DNA of 64,000 bases from Candidatus Tectimicrobiota bacterium (GTDB lineage Bacteria > JACPUC01). Every line of letters begins with the position of its first letter. The first letter of the stretch is position 1. Shown here piece after piece: positions 1-64,000 of the stretch. The DNA lies in the NCBI GenBank assembly GCA_016192455.1, contig JACPUC010000026.1, positions 62,001-126,000 of the forward strand. Reading direction: 5' to 3'. A program made the translations under genes and the position numbers. Below the pieces are notes generated by a model. The model was not told the DNA's origin. It worked only from the letters and a program-made list of their open reading frames with translations, and searched no databases.

Positions 1-666
1 GCCGAACATCTCGGCCACCTCGAAGTTGCGCGCCGTCTCCAAGATGTAGAAACCGATGCCATCCACCGCCGCGATCATCTCCGAGGTGACGACCAGGATG
101 AGCGCGATTCCCAGGCTGATGCGCAGGCCCGTCACCATCTGCGGCGAGGCCGCGCGCAGGATGACCTTCAGGAGGAGTTGCCGCTCGCTGGCGCCGAAAG
201 TGTGCGCCGTGTGGATGAGGACCGGCTCGGCGCCGCGCACGCCGTCGATGGTGTTGAGGAGGATCGGCCAGGTGCAGGCGTAGACGGTGATGGCGATGCG
301 CATGCTCTCGTCAATGCCAAAGATGAGGATGGCAATGGGGATCATCGCCGGCGTGGGGAGGGGGCGGAGCAGCTCGATCGGCGGCTCGAAGAGGTGGAAG
401 AGCCAGCGCCAGCGACCCAGCAGAACCCCGCCGGTCAAGCCGATGAAGGCCGCCAGGGCGTAGGCTTTCAGGAACGTTGCAAGGCTCGACCCGAGGTGGC
501 GCGGGAGCTCGCCCTGGGCGATGCTCTGCACCGCGGTAGGGAAGATGAGCGACAGGGGCGGGAAGAATTCCGTCAGCTCCGGGTTTCCGCGCGCTCCCAG
601 CTCCCAGGCAGCGACGCAGAGGGCGAAGAGGAGCGTTCGGAGCAGGTAGACCCACAGCTTCCTCAT
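1..666 (-). CDS. ABC transporter permease, SsuC/TauC-like (3' end outside window)
   Basis: Inner-membrane permease of a nitrate/sulfonate/taurine-type ABC importer; 222 codons are visible and the C-terminus lies before base 1. It begins MRKLWVYLLRTLLFALCVAA, one hydrophobic segment, and continues through several membrane segments. The coupling region reads HTFGASERQLLLKVILRAASP, matching the EAA loop (x-GAS-x6-I-x-LP-like) of this permease class, followed by GLRISLGIALILVVTSEM. The start at 666 follows the ATPase stop by 58 bases, so it is the last visible gene of the operon with the ATPase and binding protein upstream. Substrate is unknown; the neighbouring hydrolases suggest an amide or heterocycle. 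Permease assignment is secure, substrate class is inferred. Confidence 0.88.
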   Translation of the reverse strand, partial: MRKLWVYLLRTLLFALCVAAWELGARGNPELTEFFPPLSLIFPTAVQSIAQGELPRHLGSSLATFLKAYALAAFIGLTGGVLLGRWRWLFHLFEPPIELLRPLPTPAMIPIAILIFGIDESMRIAITVYACTWPILLNTIDGVRGAEPVLIHTAHTFGASERQLLLKVILRAASPQMVTGLRISLGIALILVVTSEMIAAVDGIGFYILETARNFEVAEMFG

Positions 667-724
667 CCCTGCTGCTCCGGCATCTCGCCCATCCCTCCCG
701 CCCGCACCGCGAACCTTCCGCTCC

Positions 725-1513
725 CTACGCCGGGCTCTGCTCGGAGAAGGTGCGCATCATCTCGTAGATGCGCGTGCGATGCTCGACGAACTCCGGATGA
801 CTGCGGGTGCGCACCTGGTCGCGCGGGCGGCGCAGCCCGACGGCGCGCTCCTCGACAATCTCGCTCGGCCGCCGACCGCTTACCAGAACACGGTCCGAGA
901 GGTAGATCGCTTCATCGATGTCGTGCGTCACGAAGAGGATCGTGATGGCGAACTCCTGCCACAGCATGAGCAGGGAGTCTTCCAGCTCGAAGCGCATCTG
1001 CGCATCCACGGAGCCGAACGGCTCGTCCATGAGGAGAATTTCAGGCTTGCAGGCCAGCGCCCGGGCGATGGCAACGCGCTGCTGCATGCCGCCGGAGAGT
1101 TCCCAGGGGTAACGCCCGGCGAAGTCGCTCAAGCCGACGACCTTCAGGAGACGCTCGAGGTGGTGGCGATTGCCCTCTGGAAATGTCAGCTTCTTGATCT
1201 CCAGCCCGAAGGAGATGTTCTGCAGCACCGTGCGCCACGGCATCAGTGACTTGTTGTACTCCTGGAAGACCAGGATGAGGTTATCCGGTGGCCCCGCCAC
1301 CGCTTGGCCGTCCAGCAGCACCACACCTTGCGAGGGGCGCAGCAGCCCGGCGAGGCACATGAGCATCGTCGTCTTGCCGCAGCCGCTCGGTCCGACGAGG
1401 GAGATGAACTCACCCTGATTGACCGAGAAGCTGAGATCACGGATGGCGAGCACATCGCCCCGCTTCGCATCACGGTAGGTGTGCCGCAGGTTCCTGACCT
1501 CGAGCAACGGCAT
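725..1513 (-). CDS. ABC transporter ATP-binding protein, SsuB/TauB-like
   Basis: Cytoplasmic ATPase of about 262 residues driving the importer with the adjacent permease. Walker A is GPSGCGKTTML, the Q-loop is in VFQEYNKSLMPW, the signature is LSGGMQQRVAIARAL, Walker B is ILLMDEPFGSVD, and the H-loop is FVTHDIDEAI. I start at MPLLEV (1513) because AGGAG lies 6 bases upstream; in-frame starts at 1519 and 1561 exist but the first sits directly on that AGGAG and the second adds a tail untypical for the family. It lies 125 bases after the FAH-family gene and 58 bases before the permease, all on the minus strand. Confidence 0.93.
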   Translation of the reverse strand: MPLLEVRNLRHTYRDAKRGDVLAIRDLSFSVNQGEFISLVGPSGCGKTTMLMCLAGLLRPSQGVVLLDGQAVAGPPDNLILVFQEYNKSLMPWRTVLQNISFGLEIKKLTFPEGNRHHLERLLKVVGLSDFAGRYPWELSGGMQQRVAIARALACKPEILLMDEPFGSVDAQMRFELEDSLLMLWQEFAITILFVTHDIDEAIYLSDRVLVSGRRPSEIVEERAVGLRRPRDQVRTRSHPEFVEHRTRIYEMMRTFSEQSPA

Positions 1514-1638
1514 CCGCATCTCCTGGCCGAGGGCCGCTTCCGAGAGGGTGGGGGAGGGCAAGGACCCCCCACAACAACCCCCCAGCCAATTTCATCTCCG
1601 CCGCATCGAACTACTCTCATGGCGAGGCCGGCGACAGG

Positions 1639-2592
1639 TCACCAGGGCGCGCCGCTGACGGGGTTCTCCAAGGTGCCGATCTTCTCCACCACCACCTGCA
1701 CCACATCGCCGGGTTTCAGGAAGATCGGCGGATTGCGCATGCCGCCGACCCCCTCAGGCGTGCCGGTGGAGATGACGTCACCCGGCTCCAGGGTGAACCG
1801 CTCGCTGATGAAGGAGACGATTCGGTCAATGGGAAAGATCATCTGACGGGTGTTGGAGTCCTGTATCGCCATGCCGTTGAGGAAGCCCTGAATCCTGAGG
1901 TTCTGCGGCTCCCCGACCTCATCCTTCGTCACCAGCCACGGGCCCAGCGGGGCGAAGGTGTCGAGCGACTTGTTGAGGAGCCACTGACCCCGCTCGCGGT
2001 GGACCTCGCGCGCGCTCACGTCATTGAGCAGCGTGTAGCCGACGATGTGCTCGTAGGCCCGTTCAGCGGGGATGTCACGGCCTCCCCTGCCGATCACCAC
2101 GGCCAGCTCGGCCTCCCAGTCCAGCCGTTGGGTGAAGCGCGGCATCCGGATGGGCGCCCCTGGACCAATGACGACGCTGGGGAACTTCGTCAGCAGCACC
2201 GGCTGCTCCGGCTCGCCGCCGCCGCTTTCCACCGCGTGGCCGCGGTAGTTGAATCCCAGGAGGAGGAGCTTACGCGGCCGCGGCAGCGGAGCGCAGAGAG
2301 TAACTTCCGCAAGTTCGTAGAGGAGGCCCTCGCGGCGGAGCGCCTCGGCGGAGGAGGATAGACGCTCCCCCACGCGGGCCACCGCGGCGCGCGCGGCAGC
2401 CAGGCTCTCCTCGCCGCCGTCGAGGAGCTCCACCATATCCTGCGGCAAAAGCAGCGCGGCACGTTGGGCGGCGCGCCCCACTCCCCGTTCCATGAGGAGG
2501 AAAGAATACGCACGGCAGAGATCAACAACGTGGCCGTCGACGAGAGCGCCGATCCGCCGCTCCACCCCCCGCTCGTAGGTGATGAGCTTCAC
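1639..2592 (-). CDS. Fumarylacetoacetate hydrolase (FAH) family protein
   Basis: A 317-residue soluble FAH-fold enzyme. This superfamily hydrolyses or decarboxylates beta-diketo or 2-oxo acids with a divalent metal. An N-terminal domain of about 90 residues precedes the catalytic domain; typical core elements are LLLGFNYRGHA, DWEAELAVVIGRGGR, YTLLNDVSARE and GDVISTGTPEGVG, the last two very characteristic. The start is GTG at 2592 with GGGAGGGG about 8 bases upstream. It begins 21 bases after the substrate-binding protein gene, indicating co-transcription with the transport genes, so it probably handles a later step of breakdown of the imported compound. The exact substrate cannot be read from the sequence. 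Confidence 0.9.
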   Translation of the reverse strand: MKLITYERGVERRIGALVDGHVVDLCRAYSFLLMERGVGRAAQRAALLLPQDMVELLDGGEESLAAARAAVARVGERLSSSAEALRREGLLYELAEVTLCAPLPRPRKLLLLGFNYRGHAVESGGGEPEQPVLLTKFPSVVIGPGAPIRMPRFTQRLDWEAELAVVIGRGGRDIPAERAYEHIVGYTLLNDVSAREVHRERGQWLLNKSLDTFAPLGPWLVTKDEVGEPQNLRIQGFLNGMAIQDSNTRQMIFPIDRIVSFISERFTLEPGDVISTGTPEGVGGMRNPPIFLKPGDVVQVVVEKIGTLENPVSGAPW

Positions 2593-2613
2593 CGGCGTCC
2601 CCTCCCCCCTGCC

Positions 2614-3600
2614 TCAGTCGCTGCTCGTGGTGGCGAAGGGACTGATGAACCTCGCGACCTCCACCTTTTTGTCGATGACGCCGTACTTCGTCATCATGTC
2701 GGCGAGGTTCTGCAGGACCTCCTTGGAGACGCCCTTCGTGAACTCTGGCAGGGCGATCTTGCTGGCCAGGGCCGGCTGCAGGCGGGTGAACTTGGTGAGC
2801 ATGTCGCGCGTCTCGCTGGGGTGCGCGTTCACCCAGTCCACGCCGCGGTTGTAGGCCCGGATGACGCGCTTCATGAGCTCGGCGTTCTGCGCGGCATACT
2901 CCCGCATCACCGAGTAGGCGCTGATGTGCCAGCGGGGCGCCACCTCCCGCATATGGTAGGCGAAGACCCGCGTCTTCGGCGCCAGGATCGTCAGGAACGG
3001 CTCGATTGGCATGATGGCGTCGACCTGTTTGCTCATCAGCGCCCCACCCATCTGCGGAAACGGAATCTCCACGATCTTCACCTTCTTCCCATCCGCTCCG
3101 CGCGCCGCCATCCACTCGTAGAGGCCAAGGTCGAGGGCTCCCCCCACCCCGGCGGTGGAGATCACCTTTCCCTCGAGATCGGCGGCGTTCTTCAGTGGCG
3201 AGTCCTGGCGCACGAGGATCGCCGCGATCGGCGTGTCAGGGCCGTAGAGCGACGAGTCGCTCAGGATGTCCACCGGGAAGCCGTTGGCGTGCGCCGAGAT
3301 GATCGCCGTGGTGCCGTGCACGCCGAACTGCAGCGAGCCGGCGATGAGCGCCGGCACCACCGCGCCGCCGGTCGCCATGGTGACGAGCTTCGGCTCGATG
3401 CCGGCGTCCTTGAAATACCCCTGCTCGATGGTTGCGAAGAGCGGGCTTGCTCCCGCAACGGGGAGGTAGCCGATCTTCACCTCGGTGGCGGCGTCGGCCG
3501 GTGCCGCCGCGATCCCTGCGGTTCCCAGGGCCAGCAGACCGAGCACGAGCAACCTCACCACGCTCGCTGGGCTGCGAAGGCCCCTGCGATTCTGCTCCAT
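2614..3600 (-). CDS. ABC transporter substrate-binding protein, SsuA/TauA/NMT1-like
   Basis: Exported binding protein of 328 residues. It starts MEQNRRGLRSPASVVRLLVL and has a signal peptide ending near APADAA, then the mature domain TEVKIGYLPVAGASPLFATI, typical of the NMT1/THI5-like periplasmic binding family. The start at 3600 is chosen because GGAGAGGAG lies just upstream and the next in-frame start (3714) would put 38 extra residues before the signal peptide. It is transcribed with the FAH-family enzyme, ATPase and permease that follow. Its ligand is unknown; the upstream amidohydrolase and FAH-family enzyme suggest a catabolised organic molecule. Confidence 0.92.
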   Translation of the reverse strand: MEQNRRGLRSPASVVRLLVLGLLALGTAGIAAAPADAATEVKIGYLPVAGASPLFATIEQGYFKDAGIEPKLVTMATGGAVVPALIAGSLQFGVHGTTAIISAHANGFPVDILSDSSLYGPDTPIAAILVRQDSPLKNAADLEGKVISTAGVGGALDLGLYEWMAARGADGKKVKIVEIPFPQMGGALMSKQVDAIMPIEPFLTILAPKTRVFAYHMREVAPRWHISAYSVMREYAAQNAELMKRVIRAYNRGVDWVNAHPSETRDMLTKFTRLQPALASKIALPEFTKGVSKEVLQNLADMMTKYGVIDKKVEVARFISPFATTSSD

Positions 3601-3710
3601 TGCTCTCTCCTCTCCAAGCAGCGGCGGCACGTCCAGGCTCCGGGGAGCGCCTCTCCGGCAGAGGTGGAACGCAACACGCTCTGATGGACTCTCCTCCGCC
3701 CGCCATCGGC

Positions 3711-5447
3711 TCACGGCGTTGCCGATGCGGCGCGCAGCTCCTCCCCCAGGTCAGTGCCGGGGGCAGCGAAGGACACCTTGCCGTTGCTGACCGTCACGAC
3801 AGGGCGAAGGCGGGGGAGATCATCCTCGGCGACGGTAAGAGGATTCTCATCAAGCACCACGAAATCCGCAAGCATCCCGGCTGCCAGCCTGCCGAGCTCG
3901 TTCTCCCTGCCGCACAGGTAGGCGCCATCCGCGGTCATCGCCCGCAGCGCTTCCCACGGACGCAGGCGCTGGCGCGGCCCGAGCACCGCCCCGCTCATGC
4001 GCTCCCGGCGCGTGACGGCGCTCCACATGACGGCAAAGGGGTTGACCGGACAGTTGTCGGTCCCCATGGCGAAATGCACGCCATGCTCGAGCAGCGAGCG
4101 GTGCGGCACGATCTCCTGCTCCTCCTCCGGAAGGCCAGCGTACTTCTCGGCATCTTTCCAAAGGAAGGCGAACGGCACGGTGGTGACGACCACGTCCTGC
4201 GCCTGCATCTTGCGCATCGCCGCCTCCGATGGCTTGCGCAGGTGAACGAGGACATGCCGCAGCGGTTGCGCCCGCGGCAGGCGCCGCGCCACGCCCTCCC
4301 AGATTTCCAGCAGGCGGTCCGATTTCCAGCCCTCGATCGTGTTGATGCGCTGCCCGTAGCGCACGGCCACCTCGGCGAAGCGCTCATACTCCTCCTCTTC
4401 CAGGAGGTGCGGCAGGAATCCGGCCCAGCCGGTGTACGGGAGGTAGCCGCGCAAGAGGTCGATGAGCGCTCGGTTCCCGACAATGGGGAGGAAGAGGCCA
4501 TCGACGCGGAGCCAGTGGTTGGCCGCTTCGAGGGAATGCGGCCCGCCCTGCGCGTCGGCAAGCTCGCGCGCGGCTTCCTCCGGAGAGTCCCACGGCGCCG
4601 AGCGCACGAGGTGGCAACGCAGCCGCATCTCCTCCGGGGTGAGCCGGGCGTAGGCATCGAGCAGCTCGGGCGCCAGGCCATGCCCTTCGTAGACCGTCGT
4701 GACCCCGGCCTCGGCATAGCGCGCCATGGACCGCCGCAGGCCCTCGACGCGGTCCGCCAGCGAGAAGCGCGGCACCTGCGGCATCATCGTCAGCTCCACG
4801 AGGGGGAAGTAGTTCTGCTCCCGAAACACGCCGGTGGGCTCGCGGCGCTGCTCATCGAGTTCGATGGTGATGGTCGCCAGGGGGGGCCGGGTCTGGGCGG
4901 TGATGCCGCAAAGCTGCAGGGCGCGGCTGTTGGCAATGGAGACGATCGGCGGCTTCGTCCAGAAGCCCCATGGAGCCCGGATGTAGACCGGATGGTCCGG
5001 CGCCGCGGCGTCGAGGTCCCGGCGCGTCGGCCAGCGGCCTTCCGCCAGGCCCTCGAGAGGATTGAAGTAGAACGGCGGCTCCCCCAGCGGCATGGTGATG
5101 ATCCAGCTTCCCGCCGGGCGGCGCTTCGCCTCCGAAGCGATCCGCTGCTGGACCTCGGCAATGCTGCGCACGCCGGTCAGCGAGGGGAAGAGCTCCTTGA
5201 GGCCCTCGCGGTCCAGGTGCGCGTGCGCATCGACGAAGCCCGGAACCACCGTGCGGCCCTGCAGATCAAGGCACCGGGTCGACGCAGGGAGATGCTGCCG
5301 CAGCTCCTCGAAGCGACCGACGGCGACGATACGCCCGCCGCGCACGGCGATGGCTTCCGCCTGCGCCGCGGCTTGATCCATGGTGATGATGGCGCCGCGG
5401 TGGAGAATAAAGCCGGCCGTTGCTTGAGCTTGGACTGCATGATTCAT
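3711..5447 (-). CDS. Amidohydrolase family protein, YtcJ-like (copy 1)
   Basis: Metal-dependent hydrolase of 578 residues from the amidohydrolase-3/YtcJ group. The N-terminal beta-sandwich leads into VVPGFVDAHAHLDREG with the HxH metal pair, and the C-terminal part has GTDNCPVNPFAVMWSAVTRRE and ADFVVLDENPL, which restore the sandwich. The start at 5447 (MNHAVQ) has GGGGAGG 9 bases upstream; an in-frame ATG at 5486 lacks a ribosome site. It is first in the operon with the binding protein 110 bases downstream. A close full-length homologue of the same length lies at 41792-43528, also directly next to a binding protein gene. Substrate unknown. Confidence 0.92.
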   Translation of the reverse strand: MNHAVQAQATAGFILHRGAIITMDQAAAQAEAIAVRGGRIVAVGRFEELRQHLPASTRCLDLQGRTVVPGFVDAHAHLDREGLKELFPSLTGVRSIAEVQQRIASEAKRRPAGSWIITMPLGEPPFYFNPLEGLAEGRWPTRRDLDAAAPDHPVYIRAPWGFWTKPPIVSIANSRALQLCGITAQTRPPLATITIELDEQRREPTGVFREQNYFPLVELTMMPQVPRFSLADRVEGLRRSMARYAEAGVTTVYEGHGLAPELLDAYARLTPEEMRLRCHLVRSAPWDSPEEAARELADAQGGPHSLEAANHWLRVDGLFLPIVGNRALIDLLRGYLPYTGWAGFLPHLLEEEEYERFAEVAVRYGQRINTIEGWKSDRLLEIWEGVARRLPRAQPLRHVLVHLRKPSEAAMRKMQAQDVVVTTVPFAFLWKDAEKYAGLPEEEQEIVPHRSLLEHGVHFAMGTDNCPVNPFAVMWSAVTRRERMSGAVLGPRQRLRPWEALRAMTADGAYLCGRENELGRLAAGMLADFVVLDENPLTVAEDDLPRLRPVVTVSNGKVSFAAPGTDLGEELRAASATP

Positions 5448-6352
5448 CCGGCCAGGCCTCCCCTTCCGGCGCAGTCGTCGTTCCATGGCGGCGGGAGCAG
5501 CGCTCCAGCGAGCGCCTGGTCGCCCTCCTCCTGCACCTTACAGACGATGGAGAGAAGGAAGCCCGGCGCCGCGGTGCTTGCCACATCGTCTCCTCCATGC
5601 TACAGGATGCGGGGTAGTGGACGTCGGGATTACGGGAGGGGGGGGTTGTTTCGTCCTGGCCTGCCCCTCGCGGCATCACTTCTGCCAGGCCCGCACGATG
5701 GACAGGCCGTTCTTTACGTCAGCACAAGTCAATATGGCCTCCAGCGGACGGCGCGGCCAGCCTTGCGCCGGCGCAGGTTCCGGTACCGTACTCCGTTCCA
5801 CGATCTGGATCAAGGGGATCCAGCGTTCACACATCCTCGAACGCGAATACCTCCAAGCCACTGCCGCCGCCAGCCGGCTTCTCCCGCTCCTCTGCCGGCG
5901 GAGCACCGTGCCCACCGGCATCGCGCGCTGGCGGCAACCTCGGGGGTGCGCGGATGGTTCGCTCTTTCCGAAGAAGGTGCGAAGCTGCTACAATCGCTGC
6001 TCGCGTGTCCAGACAACGAGGAGCGCAGAGCACGGCGGCAGGCCGCGCCTGCGGCGGCGCTGATCACGGCGCGACCGGCGGAGGAGAAGACCCCTTGGAC
6101 CCGACGATGCGGAGCGGAAGTCCGGCGATCGGCGGGACCTGAAGCAGCGCCGGGAGATGCGCGGCTGATCCACCACGCAACGGCGGCTCCTGTCTCGTGC
6201 AGCGCTCGACCTGCAATCCAGGAGGACCCACGAGGCCGCGGCTTCGCGCGCGGGCGGGCGCTTGGCAGAGGAAAGCGGGAAGCTTCCCCGGCGAAGAGAC
6301 GGGGAGAGCGCGGCAGGGGTCGGCCGATTTACCCCAGGAGGCAAGAGTCGGA
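5448..6352. other. Gene-poor region between divergent genes
   Basis: About 900 bases without a convincing gene. Several open frames exist on both strands but none has a recognisable domain, good ribosome site or typical codon pattern. The sequence should hold the promoter of the minus-strand operon. A TGCTACAAT extended -10-like element at 5986-5994 on the plus strand is the only promoter-like signal noticed towards 6353, without a good -35. Confidence 0.45.
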
Positions 6353-6940
6353 GTGCGCATCTCTCTCCCGCGGCTCATGTCACGCCTGACCAGCCCCTAC
6401 GTGGCGCCTGTTTTCGTCGGCTTCCTGGCGGCGTGGCGGTATGCGATCTCCCTCCGCTCGTTTTTCCTCTGGTTCTCGATTCAGCTCGTCTTCACAACGC
6501 TCATCCCCGGCATCATTGGGCTGGCGCTGGTGCGGCGCGGCTGGATCACCGAGCTGCACGTACCCCGCCAGGAGGACCGCACCGTCTTCTACCTGTCGGT
6601 GGCGCCCTGCCCCATCGCCGCGTTTCTGCTCCTGTATCTCCTGAACGCCCCGGTGCCTCTCCTGCTCCTCGCCATCGGCTATATGGCGACACTCCTGGCC
6701 TTCACGCTCATCAACTTGAAGACGAAGATCAGCTCGCACGCCGGAGCTGTCTCCGGCAGCGTGGCGGCATTTTTCTTCATGTTCAAGAGCGCCGCCCTGC
6801 CGACGCTCATCTTCGTTCCCCTGGTGATCTGGTCGCGCCTGGCCTTGCGCCAACACTCGCTCGGGCAGGTCCTCCTCGGCACCCTCCTGGCGGCCGCCAT
6901 CATGGTCTCCGTCTTCTCAGCCTACCACCTGAGCCGTTGA
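6353..6940 (+). CDS. Polytopic membrane protein, PAP2-phosphatase-like
   Basis: An integral membrane protein of about 195 residues with five or six hydrophobic segments. Two motifs recall the PAP2 acid phosphatase-like family: KISSHAGAVSG, near the position of the SGH motif, and WSRLALRQHSLGQVLLG, near the SRxxxxxHxxxD motif. The motifs are divergent and the canonical lysine-arginine element is not evident, so catalysis is uncertain. I chose the GTG at 6353 because AGGAGG lies 11 bases upstream; ATG at 6377 is the alternative and lacks a ribosome site. It stands alone between divergent genes and ahead of the aroF promoter. Confidence 0.65.
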   Translation: MRISLPRLMSRLTSPYVAPVFVGFLAAWRYAISLRSFFLWFSIQLVFTTLIPGIIGLALVRRGWITELHVPRQEDRTVFYLSVAPCPIAAFLLLYLLNAPVPLLLLAIGYMATLLAFTLINLKTKISSHAGAVSGSVAAFFFMFKSAALPTLIFVPLVIWSRLALRQHSLGQVLLGTLLAAAIMVSVFSAYHLSR

Positions 6941-6984
6941 CCGCGCTCTCATTCCGCCGCCGGGTCTCCGCCGGCGAAGATTTA

Positions 6985-7013
6985 TTGACAGCCCCGCCGG
7001 CGCGACGTATACA
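6985..7013 (+). promoter_or_regulatory. Sigma-70 promoter of aroF
   Basis: A perfect -35 TTGACA (6985-6990) and -10 TATACA (7008-7013) are separated by 17 bases. Transcription would start near 7020, giving a leader of about 145 bases before aroF at 7165. No aromatic-rich leader peptide was seen in it. Confidence 0.8.
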
Positions 7014-7164
7014 TTGGCTACGCCCTGTACGCAGATGACTGCGCCCCGACCTCGACGGTGTTCCCATCCGGCCCACCTCTCCGCAGCGCCAGGATGCCAC
7101 ACACCTTTTGGTTTGGCCGCGGCGCCAGCACCGTCGCCTGCCGCGGCCGAGGAGCCCTGCACCC

Positions 7165-8181
7165 ATGATCATCACCATGAAGGAAGATGCCACGCGCGAG
7201 GAGATTGCGCGGGTGATCGAGAAGATCAAAGCCCTCCGTTTTGAACCGCATATCGACACCGGCAGCAAGCTTGCGGTCATCGGGGTGCGGGGCGACACGA
7301 GCAAGCTCGAGGCGGATGAGTTCTACCAGTTGCCCGGAGTCGCTTCCGTGGCTCGCGTCTCGAAACAGTACAAGGAGGTCAGCCGCGAGTTCCGCTCGCG
7401 CGATACGGTGCTCAACATCGGGGGGCACAAGGTGGGTGGCGAGCATCCCCCCTTCATCATCGCCGGCCCCTGCACGGTGGAGACGCGCGAGCAGGTCATG
7501 CTGACCGCCGCCGAGGTGAAGAGCGCGGGAGCCGTGGCCTTGCGCGGCGGCGCCTACAAGCCGCGCAGCTCGCCGTACTCGTTTCAGGGGCTGGGCGAAG
7601 AGGGGTTGAAGATTCTCGCCGAGGCGCGCGAAACCTTCGGCATGCCGATCGTGACGGAGATCAAGGAGATCGGCACCCTCGATCTGTTCGCGAAGTACGA
7701 CATCGACGTCTACCAGGTCGGGGCGCGCAACATGCAGAATTACGACCTGCTGCAGAAGCTCGGCCAGGTCGGCAAGCCGGTGCTCCTGAAGCGCGGCCCA
7801 GCCAACAGCATTGATGAGTGGCTGCTGTCGGCGGAGTACATCATGGCGAACGGCAACCCGCAGGTCATCCTGTGCGAGCGCGGCATCCTGCCGCCGATCG
7901 GCTCGAAGCTGCGCTACACCTTTGATGTCGGCGCCATCCCCGTGGCCCGGGAGCTGTCGCACCTGCCGGTCATCGCCGACCCGAGCCATGCCGCCGGGCG
8001 CTGGAACTACGTGCTGCCCTTGGCTCGCGCCGCTCTGGCCGCCGGCGCCCATGGCATCATCGTGGAGGTGCACCCGAACCCCACCGAAGCCCTCTGCGAC
8101 GGACCACAAGCGTTGAAACCGGCACGCTTTCGGGGCTTCATGGAGGAGGTGCGGGCGCTCTACGCAAGCAGCCAGGCGTAG
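7165..8181 (+). CDS. aroF: 3-deoxy-7-phosphoheptulonate synthase (DAHP synthase), type I beta
   Basis: Catalyses condensation of phosphoenolpyruvate and erythrose 4-phosphate, the first step of the shikimate pathway. The 338-residue protein has an N-terminal ferredoxin-like regulatory domain (MIITMKEDATREEIARVIEK) followed by the TIM barrel with FIIAGPCTVE, RGGAYKPRSSPYSFQG, QVGARNMQNYDLL, VLLKRGP and IADPSHAAGRW. This layout is that of the Thermotoga-type enzyme, where the N-terminal domain carries feedback inhibition. The start at 7165 has GAGGAG about 10 bases upstream. It is monocistronic, with a strong promoter and a stem-loop terminator at 8295-8320. Confidence 0.97.
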   Translation: MIITMKEDATREEIARVIEKIKALRFEPHIDTGSKLAVIGVRGDTSKLEADEFYQLPGVASVARVSKQYKEVSREFRSRDTVLNIGGHKVGGEHPPFIIAGPCTVETREQVMLTAAEVKSAGAVALRGGAYKPRSSPYSFQGLGEEGLKILAEARETFGMPIVTEIKEIGTLDLFAKYDIDVYQVGARNMQNYDLLQKLGQVGKPVLLKRGPANSIDEWLLSAEYIMANGNPQVILCERGILPPIGSKLRYTFDVGAIPVARELSHLPVIADPSHAAGRWNYVLPLARAALAAGAHGIIVEVHPNPTEALCDGPQALKPARFRGFMEEVRALYASSQA

Positions 8182-8294
8182 CCGAGAGAGAGGAAGGCAA
8201 GGAAGCCGCGGCGGCGTGCCGGTGTCCACCAGTCCTCCGCTCCACCTAGGTGCTGATGGAGAAGAGGGTCGGCCGGAGAAGGGCGCACCAAAGG

Positions 8295-8320
8295 AAAACC
8301 CCGCTCGAAAGCGGGGTTTT
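8295..8320. terminator. Bidirectional terminator between aroF and the sigma factor gene
   Basis: Stem AAAACCCCGC pairs perfectly with GCGGGGTTTT around the loop TCGAAA. The T-run on one strand and A-run on the other allow termination from both sides, fitting the convergent genes ending at 8181 and 8372. Confidence 0.9.
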
Positions 8321-8371
8321 GTGTATCGGGGCGCGCCCCAAGCGGGTGGTTGGCCCGCGGTTGATTGCGCC

Positions 8372-9232
8372 TTAGTTGAGGTAGCTGTTCAGGCGCCGCG
8401 CCGAGGCCCAGCGCAACAGGCGCGCCTTGGCACGGCTTTCGATCTGGCGGATGCGCTCTCGGCTCAAGCGCAGCTTCTTCCCCACCTCCTCGAGGGTGAG
8501 CGGCTCGGCGCCGTCCAGACCAAAGCGCAGCGAAATGATGGTGCGCTCCTTCTCACCAAGCTTCTCGAGCAGATCGGTGATTTCCTGACGGAGCGAGTCG
8601 CGCATCAGGTTCTGATCGTGGGAGGGGAGGTTCGCCGCTTCGATCATATCGAGGTAGCGCGTCGAAGTCCCTTCCGCCAGGGGGCTTTCGAGCGAGAAGC
8701 GCTGCCGCGAAACCCGCAAGATGTCCTCGATCTCGTCCAGCGGCATCTCCAGGTGTTTGGCGAGATCATCAGGCGTGGGCTCCGCACCCATCCGCTGGGT
8801 CAGCTCATTCCCCTTCTTGGTGATTTGGTAGAGGATGCGGGCCCGATTCAACGGCAGGCGAACGATGCCGCACTGCCCCGCCATCGCCTGCCGGATGGCC
8901 TGCTCGATCCACCACACCGCGTAGGTGATGAAGCGCACGCCGCGATCGGGATCGAACTTCTCCGCCGCCTGCATGAGGCCGATGTTCCCCTCGTTGATGA
9001 GGTCAAGCAGGAAGATGCCGCAACCCTTGTACTTGTTGGCCACCTTCACGACGAAGCGCAGGTTCGCCTCCACGAGGTGTTGCAGGGCCTGATGGTCGCC
9101 TCGCTGGATGTGCCGCGCCAGCTCCACCTCCCCTTCTCTGGTCAAGCGCTCGGTGCGCGAAATCTGCCGCAGATAGCTGGCCAACGCATCTTCGTGCTCG
9201 CTCTGCACCTTCTTCGAAGCCAGGGTAGCCAT
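8372..9232 (-). CDS. RNA polymerase sigma factor, RpoD/SigA family
   Basis: A 286-residue sigma-70 family factor without region 1.1. Region 1.2 (DALASYLRQISRTERLTREG), region 2 (LVEANLRFVVKVANKYKG, DLINEGNIGLMQAAEKFDPD, FITYAVWWIEQAIRQAM), region 3 and region 4 (LTLEEVGKKLRLSRERIRQIE) are all present. The length fits a group 2 or short primary sigma factor; which one cannot be decided here. The start at 9232 has GGAG 6 bases upstream; an in-frame TTG at 9259 is less likely. A sigma-70-like promoter lies at 9445-9473 and the terminator at 8295-8320 serves its 3' end. Confidence 0.95.
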   Translation of the reverse strand: MATLASKKVQSEHEDALASYLRQISRTERLTREGEVELARHIQRGDHQALQHLVEANLRFVVKVANKYKGCGIFLLDLINEGNIGLMQAAEKFDPDRGVRFITYAVWWIEQAIRQAMAGQCGIVRLPLNRARILYQITKKGNELTQRMGAEPTPDDLAKHLEMPLDEIEDILRVSRQRFSLESPLAEGTSTRYLDMIEAANLPSHDQNLMRDSLRQEITDLLEKLGEKERTIISLRFGLDGAEPLTLEEVGKKLRLSRERIRQIESRAKARLLRWASARRLNSYLN

Positions 9233-9259
9233 GCCGCTCTCCAATAACCAAGGTAGCAA

Positions 9260-9571
9260 CTATCAGAACTGTCAGCGCACGCTCCTTCATTCCAGCAATG
9301 GCCATGCCATCTCCACCTTCCCCCAACTGAATCGACGAAATTTCTGTAACCTACTGAAGAAATTGATGAATTAATCTTCGACCGTGGCGCCGAAAGGATG
9401 GTTCAGGGGAGGAGTCTTTTGCAAATTTCCAACATTACCCAACTAATTTACTCAACATATAGAGAAAAGTCAAGCGATCTCAAGTAATTTCTCATAATGC
9501 CAAATGAAGCTGGCTGTTTCGCACAATGCAAGAGGAGGGGGAACCTTGCCAGCCGAGCCGGGAGAAGCTTG
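9260..9571. other. Lower-GC intergenic region upstream of the sigma factor gene
   Basis: About 310 bases of clearly AT-richer sequence separating two minus-strand genes. It contains the promoter described at 9445-9473. No open frame with coding character was seen. Confidence 0.6.
9445..9473 (-). promoter_or_regulatory. Sigma-70 promoter of the sigma factor gene
   Basis: On the minus strand TTGACT (9473-9468) and TAAATT (9450-9445) are 17 bases apart. The predicted transcript begins near 9438 and has a leader of about 200 bases before the start at 9232. Confidence 0.65.
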
Positions 9572-10933
9572 CTAATGGGTCAGTCTGAGCTGATAGCGGC
9601 CAATTTTTCGGTACAGGGTTGAGAGGTTGATGCCCAGCACCTTCGCCGCCTGATTCTTGTTCCAGTGCACCTGCTCCAAGACGTGCGCGATATGGGCGCG
9701 CTCCACCTCCTCGAGCGACGGCGTCGGCTGCGGGCCCTCCTCCCACACCTGCTCCACCTGCCGCAGTTTTTCGGGAAGATGCCAGGGCTCGATGCTGCTT
9801 CCCTCGGCCAGGGTCATGCCGCGTTCGACGACGTTCTCCAGTTCGCGCACGTTGCCGGGCCAATCATAGTTGACGAGACAGCGCATGGCCTCCTGGGAGA
9901 GAGAGGCGCCGGGGCGATGGAAGGCTTCGCCGCAACGTTTCAGGAAGTAGCGCGCCAGGAGGGGGATGTCGTCCCGCCGCGCGCGCAGCGGCGGCAGGCT
10001 CACCTGCACGACATTGATGCGGTAGTAGAGGTCCTCGCGGAACCTGCCGGCCTGCACTTCCTGTTCGAGGTTGCGGTTCGTGGCGGCGATGAGGCGGATA
10101 TCGAAGCGGATGCGCTGGCTCCCCCCCACCGGCACCACCTCGCGCTCCTGCACGGCGCGCAGCAGCTTCACCTGCATCGCCAGGGGGATGTCGCTGATCT
10201 CGTCGAGGAAGAGGGTGCCGCCGTCGGCCTGCTCGAAGACCCCCCGCTTGTTGGCAACCGCCCCGGTGAAGGCGCCGCGTACATGCCCGAAGAGCTCGCT
10301 CTCCAAAAGGGTCTCGACGAAGGCGCCGCAGTTCACCGCCACGAAGGGATGCGCCTCGCGCTCGGAATGGTAGTGGATCGCCCGCGCCACGAGCTCCTTG
10401 CCCGTGCCGCTCTCGCCGGTAAGGAGGACGTTGCTGGGGGTCTCCGCCACCTTCTCGATGAGCTGGAAGACCGCCGCCATGGCGTCGCTCTTGCCAATGA
10501 TATTCTCGAAACTGTAGCGGTCGCGCAGCTCGCGCTTCAGCGTCCGGTTCTCCTGGAACAACTCCTTGTTGGCCAGCCCGTTGCGCACGCGGATGAGGAG
10601 CTCATCATTCATGAAGGGCTTCTTGAGGAAGTCGTAGGCGCCTTTGCGCAGGGCGTCGATAGCCTTGTCCTCGGAGGAGTACGCGGTGATGAGGATAAAC
10701 GGGACGTCGAGGCCGCGGTCGCGTACCCGCCCCAACAGCTCTAGACCGTCCACGGGCTCCATGCGCACATCCGAGAGGATGAGGTCGACATCCGTCCCTT
10801 CAAGGAGCCGCAGGGCCTCCGCGCCGTTGCTCGCCTCGAGAACGTTGTAGCCCTCCCGGCGCAGCAGGCGGCACAAGACCTCCTGGCGCAACGTCTCTTC
10901 ATCTTCAACGACGAGGATGGTTTCCGGCTTCAC
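9572..10933 (-). CDS. Sigma-54-dependent response regulator, NtrC/AtoC family
   Basis: A 453-residue enhancer-binding activator. Receiver domain residues 1-120 carry the acidic pair ED in VVEDEE and phospho-acceptor Asp55 in LILSDVRM. The AAA+ domain has Walker A GESGTGKE (173-180), the sigma-54 contact loop GAFTGA (220-225) and GGTLFLDEISDIPL. A Fis-type helix-turn-helix occupies the C-terminus (NKNQAAKVLGINLSTLYRKI). Its ATG overlaps the kinase stop as ATGA (10930-10933), so the two are translationally coupled and form one phosphorelay. Target genes are unknown; they should have -24/-12 promoters. Confidence 0.97.
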   Translation of the reverse strand: MKPETILVVEDEETLRQEVLCRLLRREGYNVLEASNGAEALRLLEGTDVDLILSDVRMEPVDGLELLGRVRDRGLDVPFILITAYSSEDKAIDALRKGAYDFLKKPFMNDELLIRVRNGLANKELFQENRTLKRELRDRYSFENIIGKSDAMAAVFQLIEKVAETPSNVLLTGESGTGKELVARAIHYHSEREAHPFVAVNCGAFVETLLESELFGHVRGAFTGAVANKRGVFEQADGGTLFLDEISDIPLAMQVKLLRAVQEREVVPVGGSQRIRFDIRLIAATNRNLEQEVQAGRFREDLYYRINVVQVSLPPLRARRDDIPLLARYFLKRCGEAFHRPGASLSQEAMRCLVNYDWPGNVRELENVVERGMTLAEGSSIEPWHLPEKLRQVEQVWEEGPQPTPSLEEVERAHIAHVLEQVHWNKNQAAKVLGINLSTLYRKIGRYQLRLTH

Positions 10934-12948
10934 GTGCTGGCCTGTTGCTCGGCGTGCGCGTGGCGCGCGCCCGGCGCGGGCCTCGGGGTGCGCGGCAAGA
11001 TGATGGTGAACTTGGTCCCCCGGGCGGGTTGGCTCTGCACCTCGATGCGTCCGGCATGCGCCGCGATGATGCCATGGCAGACCGAGAGCCCCAGCCCCGT
11101 CCCCTTGCCGCTCGGTTTGGTCGAGAAGAAGGGATCGAAGATGCGCCGCAGGTTCTCCTCGCTGATCCCCACCCCATTATCCTCGATCTCGATGCAGACC
11201 TCCTCGGCGGTCTGCGCTGAACCGCGCAAGCGCGTCCGCAAGGTCACCGCGCCGCCGCCGGAGACCGCGTCGGCCGCGTTCAGCAGCATGTCGATGAGCA
11301 CCTGTTGAATCTGGTCGGGGTTCACCATGACGAGGGGGAGCTGCTCGTCCAGGTGGCAGGTGATGGCCACCTGGCGGAAATCCCGGTTGAACGAGATGAG
11401 GCGCAAGGTTTGTTGCAGGAGCTGGTTGAGGTTGGTCAACTCCTGGCCTTCGCTGCGCGGCCGGGCAAAGTTCATCAGCTCCTGGAGGATGCCCGAGATG
11501 CGGGTCACCTGCGTGAAGATGGTCTCCAGGAGCTCCCGCTGCTCCGGCGTCACATCGTCCTGCTTCAGGAACTGCACCAGGGAGGAGATCGAGGCGAGCG
11601 GGTTGTTCACCTCGTGCGCCACGCCCGCGGCCAGCGTCCCGGCGACCGCCAGCTTCTCGTTCTTGATGAGCTGCTGCTCCATGGCGCGCCGCTTGGTGAT
11701 GTCGCGCACGTACTCGATGACGTACTCCACCTCGCCCGCGTCGTTCTTCACCGGGAAGGTGTAGAGCTCCACGAAGTACTCGCTGCCGTCGTCCCTCCAG
11801 GCGTTGTGTCGGGAGTAGCCGGGCTCCCCCGTGGCAAAGGTCTTGCGGCCTGGACAGAGGTCGCAGGGCGCGGTCTGCTTACGGAACTCCTGGTGGCAGG
11901 TCTGCCCAAGCATGGCCTGGATCGGTTTCTTCAGGGCGTACTGCGGCGACTTGTTCATGAACGTCATCGTGTAGTTTCGGTCAACGATGATGATGGCGTC
12001 GCGAATGCTGTCGAGGACCGTCCGGAAGAAGCGCTCCGAGGCTTCCAGGCGGGCCGTCCGGTCGGCCACCTTCTGCTCCAGCTTCTCCGCCAGGCCGCGG
12101 TAGCGCGTGCTGATCGCCTGGTAGCGCTGGCTCGCCGCTTCCAGCTCCTCGTTGCGCTGCCGCACCTCCTCCTCGATGCGGCGGCGCTCGCTGATGTCGT
12201 GGACGATCCCCTTGATCTCCTCGACCGGCCCCCGCCCCTGCGGACCGAAGGCGACGGTGATGATGACGCTCAGCGGCTCGCCGCCGCGACGCCGCCAGGC
12301 CACCTCGCGGGAGAAGGGACGCTGCTTCGCCAACTGGCGCTCGAACTCCTCGCGCTCCTGTGGCACCTCCCAAAACTCAGCGGGGAGGAAGGGGTGCCCA
12401 ACAAGGGCGTCGCGGGAGGAAAGGTTGAGCAGGGTGCAGAGCGCCGGGTTCATGTAGGTGATGACGCCGGCCGAGTTCGTCGTGAACATGCCCCAAGCTG
12501 ATTCATCCAGAAGCTGCTGAAAGCTCTTCTCGGTGTTGCGGATTTTCTGCTGCGCCAGCTTGCCGCAAGCGCTGCTGACGGCCTGGACGAGGCGATCGGC
12601 GCGCGCTTCAAGCTCGGCCTCCGGCACCTGCGGCAACGCCTCCGCTCCCCGCGCGAGGGTTTTCAGCTCCACCACCCCCATGATGATCTCGCCGATCGTG
12701 AATCCGGCATGCAAGAGGTCGTGCACGATTTCGCGCGTCGGCTGCTCGCCCAGGTGCTCCCCAGCCTGGGCCGCCCCATCGCCGAGGGCTGCGCAGAGTG
12801 CCTCGAAGTAGGCCCGCAGCGGCGCAAGGTAGGAAACCCGCAGCTCACCCTGCACGGCCTGCAAGCGGGCCACCCGCCGGGCAACCCGGTCGTGCCAGGG
12901 CTGGAAGAGCTGTCTGGCGGTCTCGCGTGCTGCGGTACCGTGCTGCAT
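10930..12948 (-). CDS. PAS-domain sensor histidine kinase
   Basis: Sensor partner of the NtrC-type regulator, about 672 residues. Order: a helical N-terminal domain of about 140 residues (REIVHDLLHAGFTIGEIIMG, recalling RsbR-type N-terminal domains), a PAS domain around YMNPALCTLLNLSS, a coiled linker, a second PAS domain with a cysteine-rich loop (TCHQEF, then PCDLCPG), the HisKA box VAHEVNNPLAS and the ATPase domain (DNGVGISEENLRRIF, GTGLGLSV). No membrane segment is evident, so it is probably cytosolic. Start 12948 has GGAAGG 9 bases upstream; ATG at 12969 is possible. The open frame extends far upstream over the next gene but that part is not protein-like. Confidence 0.93.
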   Translation of the reverse strand: MQHGTAARETARQLFQPWHDRVARRVARLQAVQGELRVSYLAPLRAYFEALCAALGDGAAQAGEHLGEQPTREIVHDLLHAGFTIGEIIMGVVELKTLARGAEALPQVPEAELEARADRLVQAVSSACGKLAQQKIRNTEKSFQQLLDESAWGMFTTNSAGVITYMNPALCTLLNLSSRDALVGHPFLPAEFWEVPQEREEFERQLAKQRPFSREVAWRRRGGEPLSVIITVAFGPQGRGPVEEIKGIVHDISERRRIEEEVRQRNEELEAASQRYQAISTRYRGLAEKLEQKVADRTARLEASERFFRTVLDSIRDAIIIVDRNYTMTFMNKSPQYALKKPIQAMLGQTCHQEFRKQTAPCDLCPGRKTFATGEPGYSRHNAWRDDGSEYFVELYTFPVKNDAGEVEYVIEYVRDITKRRAMEQQLIKNEKLAVAGTLAAGVAHEVNNPLASISSLVQFLKQDDVTPEQRELLETIFTQVTRISGILQELMNFARPRSEGQELTNLNQLLQQTLRLISFNRDFRQVAITCHLDEQLPLVMVNPDQIQQVLIDMLLNAADAVSGGGAVTLRTRLRGSAQTAEEVCIEIEDNGVGISEENLRRIFDPFFSTKPSGKGTGLGLSVCHGIIAAHAGRIEVQSQPARGTKFTIILPRTPRPAPGARHAHAEQQAST

Positions 12949-13183
12949 GGACGCCAACCTTCCGGTCATCGCTTCAAAGCGGTGCCTTGCGCAACCCGCC
13001 TGCGCCACCCCGTCCCTTGCCGACAGCCGCGCATCTGACCTCCGGGCGCCACCGCGGTGGCGTTCTTGCCCGTCTCGCCTCGCCGCGTCGGCAGCCGGGG
13101 CGCCGAGCGCCGGGCGCAGCGTCGCGCTGCCTTGCCGCCTTCCTGCCCGCCGACGGGCGGCAAGGCGAAACCCTGCCCGGCCG

Positions 13184-13660
13184 CTACTCCAGCGGGACGA
13201 TCTCAGCGCGCACCGTCGCCCCCTCGAGGTGCAGGAGCCCGGCGGTGCGCGGTAGGTGGAAGCGCTTGCGGCCCGCGCTGCCGGGGTTGAAGAAGAGCAC
13301 GCCCCCGTGCTCCCCCACGAGCGGCCGGTGGCTGTGCCCAAAGGCGAAGACGCGCACCCCCGCTTTGCGGAGCTGCTGCTCAAACTCCGAGGTCAGCTCC
13401 TGCGGCGCCATGCCTTGATGGCGCACGAAGCAGCGCACGCCGCCGAGTTCGAGCTGGAGCTCCTCGGGAAATGCCCCGCGCAGGTGCGGCAGATCGACGT
13501 TCCCCAGCACCGCGCTCACCGGCGCGAGGCTGCGCAGCCGCTCAATGACGTCGGCATGCCCAATATCCCCACAGTGCACAATATGCGCCACGCCGGCGAA
13601 GCGCGTGCAAAGCTGGGGATCGAAGAAGCCGTGCGTGTCGGAAAGGACCCCGATGCGCAT
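13184..13660 (-). CDS. Metallophosphoesterase, YfcE/MJ0936 family
   Basis: A 158-residue calcineurin-like phosphodiesterase. The metal-binding motifs are in order: GVLSDTHG (D-x-H), VHCGDIG (GD), VLGNVD (GNxD), and FGHSHRP (GHSH), with FFNPGS near the end. The length is usual for the YfcE-type group, which cleaves phosphodiesters with manganese in vitro; the cellular substrate is unknown. It lies about 235 bases upstream of the histidine kinase on the same strand and may or may not share its transcript. Confidence 0.93.
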   Translation of the reverse strand: MRIGVLSDTHGFFDPQLCTRFAGVAHIVHCGDIGHADVIERLRSLAPVSAVLGNVDLPHLRGAFPEELQLELGGVRCFVRHQGMAPQELTSEFEQQLRKAGVRVFAFGHSHRPLVGEHGGVLFFNPGSAGRKRFHLPRTAGLLHLEGATVRAEIVPLE

Positions 13661-13864
13661 CCGCCCGTCGCGCCCTCCGCGCTGCCCACCGTTGCCGCCG
13701 CTGCGCCTCCCAGGCCGCGACGCGACGGCGCCCGGCAGCCGAGACCGCCTTGACCTGCACCCTCCCAGCTTCTATAACCCATAGGCAGGGAGAAGCATAC
13801 TCAGTATAAGCTGGGCGCGCCAATCTCTCACATCTCTTTCACCATGCTCTGACAGGGTTCTCCG

Positions 13865-14416
13865 ATGTTGCCCACACTTCTCTTCTGGATGACCATCGTC
13901 GCAAGCCTTCTCGTCGGCAACGGCGTCTCCATCACGCCCGCCGCCGCGCAGACCTCCCAGGGTTTGGCGGTCGGCGCGCCGGCGCCCGATTTCACCCGGC
14001 CGCGGAAAGCCCCTGAGAAGCCCTTTACACTCTCGTCCCTCCGCGGCAGCAAGCCGGTGGTGTTGGTTCTCTATCGAGGTCTCTTCTGAGGTGACTGCCG
14101 CATGCAACTCGGCGAGTTGCAGAAGCACCTCCAGCAGTTCCAGGCCGCGGGAGCCGAGCTGATCACCGTCAGCACGGACGACGCCGCAACGGCGGAGGAG
14201 ACGGTCCGGCGCCTGAAGCTGAGCTTCAAGGTCTTTCCGGACCCCCAGCGGCAGATCGTCGAGGCGTACGACGTGCTCCATCCCCAGGAAGGCATCGCCC
14301 GCCCGAGCACCTTCATCATCGACAAGGGGGGAATTATTCGCTGGAAGTACATTGGGCAAATCCCCTCCGATCGGCCCAACATCCAGCTCCTCATCAATCT
14401 CCTCTCCTGGTTGTAA
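13865..14416 (+). CDS. Peroxiredoxin-like (AhpC/TSA, redoxin) selenoprotein, exported
   Basis: Read through the UGA at 14087-14089 as selenocysteine, this is one 183-residue protein. Residues 1-29 form a signal peptide (WMTIVASLLVG ... AAAQ). The thioredoxin-fold core starts GLAVGAPAPDFTRP, and the active site is VVLVLYRGLF-Sec75-GD-Cys78-RMQLGELQ, aligning with YRGxxCPxCRxQLxEL of cysteine relatives: Sec replaces the peroxidatic cysteine and the resolving cysteine remains. The frame continues with LITVSTDDAATAEE and RPSTFIIDKGGIIRWKYIG, both typical. A hairpin downstream of the UGA fits a SECIS. It probably reduces peroxides or thiols outside the cytoplasm. The alternative, a nonsense-mutated pseudogene, is unlikely given the position and two further cases in the window. 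Confidence 0.87.
14090..14129 (+). promoter_or_regulatory. SECIS-like hairpin of the peroxiredoxin-like gene
   Basis: Stem TGCAACTC (14103-14110) pairs perfectly with GAGTTGCA (14114-14121) around loop GGC. A lower stem GGTG/CACC (14090-14093 with 14126-14129) can add to it. The loop begins 22 bases after the last base of the UGA and has G at its first positions, the features described for bacterial SECIS elements. Confidence 0.75.
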
Positions 14417-15113
14417 GGCAAGGTCGAGGGGTAAAACATTCACTTACAGAATTACACAGTACACCATTGTCTCTGCTTCTTCACTCCAAGCGCTTGTTGC
14501 AGAACGGGATAATTTGGGGCGATTTTCTTCAGGACCGAAAATGGTGTGGAAAACGGTTGCAGGGGGACGGCTCACTCGATCAACGCCTCCGTCAACCCGC
14601 GGGAAATCTCTAACCCATTGATATTGAGTGAGTTCATCTACTGCCCAAAGAGCCGTCAACCTAATCTAAGTTTCGCTCCCATCGGCAGTTAGAGGCGCAG
14701 GTGGGGGGGTTTTCCACAGCTTCTCCACAGCCTTGGTGGAAAGTTAGCTAACTCCTCAGCCTCTAAGGCGTTGCACGAGTCCCCGGGGAGCCCTCCTCTT
14801 GACATATCTCCAGTCAGCATCAAGGGGGAGTGGCAAGTCAATGACAGCATACCTTGTAATAACTGGAGAAACCTGGAGCGCCTAAGCGGAGCGCCTAAGC
14901 GCGCGAAGGGTCATTAGAAGGTTACCTCGTTGGTCGCCTTCGCACTTCCCCTGTCCCCATGAAGTGAGTGATGTTTTGGGGTTCTTCCAGGCACATTCCT
15001 CGCGCATCCACGCCCGTTGACGCCGCCAGGCAGCCTCCCCGGAGCCCGCCGCAGGCTTCCTGCGGGTTGCTGCCCTGGCCCGCGGCTGTGCTCCTGGTTT
15101 CAGCAGCGGCAGG
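14417..15113. other. Gene-free lower-GC region with DnaA-box-like motifs
   Basis: About 700 bases without a credible gene. It contains TTTTCCACA at 14710-14718 and TTCTCCACA at 14721-14729 (11 bases, one helical turn, apart), TGTGGAAAA at 14545-14553 on the opposite strand, and a degenerate site near 14735. These resemble the DnaA box TTATCCACA. A 13-bp tandem duplication lies at 14875-14900. An origin of replication is possible; no dnaA, dnaN or parAB is visible nearby to support it. Confidence 0.4.
14875..14900. repeat. Tandem 13-bp duplication
   Basis: The unit GGAGCGCCTAAGC occurs twice without a gap (14875-14887 and 14888-14900). It is noncoding and of unknown function; a protein-binding iteron or slippage product are both possible. 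Confidence 0.8.
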
Positions 15114-16247
15114 CTATTCCTGGCGTGCGGCGAACCGCGCCGGATCGTAGCCGCGCGCCCGCAGCCACTGCGCCGTCGCCCCCAGGATCACCACATCGCA
15201 GCGCTGCAGCTCAGCCGGACGACGCACGCCGAGGAGGAACATGGCGGCCCGCAGCTCGGCGATGATCTCCCGCAGCCGGGCGACCACCGCCTCCGGCCCC
15301 AGCAGGGCCGCCTCCAGCATGGGGATGGCCATGCCGCCGGCGCTGGCCCCGAGGCTCAAGGCGCGCGCCACATCCAGCCCCGAGCGCAACCCTCCCGTGG
15401 CGACGACCGGCAGCCCCACCGCGCTCTCCACGACGGCGACGGGCGTGGGAATGCCCCACTCCCAGAAGGTCTGTCCGAGCTTCTCCAGCAGCGGCTCGTT
15501 TCCCCGCGCCGCGCGGTAGTACTCAACGGCCGAGAAGCTCGTCCCCCCCTGCCCGCCGACATCAATCCCCGCCACGCCGGCCTCCTTCAGCCGCAGGGCG
15601 ACACTGCGGCTGATGCCACCGCCGGTCTCCTTGGCAAGGATCGGCCAGCGCGCGCCGAGGCGCGCCACGGCTTCGAGACACCCCCGCGCGCGGTGATCTC
15701 CTTCAGGCTGCACGACCTCCTGGAGGAAGTTGAGGTGCAGCGCCAGCACATCAGCCTTGATCATCTCCATCACCGCCTGCACGTCCGCATCGGACAGGGC
15801 GGGCTTGCGCTGCGCGATGAGCTGCGGCACGCCGAGGTTGGCGATCACCAGGGGGACGTGGTGCCGCTTCACCACGGCGTAGGTCTGCTGCGTTTCTGGC
15901 CGCTCTAACCCCACCCGCTGACTGCCGACGCCGAAGCCGACGCCCACCGCCGCCGCGCCGTAGGCAAGGTGATCGTTGATCTTCTCCGCCTCCGGGTAGC
16001 CGCCGGTCATCGAGGAGATGATGAGGGGAGCATGCAAGCGTTTCCCGAACAACGTCACCGAGAGGTCGACCTCCTCCAGATCGATCTCCGGCAGCGCGTT
16101 GTGGACGAAGCGCAGGTCATCCCAGTAGTGGTAGCCTCCCTGCACGTCTTCGCCGGCGCAAATCTCCACGTGGTCGCGCTTGCGGCTGCTCCCCTGCGGT
16201 ATCCGCGCCTCGGGACGCTCCGGCCCTGCCGTACGGTCAGTCTTCAT
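15114..16247 (-). CDS. fni: Type 2 isopentenyl-diphosphate delta-isomerase
   Basis: FMN- and NADPH-dependent isomerase interconverting isopentenyl and dimethylallyl diphosphate in isoprenoid synthesis. The 377-residue protein has the family signatures RKRDHVEIC, LIISSMTGG, FGVGSQRVGLE, NLGVPQL, LHLNFLQE, ILAKETGGGIS, GIDVGGQGGTSF and the FMN-binding VVATGGLRSGLDVARAL. The ATG at 16247 has GAGGGA close upstream; a GTG at 16298 overlapping the addA stop is an alternative with no ribosome site. It follows addB-addA on the same strand. Several bacteria of the group use the non-mevalonate route with this enzyme; no mevalonate genes are in view. Confidence 0.95.
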   Translation of the reverse strand: MKTDRTAGPERPEARIPQGSSRKRDHVEICAGEDVQGGYHYWDDLRFVHNALPEIDLEEVDLSVTLFGKRLHAPLIISSMTGGYPEAEKINDHLAYGAAAVGVGFGVGSQRVGLERPETQQTYAVVKRHHVPLVIANLGVPQLIAQRKPALSDADVQAVMEMIKADVLALHLNFLQEVVQPEGDHRARGCLEAVARLGARWPILAKETGGGISRSVALRLKEAGVAGIDVGGQGGTSFSAVEYYRAARGNEPLLEKLGQTFWEWGIPTPVAVVESAVGLPVVATGGLRSGLDVARALSLGASAGGMAIPMLEAALLGPEAVVARLREIIAELRAAMFLLGVRRPAELQRCDVVILGATAQWLRARGYDPARFAARQE

Positions 16248-16294
16248 GGTTCCCTCTACTGGAGCACGTTCTGATCTCGAGTGCCACGGTCCTC

Positions 16295-19200
16295 TCACTG
16301 ACTGCCGCGCACCTCTTCGGAAGGTCTGCCGATCCGCTCCCGCCCGGTGGAGCAGATGAGCTGGTAGGGACAGCTTGGGCAGTGCTCGGGGTGGGGAGAA
16401 AAGTCCGCCGCCTGAAGTCGCTGGAGAAGCTCCTTCGTCTCCGCCTCCACCGCCTCAAGTTCCTTCTCCTCCACGCTGACGGCGACCGTGTGGGAGGTGC
16501 GCAGGAAGTGGAGGAGCGCCGGCGAGGCCACCCTCCCCACGAGGCGCCGCAGCGCCAAGGCGTAGAGCCGTACCTGCAAAGTATGGTGCGCGACGCGGAG
16601 CGGCAGCGTTTGCTGATCGACGTGGTCTGTCTTGAAGTCGATGATCGTTCCGGCCTGACCATCCTGCCAGAACAGCTTGTCGATCTTCCCTTGCAGCCAC
16701 GCCCCGCCCAGGTTCAGGAGGAAGGGAACCTCACTCCGCACGTGGTACGGTGCGCGCAGGCGTTGCGCCAGCTCGCTGCCGGCGAAGCGCCGCGCGAGGG
16801 CCTCGATCTCCTGGCGCAGGGCGGCGCGCCGCGAGCCCAGGAGGGGGGTCCCATCGAGCGCCTGGTCGAGGAGATGGCTCAGGGCCGTTTCGGAGAGATC
16901 ACCCCGCCAGTGCTCGAGGACGTGATGCGCGAGCTGCCCCACCTCGCGGCCGGGAAGCTCAACCTCCTTGTCGAGATCAAAGGCCGCGCCCGGCTGCTGC
17001 TTCCCCCATGCTTCCGGGGCTTCCTCCACGTAGCGGTAGAAGTAGCGTTTCGGGCATTGGCGGTAGGTGTGGAGCTGCGTCACGCTGAAGCAGGGCGCCG
17101 CCCCAGCCGCTTCCACCGGCGCGACGCGGCTGCGCAGCTCCTCCGCCGGTAGGGGAGGAGCCGCAAGCGCGACCGCCTCGCGCAGCGGCAGCGCCGCCGC
17201 CTCGGCGCTCCCGGCGCGCGCCGCGCGCACCACGTAGCTGGCTCTTCCCAGCGCGCGCACCTCTGCGGCGCCGGCAGCCGTGTCCGGCAGGTCGAGCAAC
17301 GCCGTCAGCCAGGACATCCAGCTTGCCGCGCCGCGTGCATTGCCGCCCGCGCCCTCGGCGGCCCCGACGAAGATCAGCCGGTCCCGCGCCCGCGTGCAGG
17401 CAACGTAGAAGAGGCGGCGCCGCTCGGCCTCCTCCTTGCGCGCCTCGCGGGCTAGCGCCACCTGGTACGCCACCGGCTCCGCCTCGCTCTCGACCCCAGC
17501 GCGCAGCCCCAGGCCGCAGCCGGCCCCCGTCCGCGGCTCGTAGTCAACGATGAGCCGCGACTTGCGGGCAGGCGGGCGGCGACTCAGATCGGGCAGGATG
17601 ACGACGGGGAACTCCAGCCCTTTCGCGGCATGCACCGAGAGGAGCTGCACCCCGCCGCCCGCGCGGCTTGCCTCCGGCTCCGGGACCTCGATGCGGCTCT
17701 TCTCGATATGCTCCAGGTAGAGCAGGAAGTCGCACAGGCTCCCCTGTTGGGAAGCCTCGAACGCTTCCGCCAGCTCCAGGACCTTGCGCACCACCACGAC
17801 GCGCTCCTCGCCTCCCGGCAGAGCGCCGAGCACCGCTTCGAGGCCCGAAGCCTCCAACGCCTCGGCCAGCAGCTCCGGCACCGTGGCGCGGTCGCGGCGG
17901 GCCCGCAGCCGCCGCAGCAGGTCGGCGGCAAAGTCGAGGGCGCGGCGATCGGGTGCGTCGATCTCCGCGATCCCCCCGGCCGCCGCCAGCCCCTCGTGCA
18001 GCGTGGCCCGCTGCGTCAGCCAGAAGAGGCCTTCGTCGGAAGCGGCCACCAGGGGCGAGCGCAGCAGCCCCGCCAGGGCGAGGTCATCCTCCTCGAAGGC
18101 GACGCAGCGCAGCAGGCTGACGAGATCGAAGTACTCCTGCCGCTTGAAGAAGTCAGCCCGCACCAGCACCCGGTAGGGGATGCCTTGGCGTTGCAGCGCC
18201 TGCTCATAGATGGGAGCCGAGGTCATGGCCTGGAAGAGCAAGGCCACCTCGCGGTAGGCGACCCCCTCGTCCTCCACCAGGGCCTTGATGCGGCAGGCGA
18301 TCGAGTCGGCCTCCTCGACGCGGAGATCATCCAGAGAGCGCCTCCCCTCCGTCCCGGCGCGGTCCAGGAGGAGCACCTCCACGCAAGGTTCCGCGGAGAT
18401 TCCCGGACGCTTCGGCAGCAGTTGCTCGTGGCCTACCTCGTAAGGCTTCAGGACGCCGACGGGCATGAGCCGCTCAAACAGCTCGTTCAGGAAGTCCAGC
18501 AGGCCGGGAAGGCTGCGGAAGTTCTCCTGCAGGCAATGGGCGGCCACGCCGGAGGCCGGCCCCTGGCGCTGCAAGGCATTGAAAATCTCCACCTCCGCCC
18601 GCCGGAAGCGATAGATCGACTGCTTCGCATCGCCGACGTAGAAGGTCGCGGCGCCGTCCGTGGGGCCAGCCTCTCCTGCAGCCGTCGGGGTCGGCGCCGC
18701 GGTGCCGGCAGGCATCGGGAAAGGATCAGTCGGCGCCGGCCCGCGCGACAGCAAGGAGAGCACCTCGTCCTGCACGTAATCGACATCCTGGAATTCATCC
18801 ACCAGGTAGTAGCGGAACCGGCGCTGCAGCGCTGCTCGAATCCCCTCGTGGCGGCGAAGCAGATCGCGGCTGCGATACAGGAGGTCGTCGAAGTCGAGCT
18901 CGCCGCGGTGTCCCTTCTCCACCGCATAGCGCCGCTGAAGCTGCCGAAACGCTTCCAGGAAGGCGCCGTAAAGCTCGGCCGCCTGCTCATCCACCTCCCC
19001 GAGGTGCAGATCGAGGCGGGCGGAGCTTCGCTTGGTCAACGGCTGCACCAGCTCGCGCAGGCTCACTGCGGCGGCGCGGAAGGCCTCCAGGTCGGCGTCG
19101 CGCCAGTGCTGGCCCTTACCGGAATTTATCCGAAACCCCCGGAACATCGTCATGAGGGCCGCCGCGCTCGCTTCGACATCTGCCGCGCGCTCCACCTCCT

Positions 19201-19966
19201 CGGCGCAATCCAGAATCTTGCGGCGGGCCAGTTCGGCCTTGTCGCCAGGAGCGCCGCCGACGCTCCGCAGCGTGGCAAGCGCGGCCCGCCAGCGCGGCTC
19301 TCGGACGACCTCCGCAAGGAGGCTCGCCTTGTACTCCCGGAGCTGCTCGGCCCAGCGAGCCAGGAGCGCCCCGGCGGGGACACGCGGCTCCTCTCCCAGG
19401 CGCTGCCCAAGCCAGGCCCCTAACCACTCCACCAGATGTCGCTGGTCGAGGCACTCGAGGAGCAACTCTTCGACGGCACGCAACCCCAGGCCCTCGACGA
19501 GCTGCCGGAAGGCGGCATCGTCTCGCCCGAGCAACCACGCCAAGGTCACCTCGCAAACCTCGGCGCGCCGGACCATCGCTTGCAGCTCATCCAGCTCCCG
19601 AAAGTGGGGGTCAACGCCCGCCTCGACGGCATAGTCATGCAGGATGGCGGCGAAGAAGCTGTGGATGGTGGAGATGTGGGCGCCTTCGAGGTCTTCCTCG
19701 TGGCTCCGCCAGAGCCGCCGCTGCGCCGGACGCGTCCGCTGCCGCTCCCGCACCGCCTCGCGGATGCGCTCCGTCATCTCGCTGGCGGCCTTGCGCGTGA
19801 AGGTGATGGCGACGATCTGCCTTACCCGCAGCCCGGCCTCCAGCGCCCACAGGTAGCGCGCGACGAGCACCGCCGTCTTCCCCGTGCCGGCGCCGGCGCT
19901 CACCAGGATACGCGCCGACGACGATTCGATCGCGGCGCGCTGCTGCGACGTGGGAACGAAGTTCAC
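16295..19966 (-). CDS. addA: AddA-like helicase-nuclease subunit (UvrD/Rep family, PD-(D/E)XK)
   Basis: Helicase-nuclease subunit for processing of double-strand DNA ends, 1223 residues. Superfamily 1A motifs: SQQRAAIESSSARILVSAGA with GAGTGKT (25-31), TFTRKAASEMTERI, LDFDDLL, YYLVDEFQDVDYVQ, VGDAKQSIYRFR, LLSVHAAKGLEFPVVILPDL and FYVACTRARDRL. The C-terminal RecB-like nuclease has GKIDKLFW and TIIDFKTDH. Unusually for AddA, the nuclease carries an iron-sulfur pattern: a cysteine in RQCPKRYFYRY and CPSCPYQLIC (C-x2-C-x5-C). It starts with GTG overlapping the addB stop (GTGA, 19963-19966), so the pair is translationally coupled. Confidence 0.95.
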   Translation of the reverse strand: MNFVPTSQQRAAIESSSARILVSAGAGTGKTAVLVARYLWALEAGLRVRQIVAITFTRKAASEMTERIREAVRERQRTRPAQRRLWRSHEEDLEGAHISTIHSFFAAILHDYAVEAGVDPHFRELDELQAMVRRAEVCEVTLAWLLGRDDAAFRQLVEGLGLRAVEELLLECLDQRHLVEWLGAWLGQRLGEEPRVPAGALLARWAEQLREYKASLLAEVVREPRWRAALATLRSVGGAPGDKAELARRKILDCAEEVERAADVEASAAALMTMFRGFRINSGKGQHWRDADLEAFRAAAVSLRELVQPLTKRSSARLDLHLGEVDEQAAELYGAFLEAFRQLQRRYAVEKGHRGELDFDDLLYRSRDLLRRHEGIRAALQRRFRYYLVDEFQDVDYVQDEVLSLLSRGPAPTDPFPMPAGTAAPTPTAAGEAGPTDGAATFYVGDAKQSIYRFRRAEVEIFNALQRQGPASGVAAHCLQENFRSLPGLLDFLNELFERLMPVGVLKPYEVGHEQLLPKRPGISAEPCVEVLLLDRAGTEGRRSLDDLRVEEADSIACRIKALVEDEGVAYREVALLFQAMTSAPIYEQALQRQGIPYRVLVRADFFKRQEYFDLVSLLRCVAFEEDDLALAGLLRSPLVAASDEGLFWLTQRATLHEGLAAAGGIAEIDAPDRRALDFAADLLRRLRARRDRATVPELLAEALEASGLEAVLGALPGGEERVVVVRKVLELAEAFEASQQGSLCDFLLYLEHIEKSRIEVPEPEASRAGGGVQLLSVHAAKGLEFPVVILPDLSRRPPARKSRLIVDYEPRTGAGCGLGLRAGVESEAEPVAYQVALAREARKEEAERRRLFYVACTRARDRLIFVGAAEGAGGNARGAASWMSWLTALLDLPDTAAGAAEVRALGRASYVVRAARAGSAEAAALPLREAVALAAPPLPAEELRSRVAPVEAAGAAPCFSVTQLHTYRQCPKRYFYRYVEEAPEAWGKQQPGAAFDLDKEVELPGREVGQLAHHVLEHWRGDLSETALSHLLDQALDGTPLLGSRRAALRQEIEALARRFAGSELAQRLRAPYHVRSEVPFLLNLGGAWLQGKIDKLFWQDGQAGTIIDFKTDHVDQQTLPLRVAHHTLQVRLYALALRRLVGRVASPALLHFLRTSHTVAVSVEEKELEAVEAETKELLQRLQAADFSPHPEHCPSCPYQLICSTGRERIGRPSEEVRGSQ

Positions 19967-22900
19967 GGTGCTGCCTCGTCAGTCGTCGCCTCGTAGGCGC
20001 CCTCCCTCCCCTCCTCTTGCAGCTCGGTTTCGCTCCGCACCGAGTTGATCCGGCAGGCGGGGCGGAAGGGACAGCTCTCTTCGCAGTCTATCGGCGCCAA
20101 GCTGAAGTCGCCCTCGCGGAGCCGCGCCAGGAAGCGCGCGATATGCCTCCGCGTGCCCTCCTCGAGCTCCTCCCGCCATTGCTCCGACGCATCCCTGGGA
20201 GGCAGGACGTACTTCATGCGCTGCTTCTCATTCCTGAGATTCCTGAGCAGTACGTAGCCAGCCTGGAGAGGAGGCGCCTCCGGCAGCAGGCTGTGCACGG
20301 CCCAGACGTAGAGCGGCAACTGGAAGGTGATCCCCTGCTCAATGAAGTTTCCGCTGTCGCGAACCTGGCTGCGCTTGTAGTCGAGGACGATCGAGCCGCG
20401 CAGCTCGGGCGCACCCGCTGCATTTCGTTCGTAGACGTAGTCCACGCGGTCGATGACGCCGCGCAGGTGCACGGTCGTCGGCCCGCATGCGAAGCTCAGC
20501 GCTCCGCCCCGCCGTGGTGCGCCGGGGAGATGCAGGCCGGGGAGGGCCTCGGGACGACGAGAGGGATCCCCGGCATCATCCAGCGCCCCCCCCGCTCGCC
20601 CCGCCGCCACCCGGGCGGCAACGTGCCGCCCCGCCTCGCGGCGAGGGTCATGCCGCGGGGCTCGGCGCGGCGCGCCGAAGGGAAGCTCGAAGTAGGCCGG
20701 CAGGAGGAATCTCCCAGCCTTTTCAGCGCAGCGCGTCGCGTCGGCCTCCAGGAAGTCGGTGAGCACCTTCAGGAGCTCGCGCTGCTCGGCCTCCCAGCGA
20801 CCGGCATCGACGGGGAGCCACCCACGGGCAAAGCGCCGGAAGCTCTCCTCGGCGATCCGCCGCAATCGCGCGGCAGCGGCGGCGAGGTCCTCGGGGCGAA
20901 GCGGCAGGCGGCCCGCCGCGGCCTCCGCGGTGTAGAACTCCTCCAGGATGCCGTGCGCCAGGTTCCCCTCCTCGAGGGGTTGCAGAGGCCGCGCCCGGCT
21001 CTCGGCTGGCTTGAGGCGCAGGCGCTGGTTGGCGAAGTAGCGGAACGGGCACTTGCCATAGTCCGTCAGCGCCGTGGCGTTCAGGAAGCACTCGCCGTCC
21101 AGCTCCGCCGCCAGGGTGTCGCGCACCGCCGCGGCGCCGAGTCGTCCCGACCAGCGGCTGTGCTCATCGGCGCGCAGGCGCCGCTGCTCGACGCGCAGCG
21201 CCGCGAGGAGGCGCAGCAGCGTGGCATCCTCGGCGCTCTCCAGGAGGGGGAACGGCAGGGAGCGCGCTGTGCCGGGAGCGCTGACCGTCTTCGGCAGCAG
21301 CTCACGGAGCCGCCTCAGCCCCGGCGCCTCGCCCAGCTCCTCGGCGCGCGCGGCAGCGAGGCGCGCGAAGGCGGCGAGGCGCAGGTCGCCGAAGCGCCAG
21401 ACCTGCCGCGCCGGGAGCAGGACGCTTGCCGCGGCGCGGTGCTCGCGCGCCGGGGGGCTTACCTCGACGAGGCGCTCCACCTCGGCGAGGAAGGGTGAAC
21501 GACCGCTCTGGGGATCGGCCTCGTCCTCGCACGTATAGCCGAGGAGGAGCCGGCGGCTCGGGCGCGTGGCGCAGAGGTAGAAGAGGAGGCGCTCCTCTTG
21601 CTGGCGCGTCGTGCTGAGCTCGAGCCGATCATCGCGCAGGGGTGTTCCCGGAAGCGGGGCGAGGCGGCGGTTGAGCCGCGCCCGCGCCGCATCGTTCAGG
21701 AGCGGCGACTGGCGGGGCCGCGGCGGGAACGCACCCGACTCCACGTCGCCCAGGAGCAGCACGTCGAACTGACGCTGGCGCGCCGTGTTCGCATCGCAGA
21801 GCAGGATCGCCCGCTCCGCCGACTGCTGGCGCTTCTGCCACGGGAAGCGGCTCTCCTCCAGGCGTTCCTCGAGGTACGCGGCGAACGCCGCAAGTTCAAT
21901 CGTGGCGCTGCCGCCCAGGCCGCCGAAGGCGGCCGCCGCGGCGCGCACTTCCTGGCGCCAGCGATGCAGCGCGCGCGCGTCGCGAGCGCGCAGGTCCTCC
22001 TGCTCCGAGGCGGCGATCGCCTCCTCAACACCCAGGCCGTCGAGAAAGGCCACGAGCTTCTCCGCCACGTCGCCGGCCTCGCTCCGCCGGGGAACCGCCT
22101 CGCCACGGGCGAAGAGCGCCTCGAAGCGGGAGATCGCCTCCTGGTGCCGCTGGAGCTGTGCCGCCGGCCCTTCGGCTGCGGCACGCGCCTCGTACGCTCC
22201 CTCCTCAGCGAGGTCGTCCTCCCGCGCCGCCACCTCCCCCCGGCAGCATCCTTCGAGGTAGGCGCGGCGCGCCGACAGCCGCTGGCGCCAGGAGGCCAAC
22301 CCGCCGGTGACGCCGCAGGCGACCACGGCGGCGCGCAGCTCCACAAACGCCGCGCCAGACCGCCGCGGGGGGGGCGGTGCGTCAGGGGTGCCCGCGGCGG
22401 AGCCGCCAGGCCGCGGCTCGGGCACCGCCTCGTCCAGACCATAGTACGGACTGGTCATCAGATCGAGCACCGAGGGAGCCGGCCAGTCCTCGACGAGCAG
22501 CTTCAGGGCGCGCTGGCAGAAGCGCACCACCGGCTGGGCGGCGAGCGGCTCGGGGTCGGAGCAGGTGAACGGCAGGCCATGCGCCTCGAGGGCGCGCATG
22601 AGGCCGCGGCGGTGCCGATCGAGCTGGCGGGCCACCAGGCCGATTCCGCCCGGTTCGCAGACACCCTGCCGAATGAGGCGCTTGCAGGCAGCCGCCAGAA
22701 CCGCGTGCGCGGCGGCCTCGTTGCCGCCGCTCAGCACCTCGAGGCCGCCGGCGGCGGCGACCTTCGTCTCCTCGGCGCCGTCCTGCGCCGGTCGGAAGAG
22801 ATCGTGCTGCAAGACGCGCAGCGCCCCGGGAAGGTCCGTCGTCTCCGCCGCCCGCAGCTCGACGACCTCGTCGGCCAGCCCGCGCAGGCGCCGAGCCAGC

Positions 22901-23646
22901 GGCTCCACCAGGGCGTAGAGTTCAGGACGGCGGGATTCGTAGAGGAGCGTGGCCGTGGCCTGCTCGGCCCGTTCGATGAGCGCCTGCACGAAGGCCCACT
23001 GCAGCTCGTTGAAATCGTAGAAGCCGTCGATGGCGAGCAGCCGCAGCGGCGTGGGAAGTGCGTCCTCGCCGCTGCGCACCAGGGCGATGGCCTGCGCGAA
23101 GAGCGCCTCGCGATCAAGGAGATGGCGCTCGCGGCAGAGCGCGGCGTAGCGCTCCGCGACCCCGGCTAGCTCCCCGCAGCGGCGCCCCTCGGCCTGGTCG
23201 GCAAGGTGCGAGGCGGCGAGGCGCAAGTCCCCCGGCGCGATCCGGGCCTCGGCGATCTCGGTGAGGAGCGCGGCGAGGCTGGCTAGGAAACCCCGGTGCT
23301 CCAGCATCTGCGCCAGGCCCGTCAGGCGCCCGGCCGCGGCAATCTCGGCGCAGACCTCCTTGAGGAGGAGGCGGCGGTCGCTCGGGTTCAGCTCGCGCGC
23401 GGGCTTCGCGGCCTGGAGGAGACAGGCGCGCGCCGCGTCAAGCAGGAGCTTGAAGGGATTCCCCACGATGCCGCGCAGGGCGCCTTGGGCCACGAACCGC
23501 CGCCGCAGCGCCTCTGCGGCCACGTTCCCCGGCACGAGGACGAGGAGACCATCCCCCAGCGGGTTCTCTGCATAGGCATCAAGGAGGTGAGCAACGAGGC
23601 GGGTCGTCTTGCCGCTGCGGGGTGGGCCACAGAAGAGCCGGAACAT
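19963..23646 (-). CDS. addB: AddB-like helicase-nuclease subunit
   Basis: Partner of AddA in double-strand break processing, 1227 residues. The N-terminus has a nucleotide-binding loop FCGPPRSGKTTRLVAHLL, the middle is a degenerate helicase, and the C-terminus is a PD-(D/E)XK nuclease: LNATALTDYGKCPFRYFANQ, GVIDRVDYVYE and IVLDYKRSQVRD. Iron-sulfur ligands are the cysteine of GKCPFRYF and those of CEESCPFRPAC (C-x3-C-x5-C, one residue longer than the usual C-x2-C-x5-C). I start at MFRLFCG (23646), where the AddB homology begins; the open frame extends to 23943 over another gene but is not protein-like. Very high GC. Confidence 0.93.
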   Translation of the reverse strand: MFRLFCGPPRSGKTTRLVAHLLDAYAENPLGDGLLVLVPGNVAAEALRRRFVAQGALRGIVGNPFKLLLDAARACLLQAAKPARELNPSDRRLLLKEVCAEIAAAGRLTGLAQMLEHRGFLASLAALLTEIAEARIAPGDLRLAASHLADQAEGRRCGELAGVAERYAALCRERHLLDREALFAQAIALVRSGEDALPTPLRLLAIDGFYDFNELQWAFVQALIERAEQATATLLYESRRPELYALVEPLARRLRGLADEVVELRAAETTDLPGALRVLQHDLFRPAQDGAEETKVAAAGGLEVLSGGNEAAAHAVLAAACKRLIRQGVCEPGGIGLVARQLDRHRRGLMRALEAHGLPFTCSDPEPLAAQPVVRFCQRALKLLVEDWPAPSVLDLMTSPYYGLDEAVPEPRPGGSAAGTPDAPPPPRRSGAAFVELRAAVVACGVTGGLASWRQRLSARRAYLEGCCRGEVAAREDDLAEEGAYEARAAAEGPAAQLQRHQEAISRFEALFARGEAVPRRSEAGDVAEKLVAFLDGLGVEEAIAASEQEDLRARDARALHRWRQEVRAAAAAFGGLGGSATIELAAFAAYLEERLEESRFPWQKRQQSAERAILLCDANTARQRQFDVLLLGDVESGAFPPRPRQSPLLNDAARARLNRRLAPLPGTPLRDDRLELSTTRQQEERLLFYLCATRPSRRLLLGYTCEDEADPQSGRSPFLAEVERLVEVSPPAREHRAAASVLLPARQVWRFGDLRLAAFARLAAARAEELGEAPGLRRLRELLPKTVSAPGTARSLPFPLLESAEDATLLRLLAALRVEQRRLRADEHSRWSGRLGAAAVRDTLAAELDGECFLNATALTDYGKCPFRYFANQRLRLKPAESRARPLQPLEEGNLAHGILEEFYTAEAAAGRLPLRPEDLAAAAARLRRIAEESFRRFARGWLPVDAGRWEAEQRELLKVLTDFLEADATRCAEKAGRFLLPAYFELPFGAPRRAPRHDPRREAGRHVAARVAAGRAGGALDDAGDPSRRPEALPGLHLPGAPRRGGALSFACGPTTVHLRGVIDRVDYVYERNAAGAPELRGSIVLDYKRSQVRDSGNFIEQGITFQLPLYVWAVHSLLPEAPPLQAGYVLLRNLRNEKQRMKYVLPPRDASEQWREELEEGTRRHIARFLARLREGDFSLAPIDCEESCPFRPACRINSVRSETELQEEGREGAYEATTDEAAP

Positions 23647-23725
23647 GGAGGAGCACCCTGGTTGCGAAGCGCCGCAGAACCCAAGGCGAGGTGGCGAAAA
23701 CGGTCGCGCCCGGCAGGCTTCGGCG

Positions 23726-24007
23726 CTACTGCGGGCGGGCCCGCACGGTGACGTGGTACATCGGTTTCTCGCGGTTGGCGAAGATCGCCCGGAACTGCTC
23801 TTTCGAGAAGCCGTAGTCGTCTCCGGGGCGGCGCCAGAAGTGCAGCTCAAGGTCTTTTCCCTGCCAGCGTCCCTTGACGATGATCTTCTCCTCCTTCGTC
23901 TCCACGAGGAAGCTCTGGTACGCCACTGCGTTGCCCCGGGCAAGCTGGCGGAAAAAGTTTTGCGACAGGGCGTCGTACTGTTTGACTGCGGGTTTCTTGG
24001 CCTTCAT
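23726..24007 (-). CDS. Small conserved-looking protein of unknown function
   Basis: A 93-residue soluble protein starting MKAKKPAVKQYDALSQNFFR. It alternates hydrophobic and polar residues in a way typical of an alpha-beta fold (FLVETKEEKIIVKGRWQGK, DLELHFWRRPGDDYGFSKEQF, MYHVTVRARP) but no family is recognised. It precedes addB by 79 bases on the same strand and may belong to that operon. Codon pattern is coding-like and the opposite frame has no good alternative. Confidence 0.7.
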   Translation of the reverse strand: MKAKKPAVKQYDALSQNFFRQLARGNAVAYQSFLVETKEEKIIVKGRWQGKDLELHFWRRPGDDYGFSKEQFRAIFANREKPMYHVTVRARPQ

Positions 24008-24194
24008 CCTGGCACTCGGAGCGTCATCACGAGAGGCGAGGGATTAAGGGAATCGGCGCGATCGGCGGCGCTGACCTCGCCGTACCGCGCGCTGCCTCCC
24101 ATGTAGCATGGGAAGAGGGGCAAGTCAAACTCGGCCCCCCTCGCGGCGGTCCCCGGCGGTCACTTGCCCCGGAGGCCGGCGAAGCGCGGCGGCC

Positions 24195-24611
24195 TCAGTC
24201 TGCCTCCGTCTCCAGGAACTCCTTCAGCACCGCGGCGCTGCAATGCGCCGCATCGCGGCTGGCAAAGAGGAGCGTGAGGACGCCGCGCCGACTCTGCTGA
24301 CGCAAGCAGGCCACGGCTTCCCGACGCTGGCGCAGCTCCTCCCGGTAGCGCCGCGCGAACTCCTGCCAGCGGCCGGCATCGTGGCCGTACCACGTCCGCA
24401 GCGCCGGGCTTGGGGCAACCTCCTTCAGCCAGCGGTCCACGGCGGCGCGCTCCTTCGTCAGCCCGCGCGGCCAGAGGCGCTCCACCAGCACGCGCAGGCC
24501 GTCCTCCGCCGAGCGCGCCTGGTAAATCCGCTTCAGCTTGATCTGGCGCTGCGTCGCCTTCCCTTTCGCAAGGGGTCCCCATTCGTCCCGCCACTGCCTT
24601 GTCAACGCCAC
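24195..24611 (-). CDS. DUF488 family protein
   Basis: A 138-residue protein of the DUF488 group, small alpha-beta proteins of unknown function. The family signature is clear: IKLKRIYQARSAEDGLRVLV followed by ERLWPRGLTKE, then WLKEVAPSPALRTWYGHD, WQEFARRYREEL and LTLLFASRDAAHCSAAVLKEFL. The annotated GTG start at 24611 is uncertain because family members start close to IKLKRIY, which is about 24 residues in. It sits upstream of the small gene and addB on the same strand. Confidence 0.88.
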   Translation of the reverse strand: MALTRQWRDEWGPLAKGKATQRQIKLKRIYQARSAEDGLRVLVERLWPRGLTKERAAVDRWLKEVAPSPALRTWYGHDAGRWQEFARRYREELRQRREAVACLRQQSRRGVLTLLFASRDAAHCSAAVLKEFLETEAD

Positions 24612-24811
24612 CTAATCATGGCAGATTTCTGAGAGCACACAAGCCGCCATGTGAACCTGACGCAAGCGAGGAGCTGGCGCGCGGTCGCGCGCCGACGAGC
24701 CGGCGGAGATCGGCACGCTCTCTCTCGAGGCGCGACGCCGGCAGCCGCCGCCCGACCCCGCGCACCTGCCATGATCGACCGAGCAGGACCGACCAGCATG
24801 AGGGACTCTTC

Positions 24812-25462
24812 ATGGACGCCTCGCTGATCGAGAACATGAAGCACATCAATGAGAAGTTCGGCCCCTTTTACCCCTACCTGGCGAAGCAGATGCACGAGAC
24901 GCTGCAGCGCGCGCGCCGCGGCTGCGGCGGCGACGGGCGCGCGGGGGGCGCCGCGCTGGAGATCGGCCCCTACGCCCTGGGCATCTCGCTGGCGTTGGCC
25001 GAACTCTGCAGCGACTACGCCATCACCATCGTCGATGACGAGCCGGCGATGCTCGAGCAGTTCCGCCGCGATCTCGCCGGCCATCCGCGGGCGCGGCAGA
25101 TCACCATCACCGAGGGCGACAAGTACAACCTTCCCTTTCCCGCCAACAGCTTCGACCTCATCTTCTTCCGTGGGGCGCTCTTCTTCTGGGAGCGGCAGGG
25201 GCGCATCCTGGCGGAAATTCACCGCACCCTGAAGCCCGGCGGCGTGGGGATCGCCGGCGGCGGCTTCGGCAACGATGCGCCGAACGACCTCATCGAGGAG
25301 CACCTGCCGGTTCTCCGCGACCTCAACCGCCGGCTCTACAAAAAGATTCTCGCCATCGAGGAGGTGCGCGACATCATCGCCCAAGCCGGCCTCCAGGAGC
25401 GGGCGCGCCTCACCCGCAAGCATGGGCTGTGGATCGAGATCACCAAGGAGACGGCGCCCTAG
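24812..25462 (+). CDS. Class I SAM-dependent methyltransferase
   Basis: A 216-residue Rossmann-fold methyltransferase. The SAM motif I is ALEIGPYALGISLALAELC, with the acidic motif II in ITIVDDEPAMLEQF, motif post-I TEGDKYNLPFPANSFDLIFF, and RTLKPGGVGIAGGGFGND as motif III. The motif I has GPYALG in place of the usual GxGxG, a variant seen in this class. Start 24812 has GAGGGA 6 bases upstream. The substrate is not evident. It opens a plus-strand run leading into a flavin monooxygenase gene and may be in the same operon (65 bases between them). Confidence 0.88.
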   Translation: MDASLIENMKHINEKFGPFYPYLAKQMHETLQRARRGCGGDGRAGGAALEIGPYALGISLALAELCSDYAITIVDDEPAMLEQFRRDLAGHPRARQITITEGDKYNLPFPANSFDLIFFRGALFFWERQGRILAEIHRTLKPGGVGIAGGGFGNDAPNDLIEEHLPVLRDLNRRLYKKILAIEEVRDIIAQAGLQERARLTRKHGLWIEITKETAP

Positions 25463-25527
25463 CGGCCGACGCGGAGTCCCATGACCGCCTCTCCAGCCAA
25501 TGACCCAGCAGTGAGAAGGAGTTCTCC

Positions 25528-26460
25528 TTGAGTCCCTGCAAGTTCGGCGTGACGATTGATGCGCCCCTCGGCCCGCACGCTTTCACCTTGGCGCGGCGGG
25601 CGGAGGAGTGGGGTTTTGACGGCCTCTGGGCGCGGGACCACGTTTCCTTCACCCAGTCGCTGCCCGACCCTCTCACCCTGCTGACAGGGTTTGCCGCGGT
25701 CACCTCGCGCGTCACCATCGGCACGGGCATCTTCCTCTTCCCCTTGCGGCATCCCACCCTGGTGGCGAAGATGGTGGCCACCGCCGACTACCTCTCCGGC
25801 GGGCGCTTCATGTTCGGCATCGGCGTCGGCGGCGAGTTCCCGCAGGAGTGGGAGGGCTGCGGCATTCCCGTGAAGGAGCGCGGCAGCCGCTGCAACGAGG
25901 GGCTGGAGGTCGTCCGCCGCCTCTGGAGCGAGGAGCACGTGGCGCACCGGGGCACGCACTTCAGCTTCTCCGACGTGAATATCGACCCGAAGCCGGCGCG
26001 GCCGGGCGGTCCGCCGATCCTCATCGGCGGTCGCGGCGAGGTAGCCTTTCGGCGCGCCGCCCGCTACGGCAACGGCTGGATCCCTTACCTCCTGGACCCG
26101 CCGCGCCTGCGCGAGGGGCTGGCCACGATCCGCCGCTTCGCCGCGGAGGAGGGCCGCGGCGAGACACCGTTCTTTCTCTCCCCCCTCATCTACCTGCGCC
26201 TGGATCGAGATTACGAGTCGGCCCTGCGCTGGACGGCGAACCACCTTGGCGCGCGTTACAACCAGCCCTTCGAGAAGCCGGTGCGGCGCTACGCCCTGCT
26301 GGGCACGCCGGCGCAGGTCATCGAGCAGATCGGCCCCTACCTCGAGGCCGGCGTGACCCACATCATCTTCGAGCCGATGACGGACCCTGAAGGCTACGGC
26401 GACCTCCTGCAAGCCATCGCCGGGGAGGTGCTGCCGAAGGCCCGCGTCATGACCGCCTAA
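25528..26460 (+). CDS. LLM-class (luciferase-like) flavin-dependent oxidoreductase
   Basis: A 310-residue TIM-barrel monooxygenase or F420/FMN-dependent oxidoreductase of the bacterial luciferase superfamily. Typical elements are FTLARRAEEWGFDGLWARDH, RVTIGTGIFLFPLRHPTLVAK, TADYLSGGRFMFGIGVGGEF, PPILIGGRGEVAFRRAARYG and a C-terminal GTPAQVIEQIGPYLEAGVTH. The start is TTG at 25528, 7 bases after AAGGAG. It lies between a methyltransferase and an SDR on the same strand, suggesting a degradative or modifying pathway for a small organic molecule. Cofactor (FMN or F420) cannot be decided. Confidence 0.92.
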   Translation: MSPCKFGVTIDAPLGPHAFTLARRAEEWGFDGLWARDHVSFTQSLPDPLTLLTGFAAVTSRVTIGTGIFLFPLRHPTLVAKMVATADYLSGGRFMFGIGVGGEFPQEWEGCGIPVKERGSRCNEGLEVVRRLWSEEHVAHRGTHFSFSDVNIDPKPARPGGPPILIGGRGEVAFRRAARYGNGWIPYLLDPPRLREGLATIRRFAAEEGRGETPFFLSPLIYLRLDRDYESALRWTANHLGARYNQPFEKPVRRYALLGTPAQVIEQIGPYLEAGVTHIIFEPMTDPEGYGDLLQAIAGEVLPKARVMTA

Positions 26461-26511
26461 ACGCGCGGCAACGAGCGACCCTGATTCACCCCTTGAAAGA
26501 GGAAGCCGCCA

Positions 26512-27264
26512 ATGAGTCTGCAGGGTAAGGTTGCAATCGTCACCGGGGCAGCGGGGGGAATTGGTCAGGCCTATGCCAAGGCGCTCGCGGCCGCAGGGGC
26601 GAGCGTGGTGGTCGCGGACATCAAGGACGGCGGCGCCACGGTGGCCGCCATTACGGCCGCGGGCGGGCTCGCCCTGGCGCTTGCCTGCGACGTGAGCGAT
26701 GAGACCAGCAGCCAGGCGATGGTCCGCCAGGCGGTGGATCACTTCGGCGGCGTCGACGTGCTCGTCAACAACGCCGCCATGTTCGCCGGCGTGGCGGTGA
26801 AGCCCTTCGACCTGATCAGCGTCGAGGAGTGGGACCACATGATGGCGGTGAACGTGCGCGGCACCTTCCTCTGCTGCCGCGCCGTCGTCCCCGCCATGCG
26901 CGAGCGCGGCAAGGGGAAGATCATCAACGTCTCCTCGTCGACGATCCTCTACGGCACGCCGCTGCTCCTGCACTACGTCACCTCGAAGGGAGCCGTCATG
27001 GCCCTCACCCGGGCCCTCGCCCGCGAGGTGGGGCGCTGGAACATCTGCGTCAACAGCATCGCCCCGGGCATCACCCTGAGCGACGCCGTCAAGGAACACC
27101 CGCGCATGGCGAAGTGGGACGCCGCGGTTGTCCAGTCCCGCTGCATCCGGCGCAGCGAGTTCCCCGAGGACCTCACCGGCACCATCCTCTACCTGGCCTC
27201 CGACGCCAGCGACTTCGTCACCGGCCAGTTCATCACCGTGGACGGCGGCACGTCGATGCATTGA
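26512..27264 (+). CDS. Short-chain dehydrogenase/reductase (SDR) family oxidoreductase
   Basis: A 250-residue classical SDR. The nucleotide motif is VTGAAGGIGQAYAKALAAAG, with DVLVNNAAMF (NNAG-like), the catalytic Ser in NVSSSTILYG, the YxxxK pair in YVTSKGAVMALTRALA, and IAPGITLSD after it; the C-terminus has TGTILYLASDASDFVTGQF. GAAAGAGGAAGCCGCCAATG precedes the start. It shares the run with the flavin oxidoreductase (51 bases upstream). Two further SDRs, at 30112 and 30970, are clear homologues. Substrate unknown. Confidence 0.95.
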   Translation: MSLQGKVAIVTGAAGGIGQAYAKALAAAGASVVVADIKDGGATVAAITAAGGLALALACDVSDETSSQAMVRQAVDHFGGVDVLVNNAAMFAGVAVKPFDLISVEEWDHMMAVNVRGTFLCCRAVVPAMRERGKGKIINVSSSTILYGTPLLLHYVTSKGAVMALTRALAREVGRWNICVNSIAPGITLSDAVKEHPRMAKWDAAVVQSRCIRRSEFPEDLTGTILYLASDASDFVTGQFITVDGGTSMH

Positions 27265-27475
27265 GGGACCGCCCGGCGCCTTGAGCGCAAGGATGCGGAG
27301 GCGCTCTCATTCGCCGCCCGCGGAGACGAGCCTGACCGCGGCTGCCGGCGCGTCGCGCCAGATCTACCGCGACATCCTCGCGCTCGCCCTGCCGTTCTGG
27401 CGCGCGGCCGCGGACCCTGCCGGCTCGCCATGCCGCAGTCGGCCGCCGCTCCCCTGGCGGCGCCGTTCTCTCCTC

Positions 27476-27484
27476 TGCTACAAT
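27476..27484 (+). promoter_or_regulatory. Possible extended -10 promoter ahead of the RlmI-like gene
   Basis: TGCTACAAT gives an extended -10 (TGn plus TACAAT) about 60 bases before the start at 27543. No good -35 hexamer is present at the expected distance, so the call is tentative. Confidence 0.35.
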
Positions 27485-27542
27485 CCGGTGCGCTTGCGGG
27501 CATCCCGCCCGCTGCACACGTCCACGCACCATGGAGCCCCAG

Positions 27543-28715
27543 ATGGCCGCCACTATCACCGTGCGCAAACGCATCCTCCCCCGCCTGCGGCGCGGCCACC
27601 AGTGGGTTTTCAGCAACGAAGTGGTGGCGGTGGAGGGGGAGGCGCAGCCGGGGGAGGTGGCGACCCTGACGGCCGGCGGCAAGCGCGTCGGCAGCGTCTT
27701 CTACCACCCGCACGCGCTCATCGCGGCGCGCCTGTTGACGACCGGCGAGGAGCCGATCGACGCCGCCTTCTATGCCCGGCGGCTGAGCGCGGCGCGCGCC
27801 TACCGCGCCCGCATCCTGCCCGGCGCCCAGGCCTATCGGCTGTGCCACGGGGAGGGGGATTTCCTGCCGGGGCTCATTGTCGACTGGTACAATGGCCACG
27901 CCTGCGTGCAGACGCTCTGCGCGGGGATGGAGCGGGCGCTGCCGGTGATCACCGAGCTGCTGGCGGGCGAGCTTGGCGCCCTCTCCGTCATCGAACGCAA
28001 CACCTCCGTGTTGCGCCGCCATGAAGAGCTGCCGGAGCGCACCGGCGTCCTCTTCGGCAGCGCGCCGGAGGAACTGGATATCGAAGAGGACGGCGCGCGT
28101 TTCACGGTGAACCTCCTCGGCGGCCAGAAGACCGGCTTCTTCTTCGATCAGCGCGACAACCGGCGGGCGGCGCGGGCACTCGCTTCCGGGGGGCGCGTCC
28201 TCGACGCCTACTGCAACGAGGGGGCCTTCGCCGTGCACTGCGCCCTGGGAGGGGCGGCGGCAGTCCTCGGCCTCGACTCGTCGGCGGTGGCCCTCGAACG
28301 CGCCCGCGCCAATGCCGCCTTGAACGGCCTCGGCGAGCGCTGTCGCTTCGAGCGCGGCGAGGTGCCCGAGCTGCTGCGCGCGCTGCGCGAGGCGGGCGAA
28401 CGCTACGACCTTATCATCCTCGATCCGCCCTCCTTCGCCCATACGAAGAAGGCCATCCCGGCGGCAAAGAAGGGCTACCGCGCCATCAACGAAGCCGCGA
28501 TGCGCCTGCTGCAGCGGGGCGGCTTCCTCGTCACCTCCTCCTGCTCGCACCACCTGCGGCGGGACACCTTCGAGCGCCTCCTCGAGGAAGCCGCCGAGGC
28601 CGCGGGCCGCTGCCTGCGGGTGCTGGAGTGGCGGGGTCAGGCGCTCGATCACCCGGTCCTGGCGGCCATGCCGGAGACCGCCTACCTGAAGTGCTGCATT
28701 CTGCAAATCCTCTGA
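27543..28715 (+). CDS. rlmI: RlmI-like 23S rRNA (cytosine-C5) methyltransferase family protein
   Basis: A 390-residue enzyme with an N-terminal PUA domain (RILPRLRRGHQWVFSNEVVAV) and a C-terminal SAM methyltransferase domain. Signatures of the RlmI/RlmK-type group are YRLCHGEGDFLPGLIVDWY, GQKTGFFFDQRDNRRAA, VLDAYCNEGAFAVHCAL, LIILDPPSFAHTKKA and TSSCSHHL. E. coli RlmI methylates C1962 of 23S rRNA; the same function is inferred, not shown. The ATG at 27543 has GGAG 6 bases before it; an ATG at 27531 is the alternative. Confidence 0.9.
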   Translation: MAATITVRKRILPRLRRGHQWVFSNEVVAVEGEAQPGEVATLTAGGKRVGSVFYHPHALIAARLLTTGEEPIDAAFYARRLSAARAYRARILPGAQAYRLCHGEGDFLPGLIVDWYNGHACVQTLCAGMERALPVITELLAGELGALSVIERNTSVLRRHEELPERTGVLFGSAPEELDIEEDGARFTVNLLGGQKTGFFFDQRDNRRAARALASGGRVLDAYCNEGAFAVHCALGGAAAVLGLDSSAVALERARANAALNGLGERCRFERGEVPELLRALREAGERYDLIILDPPSFAHTKKAIPAAKKGYRAINEAAMRLLQRGGFLVTSSCSHHLRRDTFERLLEEAAEAAGRCLRVLEWRGQALDHPVLAAMPETAYLKCCILQIL

Positions 28716-28798
28716 GGCGGGTGCGGCAGCCGGGGTACCGCCGCGGGCCCGCCTCCGTTGCGCTGGCGGAAGAGCGCCGCCTCAGGGGTAGGAACGCG

Positions 28799-29305
28799 AT
28801 GGCTGATGACCTCGAGGTGAGCTGGGCGGAGTACCACCGCAAGGTGGAGCAGCTCGCCCGGATCGTCCGCGACAGCCGCATCGCCCCCGAGCAGATCATC
28901 TGCATCGCCAAGGGAGGTCTGCGCGTCGGCGACATTCTGGCGCGCATCTTCAAGCTGCCGCTCGCCATCCTCGCCGCCGAAGCCTACACTGACCGGAATG
29001 ACCCGCGCGCGCCCAACCGCGTGGTCATCGCCGAGTCCCTGACCAGCACGCGGCAGCCGCTGGGAAGCCGCATCCTCCTCGTCGATGACCTCGTCGATCG
29101 CGGCGGCACCATGCAGGAGGCGGTGGCCTGGCTGCGGCGCCGCGCCGTGACGCCGCCCGCCGAGGTATGGACAGCGGTGATCTGGTACAAGCGCCGCTCG
29201 ATCTTCGCCCCCGACTTTTGGGTTGAAGTCATCGAAGGCGACGAGCCGCCGTGGATCGTCCAGCCCTTCGAGCGCTACGAGCACCTGCGTCCGGAGGACC
29301 TCTGA
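28799..29305 (+). CDS. Phosphoribosyltransferase (type I, purine-type)
   Basis: A 168-residue type I phosphoribosyltransferase. The PRPP-binding loop is RILLVDDLVDRGGTM, preceded by IICIAKGGLRVGDILARI, the PPi loop. The acidic DD of that motif and the surrounding hydrophobic strand are canonical. This resembles the Gpt or hypoxanthine/xanthine-type salvage enzymes, but the purine-contact region is not diagnostic. Start 28799 has TAGGA about 6 bases upstream. Its stop overlaps the start of the next gene (TGATG, 29303-29307), so the two are probably translated together. Confidence 0.9.
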   Translation: MADDLEVSWAEYHRKVEQLARIVRDSRIAPEQIICIAKGGLRVGDILARIFKLPLAILAAEAYTDRNDPRAPNRVVIAESLTSTRQPLGSRILLVDDLVDRGGTMQEAVAWLRRRAVTPPAEVWTAVIWYKRRSIFAPDFWVEVIEGDEPPWIVQPFERYEHLRPEDL

Positions 29306-30030
29306 TGGCAAGCCGCGCGGCACGCCCCCTTGCGACTCGCTGGGAGCGGAGGCTGCGAAGCGTCTCGACCTGGATTGCCCTGCTGCTGGCGCTTGGGGTG
29401 GGACAGAGCGCCGCCCTGGCGCTGCTCCTGGAGCGCGCGCCCGGCGGCGGCGGGGACTGGCGCCAGGTGGGGAACGCCTCGGAAGGCGTGGGCCCGCTGG
29501 GGGCAACGCCATCGCTCGCGCAGCAGCGGCAGCGGCCCTTCCCCGATGTCTACTACCACGCCGACAAGGTCATCCGCTTCAGGCTTGGCGCGGGTTCGCT
29601 GGCGCTCTTCAATGAGAAGGGGGAGCCCACCCGCGTCCACAATGATCCGCAGCAGGCGCTCGGGCCGCCTGATCACGGCCTGCAAGGCTGGCCGTACACC
29701 GGCGCGGTGTCGCTGGGAAACGGCGGCGAGATCATCCTCGGTTTCCCCACCTGCATCGAGGATGGCGAGGGAGACGATTTCATCGTGCACGAGATCGTCA
29801 CGCCGGAGCGCGCCGAGGTCTTCGGCAGCCTGACGCCGGAGCCGCGGGACTTCCGCCTCCTAGGCACCGCCAGCGGCACGACGCGCTTCGATCTTGCCGC
29901 CGCCGGCGTGCAGCGGGTCTACCTCATCAGGATCGTGGACCAGAACGACGTCCGCACCCCTTCGCCCTTTGCCGGCTTCGATGTGGACGCGGTGGAGGTG
30001 ATCCACCCGTGCCAGCCGTTCACGAGCTGA
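29305..30030 (+). CDS. Membrane-anchored or exported beta-rich protein of unknown function
   Basis: A 241-residue protein with one hydrophobic N-terminal segment (STWIALLLALGVGQSAALAL) that could be a signal anchor. After a linker, a beta-rich domain includes QALGPPDHGLQGWPYTG, VSLGNGGEIILGFPTCIEDG, DDFIVHEIV and YLIRIVDQNDV. This pattern occurs in bacterial surface proteins of unknown role; I infer a lectin-like or jelly-roll fold. It overlaps the phosphoribosyltransferase gene by one base. Confidence 0.75.
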   Translation: MASRAARPLATRWERRLRSVSTWIALLLALGVGQSAALALLLERAPGGGGDWRQVGNASEGVGPLGATPSLAQQRQRPFPDVYYHADKVIRFRLGAGSLALFNEKGEPTRVHNDPQQALGPPDHGLQGWPYTGAVSLGNGGEIILGFPTCIEDGEGDDFIVHEIVTPERAEVFGSLTPEPRDFRLLGTASGTTRFDLAAAGVQRVYLIRIVDQNDVRTPSPFAGFDVDAVEVIHPCQPFTS

Positions 30031-30111
30031 GCGCGGGCGCCGCAGGAGCCCATCGGCCAGCCGCCACCGCCGGCCTGGATGACTCATCACCCGTGCAGGG
30101 AGGAGCAGCGC

Positions 30112-30867
30112 ATGCGCCTGAAGGATCGCGTCGTCATCATCACCGGCAGCGCCCAGGGCATCGGCAAGGTGTACGCCCAACGCTGCGCCCGCGAAGGAGC
30201 CAGGGTGGTCCTCACGGACATCCTCGACACCCAGCCGGCGGCGGAGGAGCTGCGCAAGAGCGGGGCCGAGGTGCTCGCCCTGCGGACCGATGTCGCCAAG
30301 GAGCAGAACACCAACGCCATGGCCGCGCAGACGATCGCACGCTTCGGGCGCATCGACGTGCTGGTGAACAACGCGGCCATCTTCGCCACCCTGCCGCTGC
30401 AGGATTTCTGGAACATCCCGGTGACGGAGTGGGACCGCGTCATGGAAGTCAACGTGAAGGGGAACTTCCTCTGCGTCAAGGCGGTGCTGCCGCAGATGCG
30501 CAAGCAAGGGGGCGGCAAGATCATCAACATCGCCTCGGGGGTGGCCTTCAAGGGGGTGCCGTACATGCTCCACTACGTCAGCTCGAAGGGCGCCGTCGTC
30601 TCCCTGACGCGGGCCATGGCGCGCGAGCTGGGACCCTTCAACATCGCGGTGAACGCCATCGCGCCCGGTTACACGATGAGCGAAGGCGTCCTGGCGCGCC
30701 CCGAGCAGGTGAATCAAATGCGCCGCCCCATCGTCGAGAGCCGCTGCTTCAAACGCGACGAGGTGCCCGAGGACCTCACCGGCACCCTCGTCTACCTCGC
30801 CAGCGCCGACAGCGACTTCGTTACCGGACAGATTCTCGCCGTGGACGGCGGCTCCGTCATGCACTGA
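30112..30867 (+). CDS. SDR family oxidoreductase (paralogue A)
   Basis: A 251-residue classical SDR. TGSAQGIGKVYAQRCAREGA is the nucleotide site, DVLVNNAAIF the NNAG motif, NIASGVAFKG the serine region, YVSSKGAVVSLTRAMA the YxxxK motif and IAPGYTMSEG follows. GGGAGGAG lies 8 bases before the start. It closely resembles the next gene (30970) and more distantly 26512. Substrate unknown; a tandem pair suggests duplication and specialisation. Confidence 0.95.
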   Translation: MRLKDRVVIITGSAQGIGKVYAQRCAREGARVVLTDILDTQPAAEELRKSGAEVLALRTDVAKEQNTNAMAAQTIARFGRIDVLVNNAAIFATLPLQDFWNIPVTEWDRVMEVNVKGNFLCVKAVLPQMRKQGGGKIINIASGVAFKGVPYMLHYVSSKGAVVSLTRAMARELGPFNIAVNAIAPGYTMSEGVLARPEQVNQMRRPIVESRCFKRDEVPEDLTGTLVYLASADSDFVTGQILAVDGGSVMH

Positions 30868-30969
30868 GACGGTGCGGGACGAACGGCGCCTCGGCGCTCG
30901 GCTGGGCTCCATCGCGCAGCGGCTGTCGTCCCCGCTGCGGCGCCGGCGGATGAGAGAAAGGATGCACCC

Positions 30970-31725
30970 ATGCGGTTGAAAGATCAGGTCGTTATCATCA
31001 CGGGAGGCGCCCAGGGGATTGGCAAGGTGTATGGGCAACGCTGCGCGGCCGAGGGCGCCAAGGTCGTGCTAGCGGACATCCGTGACGCCGAACCGGTGGC
31101 GGCGGAGCTGCGCCAGGGCGGCGCCGAGGCGCTGGCGCTGCACACCGACGTGGCCGACGAGACGAGCACGGCAGAGATGGCCCGCCGGACCGTGGAGCGC
31201 TTCGGGCGCATCGACGTGCTGGTGAACAACGCGGCGGTCTTCGCCATCACCAATCCGAGAGATTTCTGGGAGATTCCAACCTCGGATTGGGACCTGGCAA
31301 TGGCGGTGAACGTGAAGGGACCGTTCCTTTGCACCAAGGCGGTGCTGCCGCGGATGCGCGCGCAGGGGAAGGGGAAGATCATCAACATCGCCTCGGGGAC
31401 GGCTTTCAAAGGGACCGTCGGGGTCCTCCACTACGTGAGCTCCAAGGGAGCGGTCATCTCCCTCACCCGCACCATGGCGCGCGAGCTGGGCCCCTTCAAC
31501 ATCGCCGTGAACGCCATCGCACCGGGATTCGTCTTGCATGAGGGGATGCGCGCCAGCACGGCGCAGGTCGCGTCGATGAGCGAGCCGGTGAAGAAGAGCC
31601 GCTGCTTCCAGCGCGATCAGACGCCCGAGGACCTCACCGGCACTCTCGTCTACTTGGCGAGCGCGGACAGCGACTTCGTCACCGGGCAGGTCATCGCCGT
31701 GGACGGCGGCTCCGTGATGCACTAG
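30970..31725 (+). CDS. SDR family oxidoreductase (paralogue B)
   Basis: A 251-residue classical SDR sharing most of its motifs with the preceding gene: MRLKDQVVIITGGAQGIGKV, DVLVNNAAVF, NIASGTAFKG, YVSSKGAVISLTRTMA and DFVTGQVIAVDGGSVMH. AAGGA lies upstream of the start. The stop codon at 31723-31725 touches the first base of the 32-bp repeat flanking the parS site. A divergent middle region (VLHEGMRASTAQVASMSEPV) may set a different substrate. Confidence 0.95.
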   Translation: MRLKDQVVIITGGAQGIGKVYGQRCAAEGAKVVLADIRDAEPVAAELRQGGAEALALHTDVADETSTAEMARRTVERFGRIDVLVNNAAVFAITNPRDFWEIPTSDWDLAMAVNVKGPFLCTKAVLPRMRAQGKGKIINIASGTAFKGTVGVLHYVSSKGAVISLTRTMARELGPFNIAVNAIAPGFVLHEGMRASTAQVASMSEPVKKSRCFQRDQTPEDLTGTLVYLASADSDFVTGQVIAVDGGSVMH

Positions 31726-31822
31726 GGTCACGTCGTACACCCGCGCGGAAAAATGCACATGTTCCACGTGGAACATCGACCAAGTCCAGCGGGTCACGTC
31801 GTACACCCGCGCGGAAAAATGC
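31725..31822. repeat. Direct 32-bp repeats flanking the parS site
   Basis: Identical 32-base copies at 31725-31756 and 31791-31822, beginning GGGTCACGTCGTACACCCGC, are separated by 34 bases that contain the parS palindrome. Only two copies exist, so this is not a CRISPR array. Confidence 0.9.
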
Positions 31823-32137
31823 GCCCCCTCAGCGGTAGAATTGGCGCAAAGATTCTTGCTGGAGGGATGCTTGATCCCTCGCTCGCCCGAGCCCCTTGGC
31901 TGCCGAGAGCAGGCGTTCCCGCGCTCGATGGGAGGGCACCCCTCCCCCCCGCCGGCAGCGCTTCGGATCAGCGGCATCTCTCCCCTTGCTCCTAAAGGGA
32001 AGAGCACGTATCCTTAGCAGATGGGAGAGGAGACAACGCCGGCGGCCGGGGGGAGGCGCCGTTCGCCGTGGCCCAGCGGGGCCGGCCGCCGTGATCCGGG
32101 AAGGTAGGGTCGGCGGCCGCAGCGAAGGAGGACCATC
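31726..32137. other. Noncoding region with parS and direct repeats
   Basis: About 410 bases between the SDR and the HELVH gene. The first hundred hold the parS site and two repeats. The remainder is GC-rich without a credible gene or clear promoter. Confidence 0.6.
31760..31775. promoter_or_regulatory. parS centromere site (ParB binding site)
   Basis: TGTTCCACGTGGAACA is a perfect 16-bp palindrome and matches the chromosomal parS consensus of the ParABS system exactly, in the variant described for pseudomonads. One copy was found. It nucleates ParB binding and SMC loading in known systems and usually marks the origin-proximal part of a chromosome. No parA or parB is in the window. Confidence 0.9.
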
Positions 32138-32731
32138 ATGGAGCGACAGGCTGGCGCCGCGATGGTTGCAAGTCCTCCGCAGCACTTCAGCAACGAGCAG
32201 CTTGGCCTCATTGCCAGCCTCACGGATGTGGCGGAAGAGGCAATCGCCGGCCACTACAAGATCGGCATGAAGGAGTGGCGGCACTGCAGGTACGACATCC
32301 GCACGCAGCGCGACGAGGCCCAGCCGCCGCAAGCCACGGAGGCTTTCGCGGAGGTCAGCAGGTACGAGTGCGTGGCCCTGCCCGACTCGCGGCAGGCGCG
32401 GCGCTTCGATCTCTACCGCATCCGCATCTACGATGCAGCGATCCTTCATGCTCTCCACAACCGTCAGGCGCTGCACGAGTTCGAGCCTCTCCTGCTCTAC
32501 ATCCTCACCCATGAGCTGGTGCATGTGGTGCGGTTCGGCAGAATGAATCAGGCCTTCTGGGTGAGCCCGAAGGAGCGGCAGGCAGAGGAGGCGCGGGTAC
32601 ACAAGGTCACGCACGACATCCTGCGGGCCCTTGCGTTCCAGCGCTTGCCGTCGATTCTCAATCACTACGCCGGATTCTGCGCTCTCCCCGCCCTCCCCGC
32701 CAGGAAAGGCCTCGGTAAGGCCGGCCCGTGA
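32138..32731 (+). CDS. HELVH-motif putative zinc metallopeptidase-like protein
   Basis: A 197-residue soluble protein with the zinc-binding pattern HExxH in LYILTHELVHVVRFG. The flanking sequence (DLYRIRIYDAAILHALHN, SPKERQAEEARVHKVTHDIL) is consistent with a short gluzincin-like fold in which a third ligand may be the EE-x4-H. GGAGG lies 6 bases before the start. The same arrangement, a HELVH protein beside an FmdB-type gene, is something I recall from deltaproteobacterial genomes. Enzymatic activity is unproven. Confidence 0.75.
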   Translation: MERQAGAAMVASPPQHFSNEQLGLIASLTDVAEEAIAGHYKIGMKEWRHCRYDIRTQRDEAQPPQATEAFAEVSRYECVALPDSRQARRFDLYRIRIYDAAILHALHNRQALHEFEPLLLYILTHELVHVVRFGRMNQAFWVSPKERQAEEARVHKVTHDILRALAFQRLPSILNHYAGFCALPALPARKGLGKAGP

Positions 32732-32846
32732 CGAATGGGGGAGCACCCCGCCACGATCTCCCGTCACCGCGGCGATCTCTTGGCGGGGGGGCGCTTCAGA
32801 GGGCCGCAGCGACGCGGTTGGTGTGGGGTTGGCGCCGCCCGCCGGC

Positions 32847-32875
32847 TTGACAAGGCGCCGAGGCGTCCTTATATT
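32847..32875 (+). promoter_or_regulatory. Sigma-70 promoter of the FmdB-like gene
   Basis: TTGACA (32847-32852) and TATATT (32870-32875) are 17 bases apart. The start of transcription would be near 32882, about 95 bases before the FmdB start. One of the two best promoters in the window. Confidence 0.8.
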
Positions 32876-32975
32876 GGCGCTGCGTGAAGCGCCGCGATCC
32901 ATCTCGAGCAGCAGTGGAATAGAAGAGTTTCTCTTGTGCGTGTAAGGTGAGTTTCAAAGCGGAGGAAGTGGGACG

Positions 32976-33281
32976 ATGCCAATCTACGAGTACCGCTGCG
33001 CCGAGTGTAGTGCCGAGTTTGAGAAGATGCAGAAGTTCTCGGATGCGCCGGTATCGAGTTGTCCTCACTGTGGCGGCGCGGTGCACAAGCTGATCTCGCA
33101 CTCGACCTTCCATCTCAAGGGTTCCGGCTGGTACGTCACGGACTACGCCAAGAAGTCCTCGTCCGCCCCCTCTCCCAGCAAGAGTGAGAACTCTGAGAAG
33201 GCCCGCGCCTCCAGCAGCGACGCGAGCCCATCAAGCAGTTCACCTTCGTCAAGCACGGCGAGCAGTGCCTCGGACGATTAA
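32976..33281 (+). CDS. FmdB family zinc ribbon protein
   Basis: A 101-residue protein. The first 60 residues are a zinc ribbon with [20 protein letters not shown] and [10 protein letters not shown] (two CxxC knuckles), the definition of the FmdB/regulatory zinc ribbon family. The rest is a serine-rich low-complexity tail. FmdB was first described as a putative regulator of formamidase in Methylophilus; in most bacteria its role is unknown. A strong promoter lies at 32847-32875 and a terminator at 33382-33419. Confidence 0.9.
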
Positions 33282-33381
33282 CAGGAGGGGAAACCTCTTC
33301 TCTCCCCCGGAACCATGGCGTCTCGACCTGCTGAGGGTTGCGCCGGGAAGGTAACCGGCAAGACCACGACTGTCGTTCCAT

Positions 33382-33419
33382 CTCCGGAGCCTTCCCCCGT
33401 GAAGCTCCGGAGTTTTGTT
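33382..33419 (+). terminator. Rho-independent terminator after the FmdB-like gene
   Basis: CTCCGGAG, a base, and CTTC pair with GAAG and CTCCGGAG around a short loop, followed by TTTTG. It lies about 100 bases after the FmdB stop. Confidence 0.75.
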
Positions 33420-33491
33420 TCCGGCTCCCCTCGGCTGCCTGACGCTGAGCCGCCGTGCTAGAGACCTTCCACCAAGAGCGTGGGACGCGCG

Positions 33492-33710
33492 ATGCCGTTG
33501 GGAACCATCCGAGAAGCAGACTTCAGGAACGGACGCGGCGCCATCGAGTTCGAGGGGCGGCTCATCCCGTTTTCCTGGAAGGATGTTGCGAACCGGTCGA
33601 TGAAAGGGCTGGAGCCGGGGGTGCGGGTTCTCTTCACGCTTCTGGAGCGCGGGGATGCGAGCCGCGCCGTGGCGGTGCGACGCTTTCCCTCTGCGGGTGC
33701 GGCGAGCTGA
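33492..33710 (+). CDS. Small beta-barrel (cold-shock-like) protein
   Basis: A 72-residue protein, MPLGTIREADFRNGRGAIEF, then EGRLIPFSWKDV, GLEPGVRVLFTLLE and RAVAVRRF. The strand pattern, with GxGAIEF and the V-x-FTL region, recalls a cold-shock/OB-fold, but the RNA-binding RNP motifs are not conserved, so this is only a fold suggestion. The ATG is preceded by no strong ribosome site. The GTG at 33480 is a possible earlier start. Confidence 0.6.
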   Translation: MPLGTIREADFRNGRGAIEFEGRLIPFSWKDVANRSMKGLEPGVRVLFTLLERGDASRAVAVRRFPSAGAAS

Positions 33711-33791
33711 GCCGTCGCATCGCGGGGGGACGCCCGGCGCAGCGTCATGGCCGAGGCCGGCGAGCGGCGCCGACGGCGTTCTCGATCGGAT

Positions 33792-34586
33792 TCAAAAGCC
33801 AAAACCAGCTAGGAGCGAGTCAACCTCATCCTGCTTGACGCCCTGCCGCGAGGGGCCGCCGTTGAACGTCGGCGCCTGGAGGGATGTCTCTTCGTCGGCG
33901 GAGACGGCAGCAGTGGAAACGCCGAAGCGTTTCACCAGCGAGGCGAGGTTCGTCTCCAGCTCATTCAAAAGGCTGAGCACTTTCTGCAGGATCTGACCGG
34001 TCAAGTCCTGAAAGGCCTGCGCCATCACGATCTCGGTGAGCTCGTGCTGCGAGCGCGTCGAGAAATCCCCAAGGAATCCTTTCAGACTCTCCACCCGCGC
34101 CAGGAAGGCGTCGACCTTTGCCCGGCGGCGCCGCGGCGAGCTGCGCAGCTCGTCCAGCAGCCTCCCAAGCTCGGCAATCCCGGCGTCAAGCTCCTCGTGC
34201 TCCTGGAACTTCTGCTCGCAGATGCCAAGGGTCGTGTTGGCGGCGCGGTCGGTCATCTTCAGCACGTAGTCGAGCCGGTCCGCTGCTTCCGGCATCTCGT
34301 GCTCGGTGATCTGCTTCATGCGCGGGGCGATCACCTGCTTCAGCTCGCGCAGGCCGGCGTTAAGGTTTTGCGCGAGCTTGCCCAACTCGGCCAGCAGATC
34401 GGCATCGCAGAGCTTCGTGAGGCTGTTGATGGCGGCCTCCACTTCCTCGAGGTTTCCCGTCACCAGTCCTTCCAGCCCGTTCTGCTTCTGCTCCATGGCC
34501 TTGATGATTCCCTCGCTTGAACGGCCGGATCCAGCCTGGCGCGAGGCGATGTCACGCGCTGCCTGCGGCGCTTCCTGGTTGGGCAT
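33792..34586 (-). CDS. cheZ: CheZ-like chemotaxis protein (CheY phosphatase)
   Basis: A 264-residue protein with a long helical hairpin. Recognisable CheZ elements are MPEAADRLDYVLKMTDRAAN (dimerisation/hairpin), VMAQAFQDLTGQILQKV carrying the catalytic glutamine region (QDLTGQ), and a C-terminal tail QDEVDSLLAGFGF, the CheY-binding amphipathic helix. It dephosphorylates CheY-P and so sets flagellar switching in motile bacteria with CheZ. It is isolated here: no che or flagellar gene adjoins it. GAGG lies 9 bases before the start. Confidence 0.9.
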   Translation of the reverse strand: MPNQEAPQAARDIASRQAGSGRSSEGIIKAMEQKQNGLEGLVTGNLEEVEAAINSLTKLCDADLLAELGKLAQNLNAGLRELKQVIAPRMKQITEHEMPEAADRLDYVLKMTDRAANTTLGICEQKFQEHEELDAGIAELGRLLDELRSSPRRRRAKVDAFLARVESLKGFLGDFSTRSQHELTEIVMAQAFQDLTGQILQKVLSLLNELETNLASLVKRFGVSTAAVSADEETSLQAPTFNGGPSRQGVKQDEVDSLLAGFGF

Positions 34587-35378
34587 CTCGGTCGTCCTCG
34601 CCTCATCCTCTCCTGAAGCCTTGACGGTCAGCCTGGGACTAGGGCGTTCGAGCGGCGGCCAGGACCTCGCCTCAGGCGTCGAACTCGCTGCCGAAGCACG
34701 CTGCCGGCTTCAGCTCTCCCCCTGAACACGCATCGTCACCTTGCTCCATTCTCTTGAATAGGAAAGTACCACGAGGCCAGCGCCGCCTTCTCCCGGGCCT
34801 CGCCGCTCAGTGCCGACGCGACTCGACAGCGGCGGCGAAGTTCGGCCCAGGCGCGGGAACGTCCCTTCTTGCGGAGTACCACTCCTGAGAATGGAGGCAC
34901 AATCCGTGCCGAAGCCGTGCTGAGTGCGAGGCTTTGTTCAGGCTCGGCGGCGCGGCGAAGCTGGAAGGCGCGTCGATGGGCGCGAATCTGGGCGGCCGCC
35001 TCGCGGCGCCTGCCGCGAACCTCACGAGCGTCCATGAGACGTTATCAGCCAGGATTACGAGGGGCTCGACGGCGGTGCGTCCCAGGTCGGATGCGGGGAG
35101 GCCGCCGGAGAGACAAGGGGTTGCAGGCAGAATTTGCCGTGAAGTTCTAGCGCAAATACTTGGACAGGAACGCCGGCACGGGCCCGCCAGCCTGACGGTT
35201 GATCTTCGGGATGGAGAGCGCGCATCTTGGGGTGATCCACCTCCCCCATCCCTCGGCGCCGGCTCTCCTTACAACCTGGGGCCGGCTTTTGTTCTCATCG
35301 GGGCTATGGTAGCATTCCGCCAACGCGTAACGCGACGACCGTCGCGGACCTTCCCGAGTTCATCCACGAGGATCCCAC
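34587..35378. other. Sparse region upstream of the DsbA-like gene
   Basis: About 790 bases with one doubtful minus-strand open frame at 34736-35035. A GCCGGC stem (35258-35263 with 35281-35286, 17-base loop) followed by TTTTG looks like a terminator on the plus strand, but no plus-strand gene ends before it; an unannotated short transcript is possible. Nothing else is recognised. Confidence 0.4.
34736..35035 (-). CDS. Doubtful small arginine-rich protein
   Basis: A 99-residue open frame on the minus strand (MDAREVRGRRREAAAQIRAH ... ASWYFPIQENGAR). Its third codon positions are moderately GC-rich, but no ribosome site or family is seen and it could be accidental. Confidence 0.3.
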   Translation of the reverse strand: MDAREVRGRRREAAAQIRAHRRAFQLRRAAEPEQSLALSTASARIVPPFSGVVLRKKGRSRAWAELRRRCRVASALSGEAREKAALASWYFPIQENGAR

Positions 35379-36002
35379 ATGAGCGCGAGGCGCGTCATCA
35401 CCCTGCGCGAGTATACCGACTACCTCTGACCCTGGTGCAACAACTCAGCAGTTCGGCTGCAGAAGATCGCCCAGGAATTCGGGGAGCGGGTTGACGTGGA
35501 GCCGCGCAGCTTCCTGCTGCGTCCGGAGCCGGATGCCACTGCCACCTTCACCTCGTACCGGGACATGCACTGGCGGCAGGCCCAAGCCCAGGAAGAGGCC
35601 GGGGAGTTCACCATCCCCAGCATCGGCACCCCTCTCCCCAGCGGCAGCTTCCCGGGGCAAGAGGCGGCAAAGGCCGCCAAACACCAGGGAACTGCGCTGT
35701 TCCGGGCCTACCATGCGCGCCTCTTTAAGGCGTTCTTCCAGGAGCATCGCAACCTCACCGAGCGCGCCGTTCTTGAAGAGCTGGCCGCCGAGGTCGGCCT
35801 TGATCTCGAACTTTTCCGCGCCGATCTGCAATCGGGCGCCTGCCGCGAAGAGGTCATCGCCGACCACCTCGAAGCCGTCAGCCGCTATGGGATCACCGGA
35901 ATCCCCACCGTCATCGTTGACGGCAAAGAGGCCATCGTCGGAGCCGTGCCGACAGAGGTGTATCGCAGCGTCATTACGCGCCTCCTCGAGGCGCAGCCCT
36001 GA
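35379..36002 (+). CDS. DsbA-family (FrnE-like) thiol oxidoreductase selenoprotein
   Basis: Read through the UGA at 35427-35429 as selenocysteine, this is a single 207-residue protein of the DsbA/FrnE-like 2-hydroxychromene-2-carboxylate isomerase-type fold. It starts MSARRVITLREYTDYL, then Sec17-PW-Cys20-NNSAVRLQK: a Sec-x-x-Cys active site where cysteine homologues have CPWC. The frame then continues normally through GERVDVEPRSFLLRPEP, an all-helical insertion (HARLFKAFFQEHRNLTERAV) and the cis-proline region GITGIPTVIVDGKEAIVGA. GAGG lies 7 bases before the ATG, well placed. No signal peptide is evident, so it acts in the cytoplasm. A conventional call would start at 35496 and lose the active site. 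Confidence 0.93.
35431..35475 (+). promoter_or_regulatory. SECIS-like hairpin of the DsbA-family gene
   Basis: CAGC (35446-35449) pairs with GCTG (35456-35459) around AGTTCG, or GCAG (35448-35451) with CTGC (35457-35460). CCTGG (35431-35435) and CCAGG (35471-35475) can close a lower stem. In the first pairing the loop starts 21 bases after the UGA and carries G in its second position, as required of a bacterial SECIS. Confidence 0.6.
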
Positions 36003-36138
36003 CGGAGGCGCCCGGCGAACCCGGCCGGGCCGGCGGGGCCGGCGCTGCCGACCTCCGTGGGTCGCCAAGAGCGACGCCCCGGCGCAGGGGACCGCGGCGG
36101 CGGGGCGTGCGCACCGCCCGCCCGGCGCCGGCACGACG

Positions 36139-37413
36139 ATGTCCCCCCTCGCGACGCCCACATCCTCCCTGCGCTCTCTGGCCGAAAGGATTGTCGCCGT
36201 GGACGACGTGTACGCCACCAAGGTCTCGTACGCCTGGGAGGATCGCCAGGCGTGGCTGGAGCTGCCGTTTCCCCTGACGGAGTACGAGCGGCGCGTGCGG
36301 GCGGTGCAGGCCGGGATTCGAAAGCGCGGCCTGGCGGCGCTGCTGGTCTACAACGCTCCGGGACGCACCGGCGAAATCCGCTACCTCACCAACTTCAACA
36401 GCTTCTTCGGCATCTCGGTGCTCATCATGCCGCCGGAGGGGGATCTCACCATCGTCAGCAACGCCTGCTTCCACGGCGAGCCGATGCACACCGAGGTGTG
36501 GAAGACCTGGGTGCGCGATTTCCGCCACGCGCACTTCAGCATCCCCGTGGCGAAACCGGGATCGGTGGCGGACCTGCTGGTCGAGGCGCTGCGCGAGCGT
36601 AAGCTCGAAGGGGGGCGCCTCGGTCTGGCGGGGTACGCCTGGTGGCCGATGGTCCTGCACCAGCGCGTCAGCGAGGCGCTGCCGGGGTTCCGCGTCGAGC
36701 CGGCCGAGGACCTCGTCCTCGAGGTGAAGAAGATCAAGAGCCCGCTCGAGGTCGAGGTCATGCGCCGCCTCGCCTGGATCGGCGATCGCGGCCTGGAGGC
36801 GGGGTTTCGGACGGTGCGGCCGGGGGTGAGCGAACTCGACGTCTGCGCCGAGGTGCACCACGCCCTCATCAAGTCGGGAGCCGAGGAGGTGGGGGGGGAG
36901 ATCGTCGTCGTTGGCGGGCCGCGGGCCGGCTTCAAGCACGTCTGGCCGACGACGCGCACGTTCCAGGACGGCGACATGGTCTTCATCGACCTGAAGGCGG
37001 TCTACCAGGGCTACTGGTGCGACATCGCTCGCAGCTTCGCCGTGGGCACGCCCTCCGCCGAGGCGAAGAAGCTCCTCGACCTCTGCGTCCGCCTCGCTGA
37101 TGAAACGTTGCGGCGGGTGAAACCCGGTGTCGAGGTGGGCTCGCTCTACACCGTGCCGCAGACCCTGGCCGATGAGGCGGGGATCGGCCACCGCTTCTTC
37201 CCCACCGGCCTGGGGCACGGCACCGGCACGGCGCGCGCCGAACCCCCCTTCCTGCACGTGGGCAGCACGCTGCCGTTCGAGGAGAACATGGTCTTCTCGC
37301 TAGAGCCAGCCCTGGCGGTGGAGGGTCTGGGGACGGCGTGCATCGAGGATATGTGCCGGGTCACCGCCGAGGGCGCGGAGCGCATGTCGGTGTTCGAGCG
37401 CGTGCTCTGGTGA
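36139..37413 (+). CDS. M24-family (creatinase/Xaa-Pro peptidase-like) metallohydrolase
   Basis: A 424-residue pita-bread fold enzyme. The N-terminal creatinase-like domain begins after residue 20 and holds LLVYNAPGRTGEIRYLTNFN. Catalytic metal ligands appear as FIDLKAVYQGYWCDIARSF (two Asp), GLGHGTG (His), FSLEPAL (Glu) and IEDMC (Glu). It may cleave X-Pro peptides or a C-N bond in a small molecule, as creatinase does; the catabolic neighbours favour the latter. The start at 36139 is preceded by ACGACG and no strong ribosome site; it begins about 136 bases after the DsbA-like gene. Confidence 0.88.
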   Translation: MSPLATPTSSLRSLAERIVAVDDVYATKVSYAWEDRQAWLELPFPLTEYERRVRAVQAGIRKRGLAALLVYNAPGRTGEIRYLTNFNSFFGISVLIMPPEGDLTIVSNACFHGEPMHTEVWKTWVRDFRHAHFSIPVAKPGSVADLLVEALRERKLEGGRLGLAGYAWWPMVLHQRVSEALPGFRVEPAEDLVLEVKKIKSPLEVEVMRRLAWIGDRGLEAGFRTVRPGVSELDVCAEVHHALIKSGAEEVGGEIVVVGGPRAGFKHVWPTTRTFQDGDMVFIDLKAVYQGYWCDIARSFAVGTPSAEAKKLLDLCVRLADETLRRVKPGVEVGSLYTVPQTLADEAGIGHRFFPTGLGHGTGTARAEPPFLHVGSTLPFEENMVFSLEPALAVEGLGTACIEDMCRVTAEGAERMSVFERVLW

Positions 37414-37510
37414 GCGCCGGCCGGCGGCGGGGGCCGGCGCGGAGCCAGGGGGAACGACGCCGCGCGGCGCAGGATCGGCCCGAACGGTCGGGCTGTGCGG
37501 GAGGGAGAGG

Positions 37511-39070
37511 ATGCAGGCGCAGGTTGTGCGCGGCAGGCGGGGCGCCGTCTCCTCCGGGCATCACCTGGCGAGCTTCGAGGCGGCCCGCATCCTGCGCCAG
37601 GGCGGCAATGCCGTCGATGCGGCGGTGACGGCGGCGTCGGTGCTGGCGGTGGTCCTGCCGCACGCCTGCGGCCTGGGCAGCGATGCCTTCCTGCTCATCT
37701 ACGAGGCGGCGTCGCAGAGAGTGCACGCGCTGAACGCCAGCGGGCAGTCACCCCAGGGAGCGGACGTAGCGCGGTTCGCCCGCGGCATCCCCCGACATGG
37801 CCTCGCGGCGGCGACCGTCCCCGGCATGGTCTCCGGTTGGCAGGCGGCCCTGCGGCGGTTCGGCACGCGCAGCCTGCGGGAGGTCCTCGAACCCGCCATC
37901 GGTTACGCCGCCGAGGGGTTCCCGGTCCACGACAAGCTGGCGCAGATCTTCGCCGATATGGCCCCCGCCCTGGAGCAGGATGCCGGGGCCCGCGAAGTCT
38001 TTCTGCCGCAAGGGAAGCCACCCGCCGCGGGAGAAATCCTGCGGCAACCCGATCTGGCGGCGTCACTGCGACGCCTCGCCGACAAGGGGAGCGAGGCCTT
38101 CTATCGCGGCGACCTGGCGCGGCGTCTCGTGGCCCACAGCCGCGAGCACGGCGGCCTGTTCACGGAGGAGGACCTGGCGCGCCACGAGCCGATTTGGCAG
38201 GAACCCTTGCGCGCCTCGTTTTGCGGCTCCGAGGTTCTCACCATGCCGCCGAACTCCTACGGTCTGACGCTGCTGCTGCAGCTCCTCGCGCTCGAGGCGG
38301 GGGGCATCGCCGCCTGCGACCCCGACGGGGCTGCGTTTCTGCGCCTTGGCATGGCGGCGCGGGAGCAGGCGTACCGCAGCGGCGCGCCCGCCATCGCTGA
38401 TCCCACAGTCGGCGAGCCGGCGGCGCGGGAGCTGCTGGCGGGCCTCCTCAAGGGGGTGAAGGTTCCCCCGTCCGGCGGCAGGGCCGGAGATGGGCGCGCG
38501 GGAGGGGCGGCGGAGGGAACGGATACGTCCAACGTCCTCGTCATGGACGCGCAGGGGAACGCCGTCTCGCTCATCCAGAGCGTCTTCCATCCGTTCGGCT
38601 GCTGTGTCGTTCCGCGCGCAACCGGTGTAGTTCTGAACAACCGTATGCTCGGGTTCCGCCTCGAAGAGGGTCATCCCAATCGCCTTGCGCCGGGCAAGCG
38701 GCCGGCGCACACGCTGACGCCGGTGATGGTGCTGCGAGACGGCCGTCCCTCCATGGTCTGCGGGACACCCGGCGGACCGGGCCAGACCGCCACGCTGGCC
38801 CAGTTCCTGACGCGGCTCCTCGCCTATGGGCAACCCCTGGGCGAGGCAGCGAGCGCCCCCCGCTGGTCCGTAGCCCCGGGAGGAGGCTTCGTCATCGAGG
38901 AGAGCGTGGCGCCGCAGGTGCTGGCGGAGCTTCAAAAAGCGGACCCAACCCTGAAGGCGGCGCCGGCCGGAGGTCAACCGTTCGGCTCGCTGAAGGCGGT
39001 GCAGCGCGAAGGGGCCGGGTTCATCGCCGTCGCCGATTTCCGCCGCGACGCCGCTGCCGCGGCCCTCTAA
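37511..39070 (+). CDS. ggt: Gamma-glutamyltransferase
   Basis: A 519-residue Ntn-hydrolase that hydrolyses or transfers gamma-glutamyl groups. The proenzyme self-cleaves before the threonine in EGTDTSNVLVMDAQGNAVSL, giving a large and a small subunit. Large-subunit features include AVSSGHHLASFEAARILRQG and GLGSDAFLL; the small subunit has HTLTPVMVLRDGRPSMVCG and GTPGGPGQ. No signal peptide is evident, so it is probably cytoplasmic, unlike periplasmic E. coli Ggt. GGAGG lies 6 bases before the start. It sits between the M24 gene and a PLP enzyme, suggesting amide or peptide catabolism. Confidence 0.9.
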   Translation: MQAQVVRGRRGAVSSGHHLASFEAARILRQGGNAVDAAVTAASVLAVVLPHACGLGSDAFLLIYEAASQRVHALNASGQSPQGADVARFARGIPRHGLAAATVPGMVSGWQAALRRFGTRSLREVLEPAIGYAAEGFPVHDKLAQIFADMAPALEQDAGAREVFLPQGKPPAAGEILRQPDLAASLRRLADKGSEAFYRGDLARRLVAHSREHGGLFTEEDLARHEPIWQEPLRASFCGSEVLTMPPNSYGLTLLLQLLALEAGGIAACDPDGAAFLRLGMAAREQAYRSGAPAIADPTVGEPAARELLAGLLKGVKVPPSGGRAGDGRAGGAAEGTDTSNVLVMDAQGNAVSLIQSVFHPFGCCVVPRATGVVLNNRMLGFRLEEGHPNRLAPGKRPAHTLTPVMVLRDGRPSMVCGTPGGPGQTATLAQFLTRLLAYGQPLGEAASAPRWSVAPGGGFVIEESVAPQVLAELQKADPTLKAAPAGGQPFGSLKAVQREGAGFIAVADFRRDAAAAAL

Positions 39071-39180
39071 TGAAGTGTTTCACGAGTTCGCCAGGAAAAT
39101 CGACCTAGCGCACGCAGCATTGAAATGGGGATTTCTTGTGGCGGATGTCTGCTCCCCCACACCCCCTATCCCAGCGAGCC

Positions 39181-39208
39181 GTAAGGGCGGTTCACGAACC
39201 GCCCCTAC
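39181..39208. repeat. Imperfect 28-bp palindromic element
   Basis: GGGCGGTTC pairs with GAACCGCCC around AC, and the ends GTA/TAC continue the pairing with one mismatch. It is the same element as the perfect palindrome at 55718-55745. Such REP-like palindromes are frequent in many bacterial genomes; this copy is intergenic. Confidence 0.75.
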
Positions 39209-39321
39209 GATTAGGGGAGGCGCGAGGAGGGGCGGCTTCATCGCAGGGAAACTGCTTTAGATTGGAAACGATGTCGCATTGGAGTCAACGAACGTAGACG
39301 AGACGAAGCGAGGATGGTGCA

Positions 39322-40440
39322 ATGGAAAACCACAACCTCCATACCGTCGGTTTGACCGTTGAGGAGATCGACACTCCCGCGCTGCTGCTCGACCTCGATG
39401 CCATGGAGCGGAACCTGGCGGCCATGGCGTCGTTCTTCGCCTCGAAGAAGGCCACTCTGCGCCCGCACACGAAGACCCACAAGGCGCCGATCCTGGCGCA
39501 CCGGCAGATCGCCGCGGGGGCGCGCGGCATCTGCTGCCAGAAGCTGGGCGAGGCGGAGATCATGGCGCAGGGGGGGATCACCGACATCCTCATCACGAAT
39601 GAGATCGTGGGCCGCCAGAAGGTTCGCCGCCTCATGCACCTGGCACGCCAGCTCCGCCACGGGCGGCTGGCGGTCTGCGTCGATCACCCGGCGAACGTCA
39701 ACGAGCTGTCGGAGGCGGTGCAAGCGGCTGGAGTGCGGCTGGACGTCCTGGTGGATGTGAACGTCGGCCAGAACCGCTGCGGCGTCGCCCCGGGGAAGCC
39801 GGCCCTGGAGCTGGCGCGGCAGGTGCTGCGCAGCCCCGGCCTGCGCCTGCGCGGGCTGCAGGGCTACGAAGGCCACTGCATGGTGAAGGAGGACGAGCAG
39901 GAGCGCCGCCACGCGTTCGAGGCCGCGTGGTCCCTGCTGCTGGAGACGAAGCATCTCCTCAAGCGCGAGGGGATCGACTTGGAGGAGATCAGCGCCGGCG
40001 GCACCGGCACCTTCGAGTGGCTGGTCGAGTGCCCGGAGGCCACCGAGGTGCAGGCCGGCTCGTACATCGTCATGGATGCGAAGTACCGCAAGGTCATCGG
40101 CGAGACCCGCTTCGCCTGCGCCCTGAGTGTGCTGAGCACGATCATGAGCACCCCGGATGCGGACTACGCCGTGTGCGATGCCGGCTTCAAGACCATCACG
40201 CACGACCAGGGCATGCCGGAGGTGAAGGGGGTGGCCGGCATCGAGTACTACCTCGGCGGCGACGAGCACGGGCGCCTGCGCTACGTCGATGCCGCGCGGC
40301 GCTTCGAGCTGGGCGAGAAGATCGAGCTGATCGTCAGCCATTGCGACACGACGATCAACCTCTACGACAAGTACTTCGGGGTGCGCAACGGCGTGGTCGA
40401 GGTGGTGTGGGATATTGCCGGGCGCGGCAAGTCCCAGTGA
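39322..40440 (+). CDS. DSD1-type PLP enzyme (D-threonine aldolase/D-serine dehydratase family)
   Basis: A 372-residue fold-type III PLP enzyme with an alanine-racemase N-terminal barrel. The lysine is in LRPHTKTHKAPI, and the C-terminal domain carries the zinc-binding HC pair in SHCDTTINLYD, both typical of D-threonine aldolase and D-serine dehydratase (DSD1). LVDVNVGQNRCGVAPG and ISAGGTGTFEW support it. It cleaves or deaminates D-hydroxyamino acids using metal and PLP; the precise substrate is not settled. GAGG lies 8 bases before the start. Context: peptide and amino-acid catabolism genes on both sides. Confidence 0.92.
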   Translation: MENHNLHTVGLTVEEIDTPALLLDLDAMERNLAAMASFFASKKATLRPHTKTHKAPILAHRQIAAGARGICCQKLGEAEIMAQGGITDILITNEIVGRQKVRRLMHLARQLRHGRLAVCVDHPANVNELSEAVQAAGVRLDVLVDVNVGQNRCGVAPGKPALELARQVLRSPGLRLRGLQGYEGHCMVKEDEQERRHAFEAAWSLLLETKHLLKREGIDLEEISAGGTGTFEWLVECPEATEVQAGSYIVMDAKYRKVIGETRFACALSVLSTIMSTPDADYAVCDAGFKTITHDQGMPEVKGVAGIEYYLGGDEHGRLRYVDAARRFELGEKIELIVSHCDTTINLYDKYFGVRNGVVEVVWDIAGRGKSQ

Positions 40441-40522
40441 GGCGGGGAGGGCCCATTCCCCCGCCACGTCCGCGCGAGGCCCGGTGACTGTTTCCCAACC
40501 AATCGCAGCGGTGAGGTGGAGC

Positions 40523-41602
40523 ATGAGCGCAATGAAACGGAGAAGCCATCGAACGGCGAGTGACAACCGGCGTCGCGGCGGGGTGGGCGGCGCGCCGGCG
40601 ACGCTGCTGTTCGTCTGCCTGCTGATCGCCCTGGTGCTGGGGTTGGCGAGGCGTGCGCTGGCGGAACCCATCACCATCCGCGTCGCCGGCGGCGTCGTTC
40701 CCGGCGTCATGACGCCCGTGGTGATGGAGCTGAAGCAGCAGCTCACACATTACGGCAAGTCGTACGTCACCGAGGTCTCCTACTTCCGCGGCTCCTCGCC
40801 GCAGATCCAGGCGCTGGCGGCCAAGCAGCTCGATCTCGGTTACCTCGCCTTCGGCAGCTTCCCCTCGGCGATCCTCAATGCGAAGCTCGACCTCGAAATC
40901 GTCGCCGACTTCATCCAGGAGGGGCCCGAGGGACACTTCTCCGCCGTGCGCGCCGTGCGGGCGGATTCCGGCATCACGAAGGTGGAGGACCTGCGCGGTA
41001 AGAGGATCGGCATCATCGCCTTCGGCACGGGGAACGACCTCGGCAACCGCGCCATGCTGAAGCGTCACGGCCTCGAGTTCGGCAAGGACTACACGATGGT
41101 CGAGGTGCAGCCGCCCAACATGGGAGCCATGCTGCGGGAGGGGAAGATCGATCTCGCCTGGCTGACGACGCCCTTCTGGTTCATCGAGGAGCGCAAGGGG
41201 GGCCTGCGCAAGCTCTTTGACGGCGTCGATGCCATGGGGCCGACGCAGGTGCTGGTGATGGTCGGGCGCAAAGAGTTCCTCGCAGCCAACAAGGCGGCCG
41301 TGCAGGATTTCTTCGAGGACTACCTGCGCGGGCTGCGCTACGCGCTCGATCCGAAGAACCGCGAGGAGCTGCTCGAACTCGTGTCGCGGCTCGGCAAGCG
41401 CCCCAAGGAAGCGTTCGCCTCCTGGGTGTTCACCAAGCGCGACTACTACCGTGATCGCGACGGCATCCCCAACATCAAAGCCTTGCAGGCGAACATCGAC
41501 TTGCTGACGGAGGTGGGCCTCATCAAGACGAAGTTCGACGTCAGCCGGTACGTCAACCTCTCCTACATCAAGGAGGCGGCCGGGCGGCTGGGGAAGCCGT
41601 GA
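40523..41602 (+). CDS. ABC substrate-binding protein, SsuA/NMT1-like (copy 2)
   Basis: A 359-residue exported binding protein. The N-terminus is a charged stretch followed by a long hydrophobic signal (TLLFVCLLIALVLGLARRAL), and the mature part begins EPITIRVAGGVVPG. Family motifs include DLRGKRIGIIAFGTGNDLG and PPNMGAMLREGKIDLAWLTT. GAGG lies 6 bases before the ATG at 40523. Unlike the operon at the window start, no ABC permease or ATPase adjoins it, so transport partners must be elsewhere. An amidohydrolase gene follows 189 bases downstream. Confidence 0.9.
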   Translation: MSAMKRRSHRTASDNRRRGGVGGAPATLLFVCLLIALVLGLARRALAEPITIRVAGGVVPGVMTPVVMELKQQLTHYGKSYVTEVSYFRGSSPQIQALAAKQLDLGYLAFGSFPSAILNAKLDLEIVADFIQEGPEGHFSAVRAVRADSGITKVEDLRGKRIGIIAFGTGNDLGNRAMLKRHGLEFGKDYTMVEVQPPNMGAMLREGKIDLAWLTTPFWFIEERKGGLRKLFDGVDAMGPTQVLVMVGRKEFLAANKAAVQDFFEDYLRGLRYALDPKNREELLELVSRLGKRPKEAFASWVFTKRDYYRDRDGIPNIKALQANIDLLTEVGLIKTKFDVSRYVNLSYIKEAAGRLGKP

Positions 41603-41791
41603 CGCGCGGGCCGCGGGGAGACAGGGCGGCGTGTCGGGGGTGAGCCTGAGGGGGAGCTGCGTCTCGATGAGTCTGCTGCGGCGCCAGCGGCGCCCGAAGG
41701 CAACGCCTGGAGCGGAAGCGCGGCGCGCCGGGATCAACGCCTGGGCCGTCTCGGCGGCACGCCGCCGCCCCGAGCCGAAGGGGGATTTCGT

Positions 41792-43528
41792 GTGAGGAAC
41801 CAGCCGCGGCGCGGCGACGGCGCTGATCTCATCCTGCGCCACGGCACGATCATCACGATGGTTCCGGGGGCGCCGCACGGCGAGGCGCTGGCCGTCAGCG
41901 GCACGAGCATCCTCGCGGTGGGGAGCAACGCCGACATCGACCCCCTGGCGCGACCGATGACGCGCGTCATCGATCTCCGCGGCCGCACCGTCATCCCCGG
42001 CCTCATCGACGCCCATGCCCACCTCGACCGCGAGGGCTTGCGAGACCTCTTCCCCTCACTGGCGGGAATCAGGAGCATCCCGGAGCTGCAGGCGCGCCTC
42101 GCCCAGCTTGCCGCCTCGCGCCCGCCCGGCGAATGGATCGTCACCATGCCGCTGGGCGACCCGCCGCACTACTTCAACCCTCCGCACGGCCTCGCCGAGC
42201 GCCGCTGGCCGACGCGCTGGGACCTCGACGCGGCGGCGCCCGACCATCCGGTCTACATCCGGGCGCCGTGGGGGTTCTGGCACCGGCCGCCGATCGTCTC
42301 CATCGCCAACAGCCGGGCGCTGGAGCTGGCCGGAGTCACGGCGCGGACGAAACCGTCCCTCTCCAGCATCACCATCGAGGTCGACGAGCGCCGCGGCGAG
42401 CCGACCGGCATCTTCCGCGAGGCGCACTACTTCCCCCTGGTCGAACTAGCGCTCTTCCCGATGCTGCCGCGCTTCACGCCGGATGACCGGGTGGAAGGCC
42501 TGCGGCGCGGCATGGCGCGATACGCCGCCCTCGGCATCACCAGCACCTACGAGGGGCATGGGCTGGCGCCGGAGATTCTCGACGCCTACCGCCGGCTGGC
42601 CCCCGCCGACATGCAGGTGCGCTGCCACCTCGTGCAGTCGGCGCCGTGGGACTCCGCCTCCGAGGCGGAGCGCTTCTGCCGCGACAGCGGCGGTCGCCTC
42701 GACGACCTCAGCGCGGCGAACCCCTGGCTCCACCTCGACGGCATCTTCCTGTCGCTCGTCGGCAACCGGGAGCTGAACGAGGCGCTGCGCTGCTACCTCC
42801 CCTATACCGGCTGGGCCGGGTTCCTCCCCCAGGCGTTCGATGAGGCGGAGTACGGGGCGTGCGCCCGCCTCGCCATGCGGCACGGCATGCGCTTGAACAC
42901 CATCGACGGCTGGAAGTCCGACCGCATCGTCGACATCTGGGCGCGGCTGGCGGCGGACTACCCGGCGGCACGGCGCCGCCGCCACGTCGTCGAGCATCTG
43001 CGCCGGCCATCGGTGCAGACCCTGCGCACCATGAAGGCCAATGGGATGATCGCCACCACCGAGCCTTACGGCTACCTGTGGAAGAACGCCGATCAATACC
43101 CCTCGCTGCCCGAGGCGGAGCAGGAGATCGTCCCCCACCGCTCGCTGCTCGAGCACGGCATCCCGTTCGCCCTGGAGACCGACAACTGCCCGCCCAACCC
43201 CTTCGCCATCATGTGGAGCGCGGTGACGCGCGTCGAGCGCACGAGCGGCGCGGTCCTCGGTCCGCGGCAATGCATCTCGCCGTTCGAGGCGCTCGCCGCC
43301 ATGACTGTCGGCGGCGCGCTCCTCTGCGGCAGGGAGGAGCGTCTCGGCGCCCTGGCCCCCGGCAAGCTGGCGGACATGGTGGTGCTCGAGGAGAACCCCC
43401 TTGCCATCCCAGCCGACGAGCTCCGCCACCTGCAGCCGGTGCTGACGCTGGTCGGCGGCAGGGTGGTGTACGCCGCGCCTGGGGATGAGCCGGGGCTTGG
43501 AGAAGGCGGCGGCTTCAGCGCTGCCTGA
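41792..43528 (+). CDS. Amidohydrolase family protein, YtcJ-like (copy 2)
   Basis: A 578-residue amidohydrolase-3/YtcJ enzyme, the same length as copy 1 at 3711-5447 and similar along its full extent. It has VIPGLIDAHAHLDREG with the HxH pair, DHPVYIRAPWGFWHRPPIVS, PYTGWAGFLPQAF and ETDNCPPNPFAIMWSAVTR. The start is GTG at 41792 with AAGGGGGA 7 bases upstream. It follows the binding protein gene, repeating the arrangement of copy 1. Substrate unknown. Confidence 0.92.
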   Translation: MRNQPRRGDGADLILRHGTIITMVPGAPHGEALAVSGTSILAVGSNADIDPLARPMTRVIDLRGRTVIPGLIDAHAHLDREGLRDLFPSLAGIRSIPELQARLAQLAASRPPGEWIVTMPLGDPPHYFNPPHGLAERRWPTRWDLDAAAPDHPVYIRAPWGFWHRPPIVSIANSRALELAGVTARTKPSLSSITIEVDERRGEPTGIFREAHYFPLVELALFPMLPRFTPDDRVEGLRRGMARYAALGITSTYEGHGLAPEILDAYRRLAPADMQVRCHLVQSAPWDSASEAERFCRDSGGRLDDLSAANPWLHLDGIFLSLVGNRELNEALRCYLPYTGWAGFLPQAFDEAEYGACARLAMRHGMRLNTIDGWKSDRIVDIWARLAADYPAARRRRHVVEHLRRPSVQTLRTMKANGMIATTEPYGYLWKNADQYPSLPEAEQEIVPHRSLLEHGIPFALETDNCPPNPFAIMWSAVTRVERTSGAVLGPRQCISPFEALAAMTVGGALLCGREERLGALAPGKLADMVVLEENPLAIPADELRHLQPVLTLVGGRVVYAAPGDEPGLGEGGGFSAA

Positions 43529-43547
43529 CGGAAGGCGAGGAAACGGG

Positions 43548-43958
43548 ATGGAGCTACATCGAGCGCGGGAGTTCCTGAGAGCGAACCATCGCGCCGTCTT
43601 GACGACGCGGCGGCGCGACGGCGGGGTGCAGTCCTCGCCGGTGGTGGCGGGGGTGGATGCCGAGGGGCGGGCCATCGTCAGCAGCCGCGAGACCGCCTAC
43701 AAGACGCGCAACCTGCGCCGCGATCCGCGCGCCACGCTGTGCGTCTTCAACGACGCCTTCCTCGGGGCGTGGCTGCAAGTGGACGGCACGGCGGAGGTGG
43801 TCTCCCTTCCCGAGGCGATGGAACTCCTCGTCGACTACTACCGGCGGCTGAAGGGGGAGCACCCCGATTGGCAGGACTACCGGCGGGCGATGGAGCGGGA
43901 AGGGCGCGTCCTCCTGCGCATCACCATGGAGCGCGCCGGCCCCGACCGCAGCGGGTGA
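43548..43958 (+). CDS. PPOX-class (pyridoxamine-phosphate-oxidase-like) flavin-binding protein
   Basis: A 136-residue split-barrel protein of the F420/FMN-dependent PPOX group. It begins ELHRAREFLRANHRAVLTTR, followed by GGVQSSPVVAGVDAEGRAIV and YKTRNLRRDPRATLCVFND, all characteristic. Members often reduce or bind F420 or FMN. It starts 19 bases after the amidohydrolase stop, so it is co-transcribed. Which cofactor it uses cannot be told. Confidence 0.88.
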   Translation: MELHRAREFLRANHRAVLTTRRRDGGVQSSPVVAGVDAEGRAIVSSRETAYKTRNLRRDPRATLCVFNDAFLGAWLQVDGTAEVVSLPEAMELLVDYYRRLKGEHPDWQDYRRAMEREGRVLLRITMERAGPDRSG

Positions 43959-44025
43959 AGGCTGGTTTCGTCTCTGGAACAGGAGCCGGGCGGGGGAACC
44001 GTGTCCCCCCGCGCCTCCCATTAAG

Positions 44026-44046
44026 GCGAGCTGCTACGCAGCTCGC
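44026..44046. repeat. Perfect hairpin between convergent genes
   Basis: GCGAGCTGC and GCAGCTCGC pair perfectly around TAC. It lies between the stop of the PPOX gene and the stop of the nitrilase gene, so it could terminate both, though no T-run follows. Confidence 0.55.
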
Positions 44047-44185
44047 GGGAGTAAGGGAGATGCAACCTTGAGACGGCCCTGTACACCTTCCTCCTATGAC
44101 AGGTCGCAGGCCCTCACGGGGTAGCAACCTCCTCCGAACCCACCCGCCTGTCAGCGCCTCTCCTGAATGAACGCCTGAGATCACC

Positions 44186-45244
44186 TCAACCCTTCGGCCG
44201 CTTCCAGACGCCCCGCTCCTGCAGCCGGCGGGTGCTCTGGCGGTGAATCTCCTGGCGACCGGCGCGGCGCGGCGGGGGCTCGTGCAAAAAGAGGTTCTTG
44301 GGGAAGATCGGCTGCTCGTAGATGACCTTGTACTGTTCGGTGCGCAGGTCCTTCAGCCAATTGCCGAAAAGCGACTTGTCGCGGAAATCGCGCAGCGCCT
44401 CGATATCGACCATGGCGCTGCAGAAGGAGTCCGTCCCCGCGATGTGATGGGAGATCACTTCCCCCTTGTAGTCGCACATGATGGTGTTGCCGCCGGTGAT
44501 GTCCCAGCCGTGCGGCGAGTCGGCGGTGATCATGCCGAGGGCCGGGTTGGGAGCGATGACGTAGCAGGTGTTGTCGAGGGCCCGCGTGCGCGCCCGCAGC
44601 TCGGACCAGCCGCGCCCCGCCCATGGCTCCACGTAGGTCGGCATGTAGATCACCTCGGCGCCGTTCATGGCCAGGCCGCGCGCCGTCTCCGGGAAGCTCT
44701 GATCCATGCAGATGATGGTGCCGATGCGGCCGATCTCCGTGTCGCAGACGGGGTAGAAGGAGTCGAGGGAGTAGCCGAACTTCTCGATCCAGAGGTCCCA
44801 CACGTCGTGGGGCACGGTGCTCGGCTCGTTCGGGTAGACCTGCAGCTTGTGGTACTTGTGGACGATCTTGCCCTTCGGGTCGATGACGAAGGCGAGGTTG
44901 AAGTAGCGATCCTCGATGATCTCCGCCTCGACGGCGCGAATCTGCCCGGCGATGAAGACGTTCAGCTCGCGGGCGATGTCGGCCAGGTAGTCCGTCTCGG
45001 GTCCGGGCACGGTGGTCATCAGCTCCTTGCAGGCGCGCACGTGGTCCCAGTCAAACATCGAGTCCGGGAACCCCTGGATGGCGCCCTCGGCGAAGCAGAT
45101 GAGCTTCACGGGGTACTCGAGGCTGGCCAGCCAGTAACTGGCGCGGATGCCCTGGGCCAGGTGATCGAGGTTGCGCTTCATGTCGTCCCGACACTGGATG
45201 TTGAGGAACGTGCTCTGCACGGCAACAGCAGCGTAGCGGTCCAT
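44186..45244 (-). CDS. Nitrilase/carbon-nitrogen hydrolase family protein
   Basis: A 352-residue C-N hydrolase. The catalytic triad is visible: Glu in LICFAEGAIQG, Lys in YHKLQVYPNEPS and Cys in IGTIICMDQSFPE. The C-terminal tail of about 60 residues after the fold is arginine-rich. The family hydrolyses nitriles, amides or carbamoyl compounds; the substrate is unknown. The start at 45244 is weakly supported by a ribosome site. An inverted repeat lies upstream at 45297-45316, where a regulator could bind. Confidence 0.9.
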   Translation of the reverse strand: MDRYAAVAVQSTFLNIQCRDDMKRNLDHLAQGIRASYWLASLEYPVKLICFAEGAIQGFPDSMFDWDHVRACKELMTTVPGPETDYLADIARELNVFIAGQIRAVEAEIIEDRYFNLAFVIDPKGKIVHKYHKLQVYPNEPSTVPHDVWDLWIEKFGYSLDSFYPVCDTEIGRIGTIICMDQSFPETARGLAMNGAEVIYMPTYVEPWAGRGWSELRARTRALDNTCYVIAPNPALGMITADSPHGWDITGGNTIMCDYKGEVISHHIAGTDSFCSAMVDIEALRDFRDKSLFGNWLKDLRTEQYKVIYEQPIFPKNLFLHEPPPRRAGRQEIHRQSTRRLQERGVWKRPKG

Positions 45245-45296
45245 AGTGCTTCCCCCATCGAGCCAAGGTGGAAAACTCAGGCGCCCGGCGGCGCCG

Positions 45297-45316
45297 CGTT
45301 GAGGTTCACCTCAACG
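45297..45316. promoter_or_regulatory. Operator-like inverted repeat upstream of the nitrilase gene
   Basis: CGTTGAGGT and ACCTCAACG are perfect inverted halves separated by TC, 53-72 bases upstream of the nitrilase start. A repressor or activator site is possible; a transcript hairpin is the alternative. Confidence 0.35.
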
Positions 45317-45470
45317 AAGCCGGTACTTGCGGCAGGCTCGAGCGCTCGCAAGGGGCCCGCGCGCCGCGGCGGCACTGAGCCGGCACTGGCTCACCCAGCG
45401 CCTCCCCCTGGAGGTCAGCCTCCCCGTGTAGTTGGAGATCACCGTACTGGCAGCGGGGTTCTAAAAAGGA

Positions 45471-47828
45471 TCAACCTTTTCCGTATCGCCATTGTATTTC
45501 ACCGCACTGACATTGCACCCACTCCGCGCTCTCAGCGTCGGCCAACCAAACTCCCCTGCGGCACGACGAACATATGAACGACTCAAGGGCTTTTTCACAG
45601 GCGTCAATCACCTTAACCGCTTCCTGGCGAACTAAATCGAGTGTGTGAGTTCCACGGTTGGCCCAGGACACAAGCAGCCTATCCGCTTTGTCAAGCGCGC
45701 CCGTCGCATCCGAATGGGCTACGTACTCCTGTCCCACCTTTTTCCGGAAGCACTTCTTCCCGTCCGCCACGAAGCGATCGAGAAAGTCGTGCGCTATACG
45801 TTTGTCATTCTTTTCGGCGCGAAGGTAAGGCAATCTGATTCGAAGGCGCTCAGCGATCAGTGCGAGCTCGACGTCCATGATTTTCCTGGCATCAGTTCCC
45901 GCCGAGTCAGGACGATCATTGAGCTGGGCACGAGCGTCGTCGAAGGTCGTCGTTTTGTGCGACCATCGAATACCAACCGTCGGCGTCTCATAGGGCAACA
46001 GGGTCTTAAAGGTCCAACTGTTGCCGTGAAGCTGCTGCCTAAGCTCTGTGTACCACTCACGATCATGTGTCAAGATCACCACCTGCCGCTTGGCGAACTC
46101 CTTCTCCAGCAGCTCTCTAATCATGCCTCTGTGATTCCGATCGAGACTAATAACCACATCATCGAGGAAAAGGGGTCTATCCATCTTGGCTTCGCGCTTA
46201 GCCATCGCTAAGAAGATACAGAGACCGAGGCTGTTTCTATAGCCCTCCGATAAGGTAAGCCTTGGCGATTCCTGTTCATGGCCGTGGAAGTTCAAGCCAA
46301 TATCGATGGCTTTATCCACATCATTCGGAAAGTACAGGCGCACATTTTCGATTGGTTCTCCAGGGTGCAGGATAGACCACATTGATTGGATATCTACAGA
46401 GATATCCTCAATCACCTTTTGTGACCGAAGTCTGATCTCCTCACGGACACCCTTTTCAAGCGAACTAACAAAATCTCTCAGAGCTTCAGCACGAGCCACT
46501 GCTGCCGCTTGCCCCTTACCCTCGATCACAGCTTTGCCCACCTCGACGGTCTGCCGGTCGGTCGAGAGCTGGCGGACATCGGGAGGCGCGTCCTCCCACG
46601 CCTTCCTTGCTAAATTGATCACCGGAAGCAGATTGGCCTCAAGTGTCTTGAGGTCTGCATCGTTGCAAGAGGTTCGAAGCACGTCCACGTTGAAGCTGTC
46701 CAAAAACGCAATCCGGTCAGCGAGCGGACCCTTGGTAATTTCGTCGCGCCAGGCCTTGATCGCGGGCTTTGAAAGGTTGGACTGGAGCGATTTACAGGTG
46801 TCACAGAGAGTCCCAACTTCTGCTTTGCGGGTATTGTAAACGTTGATGATTTTATGAAGCCGCTCGCGCTCCGACTTCAAGTGTGCCTGAAGGTTCTCCA
46901 ACGGAATGGCCCGTCCGCAGGCGGGACAATTGACTTCTTTTGCTTCTCCCAATTTGTCGAGGAACGTGACGGTCGTCTGCAACACCTCCAATTTCTCAGC
47001 GATCAGAGGATCAACAGAGTCAGCAAACTTCATGCTAACCGAGCGCACGGCATCAATGCAATGCTTAAGGTTAATTTCGGCTACATCTTGGAGTGCGAAG
47101 TTCCTTCTCTGGTCGGCCAAGGAGCGGTCGATCCGCGTCTCCAGCTCCGCCTCCAACTCTTTGCAGCGAGATAGAGGGTCCTTCGTGGTGGCCTCGTTAG
47201 CGCAATACCTCGCGTGGAGTGTCGCTATCTTGCTGGCGATCTGGTCATCGTTGTCCGCACCAAATGTCGCCGCACGACTGTTCTTTATCCTCCCAAGCGC
47301 AACCTTAGTGTCCTCAAACTTCGACTGTTGCGCTATCATCTTTGAGAGCTGCCGGAGGTTCTCGGCAGCAACCTCCATTTGGTGAAGTCCGAGGAGCGGA
47401 AGGAGGGTGGAGTACTTGTCTCCCTTAGTGTCGTGAATGAAGGCCGCAACCTCGTCCTGCCTCAGTACCGTGCGGTGGTATTCCCAAGTGGGCATCGCGA
47501 CGACCTCCGCACCGGAGCTTTTCGGAGAGCCGTCCGGCTTTATCTGGACCGTGAGCTCCGCGTCGTTTGTGAATGTGATCCTTAGTTCTGTCTTCCGGTC
47601 CCTCGGCTTATGTGTATTAGGTATGGCCTTCTCCTGGTGTTTCCCGCTGTACTCGTGTGAGAGATGACCAATCCTGCCATTGTGAAGAACGTACTCAACA
47701 GCATCGACGAAAGACGATTTTCCCGCTCCATTGTTTCCGTACACGACCATTGACTTGCTGTCGGGATCCAACGCCACTGGGTCGGCGGCACCCCGGAACC
47801 ACGACAGTTGGATGGACTTGATTCTCAC
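45471..47828 (-). CDS. SMC/Rad50-like ATPase with zinc-binding cysteines
   Basis: A 785-residue ABC-type ATPase of the RecF/Rad50/SMC group. Walker A is VVYGNNGAGKSSFVDAVEY, the signature is RLTLSEGYRNSLG, Walker B and D-loop are FLDDVVISLDRNHRG, and the H-loop VVILTHDREW. A helical region separates the halves and holds CPACGR and CDTCKS, possible zinc-hook or finger cysteines. After the ATPase, about 190 residues end in CSSCRRGVW ... CQCGE, a likely zinc finger. It starts with GTG overlapping the upstream small gene (GTGA). Lower GC than the neighbours suggests transfer. It may act in DNA repair or phage defence. Confidence 0.88.
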   Translation of the reverse strand: MRIKSIQLSWFRGAADPVALDPDSKSMVVYGNNGAGKSSFVDAVEYVLHNGRIGHLSHEYSGKHQEKAIPNTHKPRDRKTELRITFTNDAELTVQIKPDGSPKSSGAEVVAMPTWEYHRTVLRQDEVAAFIHDTKGDKYSTLLPLLGLHQMEVAAENLRQLSKMIAQQSKFEDTKVALGRIKNSRAATFGADNDDQIASKIATLHARYCANEATTKDPLSRCKELEAELETRIDRSLADQRRNFALQDVAEINLKHCIDAVRSVSMKFADSVDPLIAEKLEVLQTTVTFLDKLGEAKEVNCPACGRAIPLENLQAHLKSERERLHKIINVYNTRKAEVGTLCDTCKSLQSNLSKPAIKAWRDEITKGPLADRIAFLDSFNVDVLRTSCNDADLKTLEANLLPVINLARKAWEDAPPDVRQLSTDRQTVEVGKAVIEGKGQAAAVARAEALRDFVSSLEKGVREEIRLRSQKVIEDISVDIQSMWSILHPGEPIENVRLYFPNDVDKAIDIGLNFHGHEQESPRLTLSEGYRNSLGLCIFLAMAKREAKMDRPLFLDDVVISLDRNHRGMIRELLEKEFAKRQVVILTHDREWYTELRQQLHGNSWTFKTLLPYETPTVGIRWSHKTTTFDDARAQLNDRPDSAGTDARKIMDVELALIAERLRIRLPYLRAEKNDKRIAHDFLDRFVADGKKCFRKKVGQEYVAHSDATGALDKADRLLVSWANRGTHTLDLVRQEAVKVIDACEKALESFICSSCRRGVWLADAESAEWVQCQCGEIQWRYGKG

Positions 47829-48037
47829 TCGTCCGCCTCCACCTTTGGCGGGACAGGCGCCATATCTTTGAGGAGTAAGTTGGCTAATTCAGTCAAATCA
47901 GTGGGACGAAGCTGACGCTTTCCGAGTTCATCTCTGATAAGCTCCCTCATCCGAATAGCAACGGCATCTGTCACGGTTGGATAGGCTTTCTGCGCATCGC
48001 CAACGCGCTTGGATATCCAGTTTTCCTCTCCTTCCAC
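47825..48037 (-). CDS. Small partner protein upstream of the SMC-like ATPase
   Basis: A 70-residue mostly helical acidic protein (MEGEENWISKRVGDAQKAYP ... NLLLKDMAPVPPKVEADE). The GTG at 48037 has GGGAGG 8 bases upstream; a GTG at 48079 would add 14 residues. Its stop overlaps the ATPase start by four bases, so the two are translationally coupled and probably act together. No family recognised; the length and coupling resemble small accessory proteins of defence modules. Confidence 0.7.
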   Translation of the reverse strand: MEGEENWISKRVGDAQKAYPTVTDAVAIRMRELIRDELGKRQLRPTDLTELANLLLKDMAPVPPKVEADE

Positions 48038-48135
48038 TGCCGTCGCCTCCCTGTTAGTCAAGCTGCCAGGAAAAGCCACATAGCATTCTCTAGCTTCTTG
48101 CTAAACACGGTCCTCACTGCGCAGCGCCAGCGTCA

Positions 48136-49263
48136 TCAGCTCCAGCCGTAGAAGCGCTTGGCGTTCGTGCAGAGAATCTTCTCCACCGCCACGGCGGAGA
48201 GGTCCTGCCGGGCGCGCAGCTCCTTCACGGCGTAGCGGTCGCGGTCGCCATGCGGCATGTCGGAGGCGAAGAGAATTTGGTCTTCGCCGACAAGCTGCAA
48301 TGCTTGCGGCAGGAGGTCGTCCTCGACCTCCGTGTTGAAGAAGAGGCGCCCGCCGGCGACGTACTCGGCGGCGCGCTCCGCCGCCACCGGCTTGGGGAGC
48401 GGCAGGAACTTCGCGATGGCGTTGAGGAAGGTGCGGCGATGATCGAGCCGGTGGGTCATGAAGTGAATCCATTCGCAGCCGGCCTCCATGAAGCCGATGC
48501 GCAGGTTCGGGAAGCGATCCAGGAGGTCGCTGGTGAGGATGGCCGCGAAGCCCATGAGGACCGGGAAGAGGAAGGCGATGACGGTCGAGGTGAGGAGATT
48601 GGGGGCCAAGCTGGAGAGTTGCGGGCTGGCCCAGCCGACGTGCAGCGCCACGGGCAGGTCCTGCGCCGCGACCTCTTCCCAGAACGGCAGCAGGCGCGGG
48701 TGGCTGAGCATGTCGTTGCCCGCCAGGCCCAGGAGCATGATGCCGCTGGCGTGCAGCTCCGTCTTCAGCCGACGCACCTCCGCCACCGCCGCGGAAACGT
48801 TATCCAGCGGCATCACCCCCACCCAGCCGAAACGCTCGTCGCCGCCGCGCAGGTCGCACATCCAGTTGTTGTAGGCGCGGCAGAGGGCGGCCTGGAAGTC
48901 GGGATCGGCGGTGAGGGGATAGGCGAGGAAGAGGGTGGGGTAGAGAACCTGCACGTCGATGTTCTCGGCCTGCATGTCGGCGAAGCGCGCCGCGCGGTCG
49001 CGCAGCTCGAGGCTCTCCAGACTCTCCGGCTTGCCGCGGGTGAAGGGCGTCAGCTTGCCCTGGTAGTGGGCCGGCGTGCCGAGGTTCGAGGCGCCGGGAC
49101 CATGCCGGCGCGGCAGGGTCACATCATCGATGAGCCAAAACGCCTGCTCGAACGGTCCCGGAATGACCATGGGCCGTCGATTGCGGAAGCGCGGCTCCAG
49201 GTACGCGTCGCTGAAGGTTGCCTCGCACTCCTCGATGTGCGCGTCGGCGTCGATGACTTTCAT
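48136..49263 (-). CDS. Amidohydrolase family 2 (metal-dependent TIM-barrel hydrolase/decarboxylase)
   Basis: A 375-residue amidohydrolase-2 enzyme, the group of aminocarboxymuconate-semialdehyde and gamma-resorcylate decarboxylases. The N-terminus KVIDADAHIEE has the metal motif, VALHVGWASPQ and MEAGCEWIHFMTHRLDH carry further ligands, and FASDMPHGD the final Asp. GGAGG lies 8 bases before the start at 49263. It stands upstream of the transferred ATPase pair and downstream of the AhpD-like and UbiD genes on the same strand, suggesting aromatic or cyclic acid breakdown. Confidence 0.92.
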   Translation of the reverse strand: MKVIDADAHIEECEATFSDAYLEPRFRNRRPMVIPGPFEQAFWLIDDVTLPRRHGPGASNLGTPAHYQGKLTPFTRGKPESLESLELRDRAARFADMQAENIDVQVLYPTLFLAYPLTADPDFQAALCRAYNNWMCDLRGGDERFGWVGVMPLDNVSAAVAEVRRLKTELHASGIMLLGLAGNDMLSHPRLLPFWEEVAAQDLPVALHVGWASPQLSSLAPNLLTSTVIAFLFPVLMGFAAILTSDLLDRFPNLRIGFMEAGCEWIHFMTHRLDHRRTFLNAIAKFLPLPKPVAAERAAEYVAGGRLFFNTEVEDDLLPQALQLVGEDQILFASDMPHGDRDRYAVKELRARQDLSAVAVEKILCTNAKRFYGWS

Positions 49264-49539
49264 TCCATTGCCTCCCCGCGCCCAGGAGCGCGCGGCTGCC
49301 ACCGGGCCCTCCCTGCGCCGCCGGCCGCGCGGAGAGGCTTCTCCCCCCGCGCCCGGCCGGCCTCCCCGCCGCACCGACGGCCCCCCGCGCTGCCGCCGGC
49401 CGCGCCGGAGGCCATCAGGGTTATTCCTGGAACGTGAAATGACCAAAAAGACGGTCCGCTACCTTGCCTAAGCCGCAACATCCCACCTGGCGCGCGCTTT
49501 TGGACCATTTCCCGAGGAGCTGCGTTCGCCTGGTTGTCC

Positions 49540-50340
49540 CTAAGTGACATCTGGAAAGTCCGGTTCAAGTTGCAGGACGTCGGCGATCTTCGTGTAGGTG
49601 TTAAAGAGTTGCGCCGTCTGCACCACCTCCCTGATGCCTTTCTCGGTGACGCCGAGGCGCAGGGCCTGGGTGCGGTGCAGATCAAGACCGAAGGGGGAGC
49701 GCGCCGCCACCGCGACTCCCAGGGCGATGCATTCCTTGAACTTGCGCCTCAGGACGCGATCGGCGAAGGCGGCCTGCACCGTGTTCCAAGTGTCGCGCAG
49801 GTAGCCCGGATCGCTTGCCAGGTAGCGATAGACCGCCGGCACGTCCGTCGTGCCGTAGTAGGCATTGATGTCGGCAAAGATCGGCAGCACGCCGCGATCC
49901 AGCTCGTCATCGGCGGGGAGCGGCACAAGCGGCTGACGCGCCCCGCCGGCCGCCGCGAAGGGGAGCGGCAGCACCAGGCTCTCCGCGAGCGACAGGAGGC
50001 CGTTCGTGGCCCCCGTGACGAAGGCGGTCTCGTACCAGACGGCGTCGTTCTCCATGCCCTGCAGCTTCCCGGCTGCGGTGTGGAAGTTCGTTCAGTAGCG
50101 ACAGGAATTCATGCCGCTGACGGCGGCGGCGATGATCTCCTTCTCGGCGCGCCTCAGCTCGCCATCCGGCATGGCGCGCTTCATGGCGCGGCCGTTGTGA
50201 TCGCGGAACTCCGGCAGCGCCAGGAGCACGCGGCCCATCTTCGGGGTGAAGTCGATCTTGAACCAGGCGCGCGAGGCGGCGAAGAGCTTCTGCTCCTCCG
50301 CCGAGTACTCCTCCGCGCCGCGGATACGTACGGTGGCCAT
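49540..50340 (-). CDS. AhpD-like (carboxymuconolactone decarboxylase family) selenoprotein
   Basis: Read through the UGA at 50094-50092 as selenocysteine, this is one 266-residue protein. The first CMD domain has EKEIIAAAVSGMNSCRY-Sec-TNFH: Cys80-x-x-Sec83-x-x-x-His87, exactly the CxxCxxxH active site of AhpD with the second cysteine replaced. Translation continues HTAAGKLQGMENDAVWYE without interruption. A second, degenerate CMD domain follows (ALGVAVAARSPFGLDLH lacks both cysteines). GGGAG lies 5 bases before the ATG. AhpD reduces peroxiredoxin AhpC in known species; here it lies beside UbiD and amidohydrolase genes, and a decarboxylation-linked redox role is also possible. Two separate calls (50092-50340 and 49540-50055) would result without Sec. 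Confidence 0.93.
50061..50076 (-). promoter_or_regulatory. SECIS-like hairpin of the AhpD-like gene
   Basis: On the minus strand GCAGC (50076-50072) pairs with GCTGC (50065-50061) around CGGGAA. The loop begins 21 bases after the UGA and has G at its second position. Confidence 0.65.
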
Positions 50341-50586
50341 TGACTCTCCCTACTCCTATCCAGTCTCCAGCGCGGCCGGAACGGCCGCGCTCCTCCATGG
50401 CCTCCTCAGGCTCTTTTGTCAAAGGGTGAGGAGAGGCGTCGGATACCGCAGCACCTTGTCCTGGAGAAGGTGTGACGCCCGGCCTCACTCCGGTTTGAAC
50501 GACTGCGAAACCCGCCGCCGACCTTGAGATCGGCGCAGAAGGACCCCTCCCCCTACACCTGACACGGCAAATGCGGAACGGCGAGG

Positions 50587-52056
50587 TTACGCCTTCACCT
50601 TCTCCGCCTCCGCCCCGGCGAAGATGTCGCTGTACTTGTCCAGAATCTTCGTGCGCAGCTCCTTGCTGGCGATGTTGGTGCGCGGGAACTTGTCCTTCCA
50701 GGCGTAGGGCTTGCAAGCGTTGATGATGACGCGCGAGGTGTTCTGCTGGCCGTGCGCCATCTCGAAGCGCATGTGCGGCGAGATGATGGGGTCGATCGGC
50801 GAGCTCCAGCACTCGCGGATCAGGTCCATGTCCCGCTCCGGCTCGCAGCGCGTGGCCACCGCCCACATGACGTCCTCGAGGCTGGTGATGTCGACGTCCT
50901 CGTCGACGACGATGACGTAGCGGCCGCAGTAGGCGCTCCCCTTGCTCCCCATGGCCACGAGGCCGGCCTGCTTGGCGTGCCCGGCGTAGCGCTGGCGGAT
51001 CGACACGACGGTGATGAAGGGGAACCAGCTCCCGAACTGCCACACCCCCTGCACATCCGGCACCCCCACCTTGTTGAGGGCGTCCCAGGTCTCGCCGGCA
51101 TTGAAGGGAACCGTCGTGAACCAGTGGCTCGGGAACTTGAACGGCGGGGCGCCGAGGATGATGGGCTTGCTGCGAAACATCACCGACTTGACGCGGATGA
51201 TGAGCTGCGGGTGCGGCCCCACCGCATAGTAGCCGGTGAACTCGCCGAACGGTCCCTCCATGCGCATCTCTTCGTTGCGCGGCGGGATTTCGCCCTCGAT
51301 GACGATCTCGGCGGTGGCCGGGATGGGGAGGTCGGTGATGACGCCGCGGGTGACCTCGATGGGCGCGCCGCGCAGATGCCCCGCGAAGTCGTACTCACTC
51401 ATGGCGTAGGGGAAGAAGGTGGCGCAGCAGACGAAGAGAAGGGGATCGTGCCCCACCGAGACCGCCACCGGCGCGGCTTCGCCACGTTCGTGGTACTTCT
51501 GCAGGAAGAGGTAGCCGTGTTTGCCGGGGCTGATCCACAAGCCGAGCGTCTTCTCGTCGTGCACTTCCATGCGGTAGGTGGCGAGGTTGATCCAGTCCTC
51601 CCCCGGCGCCCGCATGATCACGGTATCGCCGGTGCCGAGGTAGCGGCCGGGATCGTTCTCATGCCATTTCGGCGAGGGGAAGTCGAAGAGGTTGATCTGG
51701 TCGCCCGTGAGCACATGCTCCTTCACCGGGGCGTCATCTACCCAGCGCGGCGGCACGGGCTTGATCTCCCGCGTGCGCTTGATCCAGTACTTCAGCATCT
51801 CGAACGGCGGCGTCTCCGGGTGCTGATCGAGAATGAGCGCGGTGCGCTTGTTGCTCGCCAGCGGATTGGCGAAGACGCGATGGCCCTTGGGGTAACCGGG
51901 GATGTCATCAAACAGCGGGGCGGGGCTGTTGGGGATTTCCGCCAGAAGCTCGGTGATGGCGCCGATCTCGAGGTCCCAGTGGGCGCCGCTGATGTGCTTC
52001 ACCTCGCCGATCCTGTCACACGTGTCGATGAACTCACGCAAGTCCTTGAATGGCAT
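50587..52056 (-). CDS. UbiD family decarboxylase
   Basis: A 489-residue prenylated-FMN-dependent reversible decarboxylase. Conserved elements: SPKWHENDPGRYLGTGDTVI, INLATYRMEV, PVAVSVGHDPLLF, MEGPFGEFTGYY and VIVVDEDVDITSLEDVMWAV, all typical of UbiD. It would add or remove a carboxyl group on an aromatic or unsaturated acid; a UbiX partner providing the cofactor is not seen in the window. Start 52056 has GAGGGG 5 bases upstream; an ATG at 52089 is possible. It lies 246 bases from the AhpD-like gene on the same strand. Confidence 0.95.
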   Translation of the reverse strand: MPFKDLREFIDTCDRIGEVKHISGAHWDLEIGAITELLAEIPNSPAPLFDDIPGYPKGHRVFANPLASNKRTALILDQHPETPPFEMLKYWIKRTREIKPVPPRWVDDAPVKEHVLTGDQINLFDFPSPKWHENDPGRYLGTGDTVIMRAPGEDWINLATYRMEVHDEKTLGLWISPGKHGYLFLQKYHERGEAAPVAVSVGHDPLLFVCCATFFPYAMSEYDFAGHLRGAPIEVTRGVITDLPIPATAEIVIEGEIPPRNEEMRMEGPFGEFTGYYAVGPHPQLIIRVKSVMFRSKPIILGAPPFKFPSHWFTTVPFNAGETWDALNKVGVPDVQGVWQFGSWFPFITVVSIRQRYAGHAKQAGLVAMGSKGSAYCGRYVIVVDEDVDITSLEDVMWAVATRCEPERDMDLIRECWSSPIDPIISPHMRFEMAHGQQNTSRVIINACKPYAWKDKFPRTNIASKELRTKILDKYSDIFAGAEAEKVKA

Positions 52057-52705
52057 TGTGTCCCCTCTCTTAGCTGGTTCTGGCACCACGGACGGTGGTC
52101 TTGACGGGCGCAGCCGTCTCCCTCCCGTGCACGTCTGCTGCGCCTCTCCTCTTCTTCAACTTGAAGCCTCACCCCTCTGGGCTCTTGGTCGAACCTCGAA
52201 CTCAGGCCGAGAGTCCTTGCGGGGGAGACCTTGGGATCATCCTGAAGAGCGCCGCCAGCCGCGACGCTGCATGTCATATCATACCTTTCGTCAAGGCCGG
52301 GGTCAATTCTCACTGGCGCGAGGTGCGGGTGTCTGGCGGACCGACCTCGCCACGGCCCCGCTCCCTCACCGCATCAGGAGACGCCGCCATCGCCTTCGGA
52401 GGCCACGCCGCCACTACGCGGCCCATCACCCCTATTCTCCCGAACCGTCGGGGAGCGCCGCGCCCCGGGGCGCCTCGCCCACCGCCGTTCCCGGTCGAAA
52501 CGTCCGCCTGACAGGCTTCGCGCCGCGAAAGATGCCGGCCCCTCTGCCGCAAGGCGCAAGAGAACTAGGAATGATACTCAGCATATGATAGAATGCTTGA
52601 CAGACAAGGAGACGAGCCGGGCGTCCGCCCAAGGACCCGGCCAGCTCCCTGGCACGAGGCGCGCGCCGGGCCGGGGGAACGTGCTACCACGCAGGAGGGG
52701 AGAGC
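52057..52705. other. Intergenic region between divergent genes
   Basis: About 650 bases with no credible gene. The promoters of the minus-strand UbiD gene and the plus-strand tautomerase-like gene should lie here; an AT-richer patch near 52565-52600 (TATGATAGAAT) is the likeliest site, but no convincing pair of hexamers was found. Confidence 0.45.
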
Positions 52706-52987
52706 ATGGCAACGGTTATCGTGAACACCACCGCGGGCAAGACGATGGCGCAGAAGCGTGCGGTCATCGCCGAGATCACCGACACGGTTGAGAAGCACTT
52801 CAAGCTGCCCCGCGGGGTGATCCGGGTGTACGTGAACGAGGTGGCGCGGACGAACGTGGCGGACGGCGGCGTGATCTTTGCCGAGCGGGACAAGAAGGCG
52901 AAGGCGAAACCGAAGAAGGCGGCCCCAACGAACAGCGCGGCGGCGAAGAAGCGGGTGGCGGCTAAGAGCAAGGCGAAGGCGAAGTAG
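52706..52987 (+). CDS. 4-oxalocrotonate-tautomerase-like protein with basic tail
   Basis: A 93-residue protein. Residues 1-55 match the small tautomerase fold: TVIVNTTAGKTMAQKRAVIA, EITDTVEKHFKLPRGVIRVY. The usual catalytic Pro1 is replaced by alanine (MATVIV), so classic tautomerase activity is unlikely. Residues 60-93 form a lysine- and alanine-rich tail (KKAKAKPKKAA ... AAKSKAKAK) like histone H1 tails, which may bind nucleic acid. GGAGGGGAGAGC lies before the start. Confidence 0.75.
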   Translation: MATVIVNTTAGKTMAQKRAVIAEITDTVEKHFKLPRGVIRVYVNEVARTNVADGGVIFAERDKKAKAKPKKAAPTNSAAAKKRVAAKSKAKAK

Positions 52988-53006
52988 GGCGGCGTGGCGC
53001 GCCCTG

Positions 53007-53025
53007 CCGCCTCCGCAGGAGGCGG
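53007..53025. other. GC-rich hairpin between convergent genes
   Basis: CCGCCTC and GAGGCGG pair around CGCAG between the tautomerase-like gene and the AcxC-like gene. It may aid termination but has no T-run. Confidence 0.35.
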
Positions 53026-53060
53026 GACGCCGCTGCGGGCCGTGGGTCCTCTGCCGCCGC

Positions 53061-53420
53061 TCACCCTGCGGCCGAGGATGACTCGTTGGCCTCCGGGGGC
53101 GCCAGCTCCATGTCCGGCAGGTGGGGATCACCGCGCCGATGCACGTTGGTGCTGATCATGACGGCGCAGCCCGGGCAGAAGTATTGGCGGCAGACCATGT
53201 CGTCGCGCGGCGACAGCGCGTTGAGCGGGTTCACCTCGGCGAGGGGCACTTCGCGGTAGACGGCGCCCTGCTTCGGGTCCCGCGACACCGGGCCGTAGAC
53301 GTGGCCGCAACGGTTACAGATGAGCACCAGGCCGCCCTCCTGTTCGGCCACCTCGAGGGCTTCGCCGATGCGCAGCCCCGGGTAAATCCAGCCCGAGGCT
53401 CGCTTGCTTTGCTCGTCCAT
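53061..53420 (-). CDS. Acetone-carboxylase-gamma-like zinc protein
   Basis: A 119-residue protein with two CxxC knuckles, LICNRCGHVYG and QYFCPGC, and a spacing that recalls the acetone carboxylase gamma subunit (AcxC) family, which accompanies HyuA/HyuB-type subunits. It is likely a structural zinc-binding component. It begins 60 bases after the HyuB stop on the same strand, supporting a complex with the HyuA/HyuB proteins encoded upstream. Confidence 0.75.
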   Translation of the reverse strand: MDEQSKRASGWIYPGLRIGEALEVAEQEGGLVLICNRCGHVYGPVSRDPKQGAVYREVPLAEVNPLNALSPRDDMVCRQYFCPGCAVMISTNVHRRGDPHLPDMELAPPEANESSSAAG

Positions 53421-53480
53421 CCCTGATTCCCCCCAAGGAGTTCGCTCCCGGCGCGGCCCCTGCGCAGGGCGAAGCGAGCC

Positions 53481-55394
53481 TCAGGCGCCGCCGGCCGCCC
53501 CCACGCTCCATCCCTCCACGGCCAGGCTTGTCCCGCGGCGCCCGCGGCGCACGGCGTCGCGGGTCTTGGCGGTCGCCAGCAGGTCGGGCGCCAGGCTCTG
53601 CGGATCAAGTACGACCCCGTAGAGGCGGACCGCGCTCTGCACATCGCAGAGGCCCTGCGCCGCGTCGGCGCTGACAAGGTGCGGCTCGCGCTCCAGCGGA
53701 TCGCCATAGCCGCCGCCGCCGCAGCAGTACGTGACAATCGCGTCGCCGTTCTCCAGCATCGTCATGTCCTTGGCGGCCAGGACGGCACCCTCGACGGCGC
53801 CCATCTCCTCGCTGCCGCCGGGCAGGGAGCGGCCTGCCGCCGGGGCGCCCTGCGGCTGCCATGCCCTGCGGTAGACGACGTTCGCGTTGACGCTGCCGGG
53901 AAGGCCTCCCATGAGGCCGCGCGCTTCGCTCTGGTTGATGCCGTGGCCGAAGACGAAGCAGCGCACCGGCGAGGCGGCCTTGTGGACCAGGCGCCCCAGC
54001 TCCAGGCCCGCGCCGCCGCGGTACTTTCCGGGTCCCAGGGTGGCGGGCTGCTCCTTGCGGTAGAGGTAGAGGAGCGGGTAGAGCCGCTCCACCGTCTCGA
54101 TATTCGACATCGCCATCTTCGGCGAGCCCGGCGTGCCCTCCACGTCGAGGCCGTCGCGCGTGCTGCGGGCGCCGCCTCCTCCGCCCGTGTCGAGCATCGT
54201 GGCCGTGAAGTAGCGGCCCCGCTGGTCGAGGCCGGAGAAGTTCGCCCCGATCCACCCCGGCCAGCCCGTCGCCATGAGCTCCCCGCGGTAGCGCTCGCTG
54301 CAGGCGTACATCTTCGCGATCGCCTGCATGCAGACGTTGAAGGTCATGAAGGTGGCCGCCACCGTCGCCGCGCTCACGGCGGCCGGGTGGCGGGCGTTGT
54401 TCACGGTCCCCTCCTCCGAGATGATCTCCACCAACCCTGAGATCGCCCCGGTGGCCCACGGCATGTCGTAGCAGAGCAGCGTCAGCATGGCGGCCATGAC
54501 CCCGCCCCACAGGCCGGTGTAGGTGCAGTTGATCATGCCGGGCGCCTGGGGGCTGGTGCCGCGGAAGTCGAAGGTGAGGCGCTCGCCGCGCTTCGTCATC
54601 GCCACCTTGATCTCGTAGAGCGCGTCGGTGCTGCCGTCGTGGTCGATGTAGCCGTGCTCGTACCAGGCGCCGTCGGGCAGCTCCGCCAGCCGCCGCCCCA
54701 GGCGACGCCGCACGTCCTCGAGTAGCCGCTCCTGCACCGCGAGGAAGGTGTCGACGCCGTACGTCTCGATGATCTCGGCGATGCGCTGACGCGTCTTGTT
54801 GATCGCCGCGATGCGGGCGCGCAGGTCGAGGGCGTTGAACTCCGGGGTGCGGCTGTTGCGGATGAACATGCGCTCGACGTCGGGCCGCAGCCGGCCTGCT
54901 TCGACCACCTTCAGCGGCGGCAGCACCGGCGCCTCGCCGTAGATGTCGCGGGCGCCGACGACGAAGCTCCCCGGCACCGGCCCCCCCACGTCCATCTCGT
55001 GCATGCAGAGGCCGGTCCAGCAAACGACGCGGCCCTCGTGGTGGATCGGCGCCACGACGATGTAGTCGTTCATGTGCACCGCCCCCACCCAGGGGTCGTT
55101 GGTGAGGAACATATCCCCCTCGTGGATACCCGGGTCGCGGCTGTAGTCCTTGACGATGTTCTTCACCGCGATGTCAATGGAGAGCGACAGGCGCGTCACA
55201 TAGACGCCGATGAAGAGAGTGTCGCCCCTGTACGACATAAGGGCGCTGTTGAAGTCGTACGCCTCGTAGACCACCGGCGAGCCCGACATCTGCGCCGCCA
55301 GCAGCCCCTGCTCGTCGTTGATGGCCCACAACCGGTGCCGCAGCACCTCGTAGGTGATAGGATCGAGGGTCTCCCCTCGTGGTGCAGCCTGCAT
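53481..55394 (-). CDS. hyuB: Hydantoinase B/oxoprolinase family protein (HyuB, copy 1)
   Basis: A 637-residue subunit of the ATP-dependent hydantoinase/oxoprolinase/acetone-carboxylase family. Typical parts: LDPITYEVLRHRLWAINDEQ, GDMFLTNDPWVGAVHMNDY, FRGTSPQAPGMINCTYTGLW, and a C-terminus with GDAIVTYCCGGGGYGDPLER. The start at 55394 has GGAG 8 bases upstream. A second, clearly homologous gene at 56038-57939 lies upstream in the same direction, followed by HyuA at 58028-60121. Either two alternative beta subunits or a mixed complex are formed. Confidence 0.93.
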   Translation of the reverse strand: MQAAPRGETLDPITYEVLRHRLWAINDEQGLLAAQMSGSPVVYEAYDFNSALMSYRGDTLFIGVYVTRLSLSIDIAVKNIVKDYSRDPGIHEGDMFLTNDPWVGAVHMNDYIVVAPIHHEGRVVCWTGLCMHEMDVGGPVPGSFVVGARDIYGEAPVLPPLKVVEAGRLRPDVERMFIRNSRTPEFNALDLRARIAAINKTRQRIAEIIETYGVDTFLAVQERLLEDVRRRLGRRLAELPDGAWYEHGYIDHDGSTDALYEIKVAMTKRGERLTFDFRGTSPQAPGMINCTYTGLWGGVMAAMLTLLCYDMPWATGAISGLVEIISEEGTVNNARHPAAVSAATVAATFMTFNVCMQAIAKMYACSERYRGELMATGWPGWIGANFSGLDQRGRYFTATMLDTGGGGGARSTRDGLDVEGTPGSPKMAMSNIETVERLYPLLYLYRKEQPATLGPGKYRGGAGLELGRLVHKAASPVRCFVFGHGINQSEARGLMGGLPGSVNANVVYRRAWQPQGAPAAGRSLPGGSEEMGAVEGAVLAAKDMTMLENGDAIVTYCCGGGGYGDPLEREPHLVSADAAQGLCDVQSAVRLYGVVLDPQSLAPDLLATAKTRDAVRRGRRGTSLAVEGWSVGAAGGA

Positions 55395-55560
55395 GGTTCT
55401 CACTCCGCGGCGGTTCCCGCCGCCGCATTGTTCCACCGATACGGAAGATCGGCATCTCGGTGCGGCCCCGGATTCGCTTCCTGCCTGCCTCGAAAGTAGG
55501 CGCGGACTTGGTCGATTTCACGTGATGATCAAGATGAAGGTCATGCGGCCAAGTGTCCTT

Positions 55561-55627
55561 CAGCTCTGCGCTCTCTGTGCCTCCGCGGTTCAATGGAGTG
55601 CGCCGCAGAGACATAGAGGACGCGGAG
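55561..55627. repeat. 67-bp intergenic repeat, copy A
   Basis: Shares with 55831-55897 a core that includes GGTTCAATGGAGTGC and CCGCAGAGAC, with a few differences. The ends (CTCTGCG and CGCAGAG types) are inversely complementary, so each copy can form a hairpin. Confidence 0.75.
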
Positions 55628-55717
55628 AAGGGAGGGGAAGGCGCCACCGACGCAGCGGGGATGCACAGCGATTTCCGCCTGCCTCGGCGTTCAGCCGTGG
55701 CCCCTCGCATCCCCATG

Positions 55718-55745
55718 GTAGGGGCGGTTCGCGAACCGCCCCTAC
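55718..55745. repeat. Perfect 28-bp palindrome
   Basis: Half-site GTAGGGGCGGTTCG and its exact complement CGAACCGCCCCTAC. A variant copy lies at 39181-39208. Confidence 0.85.
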
Positions 55746-55830
55746 GGTCGCTGGGATGAAAGCCTGCCGCGAACATAGGTACCTACGTGGTCTATCGCAC
55801 GCGATGCTGAGGCTCCCTGGCACGTCCTAC

Positions 55831-55897
55831 ACTCTCTGCGATCTCTGCGCCGCTGCGGTTCAATGGAGTGCACCGCAGAGACGCAGAGGACGCGGAG
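55831..55897. repeat. 67-bp intergenic repeat, copy B
   Basis: Second copy of the element at 55561-55627, in the same orientation and 204 bases away. Confidence 0.75.
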
Positions 55898-56037
55898 GTT
55901 TCGACAGGCAAGATGCTTGTCCCAGGCGCACTTGGTAGCAAAAAATTCTCGACGAGGATCGGCAAGCCGGGCCGGCCAGCATACCCCATTTTCATCGGTT
56001 CGCGGGCAGGCGACCCGCCCATGCGCAGCTATCCTGA

Positions 56038-57939
56038 TTATGCCGCCGCCACCGGCGTACTCGTCGCCCGGCGCTCGCGGCGGATGGCGTCGCGGCACAC
56101 GGCGGTGGCTTGCAGATCAGGCTTGCAGGTCTCGGCATCGACGATGACGCCGTAGATGCGCTCGGCAAGGTCGCGGTCGCACAGCCCCAGGGCAACGTCC
56201 TCGGCGACGAGGTACGGATCGCGCTCCAGCGGATCGCCGTAGCCGCCGCCGCCGCAGCAGTAGGTGACGAGGACGTCGCCGTTGTCCATCGTGGTGTGGT
56301 CCTTCGCCGCCATGACGCGGCGTTCTCCCGACCCGAACTCCTCCACGCCGCCCGGCAGCCGCGTGAGCCCTGCCGTGCCCGGCCCGCCGGCGCCGGGGCG
56401 CAGGCTCGGCTGCCGCAGCAGGATGTTGCTGTTGACGCTGGCCGGCAGGCCCCCCAGGAGGCCGCGCGACTCCGGCTGGCTGACGGCATGCCCCACCACG
56501 AGGTTGCGCAGCGGCTGCGGCGCCTTGTGCACCAGGCGCGCCGTCTCCAGGCCCACGCCGCCGCGGAACTTGCCGGCGCCGGGGGTGTGCGGGTGCTGCT
56601 TGCGATAGAGGTAGAGGATGGGGTAGAGGCGCTCGTTGGTCTCGATGTTCGAGATCGCCATCTTCGGCGAGCCCGGCACCCCCTCCACGTCGAGGCCGTC
56701 GCGGTTGCTGCGGGCGCCGCCGCCGCCTGCCTGGTCCATCAGCATGGCGGTGAAGAAGCGCCCGTGCTGGTTCAGGCCGGAGTAAAGCGCTCCGGTCCAG
56801 CCCGGCCAGCCCACGGCGATGAGCTCGCGGCGATAGCGCTCGCTGCAGGCGTACATCTTCGAGATCGCCTGCATGCAGACGTTGCCGGTCATGAAGGCGG
56901 CGCTGATCGTCGCCATGCTCACCGCCGCCGGATGCCGGGCGTTGTTCACGGTGCCCTCTTCCGAGATCACCTCGACGATGTCGTAGAGCGCCCCGCTGGC
57001 CCACGGCATGTCGTAGCAGACGAGGTTGAGCAGCGCCACCATGACGCCGCCCCACAGGCCGGTGTAGGTGCAGTTGATCATGCCGGGCGCCTGCGGGCTG
57101 GTGCCGCGGAAGTCGAAAATGAGGCGCTCGCCGCGCTTCGTCATCGCCAGTTTCACCTCGTAGATCTCGTTGCGGTTGCCGTCGTGATCGATGTAGCCGT
57201 GCTCGCACCAAGTGCCGTCGGGCAGTTCGGCGAGACGGCGGCGCACGCGGCGCTGCACGTCGGCGATGATCTGCTCCTGCACGACGAGGAAGGTCTCGAC
57301 GCCGTAGGCCTCGATGACCTCGAGAAGGCGCTGGCGGGTCTTGTTGATGGCGGCGATGCGGGCGCGCAGGTTGAGGGCGTTGAGCTCCGGCGTGCGGCTG
57401 TTGCGCAGGAAGAGGCGCTCGACGTCCGGGCGCAACCGCCCCTTCTCGACGATCTTCATTGGCGGCATCACCGGCGCCTCGCCGTAGACGTCGGTGGCCC
57501 CCACCACGAAGCTCCCCGGCATCGGCCCGCCCACGTCGTTCTCGTGCATGCAGAGGCCCGTCCAGCAGACGATGCGCCCGCCGTGGTAGATCGGCGCCAC
57601 CACGGTGTAGTCGTTCATGTGGATGGCGCCGAACCAGGGGTCGTTGGTGAGGAACATGTCGCCGTCATTGATGCCGGGGTCCTTGCCGAACTCCTTCAGG
57701 AGGTTCTTCACGGTGATGTCGATGGTCAGCGAAAGGCGCGTGGTGTAGACGCCGACAAAGAGGGAATCGCCGCGCTGCGTCAGCAGGGCGCTGTTGAAGT
57801 CGTACGCCTCGTAGACCACCGGCGAGCCCGACATCTGCGCCGCCAGCAGACCCTGCTCGTCGTTGATGGCCCAGAGGCGGTGGCGCAGCACCTCGTAGGT
57901 GATGGGATCGATGCCCGGCTGCGTGTTTGCGTCGTTCAT
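56038..57939 (-). CDS. hyuB: Hydantoinase B/oxoprolinase family protein (HyuB, copy 2)
   Basis: A 633-residue homologue of the HyuB at 53481-55394, with the same ordered motifs: IDPITYEVLRHRLWAINDEQ, DGDMFLTNDPWFGAIHMNDY, FRGTSPQAPGMINCTYTGLW and TYCCGGGGYGDPLERDP. AAGGA lies upstream of the start at 57939. It is 88 bases downstream of HyuA. The pair is the usual arrangement; the extra copy downstream is an oddity. Confidence 0.93.
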   Translation of the reverse strand: MNDANTQPGIDPITYEVLRHRLWAINDEQGLLAAQMSGSPVVYEAYDFNSALLTQRGDSLFVGVYTTRLSLTIDITVKNLLKEFGKDPGINDGDMFLTNDPWFGAIHMNDYTVVAPIYHGGRIVCWTGLCMHENDVGGPMPGSFVVGATDVYGEAPVMPPMKIVEKGRLRPDVERLFLRNSRTPELNALNLRARIAAINKTRQRLLEVIEAYGVETFLVVQEQIIADVQRRVRRRLAELPDGTWCEHGYIDHDGNRNEIYEVKLAMTKRGERLIFDFRGTSPQAPGMINCTYTGLWGGVMVALLNLVCYDMPWASGALYDIVEVISEEGTVNNARHPAAVSMATISAAFMTGNVCMQAISKMYACSERYRRELIAVGWPGWTGALYSGLNQHGRFFTAMLMDQAGGGGARSNRDGLDVEGVPGSPKMAISNIETNERLYPILYLYRKQHPHTPGAGKFRGGVGLETARLVHKAPQPLRNLVVGHAVSQPESRGLLGGLPASVNSNILLRQPSLRPGAGGPGTAGLTRLPGGVEEFGSGERRVMAAKDHTTMDNGDVLVTYCCGGGGYGDPLERDPYLVAEDVALGLCDRDLAERIYGVIVDAETCKPDLQATAVCRDAIRRERRATSTPVAAA

Positions 57940-58027
57940 GAGCGCAGTCCTTCTCAACACGGCGAGCGCCATGCTATTCCCGCACCACCGCGCCGCCGCT
58001 CGGGGTCATGCTTCGCCGCAAAATAGG

Positions 58028-60121
58028 TCACGGCCACGTAATGCTGAGATTCCCATAGGCATCGACGCGCGCCAGGGACGCGACCGGCAGGACGATGGTG
58101 TCCCCCATGCGCTCGATGACGGCCGGGCCGCTGATCTCGTGCCCGAAGCGCAGCGCCTCGCCGCTGTAAATCGGCGTGTCATGGAACTCGCCGTCGAAGT
58201 AGGCCCGCCGGGAGCCGCGCAGGGCCGCGGAGGCATCGGCGGGGACCGCCGCCTCCTGGCGCTCGATCCGCGGCGTAAACACCTCGTGGGTGCCGTCGAC
58301 GCGGAAGGTGATGAACTCCGTGCCCGCCTCGTGGTAGGCGCCCCCCTTGCCGTAGAGCTCCTCGTACTGCACGTGGAAGCGCGCCACGATCGCCTCCGCC
58401 ACCTCGGGGGTGAAGGGCTGCCGCGGCGTCGCCACTCCCAGCTCGTGCACCTGCATCTGGTAGCGCATGAAGACGCTGCGCTCGAGGGTGACCCCCGCCG
58501 CGGCGATCCCCTCGTCCTCGAACTGCGCCAGCACCTGGCGCTCGAGGTCGGCATAGATGCCGTCGATGCCGCGGCAGACCTCCGCCCCGTACGGGCTCTT
58601 CGTCGGGAAGGAGCGCTCGGCGGTGTGCACGAGGTCGGAGGTGATGATGCCGAAGGCCGAGAAGACCGTCGAGTTGGCGAGAACGCAGACCGAGTGGGCG
58701 CCGATGTCGCGCCCGAAGAAGGGGGCGTGGGTCGGCCCGGCGCCGCCGTAGGAGAAGAGGATGAACTGCCGTGGGTCGTAGCCGCGCTCGATGGTCGAGC
58801 GCCGCACCAGGTCGGCCATCTGCGCGTTGGTGATGCGGAAGATACCGGCCGCCGCCGCTACCACGTCCATGCCGAGCCGCGCCGCCAGGCCCTCGAGCGC
58901 CTGTTCGGCACGCCCGCGGTCGAGCCGCATGCGCCCGCCGAGGAAGTTCTCCGCGTTGAGGTAGCCGAGGACGATGTTCGCGTCCGTAACGGTCGGCTGC
59001 TCGCCGCCGCGGCCGTAACAGGCCGGTCCCGGCATCGCCCCGGCGCTGGCGGGGCCGACGTGCAAGAGGTTGTCCTCGTCCACCCAGGCGATGCTGCCGC
59101 CGCCGGCGCCGATGGTCTTGATGAGAACCTTCGGCGCCAGGAAGGTGTACTGCTCGACCACCGGCTCTTTCTCGAGCTGCAAGGAGCCGCCGGCCACCAA
59201 GCTGACGTCGAAGGAGGTGCCTCCCACGTCGGTGCAGATGATGTTCGCCGCCTCGTAGAGCTGCCCGAAGTAGCGCGACCCCAGCGTGCCGCCGACCGGC
59301 CCCGAGTCGAGGAGCATGACGCCGCGACGCTGCGCGAGCTGCGTCGTCGTGAGGCCGCCGTTCGACTGCATGACGAGGAGCGGCCGGCGGTAGCCTTCGC
59401 CGCGCAAGGCCGTCTCCAGCCGGCCCAGATAGTCCGCCACGCGCGGCCCGAGGTAGGCGTTCAGCAGCGTGGTCACCGAGCGCTCGTACTCGCCGAGCAC
59501 CGGGGCGATCTGCGACGACAGGCTGACGAAGAGGTCGGGGTGCTGGCGCGCCAGGTAGTCGCCGACGGCTTCCTCGTGGGCGGGATTGATGAAGGACCAG
59601 AGGAAGCAGACAGCGACGGCGCGCACCTCCCTGGCTCGCAAGGCGTCCACGGCGCGCTTCACGTCGTCGAGGTCGAGGGGCACGATGACCTCGCCGGCGA
59701 AGTCGATGCGCTCGGCCACCCCCATGATGCAGGGGCGGGTGATGATCGGCGGCTCCGGCTTGCGCATGGCCACGGCATGGATCATCTCGCGCTCCGAGAG
59801 GCCGGCGCGCTTCACCATGGCGCGGCCGATCGGCACCGTATCCTCGTGGCCGCGAGTTGTCAGCAGCCCCGTCTTCACCCCCTTGCGCTCGATCATGGCG
59901 TTGGTGGCGATGGTGCAGCCGTGCATGAAGTGCTCCGTCTGCGCCAGCAGCGCGCCGCGGCTCAGCTCAAGCTGCCGCGCGGCCACCTCCACGACCTCGA
60001 GGACGCCGCGGGCGGGATCCTCCGGCGTGGTGTCGCCCTTGGCAATCCAGGTGCGGCCCTGGGCATCCATGACGACGCAATCCGTGAACGTCCCCCCGAT
60101 ATCGACGGCGATCTTGTACAT
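58028..60121 (-). CDS. hyuA: Hydantoinase A/oxoprolinase family protein (HyuA)
   Basis: A 697-residue ATP-binding subunit. YKIAVDIGGTFTDCVVMDAQ gives the actin-like phosphate loop, followed by HGCTIATNAMIERKGVKTGL, MQSNGGLTTTQLAQRRGVML, TDVGGTSFDVSLVAGG and ILFSYGGAGPTHA. Family members act on hydantoins, 5-oxoproline or acetone, always with the HyuB subunit. The start at 60121 fits the family N-terminus; AGGAGG is 14 bases upstream, rather distant, and 60148 is an alternative. It heads the HyuA-HyuB-HyuB-AcxC-like set on the minus strand. Confidence 0.95.
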   Translation of the reverse strand: MYKIAVDIGGTFTDCVVMDAQGRTWIAKGDTTPEDPARGVLEVVEVAARQLELSRGALLAQTEHFMHGCTIATNAMIERKGVKTGLLTTRGHEDTVPIGRAMVKRAGLSEREMIHAVAMRKPEPPIITRPCIMGVAERIDFAGEVIVPLDLDDVKRAVDALRAREVRAVAVCFLWSFINPAHEEAVGDYLARQHPDLFVSLSSQIAPVLGEYERSVTTLLNAYLGPRVADYLGRLETALRGEGYRRPLLVMQSNGGLTTTQLAQRRGVMLLDSGPVGGTLGSRYFGQLYEAANIICTDVGGTSFDVSLVAGGSLQLEKEPVVEQYTFLAPKVLIKTIGAGGGSIAWVDEDNLLHVGPASAGAMPGPACYGRGGEQPTVTDANIVLGYLNAENFLGGRMRLDRGRAEQALEGLAARLGMDVVAAAAGIFRITNAQMADLVRRSTIERGYDPRQFILFSYGGAGPTHAPFFGRDIGAHSVCVLANSTVFSAFGIITSDLVHTAERSFPTKSPYGAEVCRGIDGIYADLERQVLAQFEDEGIAAAGVTLERSVFMRYQMQVHELGVATPRQPFTPEVAEAIVARFHVQYEELYGKGGAYHEAGTEFITFRVDGTHEVFTPRIERQEAAVPADASAALRGSRRAYFDGEFHDTPIYSGEALRFGHEISGPAVIERMGDTIVLPVASLARVDAYGNLSITWP

Positions 60122-60629
60122 GGTGCGCTCGTCCACCTCCTGCGGCATCGGCGGCGCGTGCCACCGGCGGGCGCCCCGAAGGGTCGCTGCGATCACGATG
60201 GCTGCGCTCCCCCACGGCGATGCTGACAATTCTACTCAGGTTCCGCGTTGGCACAAGGGCGCTGCTCTCGAACGGCCGCGCCCCGTTTCGTTCTTCATCA
60301 GCGCCCGGCGAGCCCCACGGTCGGGAGATAGCGAGAATTCATCGAGGCGGCTGCGCAGCTCTTGCTTTCTTCGCAGAACTGTGGAAATATTATTTTCCCC
60401 TGGGGCAGAGGGCCGCCGGGGTTTTCTGTGCGGCGCTCCGGCGGCCGGCGTGGAAGGGTGCTGTCCCGCTGGCGCCACGAAGGAGGCACTGAAGAGGCGA
60501 CGGAGAGAGCGCGTTCCCGGCGGGGTTCCTCAGCGGGCCCTACCGCCGCGACGTGCTCAGGGCGTCTGCGTCTTTCCTGCTGCGCATCGCGTGCCTTGAC
60601 CTTGTTGTCGATGTTGAGGAGACCCGTCC
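60122..60629. other. Intergenic region between divergent genes
   Basis: About 500 bases with AT-richer patches near 60380-60410 (AAATATTATTTT) but no convincing promoter hexamer pair and no gene. It should contain promoters for HyuA and for the dehydrogenase gene. Confidence 0.45.
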
Positions 60630-61664
60630 ATGAAAGCAGTTGTCATCCACGAGCACGGCGACCCGGAGGTCCTGAAGGAAGAGGAGTACCCAACACCGCA
60701 ACTCGGCCCCGAAGACGTGCTGGTGAAGGTGAAGGCGTGCGGCGTCAACCAGGCAGACTTGATGATCCGACGCGGCGACGTGCGCATGTATCCCAAGCTG
60801 CCCCACATCCTCGGTAGCGAGATCTCCGGCGTCGTCCACAGCGTCGGCAGCGCGGTGACGCAGTGGAAGGGGGGAGAGCGGGTCATCGTCTACCCCGGAT
60901 TCGGCTGCGGGCACTGCGAGTTCTGCGTCAAGGGGCATCTCTATAGCTGCAATACCTACAAGTACTTCGGCACCCAGATGCAGGGGACTTACTCGGAGTT
61001 CGTGAAGGCTCCCTGGTACAACATGGTCCCCCTGCCGGAAGAAGTCTCCTTCGTGGAAGGGGCTGCCATCCCCATGGTGATGCTCACCTCGTGGCACATG
61101 GTGGTGGACCAGGCGAACGTGCGGCCCGGCGAGATCGTCCTGGTGCACGCCGCCGGTAGCGGCATCGGCTCGGCCTCGATCCAGATCGCCAAGCTCTGCG
61201 GCGCCACCGTCATCGCCACCGCCGGCTCCGACGACAAGGAGGAGCTGGCCAGAAGCCTCGGCGCCTCGCACTTCATCAACTACCGCAAGACCGACTTCCG
61301 CGAAGAGGTGGGGAAGATCACCAACAAGCGCGGCGTGGATGTGGTCATCGAGCACACCGGCGAGTTCACCTGGGACAAGAGCGTGCGCTCGCTGGTGAAG
61401 CACGGCCGCCTCGTCGTCTGCGGCGCCACCTCGGGGCATAACGGCTACACGGATATCCGCTACGTCTACTACAAGCACCTCAACATCATCGGCTCGACGC
61501 TGGGCACCATCGAGAACCTGAAGCACGCGCTGCAGTATGTCGCCGCGGGCCGCATCCGCACCGTGGTCGATCGGGTCTATCCCATCAGCGAGGTGCGCAA
61601 GGCGCACGAGATCATGGAAGCCCGCCAGAACAAGGGCAAGCAGGTGCTGCAGATGTGGGACTAG
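60630..61664 (+). CDS. Zinc-binding alcohol dehydrogenase/quinone oxidoreductase (MDR family)
   Basis: A 344-residue medium-chain dehydrogenase. The N-terminal domain has KVKACGVNQADLMIRRGDVR and the structural-zinc loop FGCGHCEFCVKGHLYSC (four Cys). The catalytic zinc ligands are not clearly conserved, which favours the quinone-oxidoreductase-type subgroup. The nucleotide motif is VLVHAAGSGIGSASIQIAKL. It heads a plus-strand group with the PaaA-like, rhodanese and HMG-CoA lyase genes (61 bases to the next), suggesting breakdown of a CoA-linked or aromatic acid. Confidence 0.93.
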   Translation: MKAVVIHEHGDPEVLKEEEYPTPQLGPEDVLVKVKACGVNQADLMIRRGDVRMYPKLPHILGSEISGVVHSVGSAVTQWKGGERVIVYPGFGCGHCEFCVKGHLYSCNTYKYFGTQMQGTYSEFVKAPWYNMVPLPEEVSFVEGAAIPMVMLTSWHMVVDQANVRPGEIVLVHAAGSGIGSASIQIAKLCGATVIATAGSDDKEELARSLGASHFINYRKTDFREEVGKITNKRGVDVVIEHTGEFTWDKSVRSLVKHGRLVVCGATSGHNGYTDIRYVYYKHLNIIGSTLGTIENLKHALQYVAAGRIRTVVDRVYPISEVRKAHEIMEARQNKGKQVLQMWD

Positions 61665-61724
61665 CGTGGGACGAGCGAGGGAGATGGTTGAGACTTTCAG
61701 AGACGCACTCGGGGGAGGGTTGCC

Positions 61725-62447
61725 ATGCGTACCTACCGCTCGAAAGAGGAGATGCCCCACGACTACTACGCCATGCTTGTGGACATCATGACGCGCCAGT
61801 TCCTGCGCGAGCTGGAGAACTCCGCCATCTTCGGGCGCGCCATCCAGTACGCCCCGAGCTGGCGGGCCAAGGCCGAGCTGGCCGAGATTTCCTACGAGGA
61901 GGCGCAGCACGGCATCATGACGGCGCCGATCCTCGAAGGTCTGGGCATCGACCTGAAAGAGATCGACAACCGCTGGCGGTTGGCCGAGGCCTTCCTCGGC
62001 AACGTTGATGAGGTGCAGGACTGGGTCGAGATGATCGTCTACTGCTCCCTCATCGACCGCGCCGGCAAGACGCACGTGGCGGTGCTGGCCGGGAACAGCT
62101 ACGAGCCCTACGCCGCCATCATGGATAAGATCGTCGAGGATGAGGAGGGGCACGAGTCCTACGGCGAAGAGGCCATCGCCGAAATCTGCCAGGACCCGGC
62201 TCAGCGCCAGCGCGTCGGTCAGCTCTTCCGCAAGTGGCTGCCGCGCTGCGTCAAGCTCCTCGGCAAACCGCGCAGCGCCGCCAACCGCTTCTGCGTTGAG
62301 CACGGGCTGAAGAACCGCGACAGCGAAGAGGAAATCCGCGAGTACCTCGACTACTGCCGGCAGATCGCCAAGAACGTCGGCATTCCGTTCCCCACCGCCG
62401 AGGAGCTGCGGGCCGAGGGGGTGATCCTGCCGCGGGGGTGGGTGTAG
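61725..62447 (+). CDS. PaaA/PaaC-like ferritin-fold diiron protein (phenylacetate catabolism family)
   Basis: A 240-residue helical protein of the phenylacetic-acid-catabolism family (PaaA/PaaC-like). Diiron ligand motifs are YEEAQH (61932-61953 region) and VEDEEGHESYGE, both E-x-x-H types within long helices. In PaaABCE this fold epoxidises phenylacetyl-CoA; here partners are absent, so it may use another substrate or be a diiron protein of unknown role. GGGGGAGGG lies 7 bases before the start. It is in a plus-strand run with a dehydrogenase and rhodanese. Confidence 0.85.
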   Translation: MRTYRSKEEMPHDYYAMLVDIMTRQFLRELENSAIFGRAIQYAPSWRAKAELAEISYEEAQHGIMTAPILEGLGIDLKEIDNRWRLAEAFLGNVDEVQDWVEMIVYCSLIDRAGKTHVAVLAGNSYEPYAAIMDKIVEDEEGHESYGEEAIAEICQDPAQRQRVGQLFRKWLPRCVKLLGKPRSAANRFCVEHGLKNRDSEEEIREYLDYCRQIAKNVGIPFPTAEELRAEGVILPRGWV

Positions 62448-62535
62448 CGGCCCCGCCTGACGGCGTCCGCGGCGGGGCTCGGGCAGCGACACGATCGGCC
62501 TCAATGCTCGTTTCGGCTCCCGCCGCGAGGGAGCC

Positions 62536-63387
62536 ATGGAACGCCTCACCATGCCCACCATTCTCCCCCCATGCCGGCTGCTGGTTGACGTAGCCTGGCT
62601 GCGCGCCAACCTTGGGAGTTCCAGCCTCCTCTGCATTGATGCGCGCAACGCTGAGGAGTTCGCCAAGGGGCACCTGCCGGGCGCGGTGAACGTCGATACC
62701 TACGCCTGGGGCTGGTACGACACCTCGCCGGCGGGCTTGCAGGCATACACGCGGAAGATGGCGGGTCTCATCGCCGGTCTGGGAGTGCGGCGGCAGGACG
62801 CGGTGCTCTTCTACCAGGGCACCTCGGGGATGCTGGCGGCGCGGGGCGTCTGGCTCCTGCATTACCTCGGGCGCCAGCGCGTCGCCATGCTTGACGGCGG
62901 CCTGCGCGACTGGGCAGAGACAGGCGGGGAGGTGACGATCGAGGTCCGTGAACCCCGCGCGGCCGTTGCCCCCGGCGATGCGCCCATCCCCGATGCCGCC
63001 TGCCTGGCGTCCTACACCTACGTGCGCGAGCGTATGGGAGACAAGGCCAGCATCATCCTGGACGTGCGCGCCGACGATGAGTACCGCGGCGAGAACGTGC
63101 GCGCCAGCCGCGGCGGCACCATCCCCGGCTCGGTCCACCTCGAGTGGCAGGAGTGCCTCGGCGCCGATCGCCGGTTCCTCCCGCCCCAGGCGCTGCGGGA
63201 GCTGTTTGTCGGGCGCGGCGTCACCCCGGAGCGGGAGGTCATTACCTTCTGCCAGGGGGGCGCGCGCTCCTCGCACACCTATCTTGCCCTGCGTCAGGCT
63301 GGCTATCCGAAGGTGCGGAACTTCATCGGCTCCTGGCACGAGTGGGCCGACCGCCACGAGCTGCCGATCGAAACTCCGCAGCGATGA
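62536..63387 (+). CDS. Sulfurtransferase with two rhodanese domains
   Basis: A 283-residue thiosulfate/3-mercaptopyruvate sulfurtransferase-like protein. The first domain (residues 15-130, LCIDARNAEEFAKGHLPGAV) ends in an inactive loop YQGTSGMLAARG. The second domain (LDVRADDEYRGENVRASRGG) has the active loop FCQGGARSSHTYLALRQAGY with the catalytic cysteine. An ATG at 62551 is a shorter alternative start. It belongs to the plus-strand group with the PaaA-like and HMG-CoA lyase genes. Physiological sulfur donor unknown. Confidence 0.92.
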   Translation: MERLTMPTILPPCRLLVDVAWLRANLGSSSLLCIDARNAEEFAKGHLPGAVNVDTYAWGWYDTSPAGLQAYTRKMAGLIAGLGVRRQDAVLFYQGTSGMLAARGVWLLHYLGRQRVAMLDGGLRDWAETGGEVTIEVREPRAAVAPGDAPIPDAACLASYTYVRERMGDKASIILDVRADDEYRGENVRASRGGTIPGSVHLEWQECLGADRRFLPPQALRELFVGRGVTPEREVITFCQGGARSSHTYLALRQAGYPKVRNFIGSWHEWADRHELPIETPQR

Positions 63388-63456
63388 GCCGCGGGCGGGC
63401 GCCGCCGGTCCGCGCCGCGTGCCCACGGCGAGCTTGGGGATCGGGGAAGCACGGCC

Positions 63457-64000
63457 ATGACCCTCCCATCCAGCGTCAGCATTGTCGAGGTGGGGCCGCG
63501 CGACGGTTTGCAGGGAGAGGCGCGGCACGTCGCCACCGCCGACAAGATCGCCCTCATCAACCGCCTGAGCGCCTGCGGCCTGCGGCGCCTCGAGGTGTCG
63601 TCGTTCGTCAGCGCCAAGGCCATCCCGCAGCTTGCCGACGCGGCCGAGGTGCTGGCCGGCATCGAGCGCGCCCCGGGCGCGCGCTACAGCGTTCTGGTGG
63701 CGAACGAGCGCGGCTACGAGAGCGCCGCGGCGGCGGGCGCCGACGAGGTGGCCGTCTTCCTGTCGGCCAGCGAGGCCCACAACCAGCTCAACGTCGGCAA
63801 GAGCATCGCGGACACCCTGGCGAAGCTGCGGCCGGTGGCGCGGCGGGCGGCGGCGGACGGGGTGCCGGTGCGCGGCTACGTCTCCACGGTCTTCGGCTGC
63901 TCCCTCGCCGGCAAGGTGGAGGCGGCGCGGGTGGAGCGCATCTGCGGCGAGCTTGCCGACATGGGGGTGGGGGAAATCTCGCTGGGGGACACCATCGGCG
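63457..64000 (+). CDS. Hydroxymethylglutaryl-CoA lyase-like protein (3' end outside window)
   Basis: A DRE-TIM enzyme, 181 residues visible. The start MTLPSSVSIVEVGPRDGLQG has the characteristic EVGPRDGLQ motif (metal Asp and catalytic Arg), followed by RLEVSSFVSAKAIPQLADAA, VFLSASEAHNQLNVGKS and YVSTVFGCSLAGK, all typical of the HMG-CoA lyase group. It would cleave 3-hydroxy-3-methylglutaryl-CoA or a related acyl-CoA to acetyl-CoA and a keto acid, fitting a leucine- or terpenoid-type degradation. C-terminus beyond the window. Confidence 0.92.
   Translation, partial: MTLPSSVSIVEVGPRDGLQGEARHVATADKIALINRLSACGLRRLEVSSFVSAKAIPQLADAAEVLAGIERAPGARYSVLVANERGYESAAAAGADEVAVFLSASEAHNQLNVGKSIADTLAKLRPVARRAAADGVPVRGYVSTVFGCSLAGKVEAARVERICGELADMGVGEISLGDTIG

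Follow-up and report, generated by a model that had tools for sequence, protein, structure and literature searches.

Three in-frame UGA codons at catalytic thiol positions mark probable selenoprotein genes of catalogued families in a selenoprotein-rich Candidatus Tectimicrobiota genome

Within the 64,000-nucleotide stretch of Candidatus Tectimicrobiota contig JACPUC010000026.1 analyzed here (the window; positions 62,001 to 126,000 of the contig, assembly GCA_016192455.1), three genes from different thiol-redox families each continue through a UGA codon. Translated with TGA as U, these are a peroxiredoxin-like (Prx-like, AhpC-TSA) gene at 13865..14416 on the plus strand, a DsbA-like gene at 35379..36002 on the plus strand, and a tandem-domain CMD/AhpD-like gene at 49540..50340 on the minus strand. 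As the original prediction had described, all three UGA codons are in frame at a catalytic thiol position, across three families and two strands, and the partner cysteine is present in each case. Across the window, a de novo scan of codon usage, based on a model whose training set was filtered by GC3 and purine content against contamination by antisense open reading frames, detected coding signal both before and after each of the three UGAs and no further convincing read-through genes.

The UGA of the Prx-like gene (14087..14089, plus strand) aligns with the catalytic position of its homologs and creates a UGDC active site in the context LVLYRGLF-U-GDC. The read-through protein scores 112 bits against PF00578 (cut-off, 26) and probably begins with a signal or membrane segment. 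Among homologs having the aligned motif, 18 of 18 carry U at this position, the other 11 aligned sequences being types whose reactive residue lies elsewhere. Most homologs found here have UPFC, in contrast to the UGDC of the window gene, and the window protein shares only 31-42% identity with them. According to NCBIfam models, it is nearer to SelL/ResA-type thiol:disulfide oxidoreductases than to AhpC. A putative bSECIS hairpin at 14103..14121 (plus strand) has an 8-bp stem (UGCAACUC/GAGUUGCA) and the loop GGC, which begins 21 nt after the UGA; its minimum free energy (MFE) of -12.5 kcal/mol passes the bSECIS rule described below. The inverted repeat GCUCCAAGGxCUUGGAGC is common to many of the Prx homologs.

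In the DsbA-like gene the UGA (35427..35429, plus strand) aligns with the U or C of homologs and forms a UPWC active site (YTDYL-U-PWC), and the read-through protein scores 87.8 bits against PF01323 (cut-off, 25.6). Homologs carry U at the aligned codon in 24 of 28 cases and Cys in the remaining 4. The switches between Cys and Sec that phylogeny was expected to reveal do appear in the DsbA tree, where three close homologs with Cys branch from among the Sec forms and two changes are needed, with long branches leaving the placement of the window gene itself unsure. The putative hairpin of this gene (35446..35460, plus strand; loop AGUUCG, beginning 20 nt after the UGA) is atypical, and at only -5.4 kcal/mol it is weak under the textbook rule (cut-off, -7.5). 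Many DsbA homologs have a GGCG-GUU-CGCC hairpin, and its GUU coincides with a GUU in the window gene that lies at the same distance from the UGA, 21 nt, as it does in the homologs.

The AhpD-like gene differs in that its UGA (50092..50094, minus strand), placed by in-frame translation and homolog alignment, is the last residue of the motif, CRYU (SCRY-U-TNFH), in the first domain; the second domain is without a CxxC or CxxU motif. The read-through protein scores 69.5 bits against PF02627 (CMD; cut-off, 23), and it falls below the cut-off of TIGR01926 and, at 32.5 bits, below the curated cut-off of 175 for NF041238, the AhpD-related CFYUT equivalog. Homologs in named genomes were found by an alignment scan, a single-protein scan having given none, and CxYU is present in 28 of 28 full-length homologs with a readable site; this count excludes one named locus too short at the site and three matches that were short and distant. 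Because the UGA site was absent from the scan motifs, the count is without bias towards UGA. These 28 are mostly from Rokubacteria/Methylomirabilota, with one from Tectomicrobia, two from Dehalococcoidia, and one from an unclassified bacterium, and there was no Cys form among the full-length homologs of named genomes. A paralog elsewhere in the same genome, on contig C7, also agrees on CxYU, as do the genes of G084 and G097, each of which is identical with one of the named genomes.

The AhpD-like hairpin, GCAGC-CGGGAA-GCUGC at 50061..50076 (minus strand), is conserved in 32 homologs, has an MFE of -11.9 kcal/mol, passes the bSECIS rule, and begins its loop 20 nt after the UGA. The loop codons GCC GGG AAG are identical in 30 of 30 sequences, with a mean codon entropy in the loop of 0.25 versus 0.91 in other conserved columns (p = 1.8e-4). 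The invariant glycine codon is GGG, whereas most other glycine columns favor GGC, and in the stem of the paralog one A-U pair has become U-A, a compensatory swap. The AhpD-like hairpin is under selection at synonymous sites.

The similar spacing of the three hairpins was part of the original prediction, which placed the loops 21-22 nt after each UGA. The measured distances of 21, 20, and 20 nt are close to this, and as evidence they turned out to be minor, one of the three hairpins being weak. Our version of the published bSECIS rule accepts a hairpin 16-37 nt downstream with G in the first two loop positions and an MFE of -7.5 kcal/mol or lower. In this genome, qualifying hairpins followed 85% of Sec codons (26 scored), but the background was also high: 43% for random codons, 48% for Cys codons, and 56% where UGA is an ordinary stop. 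Sec codons still differ from the background (Mann-Whitney p = 6e-4 versus Cys codons and 0.02 versus UGA stops), but generic hairpin rules have little specificity in a genome this GC rich, and with a background of 43-56% we rejected generic bSECIS detection as proof of Sec. Since such hairpins are common, a shared distance between UGA and loop adds little; the case for Sec is carried by the position and conservation of the UGA codons, and the decisive RNA evidence is comparative, from the AhpD-like family. A scan of the window against Rfam, which is uninformative for bSECIS elements, returned no matches.

Machinery for Sec insertion, the absence of which would have counted against the original prediction, is encoded in the genome, a metagenome-assembled genome (MAG) of 4.46 Mb in 31 contigs that is 88% complete. 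A selB gene scores over its curated cut-off, a SelA-like open reading frame (assigned by sequence rather than by profile search) lies directly upstream of selB and overlaps it, a tRNA-Sec has the anticodon TCA (UCA), and selD carries one in-frame TGA of its own (KVAGUAAKL). As these genes lie on contigs other than that of the window, they are tied to it only by binning.

The positions of the three UGA codons, the open frames around them, their conservation, the frozen AhpD-like hairpin, and the machinery genes were all observed directly, and we estimate at roughly 96% the probability that all three genes of the window truly encode selenoproteins, in a genome rich in them. The insertion of Sec and its catalytic roles we infer from sequence. 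SelA would convert serine on tRNA-Sec(UCA) to Sec with a selenophosphate donor made by SelD, itself a predicted selenoprotein, and SelB would bind the hairpin with its loop 20-21 nt downstream and so deliver Sec-tRNA to the in-frame UGA. Sec would then replace the reactive thiol: in the Prx-like and DsbA-like proteins it would come first in the motif (N-terminal, UxxC), and in the AhpD-like protein last (C-terminal, CxxU), where it would be expected to form a selenenylsulfide with the neighboring Cys during peroxide, disulfide, or hydroperoxide chemistry. All three are most likely thiol oxidoreductases in which Sec makes the attack, which is established chemistry for these three families.

Whether the three proteins work together is a separate question. 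The original prediction suggested that the three might form a connected network, with the AhpD-like protein as reductant of the Prx-like protein, and there is precedent, as mycobacterial AhpD reduces AhpC. In some metagenomes, Prx-like and AhpD-like selenoprotein genes are reported to be co-operonic (PMC13188914). In this window, however, 15-21 kb separate the three genes, which are spread over both strands, have functionally unrelated neighbors (CheZ, gamma-glutamyltranspeptidase, amidohydrolase, UbiD, and hydantoinase), and show no link to one another, and the affinity of the Prx-like protein for the SelL/ResA type rather than AhpC also argues against such a partnership, which we regard as improbable here.

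A second possibility is that the genes are independent pseudogenes or products of sequencing error in which a Cys codon, TGC or TGT, became TGA. Each UGA is indeed one substitution from a Cys codon, and the source is a metagenome assembly. Neither mutation nor error would be expected to leave the same codon as UGA in independent genomes (28/28, 24/28, and 18/18 for the AhpD-like, DsbA-like, and Prx-like families), coding signal that goes on downstream, or a hairpin selected at synonymous sites in the AhpD-like gene. Conservation refutes this explanation outright for the AhpD-like gene, and for the three together it is very improbable, in keeping with the earlier argument against independent nonsense mutations. 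Finally, a genome-wide reassignment of UGA to Trp or Cys would account for in-frame UGAs in many genes of the genome, but its likelihood is negligible. Ordinary genes here end in UGA more often than in any other stop codon (137 of 265 clean open reading frames), the in-frame UGAs fall on thiol codons, and tRNA-Sec and sel genes are present. The stop usage already refutes reassignment, including the Trp code, which predicts no UGA stops and which the original prediction had argued against.

As probable selenoprotein genes, the three found in the window add new members to families already catalogued (PMC13188914, Table 1). The Prx-like gene shares its family, a UxxC motif, and Sec in the first position with Prx-like thiol:disulfide oxidoreductase selenoproteins (PF00578, UxxC/UxxU). 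The DsbA-like gene is of the same kind as the DsbA-like protein form 1 selenoproteins (PF01323, UxxC), having their family and a UPWC active site, and is set apart by a long branch and about 40% identity to its nearest homologs. The AhpD-like gene belongs with the CMD-like, AhpD-like/AhpD-related selenoproteins (PF02627, TIGR01926, NF041238) by family and CxxU motif, and is distinguished by having two domains in tandem, of which the first alone retains the motif.

Beyond the window, the genome-wide count that had been proposed as a check yielded at least 25 selenoprotein genes with 28 Sec codons, through four family searches across the whole genome and de novo scanning of stretches that total 1.40 Mb, or 31% of its length. 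The family searches bear out the expectation of broad Sec use in thiol oxidoreductases: UGA occupies the catalytic thiol codon in 8 of 13 AhpC-TSA matches and in 2 of 3 DSBA genes, four CMD genes have CxxU and none CxxC, and the SelD search gave one UGA-containing gene. The de novo scan added two more CMD genes, GrdA, two OsmC-like genes, a DUF1573-like gene, a MetE-like gene, a double-Sec zinc ribbon, a double-Sec MerP-like gene, and a glutaredoxin. Most of its 62 raw candidates were, as judged by eye, an ordinary UGA stop followed by a neighboring gene in the same frame, or low-scoring noise, and the scan was not fully sensitive, missing a Prx-like gene on contig C30 within a sampled stretch. 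Rough extrapolation gives perhaps 35-45 selenoproteins for the whole genome, a loose figure since the sample was partly chosen for known cases.

By the definition of at least six selenoprotein genes (PMC5029168), the predicted set makes this organism selenoprotein rich. The original prediction had called the content unusually rich; the richness held up, whereas "unusually" must be tempered. Against the at least 25 found here, 63 selenoproteins are predicted in a groundwater Methylomirabilota MAG and 57 in the Olavius algarvensis Delta 1 symbiont (PMC13188914), genomes that likewise have many Sec thiol oxidoreductases. The same Sec families are widespread in the Rokubacteria we searched, where AhpC-TSA and DsbA genes with UGA are likewise numerous. 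In the search for relatives, every comparison genome listed, including the Rokubacterium G084 (whose matches are identical to those of the AR20 isolate), was assigned to the same domain only, none sharing its phylum, and rpoB was not found in the MAG.

Possible novelty lies outside the window, in proteins with Sec at predicted zinc ligands. On contig C27, at about 116.5-119.3 kb, a same-strand metal/redox gene cluster encodes, in order, a MerT-like membrane protein (by sequence), a glutaredoxin (SPT-U-RPC), a LysW-like zinc ribbon with two Sec residues (CPGU and CANU), a MerP-like protein (UGTU) that exceeds the cut-off of NF041115, one more protein, and a TlpA-like protein (WATWUPYC). Four of these are predicted selenoproteins, together having six Sec codons in less than 3 kb. 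The glutaredoxin-ribbon pair is seen again, in unchanged gene order and with UxxC and both CxxU motifs, on one contig of a genome from another phylum (G031). None of the selenoprotein models in NCBIfam matches the ribbon, and we noticed no row for it in the 2026 selenoprotein table.

The MetE-like protein, on contig C22, has HLURGN where homologs found with the motif and the structure 1ypx have H-x-C-RGN, the Cys of HxC being, we presume from homology with MetE, a zinc ligand. Sec at this site was rejected for the MetE homologs, as all of those found with the motif have Cys there and their TGAs fall elsewhere. The hairpin of the C22 gene, AGGCCAGCC-GGU-GGCUGGCCU, lies 19 nt after the UGA and is unique to this gene; among Cys codons sampled from the genome, just 0.9% are followed by one as stable. 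Being seen in a single genome, the in-frame UGA may be a sequencing error. In the literature searched we found no report of Sec in MetE-like or zinc-ribbon proteins. We lean slightly towards the view that this genome has families absent from the 2026 catalogue of 119, in which Sec occupies the site of a predicted zinc or metal ligand instead of a redox thiol. One would be the MetE-like methyltransferase, whose HxU stands in for the zinc-binding HxC. The other would be the LysW-like ribbon with its two CxxU motifs, whose gene adjoins that of a Sec glutaredoxin in both phyla and, in this genome, also that of the UxxU MerP-like protein.

The genome adds a lineage to the selenoprotein-rich bacteria, and at least 25 of its genes would be cut short by ordinary annotation that reads every UGA as a stop. 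The AhpD-like subfamily, with its frozen hairpin, offers a clean natural data set for SelB recognition in high-GC genomes. If the two candidate new families are confirmed, Sec would extend from redox catalysis to predicted zinc sites, and would serve metal binding as well as redox chemistry in one genome.

Beyond the window, the metagenome-assembled genome to which it belongs (G000) carries a cluster of predicted selenoproteins on contig C27, at about 116.5-119.3 kb (stretch L191:6478-9280; coordinates here are internal to each stretch). This same-strand run comprises genes for a MerT-like protein, a selenocysteine (Sec) glutaredoxin, a double-Sec zinc ribbon and a MerP-like protein (UxxU, where U denotes Sec encoded by in-frame UGA), a further small gene, and a Sec TlpA-like gene. 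Four of the products are selenoproteins, and together they account for six Sec codons in less than 3 kb. A genome from another phylum, G031, has the same pairing of Sec glutaredoxin with a double-CxxU zinc ribbon, in matching order (contig C245; L297, about 1600-2150). Because the pair is retained in order across phyla, the zinc ribbon probably constitutes a genuine family of selenoproteins, one absent from the 2026 catalogue of 119 families. No relative of G000 from its own phylum was present among the genomes compared, and rpoB had no match in this 88% complete assembly.

Additional predicted Sec genes lie elsewhere in the genome. A CMD-family gene (L161:10405-10998, plus strand, UGA at 10648) carries the motif SSHU, lacking the partner Cys of CxxU. 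GrdA, selenoprotein A of glycine/sarcosine/betaine reductase (L118:14814-15287, minus strand), scores above both Pfam and NCBIfam cutoffs. The GrdA gene adjoins one resembling a reductase component C subunit. TlpA/ResA-like (TWUQSC) and DUF1573-like (GCUPP) selenoprotein genes lie within L133:7854-12747 on the minus strand; they flank cytochrome c maturation-like genes, similar in sequence to those for CcmF and CcmH.

In a MetE-like gene (L178:12006-13301, minus strand), UGA at 12398 yields HLURGN, compared with HxCRGN in homologs, and is accompanied by a strong hairpin with a GGU loop that the Cys homologs lack. Either the codon places Sec at the position of a predicted zinc ligand, or it is a sequencing error confined to a single genome.

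A second DsbA-like selenoprotein (L196, about 8472-9155, plus strand, UGA at 8541) contains UPYA, a motif that retains Sec without the resolving Cys and is shared with a homolog from comparison genome G094. Close DsbA homologs at three other loci (L238, L242, and L243) have Cys in place of Sec and nest among the Sec forms, a pattern that may reflect Sec-to-Cys change in this family, a type of replacement described as rare in a 2026 review.
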